Shown here one piece after another: positions 1 to 64,000 of a stretch of DNA of 64,000 bases. The notes beneath the pieces are model-generated. The model saw only the letters and a list, made by a program, of their open reading frames with translations, was not told the origin of the DNA and made no database searches. Each line of letters opens with the position of its first letter. The stretch's first letter is position 1. Source of the DNA: Liolophura sinensis (lineage: Eukaryota; Mollusca; Polyplacophora; Chitonida; Chitonidae); NCBI RefSeq assembly GCF_032854445.1, contig NC_088307.1, forward strand, positions 17,310,017 through 17,374,016, written 5' to 3'. The position numbers and the translations under genes were made by a program.

Positions 1-361
1 AAGAAATGAACAAAAAAAGTTTTTTTTCCATTGGTATTGTTTTTCCATTGAGATTTGCGAAGAGATTACTTGCCGTGTATAGCGCTCTTTCTTCATTTAA
101 GCGTGTCTCACACAAGACCAACTGAGAGTGCGAATATATACGTAACAATATGCTCACAAAAGGCTCGCTTTAGCCCCCTGGCCGAAACTCGCTTTGTGTG
201 GGACTCGCTTAACTTCGCACTTTCAGGTTTTCCAAGAAATTATATTAGGGTTATTGTCAATGTCCAGTCCATGTGTATTCCGTTACCATGAAGTCTGTTT
301 TATTTCTTCAAGAATTATAGGCTTTACAACTGTTTACGTGGTTTGGTGTTTATTTTTGCAG

Positions 362-1602
362 ATGATGGTAATGTGGTTGAAAGTGAATTTGTGGCGTTTT
401 GGGTACAGGTAAGACACCGTTTACAGATTTGAGAATAATATGTCCCTCAATGCACACCATACGAGTGCTTCGGCGTCTCTGACGACGGTTAAAGTTGGCA
501 AGGTTGGGCGTAGTCTCGCAAAATATGGTCTGTCAGCCTCTCCTACAACGTTGTAAATTTGGCCAGGCTGGGCGTAGTCTCGTAGGATATCTGTCAGCGT
601 CTCATACAAAGCTGTAAATTTGGCCAGGCTGGGCGTAGTCTCGTAGGATATCCTATGACGGTGTCTCGTACATCGCTGTAAATGTACCAGTTTTGGGCGC
701 AGTCCCGTAGGATATCCTATGGCGGTGTCTCGTACAACGCTGTAAATGTACCAGTTTTAGGCGCAGTCCCGTAGGATATCTGTCAGCGTCTCCTACAACG
801 TTGTAAATTTGGCCAGGCTGGGCGTAGTCTCGTAGGATATCCTATGGCGGTGTCTCGTACAACGCTGTAAATGTACCAGTTTTAGGCGCAGTGCCGTAGG
901 ATATCTGTCAGCGTCTCCTACAACGTTGTAAATTTTGCGAGGTTGAGCGTAGTCTCGTAGGATATCGTCTGTCTCGCGTTATCCGCATGGCGATGAGCAG
1001 AACTTCCGAATATAACAACATGGTCTGATTAGTTGGCATTTCTCCTTAAGACTTGCGTACAAGACTATGTATTCCTTCCATGCCAATTTTCTCTACGTGC
1101 GACTGTTACCATGTAAAGATACGAAAACGTAAACGCATCCCAAGTGACGGAGAGCCAATCAGAGTTGAGAGGCTTTAATCACAGTCGGGTTTTGTTCTTG
1201 AGTTTCTCAACAAGGTGCTAGATATTCAATGTCTTCTTGTTTTTGGTGGGTAACTTATGGGAATGGGATGAGTAACTTATGGGAATGGGGTGAGTAACCT
1301 ATGGGAATGAGGTACGTAGCTTAAGGGAATGGCTGAAATACTGCTGATGTGCTGTAAAGTCGTCCCCATTCATTCAAAGTTTAGGGTAAATAGAAATTAA
1401 AAATGTTATTTTGAAGTCACCTAGCTCCCGTTGTAAAATGTTAAATATTAATCTGATTAGGAAATTATTTCAACAATAAAACCATTTGGATATTTTCTTT
1501 CAGCTCTTCAAGAAATACGAAAATTATCACATCCACGGTGCCCATCACCCGAAACACGAACCTAAAGCCTGTCAACACATCCACGGTGGGCTCATCGGCT
1601 AA
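362..1602 (+). CDS. Secreted EF-hand protein A1, last two exons only
   Basis: This is the 3' end of a four-EF-hand gene whose first three exons must lie left of the window. Exon 4 is 362-408 (47 nt, acceptor TTTTTGCAG, donor GTAAGAC). It reads DDGNVVESEFVAFWVQ, the second half of an EF-hand loop plus its exit helix. Exon 5 is 1504-1602 (acceptor TTTCTTTCAG). It encodes a 32-residue tail rich in His with one Cys, including HGAHHPKHEPKACQHIH, and ends at TAA. Both exons match the complete neighbour A2 in length and phase, and almost all residues agree apart from the last few before the stop (GGLIG here, ASIFG in A2). An AATAAA follows the stop by about 90 bp. The product is inferred to be exported and to bind calcium, as in A2. 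The identification as the 3' part of an A2 paralogue is firm; the biological role is unknown. Confidence 0.88.
430..965 (+). repeat. About 60-bp tandem array in A1 intron 4
   Basis: Roughly eight units are spaced 60-64 bp apart and marked by CGTAGGATATC and GTTGTAAATTTGGCCAGG or a variant. The A2 intron has only one degenerate unit near 9655-9695, so the array expanded in copy 1 after the duplication. Confidence 0.8.
1250..1333 (+). repeat. Short tandem repeat, about 26 bp x 3-4
   Basis: Units of the form GTAACTTATGGGAATGGGAT repeat with small changes. They lie in A1 intron 4 and are absent from the A2 intron. Confidence 0.6.
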
Positions 1603-1692
1603 CAACGTTCCTTGTCAGTTCATAAATTAGCCTATAGCAATTGCAATTTTACCCACAAAGTGGCATATGTTTAACCGATGCGACAATGGATG

Positions 1693-1698
1693 AATAAA
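1693..1698 (+). terminator. Polyadenylation signal of gene A1
   Basis: AATAAA lies 91 bp after the A1 stop codon. The aligned position in A2 (10273-10278) reads AGTAAA, a weaker variant, so the two copies may differ in 3'-end formation. Confidence 0.55.
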
Positions 1699-1959
1699 TT
1701 TTGTGACTGTGGATTCTGATGTGAGATAGTATCAGGGCGGTGTAATCGTAAACTGCTGATTTTTTGTCTATGCTGGATGATAAACGTCCCCATTTCATTA
1801 TGTGTGTGTTGTCTGCTCATTTAACTTATTAGTGTTTTTAGCATTATTTTATTCACATTACGATAGTCTGTGTACACCCTGTGGATATACTTATGGTGCT
1901 GCAACATTGGAACAGCAAACCGGACACACCAAACATGATGTCTTATCTAGTCACAGTAT

Positions 1960-3160
1960 GCTAAAAGCAGATAAGACGGTCATACCAGCCACAGTAATAT
2001 TGCTACCAAATATGACAACCAGGCGAGTCACAGTATACCGAAACCAGATATTACAGCCATACCAGTCACTGTATAGAGAAACCACACATGACAGCGATAC
2101 CAGTCACAACCAGATATGGTAGTCATACCAGTCACAGTATACCGAAACCAGATATAAACTGCAACCAAATATGACGGTCATACCAGTCATAGTATACCGA
2201 AACGAGACAAGCCAACCATACCAGTCACAGCATACTGCAACCAGATATGATAGCCATACCAGTCACAGTAATATTGCTACCAGATATGAGTCATATCAGT
2301 CACAGTATACTGCAACCAAATATGACAACCAGACGAGTCACAGTATACCGAAACCAGATATGACAGGCATACCAATCACAGCGTACTGCAACCACATGTG
2401 ACGGTCATACCAGTCACAGTATACAGAAACCAGATATGACAGTCATCCCAGTCACAGTGTACCGAAACCAGATATGACAGCCAAACCAGTCACAGTATAC
2501 TGCAACCACATGTGACAGTCATACCAGTCACAGTATACAGAAACCAGATAAGACAGTCATACAAGTCACAATGTACCGAAACCAGATATGACAGCCATAC
2601 CAGTCACAGTATACTGCAACCAGATGTGACAGTCATACCAGTCACAATATACCGAAATCAGATAAGCCAACCATACCAGTTACAGTATACATAAACCACA
2701 TAGACCAACCATACCAGTTACAGTGTAAGGAAACCAATTATGGTAGTCATACCAGTCACAATATACCGAAACCAGATATGACAGCCATACCAGTCACAGT
2801 ATACTGCAACCACATGTGACAGTCATACCAGTCACAGTATACAGAAACCAGATAAGACAGTCATACAAGTCACAATGTACCGAAGCCAGATATGACAGCC
2901 ATACCAGTCACAGTATACTGCAACCAGATGTGACGGTCATACCAGTCACAGTATACCGAAACCAGATAAGCCAACCATACCAGTCACAGTATACCGGAAC
3001 CACATAGACCAACTATACCAGTCACAGTGTAAGGAAACCAAATATGGCAGTCATACCAGTCACAATATACCGAAACCAGATATGACAGCCATACCAGCCA
3101 CAGTGTACTGCAAGCAGATATGACAATCATACCAGTCACAGTAAGTTGTCATCAGATATG
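1960..3160 (+). repeat. 38-bp minisatellite, copy 1, first block
   Basis: The unit contains CCAGTCACAGTATAC, then a variable CTGCAACC or CGAAACC, then AGATATGACAGCCAT. About 30 diverged copies are present. Because 38 is not a multiple of three, the short open frames here drift through the frames and are not genes. Confidence 0.85.
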
Positions 3161-3162
3161 AC

Positions 3163-3405
3163 GGCCTAGTTCTGTAGGGCTGTGATTACGTATACTATCA
3201 CAGCCCTGTCTTGATGCAGAACCTTGAATACTTCTGTACTTCCTGTGCTGGCTTCCACACGCTACTGTTGGTCGACAAATTATGTGTCTGTTCTCATACT
3301 CGCTGCAGCTATCGGTTCCAGACGGGTGACCCTGGTAGAAACTGAATAAACTCTCAATCGCCATCTATGAATGCATACTCCTCACAGTGAGGGAAATCAC
3401 TGAGA
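3163..3405 (+). repeat. Nonrepetitive block inside the 38-bp array (copy 1)
   Basis: About 240 bp interrupt the minisatellite. The block starts CCTAGTTCTGTAGGGCTGTG and carries an inverted repeat, AGGGCTGTGAT / ATCACAGCCCT, at 3176-3207. The same block is at 10931-11160 in copy 2, so it predates the duplication. It looks like an old insertion; no family is recognised. Confidence 0.6.
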
Positions 3406-3705
3406 CAGGGCTGTATACTGCAACCAGAAATGGAAGCGATACCAGTCAGAGAATACTGGCACCAGATATGACAGCCATATCAGTCACAGTATACTGGCAC
3501 CAGATATGACAGTCATACCAGTCACAATATACCGAAACCAGATATGACAGCTATACCAGCCACAGTCTCACAAGGTACACAGGCACCAGATATGACAGCC
3601 ATGCCAGTCACTGCATACTGGCACCAGATATGACAGCGATAACCGTCTCAGTATATTGGCACCATAAAAGTCACAGAATACAGACATCGTATGTGACACC
3701 TATGT
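3406..3705 (+). repeat. 38-bp minisatellite, copy 1, second block
   Basis: About seven units are of the CTGGCACCAGATATGACAG type, the variant that dominates the expanded array in copy 2. The block ends in a short degenerate run before unique sequence. Confidence 0.75.
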
Positions 3706-4902
3706 AAGTCACAGTATTCTAACAACTAGTATACTAATAATCACACCTGAGACACTTGTGACAGGATGCTGACAGCAGAATGACATGTGGCCTAATTCAC
3801 AAAGCGATTTGGGGTTTTAGCCTAAAACTGTAACCCAAATTAAATTCCTCAATATGTGCATTATAAGTACAAAATTCTGACCGGTAATTCTGTGCTTCAG
3901 TAGTAGGATTCCAGACATGCAGCGTCAAATATTTTTGTAAAGAAGATTTCCGGGAGGAAAGCGGTGTGTCTGAAGGAAACCGATGATCCCTGAGTAAACC
4001 CGGTGTGCCCGGAGGAAACCAGTGACCTTCGCTTGACACTTGACAAACCTAAATACTTAAAGCCAAAGCCGTAAGACCTGCTAAGAACACACGAAATCGG
4101 TGGACAAGGATCTAATAGTTGCAACGAGCTAGCGCTTTAAACAAACTTGATTAAGCATTAGTATGAAACAATATGCCTAACTGTAACGGTTGTTCTTAGA
4201 CAGGAGTGTACGATTTGCATATCAACCTCCGGGGAAAAAACAGTCTTTCAGACAACGTGCGCTGATCTGAAGACATCTTTCCCACTGGTCTAAACTTTGT
4301 GCATAATTTAGGTCCTGATTTCGTTCATTTGCCTAGAAAATTCCTTGCGTTTTTCCAACATTATTATCATTTCTCTTTGCATGGTTCTATCCTGATTTCG
4401 TATCCTGTATACTTTCTTAGTTCTTTCAGAAAGTATACATTTTTGAAGTGCTTTGGGAATTGATCTTGGGATTATTGACCAGGAAATTCCACGATGGTTG
4501 ATGTCTGGTATACCAATGTCTGATTTGATGACTAGATTGTTATTTGGGCTTAGCAGGCATGTATGTATCCCGTGATGTATCCCATATATTTCTGCATGCA
4601 TTCTACGTATACATGTACATGTCTGAATGACAGGTACATTCAAACTTAATACATACATCTAATCTTTGTAACTCTGTTATCTCTTAGGTTTGCTATAGGC
4701 AATTTTCTAAACATCCAAAGTTAGACCTATACTAGGACCAATCATTTTCTGCAAGGTCAAGCATTAAATTCCACAGCTACTTTCAACAGGTAAGTTATCT
4801 TGTATGCAGATGAGTATGCTTGCTTAACATTTCAAAACGTTCGTATATTTTCATCATTTGTCGAGAAAACTATCTCATCAGGTGTTAACTTTTCAAAGCG
4901 TC
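3706..4902. other. Noncoding spacer after the array (copy 1)
   Basis: No gene was seen. It contains a short internal repeat (AGGAAACC...CCCGGTGTG, 3950-4025) and AT-rich sequence. The homologous region of copy 2 is 14431-15291. Confidence 0.5.
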
Positions 4903-5046
4903 ACGACCGTACATGCGAAGGTTTGCAAGCAACCTGCGAATGGTTGTAAGTTTCTCCGGGCTCTGCTCGGTTTCCTACAACCATAATGCTGGTTACCGTC
5001 CAATAAATGAAATATTCTTGAGAACTGCATAAAACACCAATCAAAT
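4903..5046 (+). mobile_element. SINE family A, 3' fragment
   Basis: It runs from the GCAACCTGCGAATGG core to AAACACCAATCAAAT. The tRNA-like head is missing. Confidence 0.65.
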
Positions 5047-5348
5047 TTTAGTCACGTATAAATCAAATGGACCTATAGGTAAACATAATACCAATTTTCA
5101 GATTTTGCCTAATGTCCTTTCCCATCATTTTGTATAATGTGTCTATGATGTATCTGGAGTCTATGCTTCATCGCAAAATGCAATTGTGTGTGATTGCACG
5201 TTTAGGTCAAACCATATTATTTGCTTAACTGATAGTCCATTGCCAGCCAATCAGAATGCATTACGATTGCCTTTAATGCTCCAAACTGGTAATGTTAGAT
5301 GTTATATCTCGGACACCAGAGGTGCGCGTTTCGTCGCTGCAGTCAGCT

Positions 5349-5800
5349 GCGGTGTGGCGTAGTGGACAGAGCGTCTGCCTCATAAATGGCAGAGCCATTT
5401 TTCAGACAGAGCGTCTGCCTCATAAATGGCAGAGCCATTTTTAAAACCCGAATCGAGTCATAACTAAGACATTAACATCGGTACGCATGTGAGGAATAGG
5501 CCATGTACTGGTCTATGGAAGCCGATAGGGGACATCTCGCTACCTCGAACGTTCTAATACAGGGCGAGACAGCGAGGTATTGAAGGGAGGTAACAAAGTA
5601 GCGAGGTAGCGATGCGAGGAGGCGGTGCGAAACAGCGAGGTAGCAAAATGTCCTCTCAGGATAATGTCACTAGGTGGGATGTTGTGCCTGGTGTTTTGTT
5701 TCAGGGATGCGGTGCTATAAATATATCGACACTGGGCTCAGTCAGCTAAAAGGAGACAACATCGCGATACAACCTACGTTAAACTCCTATCAAACAAAGA
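5349..5800 (+). mobile_element. SINE family C, rearranged copy
   Basis: The tRNA-like head (TGGCGTAGTGGACAGAGCG) is followed by a direct duplication of about 42 bp (5363-5445). Next come a GCGAGGTAGCGA-rich insert near 5560-5650 and the family's 3' part (AATGTCACTAGGTGGG to GTTAAACTCCTATCAAAC). It lies in the spacer after A1. Confidence 0.6.
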
Positions 5801-6901
5801 CGATAATCAATTCCGGACGGACAGGGGATTTGAAGATTCCCCCGCTCTCTCTTCGTGGGGTCATTGTGACAATAAGCAATCAAAGACTCACGTGTTCGCT
5901 TGTTCGACGATTATAAAACGTTCGAGTATAAAATCATTTAAGCAGAATAAATAGATTTTACGTGACTAAAATAAACAAGTGTGTACAAGCTATTCCAGAT
6001 CTGAAAATTAATAATGTATTGTTGTGGCGCATATTATTCTACTGAGGGCACCAACCATCCAAACCACACCATACGTCCATACAGTGACGTGGTTACAATG
6101 GATACGAATCCTTACAGAACAAAAAGTTCTCACAAATTCTCTATGACCTGAAATGACACATTTATAGCTTCGTGTACCTCCGTTAAGTTTCCATGAGCGC
6201 ATGCGTGCGTGTTTGTCGGGTGATGTGCACCGTTCACGTGATGATGTTCGTATTTCTTGAAGACCTGAAGAAAAAAATACGAATGGAAAATTTAAAACAT
6301 AGCTGTGAAAACGATCTTGGTGGTTTGCATGGATTTCCTATGGGAATACTGCACATATATCTACACGAGTATTGGACATATCTATGCGTGAATATAAAAC
6401 GTACCTGCATAAATTATAATGCATATTTGGATATATTGCAAGAGTATCTTTAATCCTGTAGCATTTGAATTTTGCACAAAATTGTTAAATTATATTTATT
6501 TAGGAAAGGAACTAGTAAGTTGTGAGAAATTGTTCCCAATGCCACTGATTAGAATACAATAAAATATCTTCATATCAATTCATAAGGTTATCCGGAACGA
6601 CACTGAATAGCAAGCACATATGAAGCATTATCGGGCATTGAAGTTATAGTCGTATCGAAAGAGCGGGTGTGGAAGGAGGGTGAAGACGTGATAAGCCAGG
6701 AGTCCTTTACCGTCCAGCCAAGAAATCCCACTAGCATCGTTCGTGTACATGTTTATTTTTTCGAATTTTGAAAATATACCTAAATTTCCAAAATTCATGA
6801 TTAGTCCTTCTCTGCAGACAAGCTGTAGTGCCTGTGCTATATCTGACCAAGCGCCTTCACCCTGTCACATATTTATCGGCGTGGAAAGCCTTATCGTGTG
6901 T
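5801..6901. other. Spacer between A1 tail and A2 promoter
   Basis: No coding exon was recognised. Up to about 6640 it is duplicated at 15816-16855. From there to the A2 TATA box the sequence is unique and may hold upstream A2 control elements. Confidence 0.45.
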
Positions 6902-6942
6902 ACGTAGGTAGTACTGGTGCAGATAAGCCTCTTTCTGCTCGA

Positions 6943-6948
6943 TATAAA
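6943..6948 (+). promoter_or_regulatory. TATA box of gene A2
   Basis: TATAAA sits in GATATAAAAAAGGG, about 55 bp before the A2 start codon. That distance leaves room for a short 5' UTR of about 25-30 nt. No equally clear TATA box was seen before the two divergent genes near 34.4-35.1 kb. Confidence 0.6.
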
Positions 6949-7001
6949 AAAGGGAAAGTTTCTCATATCTTTAGAATTAATTCTCCAAGCCGACAGACAG
7001 A

Positions 7002-10000
7002 ATGTATACAGTTTTGGTTTTCGCCGCCCTCGTCACTTTGGCTTGTGGGTAAGACTTCGCTTCGCTCCACAGTATATTTTCACTTCTGACACCAATGTTC
7101 TAGGATGGCAAGCATTCTGGTTAATGCCCAGGGGTGGCACAAGCCTTGAGTCCAAACAGATTTTGACCACTCCGATTCCGTGCTTGTGCTTCCTTCTCTC
7201 GACACCCGGTGACCCGCTTGGCACGAAACTTCTGGGTGACCGCGAGGCTCCTCACAGGGGGTAGTCAGACAACGCTCCTTACTACTGTACCTTAATTCAC
7301 GCCCCCCCTCCCCCCACTCCACCCCCGGCCCACGTCTGTACTCGTGCACTGTATATAGATGATGTGGAGTAAATTTTATTGCACCTGCCAATTTAATATG
7401 TTTGCACCTGTCCATTTGTAGGACATATGTGTGTGTAGAAAACCAAGGTTACTCGGATTTACCTGACCATATGGGATTGATTGTACAAGTGAAAAGTTCT
7501 TCCGTGTGACATTAAACTCCTATTAAATAAATAAACGAATAAAATAAACAAAATAAGAAATAAATCAATAACTGTTACAATGTTACGTAACCCTTATACA
7601 ACGTGTACTACGTATACTTACAATAAAAATCTGTTAACGTATTGGCTAATTAAGAAATTATGTTTTTCTCACCTCTTGTAAACTGCCTTCCTCTGTGGGT
7701 TTCCAGTTCCCTCCGTCTCTTCCCCCCTCCCCTAAATATCTATAACTGTTAATAGCTTACTGCCCGAATGCTTTAATGTAGGTCCTGTGTGATAAAGAAA
7801 CAACGTGTAAGCGACCAAGTTGATAATTAGTTCTTATGGTTCTTTTCTTTTTTATTATATAGCCAAGGAATGATTGACTTTAAGCCGTACAACGAAACAG
7901 CAGCGAGTATGTTTAAAGCAGAAGACCACAATGGAGATGGTGTCTTGTCGAGGAATGAAACCGTGGGCAGTTTTGTCAAGTTTGACTTTAACAGTAAGTA
8001 TAGCGCACATACATTTCTTAGTCATGACAACTTCCAAGTTTCCTATTAAAAACAGCGTTTTTAAATGACGCTGTAAGTTTTGACACCATTTTTAAAGAGT
8101 AAATTCCGAGTAAATTGCTGCTAAGGAGGCATTTACATGAACAGTCAAAATAAAATCCTAAACGGAGGTAAACTGACAGGAGACCATGCCTCATCCGTTC
8201 CGTTACATGTGACCATCTGTCAACTATCATATTGTCACTACTCTAGTTTCACTGCCTATGCTGTAGTCATTCATGTTGGAGTTTAAAATATTTTTTCACT
8301 CGCAGACGTATTAACGTTTATTTAAACGCCTGTCTTTTTCTGTTTCAGGAGATGGAAGAATTGAAAGACTGGAGTACGCATGCTACCAATACAACGTCCA
8401 TCCGGATCTAGGAAATTTTGCACATGCGCTCTTCGACGAGTACGACACTGACAACGATCACCATTTGGACATGCATGACATTGAGAGTTTGTCCTATAGA
8501 ATGGACACAAACAGTAGGAAATGTTCTTGTCTCTTAGTGTCTACTTTATGTCCACTTATGTTTCACTTCTCCTCATTTTTTCTTTCTTTTTTTCTTCTTC
8601 TCCCTACGGAACGGCGAAAGTGACATAGTTTTATAATTATTATGTTTAAGCCATCGAAAAAAAGAGAGAGAAAAAAACTATTCTACTGAGGCGGGGGAAA
8701 GTTAATTTCCTCCAACGTAACCGACCAATCAAAACGCTATGTGAAATAATGGTTTCTCAAGTCGTGGGAAATTAAGTTTCACCGGGTTATCTGACTACTA
8801 AAATTTTGAAACATTCTTGAGTACGGTACAAAAAAACCCAACAAATAAAGAAAATAAATTATCTAATTGAATACTTCGTAAACACCAATTAATCAATACA
8901 ACTATATTTGTGAATCAGTGATGCCTTCACCGAACAATTTGTACACTCACTTCAGTACAAGTACATGTATAAACCATTTTTCGAATAAGTGCCTGTTGTG
9001 AATGAAATACCACTTTTGAAATAGGAATTGATCATTTTGGAGTTAAGAATTGGTCCTCTCTGAAATAAGTTTTAATTTAGTTTTAATCTCCGCCCGGTTA
9101 TCACGCTTAAATCAGCTGACCAATGAAAGATGAAATACTCTTGAGTACAGCTCATGACACTGAACAAATGTATAAAACAATTTTTTCAACTGGTACTGTT
9201 TTTCCATTGAACTTTGTGAACAGATTACTCGCTGTGTACAGCGCACTTTCTTCATTTATGCATGTCTCACACGAAACCAACTGAGAGCGTTGTTCTCACA
9301 CCACACGACTATATACGTCGCAACATGCTCGCAAAAGACTCGCTCTAGCCCGCTAGCTGAAACTTGCTTCGTGTGAAAAATGCTTACACTTTTTTCAAGT
9401 TTTCCGAGAAATCATATTACGGTTATTGCAAATGTCCAGTCCATGTCTCTTTTGTTACCATGAATTCTGTTGTGTTCCGTCAAGAATTATAGGCCTTACA
9501 ACTGTTTAAGTGGTTTGGTGTTTATTTTGCAGATGATGGTAATGTGGTTGAAAGTGAATTTGTAGCGTTTTGGGTACAGGTAAGACACCGTTTACAGATC
9601 TGAGAATAATATTTGTCCCTCAGTGCACACCACACGAGTGCTTCGGCGTATCTGAAGACGCTGTAAATTTGGCAAGGTTGAGTGTTGGATATCGTCTGTT
9701 TCGCGTTATCAGCATGGCGAACAGCAGGCGATCTGGGAGCTGAACTGTTAAAAACTGCCGAATATAACAACATGGTCTGATTAGTTAGCTTTCTTTATTA
9801 TGACTTGCGCACAACACTATGTATTCCTTCCATGCAAATTTTCTCTACGTGCGACTGTTACCATGTAAAGGCAGGGAAACTTAAACGCATCCCAAGCCAC
9901 GGAGAGCCAATCAGAGCTGAGAGGCTCTGATCACAGTCAGGGTTCGTTGCTTGAGTTTCTCAACCAAGGTGGTAGATATTCAATATCTTCTTGTTTTGGT

Positions 10001-10182
10001 AGATAACCCAACTCCCGATGTTAAATATTAATCTGATTAGGAAATTTTTTTAATAACAAAGCCCTTTGGATATTTTCTTTCAGCTCTTCAAGAAATACGA
10101 AAATTACCACCTGCACGGCGCCCATCACCCGAAACACGAACCTAAAGCCTGTCAACACATCCACGCTTCGATCTTCGGCTAA
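7002..10182 (+). CDS. Secreted four-EF-hand calcium-binding protein A2 (complete, 5 exons)
   Basis: The coding exons are 7002-7048, 7863-7993, 8349-8513, 9533-9579 and 10084-10182. Together they make 489 nt, or 162 residues plus stop, and every intron is GT-AG. Exon 1 encodes a hydrophobic signal peptide (MYTVLVFAALVTLACG), so the protein should enter the secretory pathway. Four EF-hand loops follow: DHNGDGVLSRNE (exon 2), DFNRDGRIERLE (split by intron 2), DTDNDHHLDMHD (exon 3; His instead of Gly at position 6 and Asp at 12, so probably weaker) and DTNNDGNVVESE (split by intron 3). The tail, LFKKYENYHLHG then AHHPKHEPKACQHIH, is His-rich with a single Cys. The start was chosen for the signal peptide and for a TATA box about 55 bp upstream. 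The GGC TAA end has no overlapping splice donor, so this exon is truly terminal. EF-hand calcium binding is known for the family; extracellular calcium buffering is inferred, and the physiological role is unknown. Confidence 0.9.
8141..8264 (+). mobile_element. Short MITE, A2 intron 2
   Basis: This 124-bp copy starts ACAGTCAAAATAAAATCC and ends in the imperfect inverse, GTTTCACTGCCTATGCTGT. Five other copies of the family are in the window. Confidence 0.65.
8514..9532. other. A2 intron 3
   Basis: About 1 kb between exons 3 and 4. It is AT-rich and no repeat or exon was recognised up to 9170, where homology with the window's left edge begins. Confidence 0.5.
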
Positions 10183-10519
10183 CAACGTTCCTTATCAGTT
10201 CATAAATTAGCCTATAGCAATTGCAATTTTACCCACAAAGTGGCATATGTTTTATCGAAGCGAAAATGGATGAGTAAATTTTGTGACTGTGGATTCTGAT
10301 GTGAGATACTATCAGGATGGTGGAATCGTAAACTGCTGATTTTTTTGTATGCTGAATGATAAACGTCCCCATTTCATTATGTGTGTGTTGTCTGCCCATT
10401 TAATTCATTAGTGTTCTTTTAGCATTATTTTATTCACATTACGATCGTCTGTGTACACCCTGCGGACATACTTGCCGCTTTGGAACAGCAAACCGAAGAC
10501 ACCAAACATGATGTCTTAT

Positions 10520-10930
10520 CTAGTCACGGTATACTGAAACCAGATATGACAGATGTACCAGTCACAGTATACCGAATCCAGATATGACAACCAGGTCAGT
10601 CACAGTATACTGCGACCAGATATGACAACCAGAACAGTCACAGTAATATTGGCACCAGATATGGCAACTATACCAGTCAAGGTATACCGAAACCAGATAT
10701 GACAACCAGACCAGTCACGGTAATATGGTATTATTACCGTGAGTTTTGACAACCATACCAGTTACAGTATACCGAAACCATATATGACAGCCATTCCAGT
10801 CACAATATACCAAAACCAGATGTGACAACTAGATCAGTCACAATAATACTGGCAACAAATATGTCACAATATACCGAAACCAGATATGAGAGCCATACCA
10901 GTCACAGAATACTGGCATCAGATATGACAG
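10520..10930 (+). repeat. 38-bp minisatellite, copy 2, first block
   Basis: About ten diverged units precede the nonrepetitive block. This is much shorter than the equivalent 1.2-kb block of copy 1. Confidence 0.8.
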
Positions 10931-11160
10931 CCTAGTTCTGTATGGCTGTGATTACGTATACTATCACAGCCCTGTCTTGATCCACAAGCTTACCTTGAAC
11001 ACCTCTGTACTTACTGTGATGGCTTCAGTACACTATTGTTGGCCGCCAAATCATGTGTCTGTCCGTGGTTATAGTCGTCTCAGCCATAGATTCCTGTCCC
11101 CAATAAACTCGAACTCAAACAGCCATCTTTGAACGCATACTCCTCACAGTGATGGGGAAT
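10931..11160 (+). repeat. Nonrepetitive block inside the 38-bp array (copy 2)
   Basis: This is the counterpart of 3163-3405. It keeps the hairpin with arms GGCTGTGAT / ATCACAGCC. Confidence 0.6.
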
Positions 11161-14100
11161 CACCATACCGGTCACAGAATACTGGCACCAGATATGACAG
11201 CCATATTACTCACAGTATACTGGGACCAGATATGACAGTCATACCAGTCGCGGTACACGGACAAAAGATATGATAGCCATACCATTCACAATATACTGGC
11301 ACCAGATATGACAGATAACAGTCACAAAGTATACTAGGACCAGATATGACAGCCATACCAGTCAAAGAATACTGGCACCAGATATGACAGCCATACCGGT
11401 CACAGTATTCTGGCACCAGATATGACAGCCATACGAGTCACAGTATTCTGGCACCAGATATGATAGCCATACCAGTCACAGCATACTGGCCCCAAATATG
11501 ACAAATAAGAGTCACAAAGTATACTAGGACCAGATATGACAGCCATACTAGTCACAGTACAATGGCACAAGATATGACAGCCATAACAGTCACAAAATAT
11601 ACTGGCACCAGATATGACAGCCATACTAGTCACAGTATTCTGGCACCATACATGACAGCCATACCAGTCACAGCATACTGGCTCCTAATATGACAGCCAT
11701 ACAATTCACAGTATACTGGCACCAGATATGACAGCAATACCAGTTACAGTATACTGGGACCAGATATAACAGCCATACCAGTCACAGTATGCTGGTTCCA
11801 GATATGACAGATAACAGTCACAGTATATTGGCACCAGATATGACAGCCATGCCAGTCACAGTATACTGGCACCAGTTATGACACCCATACTAGTCACAGA
11901 ATACTGGCTCCTGATATGACAGCCATACAAGTCAGAGGATATTGGCACCAGATATGACAGCCATACCAGTTACAGTATACTGGCGCCAGATATGACAGCT
12001 ATACCAGTCAAAGCATACTGGCTCCTAATATGACAGCCATACAAGTCACAGTATATTGGCACAAGATATGACAGCATTACCAGTTACAGTATACTGGCAC
12101 CAGATATGACAGCCATACCATTTACAGTATAGTGGCAGCAGATATGACAGCCATACCAGTCACAGCATACTGGTTCAAGATATGAGAGATAACAGTCAAA
12201 AAGTATACTAGGACCAGATATGACAGCCATACTAGTCACAGTACAAAGGCACAAGATATGACACCCATAGCAGTCACAAAATATACTGGCACCAGATATG
12301 ACAGCCATACCAGTCACAGCAGACTGGCTTCTGAAATGGCAGCCATACAAGTCACAGTATACTGGCACCAGATATGACAGCATTACCAGTTACAGTATAC
12401 TGGCACCAGATACAACAGCCACAGTATACTGTCGCCAGATATGACAGCCATACCAGTCACAGCAGACTGGCTTCTGAAATGACAGCCATACAAGTCACAG
12501 TATACTGGCACCAGATATGACAGCATTACCAGTTACAGTATACTGGCACCAGATACAACAGCCACAGTATACTGGCACCAGATATAACAGCCATACCAGT
12601 CACAGTATACTGGCTCCTGATATGACAGCCATACCAGTCACAGTAAACTGGGACTAGATATAACAGATATAACAGTCACAAAGTATATTGGCACCAGATA
12701 TGACAGCCATGCCAGTCACAATATACTGGCACCAGATATAACAGATAACGGTCACAAAGTATACTAGGACCAGATAAGACCGCCATACCAATCACAGTAC
12801 ACTGGCACCAGATATGACAGCCATACCAGTCATAGTATTCTGGCATCCAATATGACAGACATACCAGTCCCATCATACTGGCTCCAGATATGACAGATAA
12901 CAGTCACAAAGTATATTAGGGCCAGATATGACGGCGATGTCAGTTACAATACAATGGCACAAGATATGACAACATAACAGTCACAAAATATACAGGCACC
13001 AGATATGACAGCCATACCAGTCACAGTATTCTGGCACCAGATATGACGGCCATACAAGTCAAAGCATACTGGCTGCAGATATAACAGCCATACCAGCTAC
13101 AGTATACTGGCACCAGATTTGAGAGTCATACCAGTCAAAGTATACTGGCAACAGATATGACCGCCATACCAGTCACAATATACTGGCACCAGATATGACA
13201 GATAACAGTCACAAAGTATACTAGGACCAGATATGACAACCATACCAGTCACAGTATACGGGCACCAGATATGACAGCCATACCCGTCACAGCATACTGG
13301 CGCCAGATATGACAGCCATACCATTCACAGTATAATGTCACCAGATATGATAGCCACACCATTCACAGTATACTGTCACTAGATATGACAGCCATACCCG
13401 TCACAGTATAATGTCACCAGATATGATAGCCACACCATTCACAGTATACTGTCACTAGATATGACAGCCATACCAGTCACAGTATTCTTGCACCAGATAT
13501 GACAGCCATACCAGTCACAGTGTTCTGGCACCGGATTTGACAGCCATACTAGTCACAGCATACTGGCTCCAGATATGACAGATGACAGTCACAAAAGATA
13601 CTAGGACCAGATATGACAGCCATACCAGTCACAGTACAATGGCTTCAGATATGACAGCCATAACAGTCACAAAATATACTGGCACAAGATATGACAGCCA
13701 TATCAGTCACAGTATACTGGAACCAGATATGACAGCCATACAAGTCACAGCATACTGGCTCCTGATATGACAGCCATACTAGTCACAGTATACTGGCACC
13801 AGATATGACAGCGATATCAGTTAGAAAATATATTGGCACCAGATGTGACAGCCATACCATTCACAGTATACTGGCACCAGACATGACAGCTATACCAATT
13901 GCAATATACCAGCACTAAATATGACAGATAACAGCCACAAAGTATACTATGACCAGATATTACAGCCATACCAGTCACATTATACTGGCACCAGATATGA
14001 CAGCCATACGAGTCACAAAGAATATTGACACCAGATATGACAGCCATACCAGTCAAAGTATTCTGGCACCAGATATGATAGCCATACCAGTCACAGTATA

Positions 14101-14430
14101 CTGGGTCTAGAAATGACAGCGATACCACTAACAGCATACTGGCACCAGATATGACAGCCATACCAGTCACAGTATAGTGGCACCAGATATGATAGCTATA
14201 CCAGTCACAGTATATTGGGTCTAGAAATGACAGCGATACCAGTTAGAAAGTATATTGGCACCAGATATGACAGCCATACTAGTCACAGTATACTGGCATC
14301 AGATATGACAGCAATGCCAGTCACAAAGTATACTTGCACCAAATATGACAGCCATGCCAGTCACAGCATACTGGCACCAGATATGACAGCGATAACCGTC
14401 TCAGTATACTGGCACTATAAAAGTCACAGG
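11161..14430 (+). repeat. 38-bp minisatellite, copy 2, expanded block
   Basis: About 3.3 kb, or roughly 85 units. The unit contains CCAGTCACAGTATACTGG and CACCAGATATGACAGCCAT. Higher-order duplications of two or more units occur, for example at 12430-12560 and 13330-13460. It is noncoding and not a CRISPR array, because units abut without unique spacers. Confidence 0.9.
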
Positions 14431-15291
14431 ATACAGACATCGTATCTGACACCCATGTAAGTCACAGTATTCTAACAACTAGTATACTAATAATCACACC
14501 TGAGACACTTGTGACAGGATGCTGACAGCAGAATGACATGTGGCCCGTTTCACAAAGCGATTTGGGGTTTTAGCCTAAAACCGTAACCCAATTTAAACTT
14601 TTCAGTATATGCATTATAAGTACAAAATTCTGACCGGTAAATCTGTGCTTCAGTAGAAGGATCCCAGGCATGCAGGGTCAAATATTTTTTTGTAAAGAAG
14701 ATTTCCGGGAGGAAAGCGGTGTGCCTGAAGGAAACCGATGATCCCTGAGTAAACCCGGTGTGCCCGGAGGAAACCAATGACCTTCGCTAGATGTTAACAT
14801 AAATAACTAAAGCCAAAGCCGTAAGAAAGTATACATTTTTTAAGTGCTTTGGGAATTGATCTTGGGATTATTGACCCGGAAATTCCATGAAATTCCATCT
14901 GGTATACCAGTGTCTGTTTTGATGATTAGATTGTTATTTGGGCTTAGCAGGCATATAAGTATCCCATGATGGCCATATATTTCTGTATGCATAGTACGTA
15001 TACATGTTCGTATGACGGGTACATTCAAACTTAATACATGCATTTAATCTTTATAACTCTTTTATCTTTTGGGTATGCTATAGGCATTTTTTAAAAAAAT
15101 ACAAAGTTAGATGTAAACTAGGACCAGTCATTTTCTGCAAGGTCAAGCATTAAATTCCACAGCTACTTTCAACAGGTAAGTTATCTTGTATGCAGATTAG
15201 TATGCTTGCGTAACATTTTAATACGTTCACATATTTTCATCATTTGTCGAGAAAATTATCTCATCAGGTGTTAACGTTTCAAAACGTCACG
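14431..15291. other. Noncoding spacer after the array (copy 2)
   Basis: Homologous to 3706-4902, but missing about 350 bp that copy 1 has at 4075-4425. No gene seen. Confidence 0.5.
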
Positions 15292-15815
15292 ACCGCACAT
15301 GCGAAGGTTTACAAGCAACCCGCGAATGGTTGTGAGTTTCTCCGGGCTCTACTGGGTTTCCTCCAATGGCAGAGCCATTTTTGAAACCCGAATGGAGTAA
15401 TAACTAAGACATTAACATTGGTACACATGTGAGGACTAGGCCATGTACTGACCTATGGAAGCCGCATCCTCGAACGTTCTAATACAGGGCGAGACAGCCA
15501 GGTAGTGAAGCGAGGTAACGAAGTATCGAGGTACCGATGCGAGGCAGCGAGGTAGCGATGCGAGGTAACGAAGTATCGAGGTAGTGATGCGAGGTAGCGG
15601 TGCGAAACAGGTAGGTAGCGAGAGGCCCTTTATCGGCTTCCATACTGGTCGGCCCGCTGTCAGGATAATGTCACTAGGTGGGACGTTGTGTCTGGTGTTT
15701 TTGGCGTCCGGCGTTCCAGGGATGCGGTGCTATAAATTTATCGACACTGGGCTCAGTCAGTTAAAAGGAGACAACATCGTGATACAAGCTACGTTAAACT
15801 CCCATCAAACAAAGA
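15292..15815 (+). mobile_element. SINE A / SINE C fragments joined at a deletion
   Basis: The family A core (15292-15366) runs straight into the family C head at TGGCAGAGCCATTTTT. Copy 1 still holds about 400 bp between the two elements. The family C 3' part ends near AAACTCCCATCAAAC. Confidence 0.55.
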
Positions 15816-17270
15816 CGATAATCAATTCCGGAGGGACAGGGATTTGAAGATTCCCCCGCTGTCTTATCGTGGGGTCATTGTGACAATAAGCAATCTAGTA
15901 CTCACGTGTGCTTGTTTGTGCACTATAAAACGTTCGCAGATGTCTTCCACCAATATCATCTGCATATCTGTACAGAATACGTGGAACAGTACGTCAGTAA
16001 CTTGCCAAAGGTTGGTGCTTAACCAAGAACATTTTGGCTTCCCCCCAGCCATAAAACTGATTGCCATCGAACAATCGAAACATTCTTGAGTATGGCAAAC
16101 AACAACCAAAACATTTAAGCAGAATAAATAGATTTTATGTGACTAAAATAAACAAGTGTGTACAAGCTATTCCAGATCTGAAAATTAATAATGTATTGTT
16201 GTGGCGCATATTATTCTACTGAGGGCACCAACCATCCAAACCACACCATACGTCCATACAGTGACGTGGTTACAATGGATACGAACCCTTACAGAACAAA
16301 AATTCCTCACAAATTCTCTATGACCTGAAATGACACATTTATAGCTTCGTGTAACTCCGTTTAGTTTCCATGAGCGCATGCGTGCGTGTTGGCCGGGTGA
16401 TGTGCACCGTTCACGTGATAATGTTCGTATTTTTTGAAGATCTGAAATAAAAATACCAATGGAAAATTTAAAACATAGCTGTGAAAACGATCTTGGTGGT
16501 ATTCCTATGGGAATACTGGACATGTATCTACACGAGTATCGGACATATCTATACATGAATATAAAACGTATCTGCATAACTTATAATGCATATTTGGATA
16601 TGTTGCAAGAGTATTTTTAATACTGTAGCATTTGTATTTTGCACAATCAGCAATGTTGTTTTTTCCTTTTTTGTGTGTTAATTCTGTCGTATCCAAATTG
16701 TTAAATTATATTTATTTAGGTAAAGGACTAGTAAGTTGTGAGAAATTGTTTCCAATTCCATTGATTAGAATACAATAAAATACGTTCATTTCAATTCACA
16801 TTGTTATGCTGAACGACACTGAATAGCATGTACATGTGAAGCAGTATCAGGCATTGCCTTCATTGGCCTCAAGTACTACTGATTCATTGGTCGTTTATCA
16901 GGAGGTAAAAAGGAAAGCATTCCTTGATTACGCCTTTCCCACATGAGGGCTATGACACCACAAGTCTACCAGTACAAAACTTCCCCGCAATTATGAACGC
17001 TTAAATTCAAGCCTATTTCCAGCTATACTTGAAGTCGACATATATAGCCTTTTCCAATGATTAAAGAATATGTAAAACGAAATCAACGGCGATCAATATA
17101 GGGATATAATATTTCGCAAATCACCACAAGTCGACTGCTACAAAACAAATATAATATATAGGAATGACAGGTATATGACTGGTACATTCTTTTCTTCGGA
17201 AGTATATGCTATACTACATGCAGCCCGCATTTTAAACTGTACATTTCACTTAAGATTAAAGAATAATCAC
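15816..17270. other. Spacer between the A cluster and the minus-strand gene
   Basis: To 16855 it is the duplicated tail. Beyond that it is AT-rich unique sequence where the last exon of the minus-strand gene would be expected. I searched it on the minus strand for a His-rich tail exon and found none. Confidence 0.45.
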
Positions 17271-20200
17271 CTTTTCCCAGAAAGTTACAAACTCGACTTG
17301 TCCCACTTGAAAGTTTCTAGAAGATAGAAACATAAAATTGACAAGATGCTGGACTAGAGGAGAAACTGGCCATTCCAATCCGGTGGGGCACCATAGTGTA
17401 TAAAACGAGCCTACAGAAAATAAAATCTTTTTTAAGAAAAACTTTCTTGAGGCAGTAATGGTTACTTAAAGAAAACCCCTGTTGAAGTTGATCTTAAAAA
17501 TCAACACGTGGAAAGTTGTATACTGATTTTTTTAATTACCGTCTAAATCCATTTTCCCCATAGAATGACCGGATGTCATGATCATCCAAGAGGTCATCTC
17601 CATTTGAATTCTGTATTCATCATACAACGCATGCGCAAAGTCTCCTAATCCCGGATGTAGGTCACGCTGGAAGCAGGCATATTCTGTCCGTGAAATTTTG
17701 CTGTCTCCTTAAAAATATAAATTTCATGACAGGCTTTTGCAAGGATGAGCTAATTATACAGAACCTTCTTTGACAAAACTCAAAATCCAATTGAGGTAAA
17801 AGATTAAGATACAGGGGGACTACGAAATCATTTGAAATGAAACAGCAGTCGGTAATTTGGAACCATGCTGTGTAGCATTTCTACATTTGCCATGACGATT
17901 TGCAGGGAAATTTGTTTCATATATTAGCAAAAACATTAATTAACAACTAACACATTTTATATACAACTCTTGCCAACCGGTTTGAGGTTGTTTACTTAAT
18001 AGGACGAAAACACAGTATTTCGATGAATTCCAGACCATTCAATCTATTCCATTTAACACCAGTGCATTTTATTTTAGCTAATTATACATAAGGCATGGGG
18101 CAACAGAGTATGTATGTTGCTACATTTAAGCATTTTCGTGAACAGTAAGTATATAACCCTAACTGAGGCAAACTGGCAGGAGGCCGTATTTCATAGTTAC
18201 ATGTGGCCATTCGGCCATGGTGTCTCAACAGCCCTACATGGACACAGACCCCCATTACAACTTGCGTTTTTCAGTAGGGACGATTGTAGTTCTGTGTATT
18301 TTAGGGTGTAAAGTCTTTTTTTGCTGCCAGCCTGCCGTTTTTGGTGTACAAGTGCATGCTTGGTATCAAAATGATGGAAATTGTCTAAGCTTTGGGCAGG
18401 TATGAGTTTTAATGGTGAAAGTTTGAAATTCTGGGCGAGAGGACACAAGGAGACAGGTGGTGATGAGGCTGCGAGTGACGTCCCCTTGGCGTTGCTAGGC
18501 ACCCCTCCCAGGCTGCCGGCATGTAAAGGTCCAGATTTTGACGGTCAACCTATGTCAAGATTTTTACAGCTTCTTTCTCTCAGGCTGGGCCAGGTATGCA
18601 CCAAAGCTTATTGGCCTCGGAATGTTTGGGAGTGAGCTACAGCGCTAAACGTTAACATTGTCGCTTATGGAAAACTAATGGGGGCCTGTGGCCTGATCTG
18701 TCCACTTGTGCCAAAACATGTAATATGTCACTGTGTGCTCAGATTTGGCAGCAGCCTGATAATATTTGGTGGGTACATCTGCGATGTGGTTTGCATTGAC
18801 ATGGAACTTGATTGAGCAGTTTTAAAGCTTTTTAATTCTATATTTTCCCCACATATCCATTTTGTCTAAAAATCGGCTAAAACGCTCTGTGGTCAAGGGT
18901 AGTACAGGAGTATAAACAGACTGGAACAAACACAGACAATGTTTCATTGTTCCTGGTTTTTAAAATGTCTCTTTTGGGGCTGACATTTGATAAATAATGC
19001 AAAATTTGAGTGCTGCGAGTGAAATTGGAGTATGTGGCTGATAGATAGGGTGGTGTGATTAAGGATGGTCAATAAGGCCTTGCATCACATATAAGGGCCC
19101 AGCCTCACACAGGTGGATAAAAACACATCAGCAGATTAATTTACTTGGCTAGAGTAGTAGAGAGGGCCAGTGTGCATTTAATTTACAAACCAAGTCAGGT
19201 TCCTCCCATGTGTGCCACCACACACTAGGTAAATGTGCTTCAAATCATCCTGCAGGTCACAAAACATTAAAAATAGGCATCTCTGCTGGAACACTGTCTG
19301 CTGTTTTGGGCATAGACTTGAAGTGGACAAGGTAAATTTTCCTCTTTAAACTTAAAAATAAACCACTGTAGGCATGTAGTTTTCATTGCATGTGTCATTC
19401 CTCTGACAAGTTACATGTGCACTCACACAGTATGTGTGGCGTTGGAACAAAAATGATCAATTTCAAGTTTCTAGCATACATGTGAGTGTGATCTGTTGGA
19501 ATATTGTCCTTGTGAAAATGAGTCTCTGCCCCACCAGGTGTCTTTTTTCCACCAGAACATAGTACGCTGTTCCTGCGACATCTCAAGGAGTTTTTGTTTT
19601 AGTATGTGGTCCAGTGTGGCATCCACCTCCCTGGGCAACTGGGATTTTTTTTATGTTTCCAATGTCCTCACACACAAGTTAGAAATTAGACAGCTACATA
19701 TGTCTTTCACATCCTAGTTTAATACCTATTGAGCTTTTGTCTTGGTTTCCCTCTTTAGATCTTGTCTCCCAAACATGGCGTCAGTGAACTTTGCCTGGTT
19801 TATGCATATATTGAACTGGGATCTACCTAGGTGAGTGGGGTCTGCTAGCCGTTCAGCTTCCTCAAAGGCCTGACCATTCGGATGCAGTCTTCCACTCCCT
19901 TGGCCGACCTAGAATCCCCGTCATTGGTCCGGTACTACACCATGACACATACCCCTCCGGCCCCCCCCACCCCCCCCAACCGGGGAAACGTCACAGGTTT
20001 CTCATATATGTACGGACAGTTTGAATGTCCATTCCTCATGCCCACCCAGCAACACCCAGTGTGGAACCTGATTACGGATGTAATTTCTCACTGATTATTT
20101 GAGGATTTCTGTGTTGTTACAGGTTAAAAAGTATAGCTTTTCCCCTCTTCTTGGGTCCCTTCAACATGTCTTGGGAGGGTTGCCTTGCTGACTGTCTGAA

Positions 20201-21883
20201 TGACCAATGTGCATGTACTGTGTGGCTTTATTTTTGTAAGTGGCAAATTCATATTTCTCCCCTCTACTTATCTCTTGTAGATGCCAGTGTCACACTTTGG
20301 TGTTTGTTATGTGGAAAGTACTAATTTAGTCTGAGGCAACAACACAGGTGGTGGGATTCTTTTGCACTGTGAGTTGAGGTAAGCCAGCCAACCAATGGCA
20401 GCCATGGGGGAGACGGGAAAGGGGGGTAGTGTGTGTGTTGGGGGGGGGGGAGTGGTGATCTTTTAAAGGGTTTTATCATGTGAATCACTATGTAAAAGGG
20501 ATACTAGTCTTTTCTTTAGCCCTATCCATGGAAACTCTGCCTATGAGCATTTCTATATCAATTTGGATGCATATGTTTACTTTGATGGTGATCAAAATGT
20601 ACTTTTCTGGAATTTTGAAACTGCGCTTTGCTACCCACCTGTATCACTTTAAGTCAAATTTTGCACAAAGTTGCTAAAAGGTATGTCCTATATTTTGTAA
20701 GTGAATTGTCAGATAAATTACCTGTCTTTTGATATATATTTTGACACTTTTGGCTTTTAAGTATTTTCTTAACACTGCTGTAAACAAGAAAATCTACTTG
20801 AAAATCCATAATTTTGTAAATGTTTGTCAATGGAAAATGTAAAATACTTTGTCATTGGAATTTTTTCATTTTTCTTGCAGATATACATACCAGCTTTCCA
20901 AAACATTTGACCTGGTTAAGATATTTTGAAGGGTATGTGCACTACAGAGCTTTGAACTTGGTGCTTGAGGACGGACAAACAGACACATTTCCAAGATAGG
21001 GGTACCCCAAGTTAAATTCTGAAAAGTTTTTGCATGTATCAAGCTGTAACTTTATGTGTGAGGTTTAGAGGTAGTAAGCATTATGTGGTGCAAAAATGAT
21101 TGATTTTAAAAAAAGTTGGCTGGTGTGATAGGACACAGACCCCCATTACAACTTGCGTTTTTCAGTAGGGACGATTGTAGTTCTGTGTATTTTAGGGTGT
21201 AAAGTCTTTTTTTGCTGCCAGGCTGCCGTTTTTGGTGTACAAGTGCATGCTTGGTATCAAAATGATGGAAATTGTCTAAGCTTTGGGCAGGTATGAGTTT
21301 TAATGGTGAAAGTTTGAAATTCTGGGCGAGAGGACACAAGGAGACAGGTGGTGATGAGGCTGCGAGTGACGTCCCCTTGGCGTTGCTAGGCACCCCTCCC
21401 AGCTGCCGGCATGTAAAGGTCCAGATTTTGACGGTCAACCTATGTCAAGATTTTTACAGCTTCTTTCTCTCAGGCTGGGCCAGGTATGCACCAAAGCTTA
21501 TTGGCCTCGGAATGTTTGGGAGTGAGCTACAGCGCTAAACGTTAACATTGTCGCTTATGGAAAACTAATGGGGGTCTGTGGCCACATGATTTCTCCTAGA
21601 GTTTTTCCACCTCCTTTTCAGGAGAGCTAGATGTTTCAAACCTGATCATTTCCACACAGTATCAATAGGACAAGTAACTCTGTCCGGTCCTCCTGTCCTG
21701 TCTGCTTGTGGTTTTTGAAAATGTCCAACATCATTAAAGTCACTTAAACAAGTTCGCTTACCATTGGCATCATAGCGCCTAAAGGCAGCCACAGATTCTG
21801 CGATGGACAACTGTCCATCGTGGTCCCCGTCCTCTGCCACAAACATCTTTGTGGCGTACTCGTCGTAGGGTTTAAAGTTAAAA
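17271..21883 (-). CDS. Minus-strand gene, module 3 (damaged)
   Basis: The loop-1 exon 21762-21883 (122 nt) is intact, with DGDHDGQLSIAE and an open loop 2 (DANGDSKISRTE across the intron). The second exon, 17540-17707, is 168 nt instead of 165. After DEY the frame is off by two extra bases, then restored by one extra base near its end, so about 18 codons are scrambled. The other frame there reads NSNGDDLLDDHD, a recognisable loop 3. The loop-4 exon 17271-17316 is 46 nt instead of 47 but still shows VGQVEFVTFWEK. No linker or tail exon was found below 17271. Likely a decayed 3' end, though sequencing errors are possible. Confidence 0.6.
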
Positions 21884-22476
21884 CTGGAAATACAAACAGT
21901 AAGTATTGTCCTAATTTATCAGAATTAAATTTAAAGCTTGTAACATAAACGTCATTCGCGTGTTCCATTGTGAGGATTAGCTATAACTGGAAAACACAAA
22001 CGTTATTCGTGTCCTAATTTTTAAGGATTAAAGGTAAAACAGGAATAAAAACGTTATTGGTGTACTAGTGCATACCAGTTAAAGTTAAACTGGAAATATA
22101 TACATTACTAGTCTTTTGTTTATATGGAATAAGTATAAAACTGAAAACAGAAACGTTACTGGTGTACTTATTTAATATGCGGATTAAAGTGAAAAATGGA
22201 AATATAAACATTATGGCCCGCATACATCAACACAGATTAAGTTTTGGTTTAAGTCGGGATATACTAAACTTTACCTAAGCTGCGATTAGAATAATCTTAA
22301 TCTTATCTGCACTACCCGTTTTAAGTTCGAGTTAACTAATCTTGAGATTATCTCTTTAACTCAACCCGAACAGCAATCAGATGATTCCTTTGCTGACTCA
22401 TGTCTTTGGTATTTAACTTTGCCGTATATGTGATATGTGACAGCGATGTGAAAAATTTGCTGTATCATACCACACG

Positions 22477-22572
<96 letters not shown>

Positions 22573-25500
22573 TGTGTGGTTTGATACAGCAAATTTTTCA
22601 CATCGCTGTTTTCTGTATATTGCATCAGAATATCTGTGTATAGTATAATAGGTTTTAAAGGAAAGCGCAACCAAAATTTGGAAACTGGAAAAATAATTTG
22701 CTTGAAAATCATAAATCTGTGACTGAAAAAAAGCGACATGACGGTTAACCAGTTGTGCAGAAAGAGCACACCTGGACACTGATAACCGAGGCTTTTAACA
22801 CGGAGCTAGGAGTTGTCTAACGGGACGTGTCTCAGTTAACAACCCAAATGTAAAGGCAAACAGAGAAAATGCTACCGAAAAACGCGAACGGCACCAAACA
22901 GGATGAGCTAAATGAGTAGTGGAGAGGCATTTCTTCATACAAAATGAATTTCTGCAGTGATCCGCTCTCAGCTAACACCACTGGATAACACATTTGATGA
23001 TGACATCAGTGTTGACGGAAATGGGTCATCTACGATTGGGTGGAGAGAACCGGGTGCCAGGAGTGAACCACCGACCTTGGGCAGATACCTGACAAACCTC
23101 CTGACTTGAAGTCTCACATGAAATGAATGATTATTCGAACATTTGACTTCAGTGGTTAAGGACATTTTAGCTGTAATGTGCAGGCAAGGTACAGAAGAAC
23201 GTGTGCAGCCTGTGTCTTAATGCCTATATAATAGAGGAACGGTTTTTGGTATTTACCCCACGTCTAGTTGCTCACAGGCATGTGGATTGTGCTCTGGATG
23301 TACATGACCATGTAAGAGGTAGTGTTCGTGCCTTTTGAATATCTGAAATGGCAAATAAATGTTAGGATTTAGTGAGCATATTTATCTCATTCCGTTACAC
23401 ACAAAACGTCCAACACAAAACATCAAAGTAATAAGAAGTATAAAAAATACGAAATCTTGCAAAGAGAAGCAGTCAACAGTTTTCATAGAAGTTGGAAAGA
23501 CTCAAGGCATGTATAGAAATCGTGTTCAAGGCTAGAATAAAATTTGTCGATAATCTCAGTTGCGGTTTGATCGCATTTGTTCATTTATCCGATGTGGTGA
23601 TCAAATTCAACACGATGAATATACAGTTCTTAGCCCCGGGTTAAGGGGAAATTGACTCCTTTATTAAGTTGAGTGCTAGATATTCTGGACGGTCCGTCCA
23701 TATTCACTGCGAATGAATAATGAACTATACCCACTGTAAAACTTAAAAACTTAGAGTGAAGGTGTTTGATTTTTCTTTCATGCGACAAATTGACAAACAT
23801 GAACCACACAGGACAGTGATCAAGTCTACATATGTAGGAGATGTTGACATTAATTTACCGATCACCTCGCTCACTCTGTTCCAGAAGCACAAATTACACC
23901 GCTTTCCTTTAGAAACTGCTCACGTCCACAAACGGCCAGTTTCTCAATTTTCCCCTTCAATCGTCTCGTTTAAATTACTTTTTATGAAACTTTCTTTAGA
24001 CGCCCATGCTGAAGTAAATGTGTTCAAAAATAGTTGCCTCACATTTTTGGCAGGCCATATGAGTTGGGCTTTTTCTACCTTCATCGACAAAAGAGTTCGA
24101 ACTCGAAACTCCCCTATTCTCAACATATATTAAGGTAAAAGCTCTCGTACAAGTCGCAGCTCTATAAATATGTCGGCAATGGGTCAGGCCTGAGACACCA
24201 CCATAAATGAACCGATATGACGTTGAAAGTTGTGTTAAATTCTAAATAAACTTGATGACATCACGTAAATATAAACTAAGAGCTACCTGTCAACTTACCT
24301 TAATCCATGAATCAACGAATTCTTGTTTCTCCACCAGCGAGTCACCTGTAAGTGGATGTACAGATATAGTAATGCAATCTACATTCTTAACAATTGACAT
24401 TAGGGATTTATTTATCCTTTTACCACTTTGATCAAGTCCGAGTAAGTGGATGGAGGAAACAAGTGTGCATGGAGTAAACCTCTACTTTCACCAAATACTT
24501 CGTGTACCTCTGGACCATTCAAAACCAACGAGAGCTAGATTCGAACTTGCAACCTCATTGGCCAGGTACCTCATGAATGGAATTAGAGAAACCAGCGTTA
24601 TTTTGCTCGATAATGGTGAATATCATAAAATATCACTTGTATTAAAGACAAAACTCGTTAGACACGTGGTCTGTAGTTAAAAGCCAATCTTAGATTTATT
24701 TAATACAGTATTTTCCACTGTACAGTATGATCCTCATTACATATTGAAATCAAGTGTAATTTTTCCACCACCACTGACGACACCAACAAATCAGAATGGT
24801 GTCAAAAGAGAAAATATACATGTACCATTGATGTCCATCGAGTGGTAGAAATGCAGCAAATCCGAATCTTCCAACATGCTGTCGTTGTTGTGGTCATACT
24901 CGTCGAAGACAGCGTTAGCGAAATTTCCAATTTCTGGATGGTCGGAAATCTGGAAGCACGTGTACTCATTTCTTTGTATCCTGGAATCTCCTGTGAATTA
25001 TAAAGTCAGTGTCTTTCAATTATATGTCGAATCTAACTTAAAAATGTTTACTGGATACATGCCCATAAAGGCTGATTGAACTGTTGAACCAATGCAACGG
25101 TGACCGTTGTGCAGCTGCCAATTGCAATGTCTATTTTATAGCTGGTGACTGTTGTCAAATCATGTATTGACATGTTTCGTCAAAAGTAGTTTCAGGCCAG
25201 AGAAAAGATATCTTTTATATTTTTAATTGAACACTAATACATATTAAGTGCAATCTATGCGTCAAAACAGACATTCGTATGCCAGCTGTCAGCCAAAATG
25301 AACGCTCTAGATCAACGACGTTCAACACAAACCACCAAAGAACTAAGAAAGTATATAAATTATAAAACATATATCGTATTTGGTTAGGTTCAGAACAGCC
25401 TCGTAAATGTTAGTAGCATGAACACAGAGAAACGTAATGCTGTGATAATAAAGGGCGACAATGAGAGCATATCGATCAAATATGTTTGATTGATTTGGTT

Positions 25501-28500
25501 GATCTTTCACGCCGTACTCAAGAATATGTCACTTAAACGACGGCGGCCAGCATTACGGCGGGGGAGCCGGTTAGAGCCCGGCGAAAATCTGCGACCATCC
25601 GCATTGGTGAGAGGCTTTTCTGTCATTGCGAACCGATGAAAAGCTAACCATTAGGCCAGGAAGGCTTTGACAAATATGTTGTCTCTGGTGATTTGTTTTA
25701 ACGGATATAACAAACATAAATTAGGTAGAGGGGCCTCCGTCGCCGAGTTGTTACTACGCTACCACAGAATAAGGAGCCAAGGAGCCTCTCACCGATGCGC
25801 TTGCTGTGAATTCAGCCCACAGTGGCTTGCTCTCCGGTTGTGCGTGAGAAGGTGTGGTAGCAACCTGCGAATAATCGAGGCTTTCCCCCGGGATGTCTCT
25901 GGTGTCCTCCACTATATGTTGGCCGCCCTCGTAAATGTGAAATAGTTTTAAAGTACGGCTTAATACACCAATCAAATCAAAACAAAAATAATGTGGGTTT
26001 CGGACAAACGTGTTGTTTATTGACGTTCTCTTGGATTTCATAGTTTACCCGAAAACAGAGTTGGACTTACCGTTGAAGTCAAATTTGAAGAATGCTTCTA
26101 TAGTTTCATTTGTGGAGAGGAGACCGTCATGGTTTCTATCTTCCTGAGTGAACATTAACTCTGCGGTCTCATTGTAAGAATCCACGGTAATTTGCCTGGG
26201 GCAAACGGTGAGGAAGAAAACGGTGAGTTCAAGAATTACTCGAAATTTTTAAAGGTAACTGCACTCTCCAAAAAAAAAACCAAGATGTTAAGATGGACAT
26301 TCACTTGTGACCTTGTGTCATCTCCGAATTATCTTCTGTCGCAATAATCCCTTATTTATTTCTCATTGCTGTCTGGCTAATAAATTAACTATCCCACTTT
26401 GAATTAAATGCCGTTTGTCATGTGACAACACGCTGTTTTCGGGTTACGTCATCAGGACAACAAGGTGACGTCCCATTACGAAACGACGTCACAGCTTTAC
26501 AGAGCGCTATAGGGCTACTTGCCTATCTTTTTTACATGACAGTCGTCGTGATTACATTAAACTACCTTCCGAACATCGTTATTTTTGCAAAACTGGGATT
26601 CCAGACCCACCCAAGAACATAATTCAGAAGGTCAATCCAATCCTTTTTAATTAGTTTCTATATTCAATATACCAACCCATATTGAACTTGGGGGATTGAC
26701 CGTAAAACGGCAACGTTACTCAAGCTCTTGTAACGTCGCATCTCAAAACGTGTATGTTCACCTATGTGTGATTTTCTTTTGTCAGATGTTAATACCATCT
26801 TCAAGTTGTATCTTGTTACGTAATCAATTAATGTTTCCTTGGCGTATCGCATGAACATTTCTCATATCACTGATTTTGCTCACCGTCGTCATTTGTTTCC
26901 CGTTTTCAGCTGTCGTTTTTCTCAAATTTTTTGATGAAGTAAATGATGAATCTCAATCCAAACCTAAACTTCACTCACTCAGGTGTGACTCATTTGAATA
27001 CGTGATGATTTACTGTCGTTTGTTTTGTTATAGCTACGTGTATTTATTTATTTATTTGATTGGTGTTTTACGCCGTACTCAAGAATATTTCACTTATACG
27101 ACAGCGGCCAGCATTATGGTGGGCGGAAACCGGGCAGAGCCCGGGGTAAACCCAGGACCATCTGCAGGTTGCTGGAGACCTTCCCACGTACGGCCGGAGA
27201 GGAAGCCACCATGAGCTGGACTTGAACTCACAGCGACCGCATTGGTGAGAGACTCCTGGGTCATTACGCTGCGATAGCGCGCTAACGCGCTAACCAACTG
27301 AGCCACGGAGGCCCGTAGCTACGTGTACTTGACGTAACAACTAATGCCTGTGAAAACTTAATCAACTTTGGTTATTATAAAGTGCACCTCTATGTATGGT
27401 TTTATACAGTCATGCAATGTCTTTGAAACCTTGGTCTTTGTGTTGTCAAGCTAAATCAGATGTTTCCTTTCGTTAATGCTAACATTGTACGTAAGAAGGC
27501 CTGTCGGCAACCTCGGCGGATAATCCTGGGTTTTACCTTCTGTCGGGCTCTGTCCAGTTTTCTTCCACCTTAATGCTGATCGTCTTCGTATAAGTGAAAT
27601 ATCTGGAGTTAGTCGTTAAACTCCAAACAAATAAATAAATAAATATATGCTGACAGTGAAAACAGATTTACATAACGCTAACGTTATTATTATCCTACAC
27701 CATCAAGTAAAACCTAAGGTTTCATTGTCTCTCTTCTTGGTAAGAGATATCACCTGAGCTTGAGGTGTTTGGTGATACACTTGGTAAGAGGAAATACAAA
27801 CGTTTCTGTTATTTTCAACTTTTCCAGAAACATAAACACCTTACCAATAAATTCAAGTTCAGTAAAACAGTGTTTAATACTTACCACACGTGTACATGCT
27901 CACAGGCCTTTGGGTTGTGTGCCGGGTGGACATGACCATGTAACAGATAGCCCTCGTGCTTATAGAATATCTGAAAAACAAAACCAAATGTTTGGATTTA
28001 GTATCTAATTCTGACATACCTAAAGATAATGAGCAACTAGATTTTTGGCGACTCGAAACATCTGGGAACAGCTTGTACCGTCCGACTGGACCCTGGGTTT
28101 TGCAGATCTGCGCGGTCTTGCAATATAATGAAAGATTTACGGTACAGAGAGTAAATCAGAGCAGCAACGACAGTGTGATAGCAAATGGCTACGCGTAATT
28201 GGTGAAATACGGCCTCTTGTCAATTTACTTCAGGGTAAATAGGGTTTTCATAGACAACTGCTGACTCAACAGAAGACTGCTCTACAACTAAATCCATTTT
28301 ACCTTGTCAGATGAAGACTGAAAAGCTTATTTACATTCCTACATGTTAGAGCACGTCATAAACTACCATAGATTAAAAAACAAAACATTTTATTTATTTA
28401 TTTATTCGATTGGTGTTTTACGCCGCACTCAAGAATAGTTTAACTTATATAGGAGGGGTCAGTATTATGGTGGGAAGAAATTAGGTAGAACCTGGCTTCT

Positions 28501-31500
28501 TGAACTCAACTCCTGAATCATTCTTCTGTGCTACCACGCTAACAACTCGGCCACGGAAGCCCCGAATAATTATTTTTTCATCAGTCCTTTGATGATATGA
28601 TGCCATGGGCAAGTGAATACAAGAGAACAAGGTACCAGATGTTTACTTACCGTCACCCAAAAATCGACAAATTCCTCTTTCTCCANNNNNNNNNNNNNNN
28701 NNNNNNNNNNNNNNNNNNNNNNNNNNNNNNNNNNNNNNNNNNNNNNNNNNNNNNNNNNNNNNNNNNNNNNNNNNNNNNNNNNNNNNNNNNNNNNNNNNNN
28801 NNNNNNNNNNNNNNNNNNNNNNNNNNNNNNNNNNNNNNNNNNNNNNNNNNNNNNNNNNNNNNNNNNNNNNNNNNNNNNNNNNNNNTTAAAAGAGAAGTTG
28901 TAACTTCCTCGCTTGGCGTTCAGCATGAAGGGGATAGTGCAACGACTGGTTGACCCGTATCAGTATAATGGCTCGGGCGGGGCAGCTTACTTGCCTTCGG
29001 TAAGTCGTCTCAGTAAAGCAGCACTAAATAAAAGAGCGGTGGAAATCCGTCCTGCAACAATTACACGTACATGCACCCTAATGATTCCTTCGTCGTCATA
29101 TGACTGAAAAATTGTTGTCGTATGACGTTAAACCCCAGCACTCACTCACTTACTCTTATCAGAAAAATAAAATCGTGAAATTCAAACCCAATAGTTTTCT
29201 ACACACGAATAAATCTTTTATACGAGCAGCTGAAATAACCACCCTGGGAGCAGTTATAGGAAAAGAACACTTAAAAGTGAGCAACAGGAGAAGAGCAAAT
29301 CAAATATGTAACTGTCAATACCTATATTTTTATTGTGGTTTTTTTTTTAAATAAAGTTAAATGAAGTCAATGTTCTTAGAGCAAAGTGGGCTTTATGGAC
29401 CATAAGAATAATGTACATTTACGTTACCAATGACCTCATACCCACTTTTATGTTACCTTAAACTAGCTACGTGCGTGGGAAGGTCTTTAGCAACCTGCGG
29501 ATATTTGTGGCTTTTCCCCGGGCTGTGCCCGGTTTACACCCACCACAATGCTGGCCGTCGTCGTATAAGTGAAATATTCTTGAGTACGGCGTAAAACACC
29601 AATCAAATAAATAAACTAAACTAGCTAGTTACTGTATGATTATATTCTGCATGCACAAGCATATGTTACATGGGTCAAGTTCACAAGAATTCCATTCATA
29701 TCTGAACATAAAGGCAAAGTTGTGTGACGTTATCAGCCACATACATTATACATTATCAATATTGTCCATAAAGCTCATTTTACCATCTTAACACTTGAAT
29801 GAAAATTCTGAAAAAAGAAAGTAAATGTATGTTCAGAATGTTCAGATTTAATGGCCTTTTTCCTGATTCTCGTTTCATTTTACGTGGTAATTCTTTTTTT
29901 AATAGAGTTAAACTTACCGTTGAAGTCAAACTTTAAAAATGATCCGAGAGTTTCGTTTGTAGACAGGAAGCCATCCCGGTTCCTATCTTCCTGAATGAAC
30001 ATCAGTGCTGCGGTCTCATTGTAAGAACCCACGGTAACTTGTCTTGAAGATAATAACATGTAGGAAACAGTGAGTTCAACACCCTAAATCCATGGAAAAC
30101 CGGCTGTAAACTAAACATGTTTACGCAGTATAAAATTCGTATAATTAGTGTTTTAAGTTTGAAAATTTCTTAATGTCTTCATAATTCTTAATTTATTACT
30201 ATTAAGGGGCATGATAATACAGGGTGCCCCCCCCCCCCCAAAAAAACACTTTTTGTGATATATCCTTCATTCATTCATTTATCACTAATTACCCTTATTT
30301 TGCAGGGCATGGCAGACGCATCGCGTGTGAACACAACTAGATCTCAATGGAACCTCCAGCAAAGCATATACTGCGTCAAACATTACTACAAGACAGACTC
30401 GTTCAAGAAAGTGCCAGTGACAACCATCCAAGCCATTCAGGACTCCCCAGGAAGCGTACAGCTGAGCTGGTCGAGAGCATGGGAGAGTCTGAAACGCTCT
30501 GTGCGCAAGCGAAGTCAGTCCCTCGGTATATCCCGTGAGACTTGCAGGAGGGTGTGCTACTAATGGATGTAAAGGCCTACCCATACAGAATACAAAGTAG
30601 ACCCTTACAGCCTTAGACAAGGAGCAGAGAAAGGCTATGGTAGTCAAGATACTGGAGAAGATCCAGGAGATCCTGACTTTGGACGTCGGATGAAGGTCAT
30701 TTCCATCTTGAAGGAAAGGTAAACTCGAAGACGATTGTCTTCTGGGGAACCTCCAAACCCGATGAGGTAGCCACCAAGCCGCTACACTTCCCTAAAAGCA
30801 CGGTATGGACTGCAATCTCAGCCAGAGGCATCATCGGACCATTCTTCATCGAGGAATCTGGCGCGACAGTGACAATCACCAAGGAGCGGCATGTTGAGGT
30901 CCTCAAAACCTTCAAGAGTGAGTTGCAGACTCTGTACCCGTTGCTTATGGAGAACTTCTGGTTCCAGCAAAATGGAGCAAGCTATCACACCTCAAACCTA
31001 TCTGGAGACTGGCTGAAAGAGAATTTTGGAAGCCGAGGGATCAGTCTCAAGACTGATTTTGAGCGGGCACCTCACAGCCCAGACAGATTTTTTTTCTCTG
31101 GGGCTACCTTAAGGACAGGGTGACAGGGAGACCCAGGACTATCACGGAACTCAAGGAAGCCATCAGGGAGGAGATCAGAGCCATTCCTCGGTCTTTTTGT
31201 AAGGACGTCATGGACAACTTTGTGCTGGACCTCAAGGAATGTTCAGAGCTAAATAAAAGTCCAAAGACTCCCATGTTTTGATATGTTTTAAACACAATAA
31301 ACTACTTATTACCAAAGTGTCATTCAATTCTTGCAGAAAATTAAGAAATGAGGCCTATCGAAAGTTGGGGCCCGCTTACTTTGGGGTCACTCCGTATTAT
31401 GACTTCCATTTATTCCTTGCGGTGTCAAGCAAAGTCTGATGTTTCCTGTTTTGTATGTTAACATTAATTGAGTTAGACAGAAGCTTTCTACATGAGTGTC

Positions 31501-34383
31501 TCAGCGCTGTTCCGTTGTTCCCAGTAGGTCATGGAAATCCTGGTGTTTCCTGTTTTGTAATTATAGTACTTGATTGAGGCTTGTTACATGACTAGGTCGT
31601 TACTGCTACACCGTGTTACGAACCCCGTCTGAAAACATATATTTTTTTATTTGTCAGTGTCTGAGCTACATTTTTTTCTCTTTGCAAGTCATAGCCTGCA
31701 TTGTAATTCAGCCGAGCGTTCTCCAGTCTCCAGTCAGGAGTTCATTGTCATTGTACATAGGTTATACATTCTGGAAATATGTATCTGTGTTGAAACCATC
31801 AAACCATCCACAATTTTCCTTTTACGTTGTAAGCAGTCATTCATTCAAATCCACTTTTGAGCAATCATTTATTCAAGTTCATGTGTAAGCAGTCATTTAC
31901 TCAAGTCCATCTGAGAGCAGTCACATTTACTGTCATTGACGGTAAAGGATTTTGCTGAGTTTGGGGATATCGGCTTTCACACCTGTTACATTCGGGGGTT
32001 CAGAATGAAGACAAGTCCAGATGAACAGTGGAGGTGCTTTACTGGCTAGAACTGGCTAACCGTCATGCGGTAGCATACAGCAAACTCGATGTAATAGTGC
32101 GCATGCACGTGACCATATAACCTAACAACGCTGTTCGACATTCGTCATTTGTACTCCATTTTGTATATAGAGCACTTTGTGAGCTTGTTTCGTCAATAGG
32201 TATTTTTTTTGAGATGTCATTTTGGAGTTTGTGTCGCTCATTGTCTCTTTGTGCGATTACGTACATTTCATTCTAGTTTACCCTGAAAGTGACTTTGTGT
32301 ATATTTCCGAGGAAACCTACATCGACCGCTCGGCATCACGGACGCGTCTGTTAACCTGTCCGCCATGAGAAGTTACACTTGGGGAATAAACCACGTATCG
32401 GACTATTATCTGTAGATTGAGGAATTCATTTTAACTGTCGGATTCCATATTTACTTGGACTGACTCGTCTTTGGAAGCTTGAATATTCCATCCGGATTTG
32501 GACGCTGTCAGATCTTGCGTGAGACCCATCGCTGATCTGAGAGTTAAACAAGCCAGATGTTTCACATCTTTACTCTCCGTTAGTGGTACCCTGACAACCG
32601 TTTCTTACAGTGTCAAGCTAAATCTCTCCTCATTCTTTACTTTAGTGCTATGAGGAAAAAATAGTGCAAGAGAAGCTTCGTACATAGCTGGTTCAACACT
32701 GCTACGTTGTTTCTTACACTATCAAGCAGAACCGAATTTCCTTACTGTTAGCTAACAGTGAAAATCTACATTTCGTAAGCTCGGTGAAGTTGGCACAAGA
32801 TCCCAACACAACGTTCAACGCCATATTAGCCAGAATGCAACTTGTGCAGCTGCTAATATGGAGTTGAATGTTGTGTTGAAATCTTGTGCCAACTTCACTG
32901 ACCTCATGTAGCACATGATACAAGCTTCTTGCATGACTGGTTTAACAGTGTTACATTGTTCCTTACATTGTCAAGCAACATCGGATTTCCTTTCTCTCAG
33001 CTAAAAATGAAACTACAGTACAATACAGAAGCTAAGTACATGACTGGTTCAACAGTCTTACATTGTCCCTTACATTATCAAGCAAAATCGAATTTCCTTT
33101 CTCTCAGCTAAAAGTAAAAATACAGTAAAAGACAGAAGACGCGTGCACGACAGGTTCAACTCCGTTACATTGTTCCTTACACTGTCAAGCAAAACTGGAT
33201 TTCCTTTCTAGGAGCTAACAGTGAAAATATACATGTAGTACAAGACAGGCTTCTTGCATGACTGGTTTCACAGTGTTACATTGTTCCTTACACTGTCAAG
33301 CAAAACCGGATTTCCTTTCTCTCAACAGTAAAAATACAGTACAAGACAGAAGCTTTTTGCTTGACTGGTTCAGCTCAGTTACATTGTTCCTTACACTGTC
33401 ACTTACACTTTCAAGCAAAACTGATTTCCTTTCTAGCAGCTAACAGTGAAAATATACATGTAGTACAAGGCTTGGTACATGGCTAGTTCAACACTGTTAC
33501 ATTGTTCCTTACACTGTCAAGCAAAACCGGATTTCCTTTCTCACAACAGCGAAAATTTAGTACAAGACAGAAGCTTCCTGCATCATTGGTTCATCACTGT
33601 TACATTCTTAAAAGTACAGCTAGTCCTTGTTAACCTGAAGATGATACTTTCTTTTCTGTCTGTGGACATAGTCAATACAAATCTTGAAAGAGTTTTTATC
33701 CGGTTGACTCAATAACATTTGTCACCCAATATGTTCTCCTTGCTTTCTGTTTACTCCTTTTCTCTATGGCAAATTGTCTGATTTCTCCTTTTTTCAGAAA
33801 ATAAGCTTCCCTTTAACTGTCGTTGCCACTGTGTCAACCTTAACAGACCTGAGGACATTAATTAATTTTAACGTAATTGCAAGTTTTAAGAGGCCAGTGT
33901 TTTGGTGGAACGTTAGTTGATGTTTGTACTGTAGATAGTATCTTTAATTGAAATGGATGTACACACTTCTATGAGTTTTCCTTATTAGAACTACTGCGCA
34001 CATTCATTTTGTGGTTGAAAGCATTGGCCAAAAGTTTTATAATGTGGCTGCTGACGTGAAATCGTTCAGCAAGAATAATTTGAATGAGGATATCTCCACA
34101 CACTCTATACATGTTTGCGTGTCTAGCCGAAAAAGAAATAAATATGTTTCCATCCACGTGGAAAGATTCAGTAATTCAGACTGAATATAGCTTTTTGACG
34201 TATACTGTGATCAGCCATATGCTTTACTGAGTACACAAGTTTAGAAGACTGAAATTATAATGTTAAGCAAGCCGCTAATATCAAGTTCAAGTCGACAGTA
34301 ATACACTGTATGTTCATAGAATCTACTCACGCCGTCACACCAACAGCCAGAAAGGCCCCCAGAATGCACAGGACTGTCGCCAT
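17271..34383 (-). CDS. Secreted multi-module EF-hand gene (signal exon + three modules), 3' end unresolved
   Basis: Exons in transcript order: 34331-34383 (signal), 29918-30042, one lost in the N gap, 28651 to at least 28685, 27885-27970, 26071-26195, 24826-24990, 24299-24345, 23257-23342, 21762-21883, 17540-17707 and 17271-17316. The signal peptide is MATVLCILGAFLAVGVTA. Exon lengths and phases match gene A2. I join the three modules for two reasons. No signal exon was found before modules 2 or 3. And the exons after modules 1 and 2 appear to end in TAA only because a phase-2 donor begins GTAA (GTAAGT at 27879-27884, GTAAAT at 23251-23256). If unspliced there, each would make a protein of one module with a His-rich tail. 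The alternative is three separate genes. Module 3 carries frame lesions and no terminal exon was found, so its end may be dead. EF-hand calcium binding is family knowledge; secretion is inferred from the signal peptide. Confidence 0.65.
17708..18139. other. Minus-strand intron between 17707 and 21762, left part
   Basis: AT-rich, nothing recognised. The rest of this intron is taken up by nested mobile elements. Confidence 0.5.
18240..21583. mobile_element. 3.3-kb element with 454-bp direct terminal repeats and terminal inverted repeats
   Basis: Direct repeats 18240-18693 and 21131-21583 differ at only about three positions. Each starts GGACACAGACCCCCATT and ends in its inverse (AATGGGGG[CT]CTGTGGCC). 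Only the outermost ends are flanked by the same 4 bp, ACAT (18236-18239 and 21584-21587), so the whole unit inserted at once. The 2.4-kb interior shows no recognisable transposase, polymerase or capsid-type coding. It could be a composite DNA element, with two short transposons carrying a cargo, or an LTR-like element without genes. The 17-bp inverted ends and the lack of TG...CA ends or a clear purine tract favour the first. Near-identical repeats suggest recent arrival. Confidence 0.65.
18694..21130. other. Interior of the 3.3-kb element
   Basis: CpG-poor sequence with short homopolymer tracts (C-rich near 19961-19979, G-rich near 20441-20450). Only short, unrelated open frames were seen. 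Confidence 0.5.
21870..22215 (-). repeat. Tandem repeat built from a splice-acceptor region
   Basis: About six diverged units of 50-60 bp run back from the loop-1 exon acceptor of module 3. On the minus strand several repeat the acceptor itself (TATTTCCAG followed by TTTAAC; GTTTTCCAG; GTTTTCAG). Confidence 0.6.
22440..22609. repeat. Large palindrome with a TA microsatellite core
   Basis: Arms of about 42-46 bp (start ACAGCGATGTGAAAAATTTG, end in its inverse) flank roughly 88 bp of TA repeat. It could form a hairpin or cruciform. Confidence 0.8.
22610..23252. other. Intron sequence below the module 2 linker exon
   Basis: No exon, in particular no signal-peptide exon, was found on the minus strand. 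No clear polyadenylation signal (TTTATT on the plus strand) follows the apparent stop at 23253. Confidence 0.45.
23257..26195 (-). CDS. Minus-strand gene, module 2 (intact)
   Basis: Exons are 26071-26195, 24826-24990, 24299-24345 and 23257-23342 (125, 165, 47 and 86 nt), all GT-AG and in frame. Loops are DRNHDGLLSTNE, DFNGDSRIQRNE, DHNNDSMLEDSD and DINGDSLVEKQE; loop 3 lacks the usual Gly at position 6. The linker has HGHVHPEHNPHACEQLD and ends GG before GTAAAT. Read as a terminal exon instead, it would stop at TAA (23253-23255). If spliced from module 1, the join makes a Trp codon (TG|G) and runs on into QITVDSYNETAE. Confidence 0.82.
23390..23655 (+). repeat. Dispersed repeat family D1, copy 1
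   Basis: Shares GATGAATATACA, CAAAGAGAA and related blocks, in order, with 45215-45625. It lies in a minus-strand intron. Confidence 0.5.
23755..24125 (+). repeat. Dispersed repeat family D2, copy 1
   Basis: About 340 bp aligned with 39495-39800, sharing blocks such as CCGATCACCT / TCGATCACCT and AGACGCCCATG. The open frame inside is not conserved as protein. Confidence 0.5.
25258..25480 (+). repeat. Dispersed repeat family D1, copy 2
   Basis: Contains ACATTCGTATGCCAG and AACTAAGAAAGTATA in the same order as the other D1 copies. Confidence 0.5.
25492..25664 (-). mobile_element. SINE family A, minus orientation
   Basis: Shows CACGCCGTACTCAAGAATAT and the GACGGCGGCCAGCATTACGG core. The tRNA-like head is decayed. 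Confidence 0.6.
25730..25984 (+). mobile_element. SINE family A, diverged full-length copy
   Basis: Runs from GAGGGGCCTCCGTCGCCGAG to ACACCAATCAAATC, facing the previous copy. Confidence 0.65.
27041..27315 (-). mobile_element. SINE family A, full length with target duplication
   Basis: Flanked by the duplicated site TAGCTACGTG (27031-27040 and 27316-27325). Contains the tRNA-derived head at its right end (GAGCCACGGAGGCC on the plus strand). Inserted in the intron between modules 1 and 2 of the minus-strand gene. Confidence 0.85.
27490..27648 (+). mobile_element. SINE family A, 3' fragment
   Basis: From the GGCAACCTCGGCGGAT core to an AATAAATAAATA tail. Confidence 0.6.
27885..30042 (-). CDS. 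Minus-strand gene, module 1 (one exon missing in gap)
   Basis: The loop-1 exon 29918-30042 (125 nt) holds DRNRDGFLSTNE and ends KFDFN plus G, the start of loop 2. Its acceptor is TCTTCAAG, an AAG rather than the usual CAG or TAG. The 165-nt exon that should follow is not in the flanking sequence and must lie in the N run. The loop-4 exon is cut by the gap (28651-28685, VEKEEFVDFWVT). The linker exon 27885-27970 (86 nt) encodes a His-rich segment with HGHVHPAHNPKACEHVH and ends TG before GTAAGT. Without splicing the next codon would be TAA. Confidence 0.75.
28138..28260 (-). mobile_element. Short MITE, minus orientation
   Basis: Starts TACAGAGAGTAAATCAG and contains TGAAATACGGCCTCTTGTCA, matching the reverse of the copy at 46046. 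Termini are eroded. Confidence 0.55.
28387..28564 (-). mobile_element. SINE family A, internally deleted
   Basis: Tail TTTATTTATTTATTCGATTG and head CGGCCACGGAAGCCC are present; part of the middle is missing. Confidence 0.6.
28686..28885. other. Assembly gap (200 N)
   Basis: The gap starts inside the loop-4 exon of module 1 and ends at the start of a SINE B. A 165-nt exon is expected within it, so its true length may differ from the 200 shown. Confidence 0.95.
28886..29160 (+). mobile_element. SINE family B, head lost in gap
   Basis: Matches the complete copy at 47433 from TTAAAAGAG onward, ending in CACTCACTCAC. The conserved open frame inside it is a property of the SINE, not a gene. Confidence 0.7.
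29470..29620 (+). mobile_element. SINE family A, 3' fragment
   Basis: GTGGGAAGGTCTTTAGCAAC to CACCAATCAAATAAATAAAC. Confidence 0.65.
30220..31394 (+). mobile_element. Mariner-like DNA transposon, defective
   Basis: Ends CAGGGTGCCCC and GGGGTCACTCCG are imperfect inverted repeats, each bordered by TA, the mariner target. The interior encodes decayed pieces of a Tc1/mariner-type transposase. A helix-turn-helix part near 30440-30560 reads SVRKRSQSLGISRETCRRV. A catalytic part near 30950-31240 includes FWFQQNGASYHTS, like the family's QQDGAPxHT segment. Pieces of the FLWGYLKD-type motif follow in another frame near 31090-31120, and TITELK-like sequence after it. The frame is broken several times. 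It lies in intron 1 of the minus-strand gene. Confidence 0.8.
31984..32596 (+). mobile_element. Possible solo LTR (fossil)
   Basis: About 610 bp begins TGTTACATTCGGGG and ends CTGACA, with an AATAAA in GGGGAATAAACC. It interrupts the 105-bp tandem repeat. No internal region, primer site or matching partner LTR is present. A clear target duplication was not seen, and the left border is uncertain because the host repeat itself contains TGTTACATT. If real, it is a lone, old LTR-retroelement remnant. Confidence 0.3.
32784..32898. repeat. 115-bp hairpin inside the 105-bp array
   Basis: Arms of about 47 bp (GTGAAGTTGGCACAAGATC against its inverse) surround a short loop. Confidence 0.75.
33621..34330. 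other. Intron 1 of the minus-strand gene, right end
   Basis: No repeat or exon recognised between the tandem array and the signal exon. Confidence 0.5.
34331..34383 (-). CDS. Signal-peptide exon of the minus-strand gene
   Basis: 53 nt, ATG at 34381-34383, donor GTGAGT. It encodes MATVLCILGAFLAVGVT plus two bases of the next codon. The phase fits the first base of all three loop-1 exons downstream on this strand. Confidence 0.8.
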
Positions 34384-35070
34384 TATTCCAGTCAAGATGA
34401 GTCCACCATAGACGCAGGAATACCATCTGTCAAGGCTTTCACCGATAACCCTGTTGTACTAGTATACAATGTCCGCAATGTAAAACTGTTATCAGTATAC
34501 GCTGAACATATACCAGATATACATGTTAAATTTGATAAGTTAGGTACCATCCTTTCTTGCATTTATGCGTGGACTGGCAAAATAAATTTACTATTTTGAA
34601 GCAAAGTTAGGAAATAAATAGAATGTTCCCGAAATTGAAGTGTGCTTGTTCACTAAAACAGCAGTGGGCGTCAAGCATTAGTTCGTGATTCATTACGAAA
34701 TGTGGACCCAATTGCAGGAGAATATGATAGACAATTTCACATACATACAGTTTCTAATGTTCGTCTGCATCACTAGTCGAATATTTGTTTTGTTGTTTTT
34801 TAGTGTTTATTTGCTCACTCAGTAAGGACAAATATTCAGGAAAGTGAAAAAGCAGTGGAATACGGAAATCTGACGACATCGCACTTTAACCGGCACTAAC
34901 CAGAAAGATATACATATTAAAACATTTTCCTAAAATGGGCAGGAAAAATGGCGTAGGCCACCCTCGATATGGTGTGGTTGGGGTCATGGCTGATAACTGT
35001 ACTTTCCGTTATCTTTTAGTTTTTAAGCGCAGATGTTATTGGGTGCCCTAAGTGGGAAGATCGCTTCAAA
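34384..35070. promoter_or_regulatory. Divergent promoter region between the two large EF-hand genes
   Basis: 687 bp separate the minus-strand start codon (34383) from the plus-strand start codon (35071). Both 5' UTRs and promoters should lie here. I saw no convincing TATA box on either strand at a suitable distance. Confidence 0.55.
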
Positions 35071-37477
35071 ATGTACTCTTGTATCTTGCTTTTATCCGCC
35101 TTTGTTGGGATTCTGTGGTAGGTTCCGTGCTTAGTTTTCCATACGCTTGCAACCTTTTAAATTATGGTAACAGAGAACATAACACGCTGGTGGAACATCA
35201 CCTTACTGTCCCATTTTTCCAATGACCCATTCCTCACATCACCTCAACTGAAGCATCGACCTCTTGCTCCGTTTGACCATCTTTATATCGCCTCATCGCT
35301 CCCTTACTCCCTTTCCCTGTCTTTTCTACACCTCACCGTCCTATCGTTTCATTGCTTCAATCGCTCCACTGAACCTTGCACCTATTTTGCTATCTCTCCA
35401 TCTCTGTATCGCTCCCTCACTCAATCTTTCCATCGCTCCTTTCATCCCATCGACTTATGGATCCATCTCACCAATGCTTCCCCGCTTCCGAGCTCTATCG
35501 CCCCATTACCTCATCGCTCCAATGTCAAGACACTTCAGTGCCACATCAATCCTCTCCCCCGCGCTGAATCTATCTTCCCATCGCTCTTCCCGTCACCCCA
35601 TCGACATATGGATCCATCAGCCCATTGCTCCCATGTCCCATTGCCCATCTCTCCATCGCCTCATCAATCATCTCCCGCGCTGATCCTATCCCCTCCCCCC
35701 ACATCACTCCGTCGTTTCATGTTTTCATGTTTTCATGTTGAATCATATGACGCGAGCTTATTGGACATAGATTATTGCGAGACCAATTTAAGCTGATCGC
35801 CAACCACCTTTTTATACAACAATGATCCACCAATTTCAGCGCACTGGCGCCAACAGCGCCCTCTGTAGACCTCTTGGTGCAGAGGATGTTTCACCAAGGG
35901 GACACAAACAAGGATGGTATTTACACTAAGGCAGAGGCTTGGGCAAAGTTGCTGACAATGGATATGGATGGTAGGTTGTACATCTCTATAATCAGGGCAA
36001 GTTTACTGTTCAACAAATTATTCTCTGTCATATAATTTTGTTTCTCTTGCATGTCATATTTTATGTATAGGACATAAAGATGAATCGGTTGCAGTGGCGT
36101 AGTGGATAGAACGTCTGTGGGGAGAGGTTCAATCCTGAGTCGTGGCATAGATAAAATTTTAATATCGGTAATTTTCGCACTACCTCTCTTGGCGCTCAAA
36201 GGAGGAGGAATGGACAAAGAACTGGTCAATAGCGTTCGAGTGAAGCAGCACTGTAAAGATGTCCGGCCTGCTACAAGGAGCCATCGTCGTGTTATGAGCG
36301 AAATAATGTTAAAAGCTTGATCAATCAGAAAATAGTTGTCTGTTTCGCAAAAGTCGATCAGTTTCATAATGATTGATGTACTGACTGGTTTGTTTACTCA
36401 TTGTTGCTCAACGTCGTAATCAAGATTTGTATGAGGTGAGGCTGAGGGTAAACCCCTGACCTTTGGTAAATTACTGACGAACATTACCACATGTGACATA
36501 CAGATTTGTACCATTTGTATATTTGTTGAAAATAAAGTCTTCTCAGAACATAAAACGTCTTACACGGCTACGAGTGTACCGCATTTCTACAGGCACATTA
36601 ATACTTACCATGTATACACATGTCTGTGTGGTTAGGCTTTATATCTGTACCAAATTCTATAGGTTTGGTGCGCATCTCGTCTTAGTAAGTATAGGGAAGA
36701 AAGCGTGTGTAGACAACATATGTATTTTGTAACATTATAACATCGTTTACTGTACGATAAAAATGTTTACCATATGGCAGTTACACCACTTAATCTATCC
36801 CCACGATGATATAAAGATGGTTTCATCCTTCACACTTTTGGGAGGTTTTTTGTGTGTGTGTTTTTTTCTTGGTCATTCTGTTTCTCTTGTTCAACGTTTA
36901 TTGCACGACAATGGTGTTTACAAGGTACAATGATATGATCTTTTACACCCTCGTGATATTTATTATCACGATTGTCCCTACCAGGTAACAGTAAGATTAG
37001 CCTTGACGAGTACATTGCCCGCTGGAACGCTGAAGCTCCAAACATGAGAACTGTGGCAGCTGGTATCTTTCGTAATCTCGACTCCGACCGAAGTGGGTTT
37101 ATAGAACAAGACGACGTCAACCGGGCTTATGTTGTAATCGACGTGGACTGTGAGCATGCGCCCTGTTACTCATATATACACCCATAAACCTTTTACTGTC
37201 TTAGAGTTAACATAGTTTTGAGTCCTGCATAAAAAAAGAACCCTATAAATTGAACAAATGAATTGCTAAATACAGTCCTTCCTTATCATCCTAATAACAG
37301 GAAGATAGTACCATTCAAAGATGATTTGCTCATTAACATAAATAATGGAAATTAAACACTAAAAGAACAATATGTGAAACTTGAAGAGGTATAGTCATTT
37401 TCTTTTTATTTCGACATTTCCCTTGTTTAGCAAACGGACAAGTGTCGAGCAGCGAGTTTGTCACATACTTCAAAAGG
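35071..37477 (+). CDS. Large EF-hand gene, signal exon and module 1
   Basis: Exons 35071-35117, 35840-35970, 36985-37149 and 37431-37477 (47, 131, 165, 47 nt). Loops are DTNKDGIYTKAE, DMDGNSKISLDE, DSDRSGFIEQDD and DVDSNGQVSSSE. The 131-nt loop-1 exon equals that of A2. The start at 35071 is chosen because it begins a signal peptide directly before a good donor (GTAGGT) of matching phase. Confidence 0.88.
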
Positions 37478-40400
37478 GTAAGCATATCTTTAATACACAT
37501 GGCACAGAAAAATTTGTATAATTCAGGCAGAAAAATACTGTATTGCCCACCGAGACAAATGTACTGCGTGATAAAGACGTATTCTGGGCAATATTCTTCC
37601 GTGGTTTGTTGACCGATAATCCTGTTTTCCTGTAGTAATGAACACCTTTCTGTTGTTTGCTAGTTAATGTGTGTTTTAACAGCGTTTCAGTGGCGAGAAA
37701 TGTGTTCGTAAATTACCGCCGAGCAGTTAATATGATGGCGCAATGATTTTTCACTTGATAATTGTGTTAACTGCATGAATCACACTACCTTTTAGACCGC
37801 TTCGGTGGTGTAATGGTATATATAGACTTTATAAATGGTACTTGCTGCTTCCTCGCTTGTCGCTCATCAGTGAGAGGTTAGGGCAAGGAAACATGACTGG
37901 TTGGTCCGGTGTCAGTATAACGTGACTGGGTGGGGTGTCACGTCAGATGTCTTCGGCATGATACTTCAGTGGTGGCAGCACATAACACGCTGGTGGAACA
38001 TCATATCTTATGACTCCTCGTCGTCATATGACTGAAACATTGTCAAGTGCGTTAAACCCCAAGCATACCTACATACATACATTACCTTTCATATATTTGC
38101 TCACTTCATCTCCTAAACAAATGGAGGGGATAGTGCAACGACTGGTTGACCCGTATCAGTATAATGGCTCGGGCGGGGCGGCTTACTTGCCTTCGTTTAG
38201 TCATCTCAGTGAAGCAGCACTAGATAAAAGAGCGGTGGAAATCCGTCCTGCAACAAGGAGGTGATTACATACACCCTAAGGATTCCTTCGTCGTCATATG
38301 ACTGAAAAATTGTTGAGCACGACGTTAAACCCCGATCACTCACTCACTCACTCTCCTAACAAGGCTGAGAAGAGCTGTTAACTGTCATGTCAAGTGCACC
38401 TACACTAAAAATATAAAAGAAAGAAATTGTAAGCAAGTTTAAAGAAATCCAATTTTTTTTTTCGACTGATCAGGTAACCAATGATTCTACATAATCCTTG
38501 TTCTATTACAGATCTTATCATCTGCTACATCGCCAGAGTCATTCGTCGATACCAGGTAATGTCATAGCTTGCATTTGTTTTCTGATCTCTAATAACATAA
38601 GAGGGGCCTCCGTGGCTCAGTCGGTTAGCGCGCTAGCGCAGCGTAATGACCCAGGATTCGTTCACCAATGCGGTCGCTGTGAGTTCAGCTGTCAGTTCAG
38701 CTCATGGTGGCTTCCTCTCCGGCCGTACGTGGGAAGGTCTCCCAGCAACCTGCGAACGGTCGTGGGTTTCCCCCGGTTTTCCTCACACCATAATGCTAGC
38801 CGCCGTGGTATAAGTGAAATATTCTTGAGTACGGCGTTAAACACCAATCAAATAAATAAATAAAATAACATAAAAGATTGGTAGTATTTACTCTTACCTC
38901 CCCCCCCCCCCCCCCAAAAAAAAAAAAACCCGACTTAAGTCGCTTATACATATATGTGCGGGGCTTTTAGGGAAAATCCCACATAAGAATGCAGGCCATC
39001 AGTGTCTGAAAGCAAGTAACTCTGCACTGTACGGAGATATTTTCACTGTCTTGAAATGGATTCACCTCCACTGGGAGTTGCATAGCCGAGTTGTAAAGCA
39101 GAGATCTGAGTTTTCAACATGTAAAGCAACGCTTAAAAATCGGTAATCTTCGTACTTCCTTCTCTAACAACTAGATGAGGTGTTCAAAACGGTGTCAGTA
39201 TTCTGTGACAGGGTGTGGCGTCATGTCTGGTGTCTTCCGCATTGGGTTCCAGTGAGCCAGCACTGTGCATATGCCTGCAGTCTTGACACTTATTGATTCA
39301 AAGCCTAATGTGTCGAAGGACTGAAGTATATGTTCTACAATACTGGGACAAGGGTAATTTTACATTTTAGTTTCCCTCAAATTGATGTCAACAACGACGG
39401 AGTAATCAGCTTTGACGAGGAATGGGCCAGTGTAAAGCGCTATGACATTAATGGTAAGCAATAAGGGAGGTTTGAGATCGAAGTCCCACTGTAGCGAGTG
39501 ACTTGTCAAATCATATTGATATCAATTTATCGATCACCTGTCTCGCCGTGTTTCATAGGCACAAATGATACCTCTTTCTTTACAAACTTCAAAACTCACA
39601 TACGTTCAGCCCCTTAGTTCCCTCCGCCATTCGTCTATTTTAAATACCTTTACTTGTCACTTTCTCTCAGACGCCCATGTCATAGTAAATGCATTCAGAT
39701 TTAGTTGCCTAACATTTCTGATTGGTCACATGGTATAGTATGACTTTTTAACCTTGACGATAAATGAGTTCATACTCGAAATTGGGCAAAATAAACAGCT
39801 TGCACGTTGGAGTAATGAAAAGTTATGCACAGGGTGCCTAACTTCACCAGCTTGTAACATCTAAATATAAAGAAAAGAATCACTGCAAATCTGTATGTAT
39901 GTGTGTACAATTTCAGCAACAATATTGGTATTGTACACTGTTCATGTGAAAGTTATTCGCCAATGAAAGTTTAATCCACACATACATATTTCACAAAAAT
40001 GTTATTCTTTGTATTTCTGTTTTTCTTATGAAAAATAATATGGCTCTAAGGGGTTTCAGTATTCTCATTTAAATTAAATAATTAATAGACTATGACGTGG
40101 TCATGGAAATATGCCCGTCATGATAAATAGTTTAAGCCGTGTATAAATTTTGTGAGATCAACGGAAAACCGGGTCGGGTCCGCCTCGAAGTCGGGAGAAC
40201 TCAGGATCAAACCCCGGGTCGGGTCATACCAAATGGTACATTGCTGCTGCCTCGCTTTGCATTCAGCATTAAAAGCTTAGAGCAAGGAAACATGAACGGT
40301 TCGCCCGGTGTCAGTATAATGTGACTCAGTGGAATGTCATGTTTTGTGTGTTCGGAATGATACTTCAGTGGCGGTAGCACTTTGGCGGCATGGACTCAAG

Positions 40401-43400
40401 AAGACACAGTGTATGTACACATATCTTATGACATCTCGTCATCATTTGACTGAAAAATTGTTAAGGATGACGTTAAACCCAAAAGCATAAATGCATGCAT
40501 GATGGAAAACGCATGCAAATATTGTTAAGCAGATGCTCTCGCTCTAAAACTGCAGGGAAAACATGCATCAGGCAAGCTTTTTAAAAAGTATTCTTTTGCA
40601 TGCCCTTTGTAAGCCTTTATTTTGTTGAAGCCCATTACATCATAAAACAGATCAACAGTGTGTTAGAAAAAAATTTATATCAATCATAATTATTTTTATT
40701 GCCGCCGTTGTTAAAGTGAAATATGCTTGAATCAATGCGGTGAAACAGACATTTGTTGGCAACATATGTACACGCCATATGCCGGACCCTTCGGTATATT
40801 GCTGTCAACCAATCAAATAAATAAATAAATTATTGTTTTTAACATTATTTGTTTCGCTTTGTAAAATGTATTCCTAACAGCATATTCTGATTTCGGCATG
40901 TCATAAATATTAAACTTTCTGTTCTAGGTGACGATAAAGTCAGTAAGGTAGAATTCATGTTGGTCATCAGCAACACGTCGTACGGCTCATTTGGACTTGA
41001 CGAGACGTGGCCAGATATGTTTGATGCCGTCGACTTTGATGCCAACCGATTCCTGGAAAAACCAGAGGTTCAGAAATTTTACCAGCTGATGGATTCCGAT
41101 CGTAAGCTGTTTACGTGTGATTATGATGCCGTGTATGTGATTTATCATATACATGTAGGTAGCTATCCAGTACATGTCTGTTGTTATCTCGGCAGTCATG
41201 TACATGCATGTTGTTATCTCGGTAGTCATGCACATGTCTGTTGTTATCTCGGCAGTCATGTACATGCATGTTGTTATCTCGGCAGTCATGTACATGTCTG
41301 TTGTTATCTGGGCAGTCTGTTGTTATCTCGGCAATCATGTACATGCATGTTGTTATCTCGGCAGTCATGTATATGCATGTTGTTATCTCGGTGGTCATGT
41401 AAATGTCTGTTGTTATCTCGGCAGTCATGTATATGAATGTTGTTAGCTCGGCAGTCATGTATAAGCATGTTGTTATCTCGCGTCATGTACATGTATGTTG
41501 TTATCTCTTTAGTCATGTACATGTCTGTTGTTATCTCGGCAGTCATGTACATGCATGTTGTTATCTCGGCAGTCATGTATATGCATGTTGTTATCTCGGT
41601 AGTCATGTATATGTCTGTTGTTATCTCGGCAGTCATGTATATGCATGTTGTTATCTCGGCAGTCATGTATAAGCATGTTGTTATCTCGGCAGTCATGTAC
41701 ATGTATGTTGTTATCTCGGCAGCCATGTACATGTATGTTGTTATCTCGGCAGCCAAGTACATGTATGTTGTTATCTCGACTGTCATATACGTGTATGTTG
41801 TTATCTGTTATTGTGTGCATGTATGTTGTTATCTCGGCAGTCATGTACATGCATGTTATCTCGGCAGTCAGTACATGCATGTTGTTATCTCGGCAGTCAT
41901 GTACATGCATGTTGTTTATCTCGGCCGTCATATACATATATGTTGTTATCTCCGCAGCCATGTACATGTATGTTGTTATCTCGGCAGCCAAGTACATGTA
42001 TGTTGTTATCTCGACTGTCATATACGTGTATGTTGTTATCACGGCCGTCATTGCACATGCATGTGCTTATTTCGGCCGTCATATACATGTATGTGGTTAT
42101 CTCGGTTATCATGTTAATTTATAGCTCTCTTGAGCATATTGCCGGCAATATTATTGCTGCATCCTTTATCAATTGAAGCGCTTTGGTACACAGAGCCTCT
42201 GACGTCATTATTATTAACTCCGGCCATTACTGGCATCTTAATTCATTCTTCTTTCTTTTTCAGATAATAATGCTGTCACGAAGGCAGAAGTTTTAGCGGT
42301 AAGTTCTCCCAATGAGGATGAGTTTGAAACATTTAACACAGATACCCACATAGGTGTAAACTTAATTTGTGTATTCTGCTAGGTATGGAAGTTGGTTAAG
42401 GATACTATCGTAACACCGTAGTGTCGCCCATCGATGGCACGAAGCGATGGCACGATGACACGGTGATAGGAGGCGATCGCACGAAGCGCCGTACGACGGA
42501 ACAAACCGATGACAAGCTGGAACGATACGACCAGACGATGGCACGAAGCGATAGACCTCGTGCCATTGTTCCACAGTATTGATGGACGATAGTGCGTTGA
42601 AATGACGTTTGCGATAGTGCGTTGGTATGATGATGGTCTTAATCGGCTCCTTAGCGAGTCGAGGATCCAAACATAGACGTTTCATTATAAACATTAACTG
42701 TGTTCAGATAAATGTCTTGAACACATAAACTGGTAAGAGAGAGAAGTCGAAACATTCCTCTGAAAATGATAATCCGTCAGCTTTGCTTTTGTTGTCATAA
42801 TGAGTCTTTTTATCTCTCGCGCCGGCCGTTGCTGTCCATCCGACCAAAGCGTCAGAAGGTTTGCCAGGTACTTGCCGAGTGGAGGTTGTTTATTTCGCGC
42901 TCATCGCTTTCTTTAAGCCATGTAATCTGGATTGCCGTGGTGTAAGTGAACAGCTTTTCCATATTTCGGAGAACATCAATCAGGTGATTCACCTAAATAT
43001 TTCGACTGTAAGCAAAGGAAATATAAGATGCTATATGCCATCACTCTCTTCTACAAATAGTGATTGGTAATGTGTTTTAATTGCAGGCTTACATTAAAAC
43101 GAAATTCTGATAAGATATGCATACATTTTACTGATATACATGCTTGTCTATTTTCCCATCCTTTACAGGCTTTCAAAAACTTTAACCAGTTGTCAGGCAG
43201 GTAAGAATTGCGAGGGAAAACAGTGTACGGAAACAGGTTGCAGGGATCATATATGTACTGTCTTGAATTTTAATTAAAAGTATAGTTATAATGAATGTTA
43301 AAGATACATGGATCTTATCCGATGTTTTCCTCTCATTTATACGGAATGTTACAGATCTTATATAGGATGTTTTTTTTATTAATAATACCGAATATTAAGG

Positions 43401-46400
43401 GAACAAGTCGTGAAGGCGACCATGTAGACAGGAGTGATATTGGGAGTACCTGATATACCTTAATGGAAATTTATTTATTTATTTATTTTTATATATTTAT
43501 TTATTTGATTGGTGTTTTACGCCGTACTCAAGAATATTTCACTTATACCACGGCGGCCAGCGCTATGGTGGGTGGAAACCGGGCAGAGCCCGGGGGAAAC
43601 CCACGACCATCCGCAGGTTGTTGCCAGACCTTCCCACGTACGCCTTAATGGAAATGAATGCGATACTAAACGTTGCAGGTGTCATATCAGATGGTTCCCA
43701 AGTTATACGAATCTTGCATTTGTTACGTTACTTGTTTTCCTTTCAATAATATTTTCCTTAGGTATAGGGAATCTTTCAGCTACAAGGTGTTTCCTATCGG
43801 TGACCTAATATTACATCATCGATATACCTCATATATATACATATATAGATACATTTCCTTTTAGTAATAATGAATGCTATAGCTGACGTATCAGATGATT
43901 TCCTCTCTGTACAACAGAATGGTATTACCTTCATATACCAGATGTAACCTTTCAGTAATACTGAATTTTATAGTGACTTATCAGATGTCATTTCCCCTGG
44001 ATTACATGTAATATAACAGCTATACACCAGTTCTTATTTCGCCTGGATTACATGTAATGTAACAGCTATATACCAGATGTTATTTCCCCTGGATAACGTG
44101 TAATGTAACAGCTATATACCAGATGTTATTTACCCTGGATTACATGTAATATAACTGCCATATACCAGATGTTATTTCCCCTGGATTACATGTAATATAA
44201 CAGCTACATGTATATACCAGATGTTATTTACCCTGGATTACATGTAATATAACTGCCATATACCAGATGTTATTTCCCCTGGATTACATGTAATATAACA
44301 GCTACATGTATATACCAGATGTTATTTACCCTGGATAACGTGTAATGTAACAGCTATATACCAGATGTTATTTACCCTGGATTACATGTAATATAACTGC
44401 CATATACCAGATGTTATTTCCCCTGGATTACATTTAATATAACAGCTACATGTATATACCAGATGTTATTTACCCTGGATAACGTGTAATGTAACAGCTA
44501 TATACCAGATGTTATTTACCCTGGATTACATGTAATATAACTGCCATATACCAGATGTTATTTCCCCTGGATTACATGTAATATAACAGCTACATGTATA
44601 TACCAGATGTTATTTACCCTGGATAACGTGTAATGTAACAGCTATATACCAGATGTTTCCTTTTCAATTACACATCTGCAATACAAATTAGATGATTTCT
44701 TTTCTCAGCAGTAATGTGACCTCATCGGACCAGGTTGACTACGGGTTTGCTGAAGCCGACACAAATCATGACGGTGTTCTGACATTGTCGGAAGAATGGG
44801 CACATATATTGTTAGAGGACAAGAATAGTAAGGACAGCAAATATTTATACGTAACATGCTTTAAATATATATAATCTAAAAACACGAAACAAAAGGGCGG
44901 GATAAAATCAGGTATTAAAATGCTGAGAGCCAAAATGTAAAGCTGATATCTTTCAAACATACGCGATGTTTGAAGACAAAAGTAATAAGGGCAAATATCA
45001 TGTTTGAGGTCAAAAGAAATAAACGGAGAACGTGTTGTTTGAAACTAAAAGCTGTAAAAGACAAATGTGATGTTTGATAGTACATGCAATGAACGCAAAA
45101 TTGATGTAAAAGACTAAGGTCTAATGCAAATGAAGGTAATTCACAATGAAAGCAGTAAATGCAAATATTTGTGGATAAGGACAGTAAAAGTCAAATGAGA
45201 TGATTAGAGCAGTAAGAACAAATATAGGGGTCGAAACAGATATTCGTATGCCAGTCGTCAACCAATAAGGACGTCCCGGGTCAATAAGGCCAGCTCCCAT
45301 AACGACGTTTAACACAAATTACTAAAGAACTAAGAAAGTATACACAGTACGAAAATAGGCCGGAATCATGCAAAGAGAAACTTTCAACAGTTATCAATGA
45401 TGAAGGAAAGACTCAAGATATGTTCTTGGCGACTGAATGAAATCAGTACTCAAACCGTGTATCATGCTAGAATATCAGTTGTCGATAACAAAATATGTAT
45501 GTCAGTTGCGCTTTGATTGCAACTGTCCATATATCCAACTGTCCATATATCTAACATGGCAATCTAATTCAACACGATGAATATACATCCCCTAGCAAAC
45601 CTCGGGTTAAGTGGAATTAGACACAATCATGAAGCAGAGCGTTTCAGAGAACAAAAGCAAATCCAAAATGTAGGCATCTTCATACAAAAAATGCAAGTTG
45701 TCGACAAGAAAAAGGATGATTTTGATTAAGTTACAATTAACAAGCAATAAACACAAAAATATGCAGATAAATAATAAATAAAGGGAATAAATAATAAAGG
45801 GATATTTTTGTATAGATGTGTTTCATACCTGCCGGTAGTGTTAAACAACTTCAGGTCAACGTCTTCCAGCTGAGTGAAATTTGGAAAATGTATAGAGTTA
45901 ATCGAAAGCGATTGTTCAACAGCATTCTACTGTGTTGCGCCATGTATCAGTCTAGAAATTGCACGCCATTAAAATCACTGCGCTCTTTTACCTAATATAG
46001 CTAAGAGCATGTTGATAGGAAGCTTCTTTTTATGTATTTGCAAGAACAGTTAAAGTAAAACCCTGACTGAGGTAAAATGACATAAGGCCATATTTCACAG
46101 CTTACGTGTGGCCATTTGCCACGTGTCACACTGTCATCGCTGTTCTGGTTTTACTCTCTATGCTGTACGTCAAGAGCAGAGCTATCAAATAATTACTGTT
46201 GGCCACCGTTGCACGAGAGACGTTGTAACTTTACTTTATACCAACGTTTCTACGAAATAAAACATTTCTACTTTTCTCTTTCCAGATGACAACATGGTCG
46301 ACAAAACTGAGTTTCTCAAAATGTTCAAAATTTTCCCAGATGACGTCATTAGTGCAGCAAGACGAATATTTGATAAATACGACAATAATTCCGATGGTCT

Positions 46401-46953
46401 CTTCCAAAAGGAGGATGTCGCGACATACTTCACCGCTATGGACGCGAACGGTGAGCACGGAATTCTTGTGTCGGCAAAACAAAATCTGTACAGCAGATGG
46501 ACGTACTATTAGTGTTTAGTTGACACGCGGTGCTGAAGATGGTCAGATTGTGAAATGGCACTGCCTTTTCAAATCTTTGCAGACACATGCTGGTAATCTG
46601 ACAAAATCAGAGTGCGAAAATACAGAGTGTGCAGAAATGGTACAGATGATGATCATGCTGTTAATTTGCTGTGGTTTGGAGCTTAAATCCGGTGACTAGA
46701 TGTAGAAAGCCGTGGAGTAGGAAGTTCACTTGACTGACATCTTACGCCGTGCACCACGAATGTTTCACTTCTTTGACGGCTGTCAGCTATATAGGCGAGA
46801 GGAACAGGGCAGAGCCGGAGAGTACCTCTGCACCAAATTAGGAACAAAGTAAAACTTCAACCGCTAGCTGGATTCGAACAAATGATCTCTAGGCCACGAA
46901 TACTTGAAAACACATTAGACAGGTCATCCAGCGAGAACACAAATAAAAATTCA

Positions 46954-47029
<76 letters not shown>

Positions 47030-50000
47030 TAAGGTGAGGTTTCTGTTGCCATACCCAAGTTGAGGATTCTTTGTAAACCGGAACCCTGGAACTGTTGAGC
47101 AAACACTGCGCTAAGTGTCAGTAAGCTAAATGATTTCTGCTATTATTGCTTAACTCCGTACCCAAGATGTATCATAAAATGACATAGAAAAAACACCACG
47201 TCACTTTATCAAACTGCTCATAGTGAGAAGAAATAAGATAATAAAGTATATTTGTACATATTTTCAGGCGACGGCAAGGTGTCAAGAAATGTCTATGTTA
47301 CGTTTATTGAAGTGGTAAGCATTTACTTACCTACTTGTTTGATTCCAAATGTTGTTGATCTACAATGTCAAAGACCTACAATGCCATTTAAAGCATGAAA
47401 GTTTTCCTTACTTCAGTTTTCATTCTTAGGAACCGACCCGGATAGCACAGTTGGTAGAACGTCCGCTTCGGGACCGGTAGACCCAGGATCAATCCTTGAT
47501 CGAGTCACACCTAAGACTTTAAAAGAGGAAGTTGTAACTTCCTCGCTTGGCGTTCAGCATGAAGGGGATAGTGCAACGACTGGTTGACCCGTATCAGTAT
47601 AATGGCTCGGGCGGGGCGGCTTACTTGCCTTCGGTAAGTCGTCTCAGTGAAGCAGCACTAAATAAAAGAGCGGTGGAAATCCGTCCTGCAACAAGGAGGC
47701 ACATTACACGTACATGCACCCTAATGATTCCTTCGTCGTCATATGACTGAAAAATTGTTGAGTACGACGTTAAACCCCAAGCACTCACTCACTCACTCAC
47801 TCATTCTTAGGAATGTGTCAGGTAAAGTTTAACGCTGAAATTGAACGGTTGACATGTACTTTTACAAGGGAGTGGGCCGTGATTGAAGATGCTTTCCTCG
47901 CAATCGCTTGGAAACATATTGAATATTTTACTTCATTATTTCAGAGTTTGTGGTTGTATTTCAGATGTTTGCTAAGGAGGGGGCTGACATCAGAGCTACA
48001 GCACAAAATATAGCGTAAGGTTTCATCCAGGATGTTACAAATTTTCTATGTGTGATGTTTGAAATGTGTACGATTCTTACAAATTATCGACACGAGATGG
48101 ATTGCAGAACTGTTAAAATTATCTGTGTGGTGTCTGATTCCCAGAACTTTGAAACGTGCCAGTTTGTAACAAAATATCTGTGGGATTTTTTTATCGGTGT
48201 GAAGTGGAAGCAGAGCTGTTACAAATTGTGTGCCCTTTGATTTCCATCAGACAAGTTGTCTTAGTAAGCATTAGATGATGACTTCAAAGTCTAAATAAAC
48301 CAAAAAACGGAGGCTTCAGTTTACGGGCCAGAATAAGCGAGACAGAATTGTCTCGACCTTTTCGCACATAAAAATGAATGATTTTTATCGTGTACATCTA
48401 ATTTTCTTGAATATACCGAGGTAAATTTACAAATTGTTCGTATTTATTCGTGGAGAACGTGGGAAGGTCTGTCAGCAACCTGTGGATGGTCGTGGGTTTC
48501 CGCAGGGCTCTGCCCGGTTTTCTCTCACCATAATACTAGTAGCCGTCGTATAAGGGAAATATTCCAGAGTACAGCGTAAAACACCAATCAAATAAATAAA
48601 TAAATATTTATTCGTTTCAGTCAAGTCACTGTGAGTATAGACTATGGCTTTAGGCACCTGGACACTAACAACGACTCCCGACTGTCCATAGATGAACAGT
48701 GGGCTTCGGCACTGAGTCTTGATAAGAATGGTATGATTATCTAGCTAAACTTCTCTCTAAAATGATACATGAAATCATCTGAAATGAAGTTTTGAAAGCC
48801 AAGAAGACGAAGTTCAGCATTGACGATATCACACTGGCGGACAATTCACTCCGACGAGTCATGTTGCAGAATTCCTTATAAACTTGGCCAATCACTTGCG
48901 CTGAAAGGGTCACGTGGTAATTGGCTGTCATGTCAAAAAACGTATTAGCTCTCGATTGTCGGTGTGGTTTCTTATATTGGATAGACAGATATCGATGCAA
49001 TAAATTGGACTGGAAATTCGGTTAGTTTAAGTGTTGAACTGATTTATTTTGAACCACACATTTATTAGCAGGGAAAGGAGAACGACTGTCCGACTAAATA
49101 AAAGAGCGGTGGAAATCCGTCCTGCAACAAGGAGGCACATTACACGTGCATGCACCCTAATGATTCCTTCGTCGTCATATGACTGAAAAATTGTTGAGTA
49201 CGACGTTAAACCCCAAGCACTCACTCACTCACGACTGTCCGTGTCACAATGTGTACATGTTGGGCAAGAGGCAGCAGTAATTTGTCAGGGTGAGCTGGCA
49301 AGAAAACCGCCTCAGGAAAGTCATTGCTGGAAAAAAAATACTGTGACTTTGCTTTATTCTTGCTCAGCAGATTGGCCCTGACTGAGTGCCAAATTAAAAG
49401 AAACATCGGTCATTTGAACACGCAACAGATCTGATACTCTTTAGTTTTTGTTTGTATTTTCTCATTGTCACATTGTTTAATACCAATGGTATGGGAGAGC
49501 TCCTATTTTTTGTGACGTCCCTCTAGATAGCTAAGACATGGCAAAATGTCGTCACCAAATGAGTGGCTAGCTGCTGACGATTGTTTGCTATTTATTTTGT
49601 TGATAAGTGGTGTAGAATTGTTTAAAATATTTTAGAACGTTTCTGGAATACTACTTTATTAATTGATTCAGCTTTAGTGGTTGACTTTACGTTCACTTTA
49701 AATAGGTTTATATCTTATAATTTATACAGGCTCAAGAGTATTTCTATAAGGGCTGGAGTTTAGGTGTAGGAGGTCTTTACTTTTTTATTTTAATTGGTCT
49801 CTTAACTGAACTAAGAATGTTTCACTTATACGACGGTGACCGGCATTGGAGTGGGAGAAAATCGCGCAGAGCCCGGGGGAAACCCATGGCGATCTGCAGG
49901 CCTTCACACATACGACGGGAGAGGAAGCCAGCATGAAGGTCTTGAACTCACATTGACCGCATTTTGGGAAGAGATTCCTGGGTGATAGTGCTGCGCCAGT

Positions 50001-53000
50001 AAGGCGAAAGACTTTTTTATAGTCTGAGGCTATACTTAATACAGACACGCTTTTGCTCACATAGATATGTATACCTTTTGTCCACCAGGAGACCAACTGC
50101 TGAGCAAAGACGAATACTTGTTCTGGTTCGCCAACTTTTCTGCACAAGAACGGGCACTCGGTCTGCAGATCTTCCACAGACTTGATTTCAACAAGAATGG
50201 ATTCTGGGACAAGTCTGATATCGAGAGAGCTTTCAATCTGACGGACTCTTCGGGTAAGAAACTATCAGATAACTAACCTGTGGGATGGTCTCAGGCTACC
50301 GTTTGTAATAGCTGAAACATGTTAGACTTTCCCAGGAACATACATAAGATCAAATTTTGATCTGTTTTACAGACCATCAATAGGAAACAGACTAGATTTT
50401 GGTTCAAAATAGGATAGCATAGGATAACACACTTATTTCATAGTCAAGTTTTAATCTATAAAGTTAATGCAAGTTAATCTAATGTTTTAAAAGGATACAA
50501 AATCCACGCTGATTGGCTAACAATGGAGGGTTTCCTGGGTTAAACCCTGAAACTTTGGTCACCCTTAAATAAATCTGCCTTACCTAAAATTCAGCTTAGC
50601 CAAAGCATAGCATGCACTTTCCTATCTCATTCCAGCCAATGAGAAACGGTTCTGCACTAATTCAATGGGACCGAACAATTCATGACGTCATATGTTCCAC
50701 AGGCCTCGGCCCTACAAACATGGCGGTCGTTTCCTTACAAGTGGGGAAAGCGGAAACCAATGACCCAAATAATATCATTATAACAAGCCCATTTCCGTCA
50801 AATGACGTTTCTTTCGAAAATTTAAAACTCTTACCAATCGCGCTTTGACTTAGATCCTTGCATGAGGCTAAATAACTATTCGTAAGGTTCTTATCAAATG
50901 GCTGATTTTAGAGCCCTTGAAAATCAGTGTAAATAAACGCGCGCATTTGGTTTTTTCGCCTCGCCATATTTATTTATTTGATTCGTGCTTTACGCCGTAC
51001 TCACGAATATTTAACTTATTTAACAATTTATGGATATAGTATAACCCAAACAAAGCCAATGTATCCACGGATTAACAAACAAAGATGTTAGGTCACTTTC
51101 TGTCAGGCATGCGCGTTTCAAAAATCCACGTCACAATTAAGAATAAAGCCAACACCATTCCCAACAAGAGCAGTAACACCGTAAAGCTCCCATAACGTGC
51201 TAGTCGCAGTTACATTGCACTCGTAAAAATCTCACAATGAAATTTTCGGCTTTCTCTGAAGCTTGCACTTGGCGTTTTGTGAAACGCAAAACACACTCCA
51301 AGTATTGAGAGCCACATGATTGATAGAACTATGAATATTAGCCAATCATGCGACTGGATATACATTGTTCCGAAAAGGAAGTGACGTGCCCGACGCCATT
51401 TCTTTCTTTCTCTTACTGTATTAGCATGCCATAGATTGAAATATTACAATGTATTTGTCACTAAAGTAAAGGCTTGCCTTTCGCAAAGGTCTTAAAGCTT
51501 GGAATGTACTCTAATAATGCCAGGTTTCTTTTTAACGAAACAGAAGAAAAGAAAAAGGACATAGCGCTTTATCAGTAACTTTCCCCTCCATGGTCCGGGT
51601 ATAAAAAGTTACAGCACAGAGAGAAAGATCATGGCAGTGAGGACAGTGTGAAACTTGGCAAATTGTCACATCACGTATTACCGGTGAAATCCGATTACCG
51701 ATCAATTTCCCTCAGTAAAGGTTTTATTCTGGCTGTTCTTGCATAGGCCTAAAAGTAGCAACGTACACCTTTGCGTACACGTACAACACCTTATATGATC
51801 CCAGTTTAGAGGTGGAGAAAAATGTGTGACTTTCTGTCTTCATGTTTTTGTTTGGATAGTAGCATGGTTTCTCTGTCTCTTCACATTCATGTTCCACATT
51901 AAGAATCTTTTTTTCTTCCTTTAAAAAGGCAAGGTTTTATTTTATTTGTAATTTGCTGTGAAATAAAACACGTTTTGTTCTTGTCTCAACAGGAGATGGC
52001 TATCTTTCTCACGATGAATATGTGAGGTTCGCTGCAAAAGTAAGTCCGCTGCTCGAAACCTGGTCAAATTCATTACTTTTTGTGTGAGTTTTATGTATTC
52101 TACTGTTCTCAAATTCCTGTTTATAGTAAAGGCTGGGGGATCGGGGGTCTTGTACATATCTCTTTTAGAGCATTACGAATGCTATTATTGTTACATACAT
52201 CTAAATCACCAAAAAAATCTAGGACACACTTTCAAATCAAGTACGTTTTTTCTCCACACTGCAGCCATTCTAAGATCTTCCGTCGAATTCCCAAAAGTCG
52301 CGGTTTATCATTTTGCGTTTTGCTTTTTTTTGGGGGGAGGTTGGGGGGGGGCGGGGGTGCAATAAATCAGTTATAAACGTGTATAAGTTGCTCTTGATGA
52401 TTTATTTTGGTTGGTTTTGTTTTTATAACAAATTTAGTCAGTTATTATTGTCATTTACTGCAATATAGCCTTGTTTTCTGTCAAAACTGACTAAATTTTT
52501 CAACTAAAAAATATTTGTAAGTTCAGCTGTACAGAAAATTCTGCTAGTTCCCTGAACGGTTGATATTAATGCTAAAGTTACTAAAATTGCTCAACAGTTT
52601 ACTTTATCAACCATGTAAACAGATTTTGTTTTCTGTATAAGGTGTACGGGAGGTAATATTGATATATATCTGAGGTCTACCCCTGAGGTGTAGCATATTT
52701 GATCTGAGGTGTGTATGAGGTATATTTGGGCTGTATGTGAGGTGTATTGAAGGTGCATCTGAGGTACTGCCAATTATGCAAATTAAGGTGGTGTATCCTG
52801 GAAAGATTAGGTAAAACAATATGATGCCTGACGTGTATCTGAGGTATACTGGAGATAAACTGAGGTGTATGGCTGGGGTTTTCTGGAGGTACAGTACTCC
52901 TCAGATAATAAAGATAGGGTGTACACCTCCTCTGTGCCTTAAACTAAGGTGTACATGAGGCATACATCCCATACACACCTCTTCAAGGGCGGTAGATCCA

Positions 53001-56000
53001 AGGTCAATCCTGAGTCGATTCACACCTAAGACCTTAAAAGAGGAAGTTATAGTTTCTTCATTAAGGGGATAGTACAATGACTGGTTGACCCGTATCAGTA
53101 TAATGGTTGGGTGGGCGGCTTACTTGCCTTCGTCTCAGTGAAGCAGCCACAGGGAAGTCCTCTCAGTGAAACAGCACAAAATAAAAGAGCGGTGGAAATT
53201 CGTCCAGCAACAAGGAGGCACATTGCATGTACATGCACTCTAAGGACTCCTTCGTCGTCATACGACTGAAAAATTGTTAAGTACAACGTTAATCCCCAAG
53301 CACTCATTCACCTACTTTACACCTCATCTATACCTCGCACAGAGGTGTACACCTCAAGTCTGTAAGGGTGCGAATGTCACTGGCTTCTCGCATTTTTTAC
53401 ACCTATTACCGGGTGCACTTATTCACATCAAAAGTAGTGTCTGCGGGTGATTTTGATAATGTCCCAGATTCCATTGTTCAAAATAAATGTGTAGTTGAAT
53501 GGCAGTTGGAGAAACTTGTTCACACTGGTCAACAAAGTTTTTCAAACCTTGAAAACATGAGAAAATAAACAGATCAGATATGTACCACATATAAAATATG
53601 TAACAATACCCTGATGTCATAAACCATGTTTTAAGTATATATGTACTTACTTCAAAAAATATTTTGACAGAAATGTCCATCGTACCAAAAAACGATAAAA
53701 GCGCCACCGGTAACTTTAAGTTATGGTTGACTTTCGCTTACATCAGGCCTTATTTCTGGAAAACTATTTTTGTCATTCGCATTGAAAGTTGTTGAGGTTA
53801 GTGCAATTATTAGGTAAACTTTTCATGTAATTTTGAAGTTTTACCTTTAATATCAAATACACACACAGCACTCAAACTTTTCATTAACTTCAAAGTCCAA
53901 ATTGTTTTTTCTAAAATTTTCGATACTTGTTCAGTTGGCACTATATACCACGTCTAATGGCAGCAAAATAGTAATAACACGTTTTTAGTGATCCATCTCA
54001 GGTGCACTGCCCATGTGGATGCTGGCTCCTTCAAATTCATACCAGAATAATAAATGTTATTTATTCAAAATAATAAAAAAAAAACTCGTTAACTGCAAGC
54101 TATATCTAAAACAACATTTACGCAATTTCTTTAGATTTTACTTTTGAATGAATACAATGTGGTCTGATGACGTCACCACTATTCTTTCCGGCCAGAAAAA
54201 ATCTGAAATATTTCAACCATTTGCACAAGGAGACATAGCACTTGCTTCCTGGGAAGAATTTTTTCACAGATGAACGTAAAGAAGTAATCTCTACTACGTA
54301 ATATGGGTCATAATGGTCTTAGAATTAAAATGCCGAAAAATAAAGATACATTCAGTGATACAGTTCTCTGTCAACTTTCCACCAACATCATTTATTTTTA
54401 CGTATCCTTCCTGTTTAAATCGATCTGGAATATCTTTGACATGGCTTACTTACAAGAAAACAAACGCTAATATGAGGAAAGCGTCAACAGAAGGACCATT
54501 CTACACTGTAAATAAAAATAGGTCTAATTATTTGAACGCCGTTCTGAAGAAGTTTTCGAGGCCTCCGTGGCCGAGGGTGTTAGCGCTCCAGCTCGACGCA
54601 ATGACCCAGCAGTTGCGGTTGCTATGAGTTCAAGTCTAGTTCATGCTACCTTCCTCTCCGGCCGTACGTTGGAAGGTCTGCCAGCAATCTGCGGAGGGTC
54701 CTGGGTTTCCCCAGGGCTGTGCCCACCGTAATGCTGACTGCCGTCGTATAAGTGAAATATTCTTGAGTAAAGCACCAATGAACTAAATAAATTAATCGAT
54801 CAAGAAGTTTTCACTTCTAAGATAACGGTTATTTTTATGGGCGGGGAAAACCACTGACTTTGGCAAGTTACTGAAGAGCTTAACTTCGTCTTGGACTGCG
54901 CAAACGAATACAAGAGCCTGGTCGATAGCTTATTGTCACCAAGACCCCAGAAACAGTGAGAGCAGAGGAGGGAGGTGTTATCTTTTACTCCAAAACAAAT
55001 GCAGTCAGATGTGTGGATTGTGTCATGTGCTCTGTGGACCATATTATTAATGTATGTTACTAGTTATGTCACACCGACTTTTCCATGGCCCTATAACAAA
55101 TATTTCATGTTGGATTCGTTTGTCCTACATAGGCAAGTCTTGCATACGTAAGGTACACAAGAATTGTATTTAGGTCTGAATATAAAGATGTATGATGCCT
55201 GAAGCTCACCTTATAAACCACAAAACTTCATTTAATTCAGAAACAATCTGATCTTTTGATCTTTCAGATGATGTTTTCTGCGTTTTAATGTTTTCTGTCT
55301 CTTTAAGAGCACCACTGCTTTTTAATGTGTAATATTGATTTTGAATAGTAAGATATTCTTCCTACACAGCTATTCGCCAGTTTTGGAACCCGTGTGGATA
55401 ATCTTGCCACCAAGTAAGTATTCGGGCTATTCCTGCCATTTCCATGCAGCAAGGTGATATTGAACGTGTACTGAAGTTCTTTATTTCATGATTGTGAAAT
55501 TATATTATGATCCAATTCTAATTTCTTCAAGAATTGCACCAGCGTAGTAACCGTTTAGTAACCGTGAAATACTTGAATTTTGGGCAATTGAAGTAATATA
55601 AAACCCAGTACATAGAACATGTTTATTCAACAATGAGTACAAAGCATAACATTTGTTTCACTGTACCGTCTTTCTGGATATTTGTCAGAATGTTCCATGA
55701 AGTACCCGTTCCCACTTTTTAATTTTCTGCCGAACTCTTACGAACTGACTTCGTAATGTAATCGTGTTAACATTTGTGATCTTTCGTACTGATTCGTGAG
55801 CGGTCGTAATGAATGCGTGCTCTATTTTTGATGTCGGCGACAATTTCAAAAAATTAACGAATTTCGTACCTGGACATAAGTTCTTAATGATCTGTAAGTG
55901 TTCGCAAAAACTTCGTGAATATTCACAAATCGTAAAGTGAAATCGTAAAAGTAACGTAATCATTCCGGAAGCAACGCAATGTAGAAACGGTTTTCAAAAT

Positions 56001-59000
56001 CAGCCGATCAAGGCAGGGTAGATGCGAAACAAATAGGAATTTACAATAGTGTCGTGATGCATTCGTAAGTCTGTCATAAACGGAGTGCGGAGATCGTTAT
56101 CATTCTTTTGAAGTTCTTCAAAAATTCAAACAGCGTCGTAAACATGATGTCACTGAGTGGGGCCTAAAGCTGATTAAGGTTAACGTTGTAATGCAGCACA
56201 ATGGCTCAGGAGCCTCTCGCCAATGTGGCCGTCGTGAGCTCAATTTCATGTAGACGTGTGTGTAATGGACATATTGGAAATTAGAATGTTGAGAAGCAAC
56301 ACGCCAACCTTACGACGTCTTAGCTGAATGTAAACATTATGGACAGCTTCATGATAACAATGGCCATGACTTAACAGCATCCTATATTTGTTCCAGTGAC
56401 CTCATTTATAATGGTTTTCTGTTCGCGGACGCCAACCATGACAGGAAGTTGACTGCGCAGGAACAGTGGGAATCCGCTTTGACAATCGACTTAAATGGCG
56501 AGTATACTTATTAGGCACACATTATATCAGAGACAAGATTCCCACCATAATGCTGGCTGCCGTCGAATAAGTGAAATATTCTTGAGTACGGTCAAATAAC
56601 ACCAATCAAACAAATAAATAAATAGTAGAGAAGAACAAATAAGTATGGAAGCTAAATAAAACCAGTCCCGACCCGGATTGGCCTTTTGAACACAACTAAT
56701 AAACACTGATACACTTTGAAAACGCAAAAAAGGACGAGAGGTGTGTATTATTAACTGAAAACCAATTAACAGGCATCAAAGCACAGAAGAATATTATCCA
56801 GACCATATACCACTCAGAACTGTCATCTTTGTCCCGATATTTTATTTTGCCCGAATTATATTTTTAAAAAGTCATTCACTTCAATGTTTTTATATCTCGT
56901 CATCAGAACGCTTATCAGAAAGCTTGCCTGCCTGCCTCCAAAAATCCGCGAGAAACGTCAAAGAACTCTACCTTGTCACACTGTTAAGTATAAAACATAA
57001 ATGCCATTAAATACATGAAATACGTGATACTGCTTTGCAGGAGATAAAAAGATCAGCAAAGACGAGTACGTGAAGGCATTTGCCAATTCCCGGGATGACT
57101 TCCGGGCAGCCGCTCCAAAAATATTCGATAGATTTGACCCAGACAAAAATGGGTTTATCGAGAAATCCGATGTCGTCTTGATAGTGGCTGTCCTTGACCC
57201 TAACGGTAGGTGCCCCAAAACATGTATTGGTAAGTGGTGGAAGGAGATTGATTGATCTACATTGATCTTCATGTAAAACCGCCTCAAATTGTCCTACAAG
57301 CGTTCGAGGATTCCTCGTATCGGAAGACACTTGATCACGAAACGTTTTCTATTCGCATGCGAGAGTACATACTAATACAGTCAAGTATGTCACTCTTTAG
57401 AACGTAAGCAAAATCTGAGCATGCCGGAAAGACCAAGAACTGGCTAAGGCAATATCCACGCAACCAAACCCGCGCAATCAATTGTCGAGAAGCACCACGT
57501 GGCTTTCTTTATGTTCCAAACGCGAAATCATGAATTCGTGACACGTAAAATCATAGACACCATTTCTTTTCAGGGGACGGATATATTTCCCCCGAAGAAT
57601 ACATGGCATTTTTCAGCAAGGTGAGTGTATTTCTATGAATATCATATAAACAGATCTTGTCCGAACATCGTCTTCAGATGTCTGTGAGTTCAAGCCCAGC
57701 TCATGCTGGCTTCCTCTCCGGCCGTAAATGGGTAGGCCTGGGAGCGACCTGCAGATGGTTGTGTGTTTCCCCGGGGCTCTGCCCGGTTTCTTCCCACCAT
57801 AATGCTGGCCGCTGTCGTATAAGTAAAATAAGTGAAACATTCTTGAGTACGGCGTAAAACACCAATCAAAAAAAATCCTTAGATGTCATGCCCAGAATGA
57901 CAGCTATCTTTTGATTATCAAGAATTATAAATCATTGTTGATTTAATTCATTCGCCAAGGACATTCCTTGGACGTTTCTGTCATCATTGGAAACTGTTGA
58001 CTTCTTCTCTTTGCATAAATCCGGTCTTGCAGCAACCTGCAGGTGGTCTTGGGTTTTCCCCGGTTTCTTCCCACCATAACCGTAGCTGTCGTATAATTGA
58101 AATATTCTTGAGTACGGCATAAAACTTCATTCAAATAAATAAATAAATACATCAACTATAAAAACAGTTTCATGGGGACAAATACCTGAAACTCGCCTAT
58201 ATATATAGTATTACTGATACAAGCTTGACATCATCTATCAATATATATATATATAGTTACACTGACACAACAACCTGAATAACTTCCTGTCCAGCTGAGT
58301 ATATGTCTAGAAATGTGTGAAACTCTTTTATCCCGTTGGAAGTTGCCATCGTGGCCGAGTTGGTTAGTACGCCAGCACGGCGCAATGAGCCAGGAGTCCC
58401 TCACCAACACAATCGCTGGGCGTTCAGCTCATTTTGTGTTCCCCTCTGGCAACCTGCGGAGGGTCATGGGTTTCCCCGGGATCTGCCCGGTTTCCTCCCA
58501 CCATACTGCTGGCCGCTGTCGTACAAGTGAAATATTCTTTAATACGAATCACCAATCAAATAAATAAATAAATGTATCCCGTTAGTACCAAGTGTCGAAC
58601 TATATTTGATCATATCTAACATTTGCCGTGCTTTCGTCACCAGCTTTACGCCAGCGAAGGAGTCCACGAAGGATCCCATCAGAGGTATGTATTATCCAAA
58701 ACGTTCACTTCACGACCAGAGGGCCTCCATGGCCGAGTGGTTAGCGTGCTAGTGCAGCACAATGACCGAGGAAACTCATCCAAAACGAGTTGATGTCCAG
58801 CTCATGCTGGCTTCCTGCGGATGGTAGGGGGTTTACCCCAAGCCAGGTTTCCTCTCGCCATAAGGTTGGCCGCCGTCGTATAAGTGAAATATTTTTGGTG
58901 TATAAAACACCAATCAAACAAACAAACATGAGTTGTGTTTTGGTGCATGGTCGAGTAGACAAATGCCATATGTCCCCTAACTAATAGCCAGTGAGTTCGC

Positions 59001-62000
59001 CGGTTCGAGTCCAGCTCTTCGTTAGCGGAGGGCGATGATTTTCCTCAGCCACTGACCGAATTCTTCTACCTATGAACTTGGCAAGCGTCGTGCAAGTGAA
59101 TCATGTTTGAGGGACTGCATTAATGAATAATTCAAATGAATAAATAAGTACTCTCTAAAAACGATTATGTACAAATTTGCACATCCACAGTGACATGTGT
59201 ATCAGCGGTACACGCACATATAAACATGTCACTGTGGATGTGGCACATGAATTACACAATTTGTTTATTACTGATACACAAAATTATGTAGATGTACATT
59301 TATGCCACAACGCTGTACACAGTAGTTTTCAGAGAGTATCCCTTTTGTGTTTTCGCCACATCCATATCGTTATGAAAATACCAATACTATCTCGGTCATG
59401 AGAGTGACCATTCATGGAATTGCCCGTTCAGGCAGTCAGTGTTGCTCAAATGTGGCATGGCATGTTTGTGTCTAAACTGAACGGGGTATCCGCGTGTCAT
59501 TCGTCAGATGACGTATGGCATGATAAGGCAATGATGGGAATAACATATTCCAAACTCGCAGACTTAGAAAAACAATATTTATACCTTCAGTCGTGGGCTT
59601 CCATGAGTAAGAGGGAAAACTGAATACATTTCATGTCCTTTTGCATTAACATAATATTAATCTTTCCTGGCTCATATATGTGGAAAAGAAAATCTGTTGC
59701 CTTTTATTTGATTTTTGTTGTATTATCTAATTTCGTAAGATGCTATGTATGTTTACAGCCCTCCTGATTATGGTTTTGACAGCATAGACACGAATAAAGA
59801 CGGTCTAGTCACCGTGGACGAAGAATGGGCAGGTGCTTTGTCCATTGATTCTAACGGTAAGTACATCGTGATTCACATAGAACGAAACAACTCCGAAGTT
59901 TGAGGGAGTTCTACAAAATGATCCCGAAATTTGAGGGAATTGTACCGATTGACCCGAAATTTAAGGGAATTGTGCCGAATGACTACGATACTTAGCGCAA
60001 TTAACACAGTGGTCTCAAATTGTATAATCAACTTTCACAGGTGTCAAGCGGGTGCGAGTATTTGACTATTCCCTGTGAATTGTAGCGATACATACGAGTG
60101 GTCGAGTAACCCAAGGGAATTACACCGGAAGATACGAGTGGTCGACTATCTCATGTGAATTGTACCGGTACATAAGAGTAGTCGAGTAATCCATGTGAAC
60201 TGCGCCGGTACATACGAGTAGTCGAGTAACCCATGGGAATTGTACCGGTACATACGAGTAGTCGAGTAACACATAGGAATTTTATCGGTACATACGAGTA
60301 GTCGAGTAACCCTTTGGAAGTATATCGGTACATACGAGTTGTTGTCTAGCCCATGTGAATTGCTACCGCTATATACAAGTTGTCGGGTAACCCAGGTGAA
60401 CTGTAGCGGTACATACGAGTAGTCGATTACCCTATGTGAATTGCACCGGTACATACGAGTAGTCGAGTAACTCATTTGAATTGTACCGGTACAATAGTCA
60501 ACTATCCCTGTGAATAGTACCGGTACACACGAGTAGTCAACTATCCCCTGTGAATTGTACCGGTACCTACGAGAGGTCGACTATCCCCTGTGAATTGTAC
60601 CGGTAACTACGAGTGGTCGACTATCCCCTATGAATTGTACTGGTACCTACGAGTGGTCAACTATCCCCTGTGAATTGTACCGGTACCTACGAGTGGTCGA
60701 CTATCCCCTATGAATTGTACTGGTACATACGAGTGGTCGACTATCCCCTGTGAATTGTACCGGTACATACGAGTAGTCGAGTAACCCATGTGAATTGTAC
60801 CGGTACATAAGAGTAGTCGAGTAACCCTTGGGAAGTGTATCGGTACATACGAGTTGTTGGCTAGCCCATGTGAATTGCTACCGGTACATACGAGTTGTCG
60901 GGTAACCCAGGTGAACTGTAGCGGTACATACGAGTAGTCAACTATCCGATATGAACTGTACCGGTACATACGAGTAGTCGAGTAACCCATGCGAATTGTA
61001 CCGGTACCTACGAGTGGTCGACTATCCCCTATGAATTGTACCGGTACCTACGAGTGGTCGACTATCCCCTGTGAATTGTACCGATACATACAAGTGGTCG
61101 ACTATCCCCTGTGAATTGTACCGGTACATACGAGTAGTCGAGCAACCCTTGGGAAATGTATCGGTACATACGAGTTGTTGTCTAGCCCATGTGAATTGCT
61201 ACCGGTACATACGAGTTGTCGGGTAACCCAGGTGAACTGTAGCGGTACATACGAGTAGTCAACTATTCGATATGAACTGTACCGGTACATACGAGTAGTC
61301 GAGTAACCCATGCGAATTGTACCGGTACCTACGAGTGGTCGACTATCCCCTATGAATTGTACCGGTACCTACGAGTGGTCGACTATCCCCTATGAATTGT
61401 ACCGGTACCTACGAGTGGTCGACTATCCCCTGTGAATTGTACCGGTACATACAAGTGGTCGACTATCCCCTGTGAATTGTACCGGTACATACGAGTAGTC
61501 GAGCAACCCTTGGGAAATGTATCGGTACATACGAGTTGTTGTCTAGCCCATGTGAATTGCTACCGGTACATACGAGTTGTCGGGTAACCCAGGTGAACTG
61601 TACCGGTACATACGAGTAGTGGACTAACCCATGAGAATTGTACCGGTACATACGTCGGGTAACCCAGTTGAACTATACGGGTACACACGAGTAGTCGACT
61701 ATTCCATGTGAATTGTACCGGTACACACGAGTAGTCGAGTAATTCATGTGAATCGCACTGTTTCATTAACAGGTGACAGCAGGATTAGCGAGTACGAGTA
61801 TATAGTGTCATTCGCCGACTCTCCAGTGAGCTACAGAGAAGCGGCGCCTATGCTGTTTCGAAAGTTTGATGCGGACCACAACGGGTTCCTGGAGCGATCC
61901 GATATCGTCACGGGGTTTAAACTCATTGACACCATTGGTAATTGTTGTTTTCAATACTTTTGAAACAATGAACAATTTGTTTTATCATATTTTTTTTGTT

Positions 62001-62975
62001 ATAAAAAATATTAAAAAAAAAACTTTTGTGATACTGAGACGCGAAACGTTTGAAACAAAAAGACCACATAGTGATTACCCACCTTAATTTAAATCTTGAT
62101 AAAAAAATTCTTCACAATACTTGGTGCTTAATTTACGAATGCTATTGTGATATAAGACCACAGTATCTACACAGTAAAATCAGAGCAGCGACGTAAGTGT
62201 GATAGTTGGCAAATAATCACAGGTAACCAGTGAAACCCGGCCTCTTGTCAGTTCACATTGTTGAGGATTTTATTCAAACTGTTTGTATACATGCTTAAAA
62301 GAAGCATCATCCCCTCCCCCCAACACTGTGGCTTATCATAATTGAGTAAAAATATGGATTTGTGTTAATGGCAATTTGTTAGACGTCATTGTTAAAGGAG
62401 GACTCTAAAAGCTGATACTCGTCTTACTTTAGTCTTAATATAAACTTGCCCACAATATTTGGTGCATCTTCTAGGAATACTGTCATTTCATCTTAATATT
62501 TGTCATACCTTAAAGGCGATGTGTAGTTTTATTACAATCAAACCGTCTGATAGTCATGCAAGGACCATTCGCTGTGTGAAATCCACTGCGTACAGTCACT
62601 TCCTACTGCTAGGTGAAGGTGACGTCTAAACAAGAGTCATATGAGCATGCAGAAGCACTTAGCAAACAAGCGCCTTTACTCTATAAAATATTGTCCATGT
62701 ATTGTCCATGTGCTGGCCAATCTATCTAACGGGCTCTGTCGCTAGACAGCTCTTCCTTGACCAATACAGCTTACATCAGAACGTTGGACATGTACCTTAC
62801 AAGGGCTGGTCGGCATTTCCGGACTCCACACATGACTGAATGCCTTCGGATGAACGACCTGTTTCTAAGCATAGCCTATAGCATCAACCAATCAATCAAA
62901 TGCATAGCTCAATATTTCCTATGTCTAGGTGACGGCGCTGTAACGAAATTCCAGTATTCAACTTTCGTCAAAAAG
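35071..62975 (+). CDS. Large secreted protein with at least 24 EF-hands (24 exons, 3' end beyond window)
   Basis: A signal peptide (MYSCILLLSAFVGILCA) is followed by six tandem modules, each with four EF-hand loops. Twenty-four exons total 2,166 nt, or 722 residues, with no internal stop; exon 24 ends in phase 0 and no stop appears before the window ends. Exons follow one pattern six times: linker (32-50 nt), loop-1 exon (83-131 nt), a 165-nt exon, then a 47-nt exon. In the first module the signal exon takes the linker's place. Boundary phases (2, 1, 1, 0) are constant, so each four-exon block can be copied without breaking frame. All introns are GT-AG except one GC donor (56498). Linkers lack the His-rich segment of the smaller genes. 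A secreted multi-EF-hand calcium binder is well supported. I recognise no named orthologue, and the role is unknown. Confidence 0.88.
35260..35710 (+). repeat. Pyrimidine-rich low-complexity tract in intron 1 of the large gene
   Basis: Repeats of CATCGCTCC/TCCATCGC type. They create open frames of up to 210 codons (35164-35796) rich in Ser, Pro, Leu and His, with no recognisable domain. Exon 2 of the gene follows at 35840. Confidence 0.6.
36085..36320 (+). mobile_element. SINE family C, degraded
   Basis: Head GCAGTGGCGTAGTGGATAG and B-box-like GGTTCAATCCTGAG are visible; the 3' part is much altered. It lies in intron 2 of the large gene. Confidence 0.5.
37795..38085 (+). mobile_element. SINE family C
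   Basis: Head GCTTCGGTGGTGTAATGG, body CGGTGTCAGTATAACGTGAC, and an end ACGTTAAACCCC-like followed by a CATAC repeat tail. Confidence 0.65.
38120..38355 (+). mobile_element. SINE family B, 5'-truncated
   Basis: Near-identical flanks CTCCTAAACAA and CTCCTAACAA mark the target duplication. Ends in CACTCACTCACT. Confidence 0.75.
38512..42298 (+). CDS. Large EF-hand gene, module 2 (divergent)
   Basis: Exons 38512-38555, 39371-39453, 40928-41101 and 42264-42298 (44, 83, 174, 35 nt). Loops are DVNNDGVISFDE, DINGDDKVSKVE, DFDANRFLEKPE (Arg at the Gly position) and DSDHNNAVTKAE. The third exon is 9 nt longer and the fourth 12 nt shorter than usual, yet all phases are kept. The short 42264 exon ends KAEVLA and is the least certain piece. 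Confidence 0.82.
38601..38863 (+). mobile_element. SINE family A, complete reference copy
   Basis: Flanked by the duplicated site AATAACATAA (38591-38600 and 38864-38873). The tRNA-derived head has A-box-like TGGCTCAGTCGGTTAGCGCG and B-box-like GAGTTCAGC. A long conserved body follows, then AGTACGGCGTTAAACACC and an AATAAATAAATAAA tail. It is Pol III-type and non-autonomous. It begins about 45 bp after exon 5 of the large gene. Confidence 0.88.
39070..39310 (+). mobile_element. SINE family C, diverged
   Basis: Contains GACAGGGTGTGGCGTCATGT and CTTCCGCATTGGGTTCCAGTG, close to the next exon at 39371. Confidence 0.5.
39495..39800 (+). repeat. Dispersed repeat family D2, copy 2
   Basis: Partner of 23755-24125. 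It lies in the intron after exon 6 of the large gene. Confidence 0.5.
40170..40500 (+). mobile_element. SINE family C
   Basis: Contains GGATCAAACCCCGGGTCG, CCCGGTGTCAGTATAATGTG and GACGTTAAACCC. Confidence 0.6.
40700..40832 (+). mobile_element. SINE family A, 3' fragment
   Basis: GTGAAATATGCTTGAATCAA to CAATCAAATAAATAAATAAA, ending about 95 bp before exon 7. Confidence 0.5.
41165..42122 (+). repeat. 30-bp minisatellite in the intron after exon 7
   Basis: About 32 units containing GGCAGTCATGTACATG and TTGTTATCTC. The array starts about 60 bp after the exon 7 donor. Since 30 is a multiple of three, long open frames (up to 226 codons) exist on both strands; these are not genes. Confidence 0.9.
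42420..42570 (+). repeat. Low-complexity GATGGCACGAAGCG tract
   Basis: Irregular repeats of GATGGCACGAAGCGATGG type, noncoding, in an intron. Confidence 0.5.
43169..47314 (+). CDS. Large EF-hand gene, module 3
   Basis: Exons 43169-43200, 44712-44827, 46286-46450 and 47268-47314 (32, 116, 165, 47 nt). Loops are DTNHDGVLTLSE, DKNNDNMVDKTE, DNNSDGLFQKED and DANGDGKVSRNV. The last has Val where position 12 should be acidic, so it may bind calcium poorly. The second exon has a tandem acceptor (CAGCAG), so it could start at 44709 with one extra Ser. Confidence 0.86.
43463..43646 (-). mobile_element. SINE family A, head missing
   Basis: Tail TTTATTTATTTGATTGGTG to CTTCCCACGTACG; lies about 260 bp after exon 9. 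Confidence 0.7.
43990..44665 (+). repeat. 47-54-bp minisatellite before exon 10
   Basis: About 13 units with CTGGATTACATGTAATATAA and TATACCAGATGTTATTT. It ends about 45 bp before the acceptor. Confidence 0.85.
44828..46040. other. Intron between exons 10 and 11 of the large gene
   Basis: AT-rich. It includes irregular AGCAGTAA..GCAAAT..TGATGTTTGA-like repetition near 44940-45200, and D1 repeat copy 3 (listed separately). No exon seen. Confidence 0.5.
45215..45625 (+). repeat. Dispersed repeat family D1, copy 3 (longest)
   Basis: From ACAGATATTCGTATGCCAG to CTCGGGTTAAGTGG; used here as the family reference. Confidence 0.6.
46046..46166 (+). mobile_element. Short MITE, best-preserved copy
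   Basis: 121 bp. The left end ACAGTTAAAGTAAAACC and right end GGTTTTACTCTCTATGCTGT are imperfect inverted repeats, and no coding capacity is present. It lies about 120 bp before exon 11. Confidence 0.7.
46735..46880 (-). mobile_element. SINE family A, highly diverged
   Basis: TTACGCCGTGCACCACGAAT and GGAACAGGGCAGAGCC remain. Confidence 0.4.
46955..47028. repeat. TA microsatellite
   Basis: About 74 bp of TA repeat in the intron before exon 12. Confidence 0.95.
47433..47801 (+). mobile_element. SINE family B, complete reference copy
   Basis: A perfect 12-bp target duplication, CATTCTTAGGAA, flanks it (47421-47432 and 47802-47813). The tRNA-derived head has A-box-like TAGCACAGTTGGTAGAACG and B-box-like GGATCAATCC. 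The tail is CACTCACTCACT. It is a young, intact copy between exons 12 and 13. Confidence 0.9.
47965..52039 (+). CDS. Large EF-hand gene, module 4
   Basis: Exons 47965-48014, 48621-48730, 50089-50253 and 51993-52039 (50, 110, 165, 47 nt). Loops are DTNNDSRLSIDE, DKNGDQLLSKDE, DFNKNGFWDKSD and DSSGDGYLSHDE. A SINE ends about 15 bp before the acceptor of the 48621 exon. Confidence 0.87.
48448..48606 (+). mobile_element. SINE family A, 3' part abutting exon 14
   Basis: Ends CAATCAAATAAATAAATAAA. Only about 15 bp, including ATTCGTTTCAG, remain between it and the exon. Confidence 0.7.
49093..49232 (+). mobile_element. SINE family B, 3' fragment
   Basis: AAATAAAAGAGCGGTGGAAA to CACTCACTCACGAC. The frame it shares with other copies is not a gene. 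Confidence 0.7.
49785..50010 (-). mobile_element. SINE family A, diverged
   Basis: TTTCACTTATACGACGG, CGCAGAGCCCGGGGGAAACC and GACGGGAGAGGAAGCC are recognisable. It ends about 80 bp before exon 15. Confidence 0.6.
50254..51610. other. Intron between exons 15 and 16, left part
   Basis: Mostly unique sequence with a small SINE A remnant at 50965-51020 (GCTTTACGCCGTACTC). No exon seen. Confidence 0.5.
51611..51736 (-). mobile_element. Short MITE, minus orientation
   Basis: 126 bp, ACAGCACAGAGAGAAAG to TTTTATTCTGGCTGT. Confidence 0.65.
52650..52985 (+). repeat. Degenerate TGAGGTGTAT repeat
   Basis: Many irregular copies of (T)GAGGTGTAT/TCTGAGGTA lie in the intron after exon 16. An inverted remnant (TACACCTCA) follows the SINE at 53325-53360. 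Confidence 0.55.
52986..53322 (+). mobile_element. SINE family B, rearranged
   Basis: Head remnant GATCCAAGGTCAATCC, body with a short internal duplication around CAGTGAAGCAGC / CAGTGAAACAGC, and a CACTCATTCAC end. Confidence 0.65.
53371..54557. other. Intron between exons 16 and 17, middle part
   Basis: AT-rich unique sequence, no exon or repeat recognised. Confidence 0.45.
54558..54800 (+). mobile_element. SINE family A, nearly complete
   Basis: GAGGCCTCCGTGGCCGAGG head, GAGTTCAAGTCTAG B-box-like segment, and a shortened end before AAATAAATTAAT. Confidence 0.7.
55370..57620 (+). CDS. Large EF-hand gene, module 5
   Basis: Exons 55370-55413, 56397-56497, 57041-57205 and 57574-57620 (44, 101, 165, 47 nt). 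Loops are DANHDRKLTAQE, DLNGDKKISKDE, DPDKNGFIEKSD and DPNGDGYISPEE. The 56397 exon must end before GCGAGT, a GC donor, to keep the phase seen in every other module. Confidence 0.87.
55680..56110. other. CGTAA/TTCGTAA-rich intron tract
   Basis: An unusual density of CGTAA, CGAA and TTACG motifs on both strands in the intron between exons 17 and 18. It could be an old repeat; no family recognised and no gene. Confidence 0.35.
56537..56625 (+). mobile_element. SINE family A, 3' fragment
   Basis: CCCACCATAATGCTGGCTGC to CAAACAAATAAATAAATA, about 40 bp after the GC donor of exon 18. Confidence 0.6.
57675..57875 (+). mobile_element. SINE family A, head truncated
   Basis: TGTGAGTTCAAGCCCAGCTC to ACACCAATCAAA, with a short internal repeat around AAGTAAAATAAGTGAAA. 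Confidence 0.65.
58018..58150 (+). mobile_element. SINE family A, 3' fragment
   Basis: CTTGCAGCAACCTGCAGGTG to an AATAAATAAATA tail. Confidence 0.6.
58346..58575 (+). mobile_element. SINE family A, nearly complete
   Basis: GTGGCCGAGTTGGTTAGTAC head and CACCAATCAAATAAATAAAT tail; ends about 70 bp before exon 21. Confidence 0.65.
58644..62975 (+). CDS. Large EF-hand gene, module 6
   Basis: Exons 58644-58684, 59759-59856, 61773-61937 and 62929-62975 (41, 98, 165, 47 nt). Loops are DTNKDGLVTVDE, DSNGDSRISEYE, DADHNGFLERSD and DTIGDGAVTKFQ; the last has Ile at position 3 and Gln at 12 and is probably weak. The final exon ends KK before GTAGGT in phase 0, so at least a linker or tail exon follows outside the window. 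Confidence 0.87.
58718..58930 (+). mobile_element. SINE family A, nearly complete
   Basis: Starts GAGGGCCTCCATGGCCGAGT about 35 bp after exon 21 and ends CACCAATCAAACAAACAAAC. Confidence 0.65.
58985..59150 (+). mobile_element. SINE family A-like, very diverged
   Basis: GGTTCGAGTCCAGCTC, GTGCAAGTGAATCATG and an AAATGAATAAATAAG tail remain. Confidence 0.4.
59182..59240. repeat. 17-bp inverted repeat (hairpin)
   Basis: CATCCACAGTGACATGT and its exact inverse, separated by 25 bp, in the intron between exons 21 and 22. Confidence 0.8.
60040..61765 (+). repeat. 40-bp minisatellite before exon 23
   Basis: About 42 units with TACCGGTACATACGAGT and AGTCGAGTAACCCATG (or GGTCGACTATCCCCTG), then GTGAATTG. 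Longer blocks of several units recur near 60740, 61110 and 61470, a higher-order pattern. The array reaches within about 10-20 bp of the exon 23 acceptor. Proto-units with GAAATTTGAGGGAATTG precede it from 59890. Confidence 0.9.
62160..62282 (-). mobile_element. Short MITE, minus orientation
   Basis: ACAGTATCTACACAGTAAAA to GGATTTTATTCAAACTGT. Confidence 0.55.
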
Positions 62976-62982
62976 GTAGGTA

Positions 62983-64000
<1,018 letters not shown>

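Follow-up and report, generated by a model that had tools for sequence, protein, structure and literature searches.

Several described protein families place EF-hands in the secretory pathway or outside the cell. Calumenin and reticulocalbin belong to the CREC family of acidic secretory-pathway proteins, which carry about six EF-hands and an ER-type C-terminus, and the SPARC family combines an extracellular calcium-binding domain with disulfides and a follistatin-like domain. To our knowledge, very few secreted proteins contain more than a handful of EF-hands. Among described proteins, abalone Hdh-SMP5 is a secreted, Asp-rich shell matrix protein of 134 amino acids with a signal peptide and three predicted EF-hands (PMC10741955), coral CARP1 contains multiple EF-hands (PMC12960093) and EFCAB6 contains multiple EF-hand motifs (PMC8595878).

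We analysed 64,000 nucleotides of the genome of the chiton Liolophura sinensis (hereafter the window). With moderate confidence, we read one locus in it as a single chiton gene encoding a secreted chain of calmodulin-like four-EF-hand modules, with six modules in the window and a seventh beyond it, giving about 28 loops in about 890 residues. Judged by title, the papers found on chitons and EF-hands do not concern this array, and a term search inside PMC7850002, PMC6351634 and PMC12005716 found no mention of EF-hands. For the genome published as L. japonica (PMC11068029), a correction on species identity has appeared (PMC12441733); the former paper names RNA-seq of digestive gland, foot, gill, gonad and heart.

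Exon structure and EF-hand loops of the long gene

We rebuilt from the DNA a chain of 24 coding exons on the plus strand (35071-62975), composed of a signal exon, five a-b-c-d cassettes and a sixth a-b-c cassette, which join into one frame of 2169 nt and 723 amino acids with 0 stops:

35071..35117, + strand: s1, start codon and signal peptide MYSCILLLSAFVGILC, ends in phase 2; identical in the LOC135480932 protein
35840..35970, + strand: a1, loop 1 and start of loop 2 (rebuilt from DNA)
36985..37149, + strand: b1, 165 nt, remainder of loop 2, loop 3 and start of loop 4
37431..37477, + strand: c1, 47 nt, remainder of loop 4
38512..38555, + strand: d1, linker into module 2
39371..39453, + strand: a2
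40928..41101, + strand: b2, 174 nt
42264..42298, + strand: c2, 35 nt
43169..43200, + strand: d2
44709..44827, + strand: a3
46286..46450, + strand: b3, 165 nt
47268..47314, + strand: c3, 47 nt, its loop having Val at position 12, as in the paralogue
47965..48014, + strand: d3
48621..48730, + strand: a4
50089..50253, + strand: b4, 165 nt
51993..52039, + strand: c4, 47 nt
55370..55413, + strand: d4, where LOC135480932 ends as if the GTAAGT donor were read through to TAA
56397..56497, + strand: a5, GC donor, absent from both NCBI models
57041..57205, + strand: b5, 165 nt, absent from both NCBI models
57574..57620, + strand: c5, 47 nt, where LOC135480767 begins at an internal Met
58644..58684, + strand: d5
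59759..59856, + strand: a6
61773..61937, + strand: b6, 165 nt
62929..62975, + strand: c6, 47 nt, gene goes on past the window

The 47-nt signal exon runs from the ATG at 35071 and is joined in phase 2 to the first of the six cassettes. Much of what a first-pass annotation had proposed for this chain was borne out: the exon order and the repeating phases 2, 1, 1, 0 recur in the rebuilt exons (a 2 to 1, b 1 to 1, c 1 to 0 and, in modules 1-5, d 0 to 2), the chain is unbroken by stops, and a hydropathy peak of 2.55 supports the signal peptide at its start. The proposed product of 722 residues was one residue short. Near-constant lengths of 165 nt for exon b and 47 nt for exon c hold in five of six modules each but not in module 2, and the four-exon cassette is complete in modules 1-5 but not in module 6, whose end exon d6 was not found in the last 1 kb of the window. 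Among 19 acceptors listed for 62976-64000, we found no convincing candidate for a stop-bearing end exon of module 6.

Acceptors are AG in all 23 cases and donors are GT in 23 of 24, with GC at exon a5. As a frame control, we counted open exons and found all 24 open in the coding frame versus 9 and 5 in the two other frames; for the exons of at least 80 nt (n = 12), the counts were 12 versus 1 and 0. Exons occupy about 8% of the 27,905-nt span. The placement of all 24 exons in one transcript behind one signal peptide would follow from their phases and splice sites and from the paralogue described below.

The introns of the long gene hold minisatellites of differing sequence at 41170-42105 (30-bp), 43982-44657 (46/52-bp) and 60055-61753 (40-bp). 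Dispersed repeats lie at 38605-38864, 54560-54802, 58344-58577 and 58721-58934 and end in AATAAATAAA or similar; their start looks tRNA-like and they are perhaps a SINE family, and ARAGORN found no tRNA.

Pfam EF-hand_1 and EF-hand_7 match the long protein with an E-value of about 1e-55. Consistent with the 24 loops claimed in the first pass, 22 of 24 keep D at position 1, a usable ligand at positions 3 and 5 and D or E at position 12 (26 of 28 with the seventh module); a stricter PROSITE-like pattern is passed by 12 of the 24 window loops. The profile matches, the 22 intact loops and the helix-loop-helix pattern in a structure model of the paralogue together place the protein in the EF-hand superfamily. 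Both failing loops, DANGDGKVSRNV and DTIGDGAVTKFQ, are without an acid at position 12. Because DANGDGKVSRNV (module 3, Val12) is letter-identical in the paralogue LOC135480603, this exception is probably ancient and retained. Asp12 is found in loop 3 of six of the seven modules of the long gene and of all six modules of the paralogue. Asp at position 12 goes with a weaker or Mg2+-tolerant site, which suggests one such site per module. Loops 2 and 4 of modules 1-6 each have an intron at codon 4, in phase 1, and these matching positions suggest that the four-loop module came from a doubled pair.

The long protein is acidic (pI 4.4), its modules are spaced by 113 to 126 residues, and Pfam at E 0.01 found no domain type in it beyond EF-hand-like and loop-like models. 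Averaged over 17 residues, its hydropathy rises above 1.25 only close to the two ends and reaches at most 1.22 between them. The first-pass annotation had regarded its loop count as a minimum, the gene being open at the window edge, and rightly so: the predicted NCBI protein LOC135480767 extends beyond the window with a seventh module, followed by a tail (...MAGPSLCSSILTVLVSLVVSVLYISA). The array is probably somewhat larger than the first-pass annotation stated. The tail, whose exon lies outside the window in a predicted model, has a hydropathy of 2.54 and looks like a GPI signal by eye, and the long protein is possibly tethered through it.

A paralogous array and single-module relatives

LOC135480603 (P0002) is an uncharacterised L. 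sinensis protein of 749 amino acids with a signal-like start and six four-EF-hand modules. Its modules 1-5 are 56, 55, 55, 52 and 50% identical to modules 1-5 of the long gene and its module 6 is 52% identical to module 7; modules within the long gene are 26-47% identical to one another. Five of the six paralogue modules pick the same-numbered module as best partner and the sixth picks module 7, and among 5040 pairings the collinear one narrowly ranks first (mean 53.4% versus 52.4% for the runner-up). By this collinearity, the two proteins belong to one family of long EF-hand arrays. In a module tree, modules 1, 2, 3, 4 and 7 pair with their partners with supports of 83/85 to 100/100; 4 of 13 inner branches lie above both support limits, and the tree does not settle modules 5 and 6 or the attachment of the single-module genes. 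The collinear matches argue that the array predates the duplication that gave both long genes and that its order was kept in both.

Besides these modules (50-56% identity), the two proteins share a signal-like N-terminus and the Val12 exception in module 3, whereas LOC135480603 has one module fewer and, as a predicted model, ends without a hydrophobic tail. Its structure model (pLDDT 61, pTM 0.26; good for secondary structure only) predicts helical EF-hand modules and loose linkers, with some low-confidence stretches also inside modules. Among the 50 fold matches listed for this model, query TM-scores were 0.06-0.13 and say little beyond 'EF-hand'.

The window also contains single-module relatives, which the first-pass annotation did not mention:

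7002..10182, + strand: complete single-module gene; exons 7002-7048, 7863-7993, 8349-8513 (165 nt), 9533-9579 (47 nt) and 10084-10182 (stop)
362..1602, + strand: last two exons of a second single-module gene, c 362-408 and d 1504-1602, identical to the LOC135480703 C-terminus
23253..26195, - strand: single-module relative, open in frame; a 26071-26195, b 24826-24990 (165 nt), c 24299-24345 (47 nt), d 23253-23342
27881..30042, - strand: single-module relative across an assembly gap, boundaries tentative; a 29918-30042, visible part of c 28651-28685, d 27881-27970
16361..21883, - strand: decayed single-module copy; a 21762-21883, b of 168 nt with a shifted stretch, c of 46 nt (not 47), d 16361-16441

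The complete gene has exons of 47, 131, 165, 47 and 99 nt in the phases of the long gene and stops after a His-rich tail. LOC135481094 (P0011), wholly inside the window, corresponds to this gene minus the signal exon 7002-7048, its model starting at an internal Met of exon a; LOC135480703 lies partly inside. Where seen in the window, both share with the long gene exon b of 165 nt, exon c of 47 nt and common phases, but they have one module, 23-30% identical to those of the long proteins, followed by a His-rich C-terminal tail and a stop. By eye, exons c and d and their flanks are near-identical between 360-1620 and 9530-10200, which indicates a recent duplication. A similar 38-bp tandem repeat forms large arrays at 11163-14415, 2163-3143 and 10522-10851, downstream of the two plus-strand single-module genes.

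On the minus strand, no signal exon was identified for the relative at 23253-26195, and a run of 200 N at 28686-28885 hides exon b of its neighbour at 27881-30042. A signal-like frame, MATVLCILGAFLAVGVT, lies upstream of the minus-strand relatives (34331-34383, - strand, GTGAGT donor) and may supply the 27.9-30.0 kb relative with its signal exon. An open frame at 30677-31123 (+ strand) has no Pfam match at E 0.01; we take it to resemble a remnant of a Tc/mariner-type transposase.

How did the array arise? The a-b-c-d cassette is phase-symmetric, beginning and ending in phase 2, and corresponds to the body of the single-module genes found in this window. Because these relatives share its exon lengths and phases, the cassette represents the body of such a small gene. 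Repeated duplication of this gene body is the most likely way in which the array grew, the end exon of each duplicated copy being converted into a short internal linker. With the unit gene and the amplified array in one window, the path from a small to a long EF-hand gene can be read from intron phases, the readable signs being (i) the same intron sites in loops 2 and 4, (ii) the phase-symmetric cassette and (iii) the end exon made into a linker.

Role of the protein and extent of the gene

What could such a protein do? Its most likely role, judged from sequence, is that of an extracellular, possibly tethered, high-capacity Ca2+-binding chain. The long protein would leave the cell and, in calcium-rich extracellular fluid, about 26 ligand-intact loops would hold Ca2+. 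The chain would then form, at the cell surface or close to it, an acidic, Ca-stabilised string of beads that would buffer or concentrate Ca2+, plausibly at the sites where plates, sclerites or other hard parts form. Only the analogy with the secreted EF-hand shell matrix protein of abalone and with coral CARP1 suggests a link to hard-part formation. Extracellular Ca2+ may keep EF-hand sites of this kind permanently filled, which speaks against a regulated release of Ca2+. A bolder version appears doubtful as a whole: a chiton-unique, GPI-anchored extracellular array of 28 EF-hands that arose from the single-module gene next to it through amplification of the exon cassette and that supplies Ca2+ to chiton hard parts.

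We infer a chain that buffers or concentrates Ca2+ as the first choice, its main rival being a Ca-stabilised spacer. In that alternative, a single protein would have a mechanical role, as an extracellular spacer or adhesion rod and not as a Ca2+ buffer. Sites kept filled by extracellular Ca2+, the GPI-like tail and modules parted by low-confidence linkers in the paralogue structure model would all suit a rod. However, Pfam at E 0.01 reveals no other domain type, cysteines are few (2 in the 723-residue window product, 3 in about 890) and the spacing of the modules is uneven. A mechanical role is a serious but less likely alternative.

Does the locus contain one gene or two? NCBI has two uncharacterised loci here, LOC135480932 (modules 1-4) and LOC135480767, which raises the alternative of a secreted protein with 16 EF-hands and a downstream gene, perhaps with its own signal exon. 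The protein of LOC135480932 (P0001) is identical to our rebuilt model over 501 of 502 residues, and its last residue, Lys, is the one expected from reading through the d4 donor into TAA; this model thus ends inside a consensus splice donor. The protein of LOC135480767 (P0009) lacks a signal peptide and begins partway through an EF-hand exon, at an internal Met of c5; its first 123 residues, which are all of it that the window covers, match the rebuilt model. Exons a5 and b5, intact and in frame, are in neither NCBI model, no AATAAA or ATTAAA lies between d4 and a5 (55415-56397), and LOC135480603 is unbroken across the point of the split. All of this argues against two genes. The split falls at a GTAAGT donor adjoining the GC-donor exon a5, and gene finders often miss GC donors. 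Thus, one gene was probably cut in two by annotation, the GC donor of a5 being the likely reason, and the two public gene models probably need merging.

Evidence for a second gene comes from one further feature:

54999..55051, + strand: possible alternative signal exon, a hydrophobic 53-nt frame that ends in phase 2 at a GTATGT donor, in frame with a5; in neither NCBI model

The first-pass annotation had named transcripts that break between modules with separate promoters, or stop codons in the exon chain, as observations that would count against it. A first, looser scan of 35-64 kb gave many hydrophobic frames, most of which the 30-bp minisatellite (41.2-42.1 kb) contributed. In a stricter signal-exon scan with a donor consensus, s1 and 54999-55051 remained outside the minisatellite on the plus strand of this region. 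The latter frame could provide a second gene with its signal exon, or mark a second promoter or a second transcript start. It may also be signal-like by chance: shuffled sequence yielded a mean of 1.3 such candidates per 64-kb strand (0 to 5 in 20 shuffles). Because the candidate joins a5, we hold the single-gene reading less confidently and have raised the likelihood of two genes, which we nevertheless consider unlikely.

There are two further alternatives. A signal peptide, many EF-hands and an acidic character would also fit a CREC-like luminal Ca2+ store of the secretory pathway, but none of the LOC135480932, LOC135480603 and LOC135480767 proteins has an HDEL/KDEL-type C-terminus and LOC135480767 ends in a hydrophobic tail instead, which makes a luminal store improbable. 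That the protein is a precursor cleaved into separate four-EF-hand units is very improbable. Modules 1 and 6 do end in KR or KK, but of the 8 dibasic sites in 890 residues no others lie at module ends, most linkers having none.

Comparison with known systems

A search with the 723-residue product (7990 candidates scored) gave at least 8 matches, two of them uncharacterised L. sinensis loci. The other six, from jgi, lgn and ena sources, are 23-30% identical, and two of these are named, as 'Ca2+-binding EF-hand superfamily protein' only. No family beyond the EF-hand superfamily was named among the 8, in keeping with the first-pass claim that the protein has no named family. In these protein searches, keyed on shared 5-residue words, the organism-named matches were L. 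sinensis loci only, which hints weakly that the array is absent from other molluscs. A PDB sequence search with the long protein returned 44 EF-hand-type matches. For protein P0010, the PDB sequence search at 1e-3 gave no match and the structure model (pLDDT 40) was unusable.

How does the long protein compare with the families described above? By description, it shares with CREC proteins an acidic EF-hand sequence behind a signal, whereas an ER-type C-terminus is found only in CREC; no CREC protein is named among the 44 PDB matches, and an ER-retention-type C-terminus is absent from all three predicted proteins of the long genes. The long protein does not fit the SPARC family: over its whole length PF10591 scores 32.8 bits against a cut-off of 22, with no single stretch passing, and there is no follistatin-type model among the 10 Pfam families listed for it, with 2 cysteines in 723 residues. 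EFCAB6 resembles it in having multiple EF-hand motifs, but EFCAB6 and other ciliary microtubule proteins are intracellular. The top two fold matches of the LOC135480603 model are Tetrahymena doublet microtubule chains, with low query TM-scores of 0.13 and 0.08.

By description, coral CARP1 is a multi-EF-hand protein as well (PMC12960093), and abalone Hdh-SMP5 is likewise molluscan, with a signal peptide and EF-hands, but has three predicted EF-hands in 134 amino acids (PMC10741955). If expressed in mineralising tissue, the long protein would be a candidate among chiton calcium-handling proteins. Set beside these systems, it arranges an ordinary domain in an unusual architecture, and the origin of that architecture can be read from the neighbouring genes.
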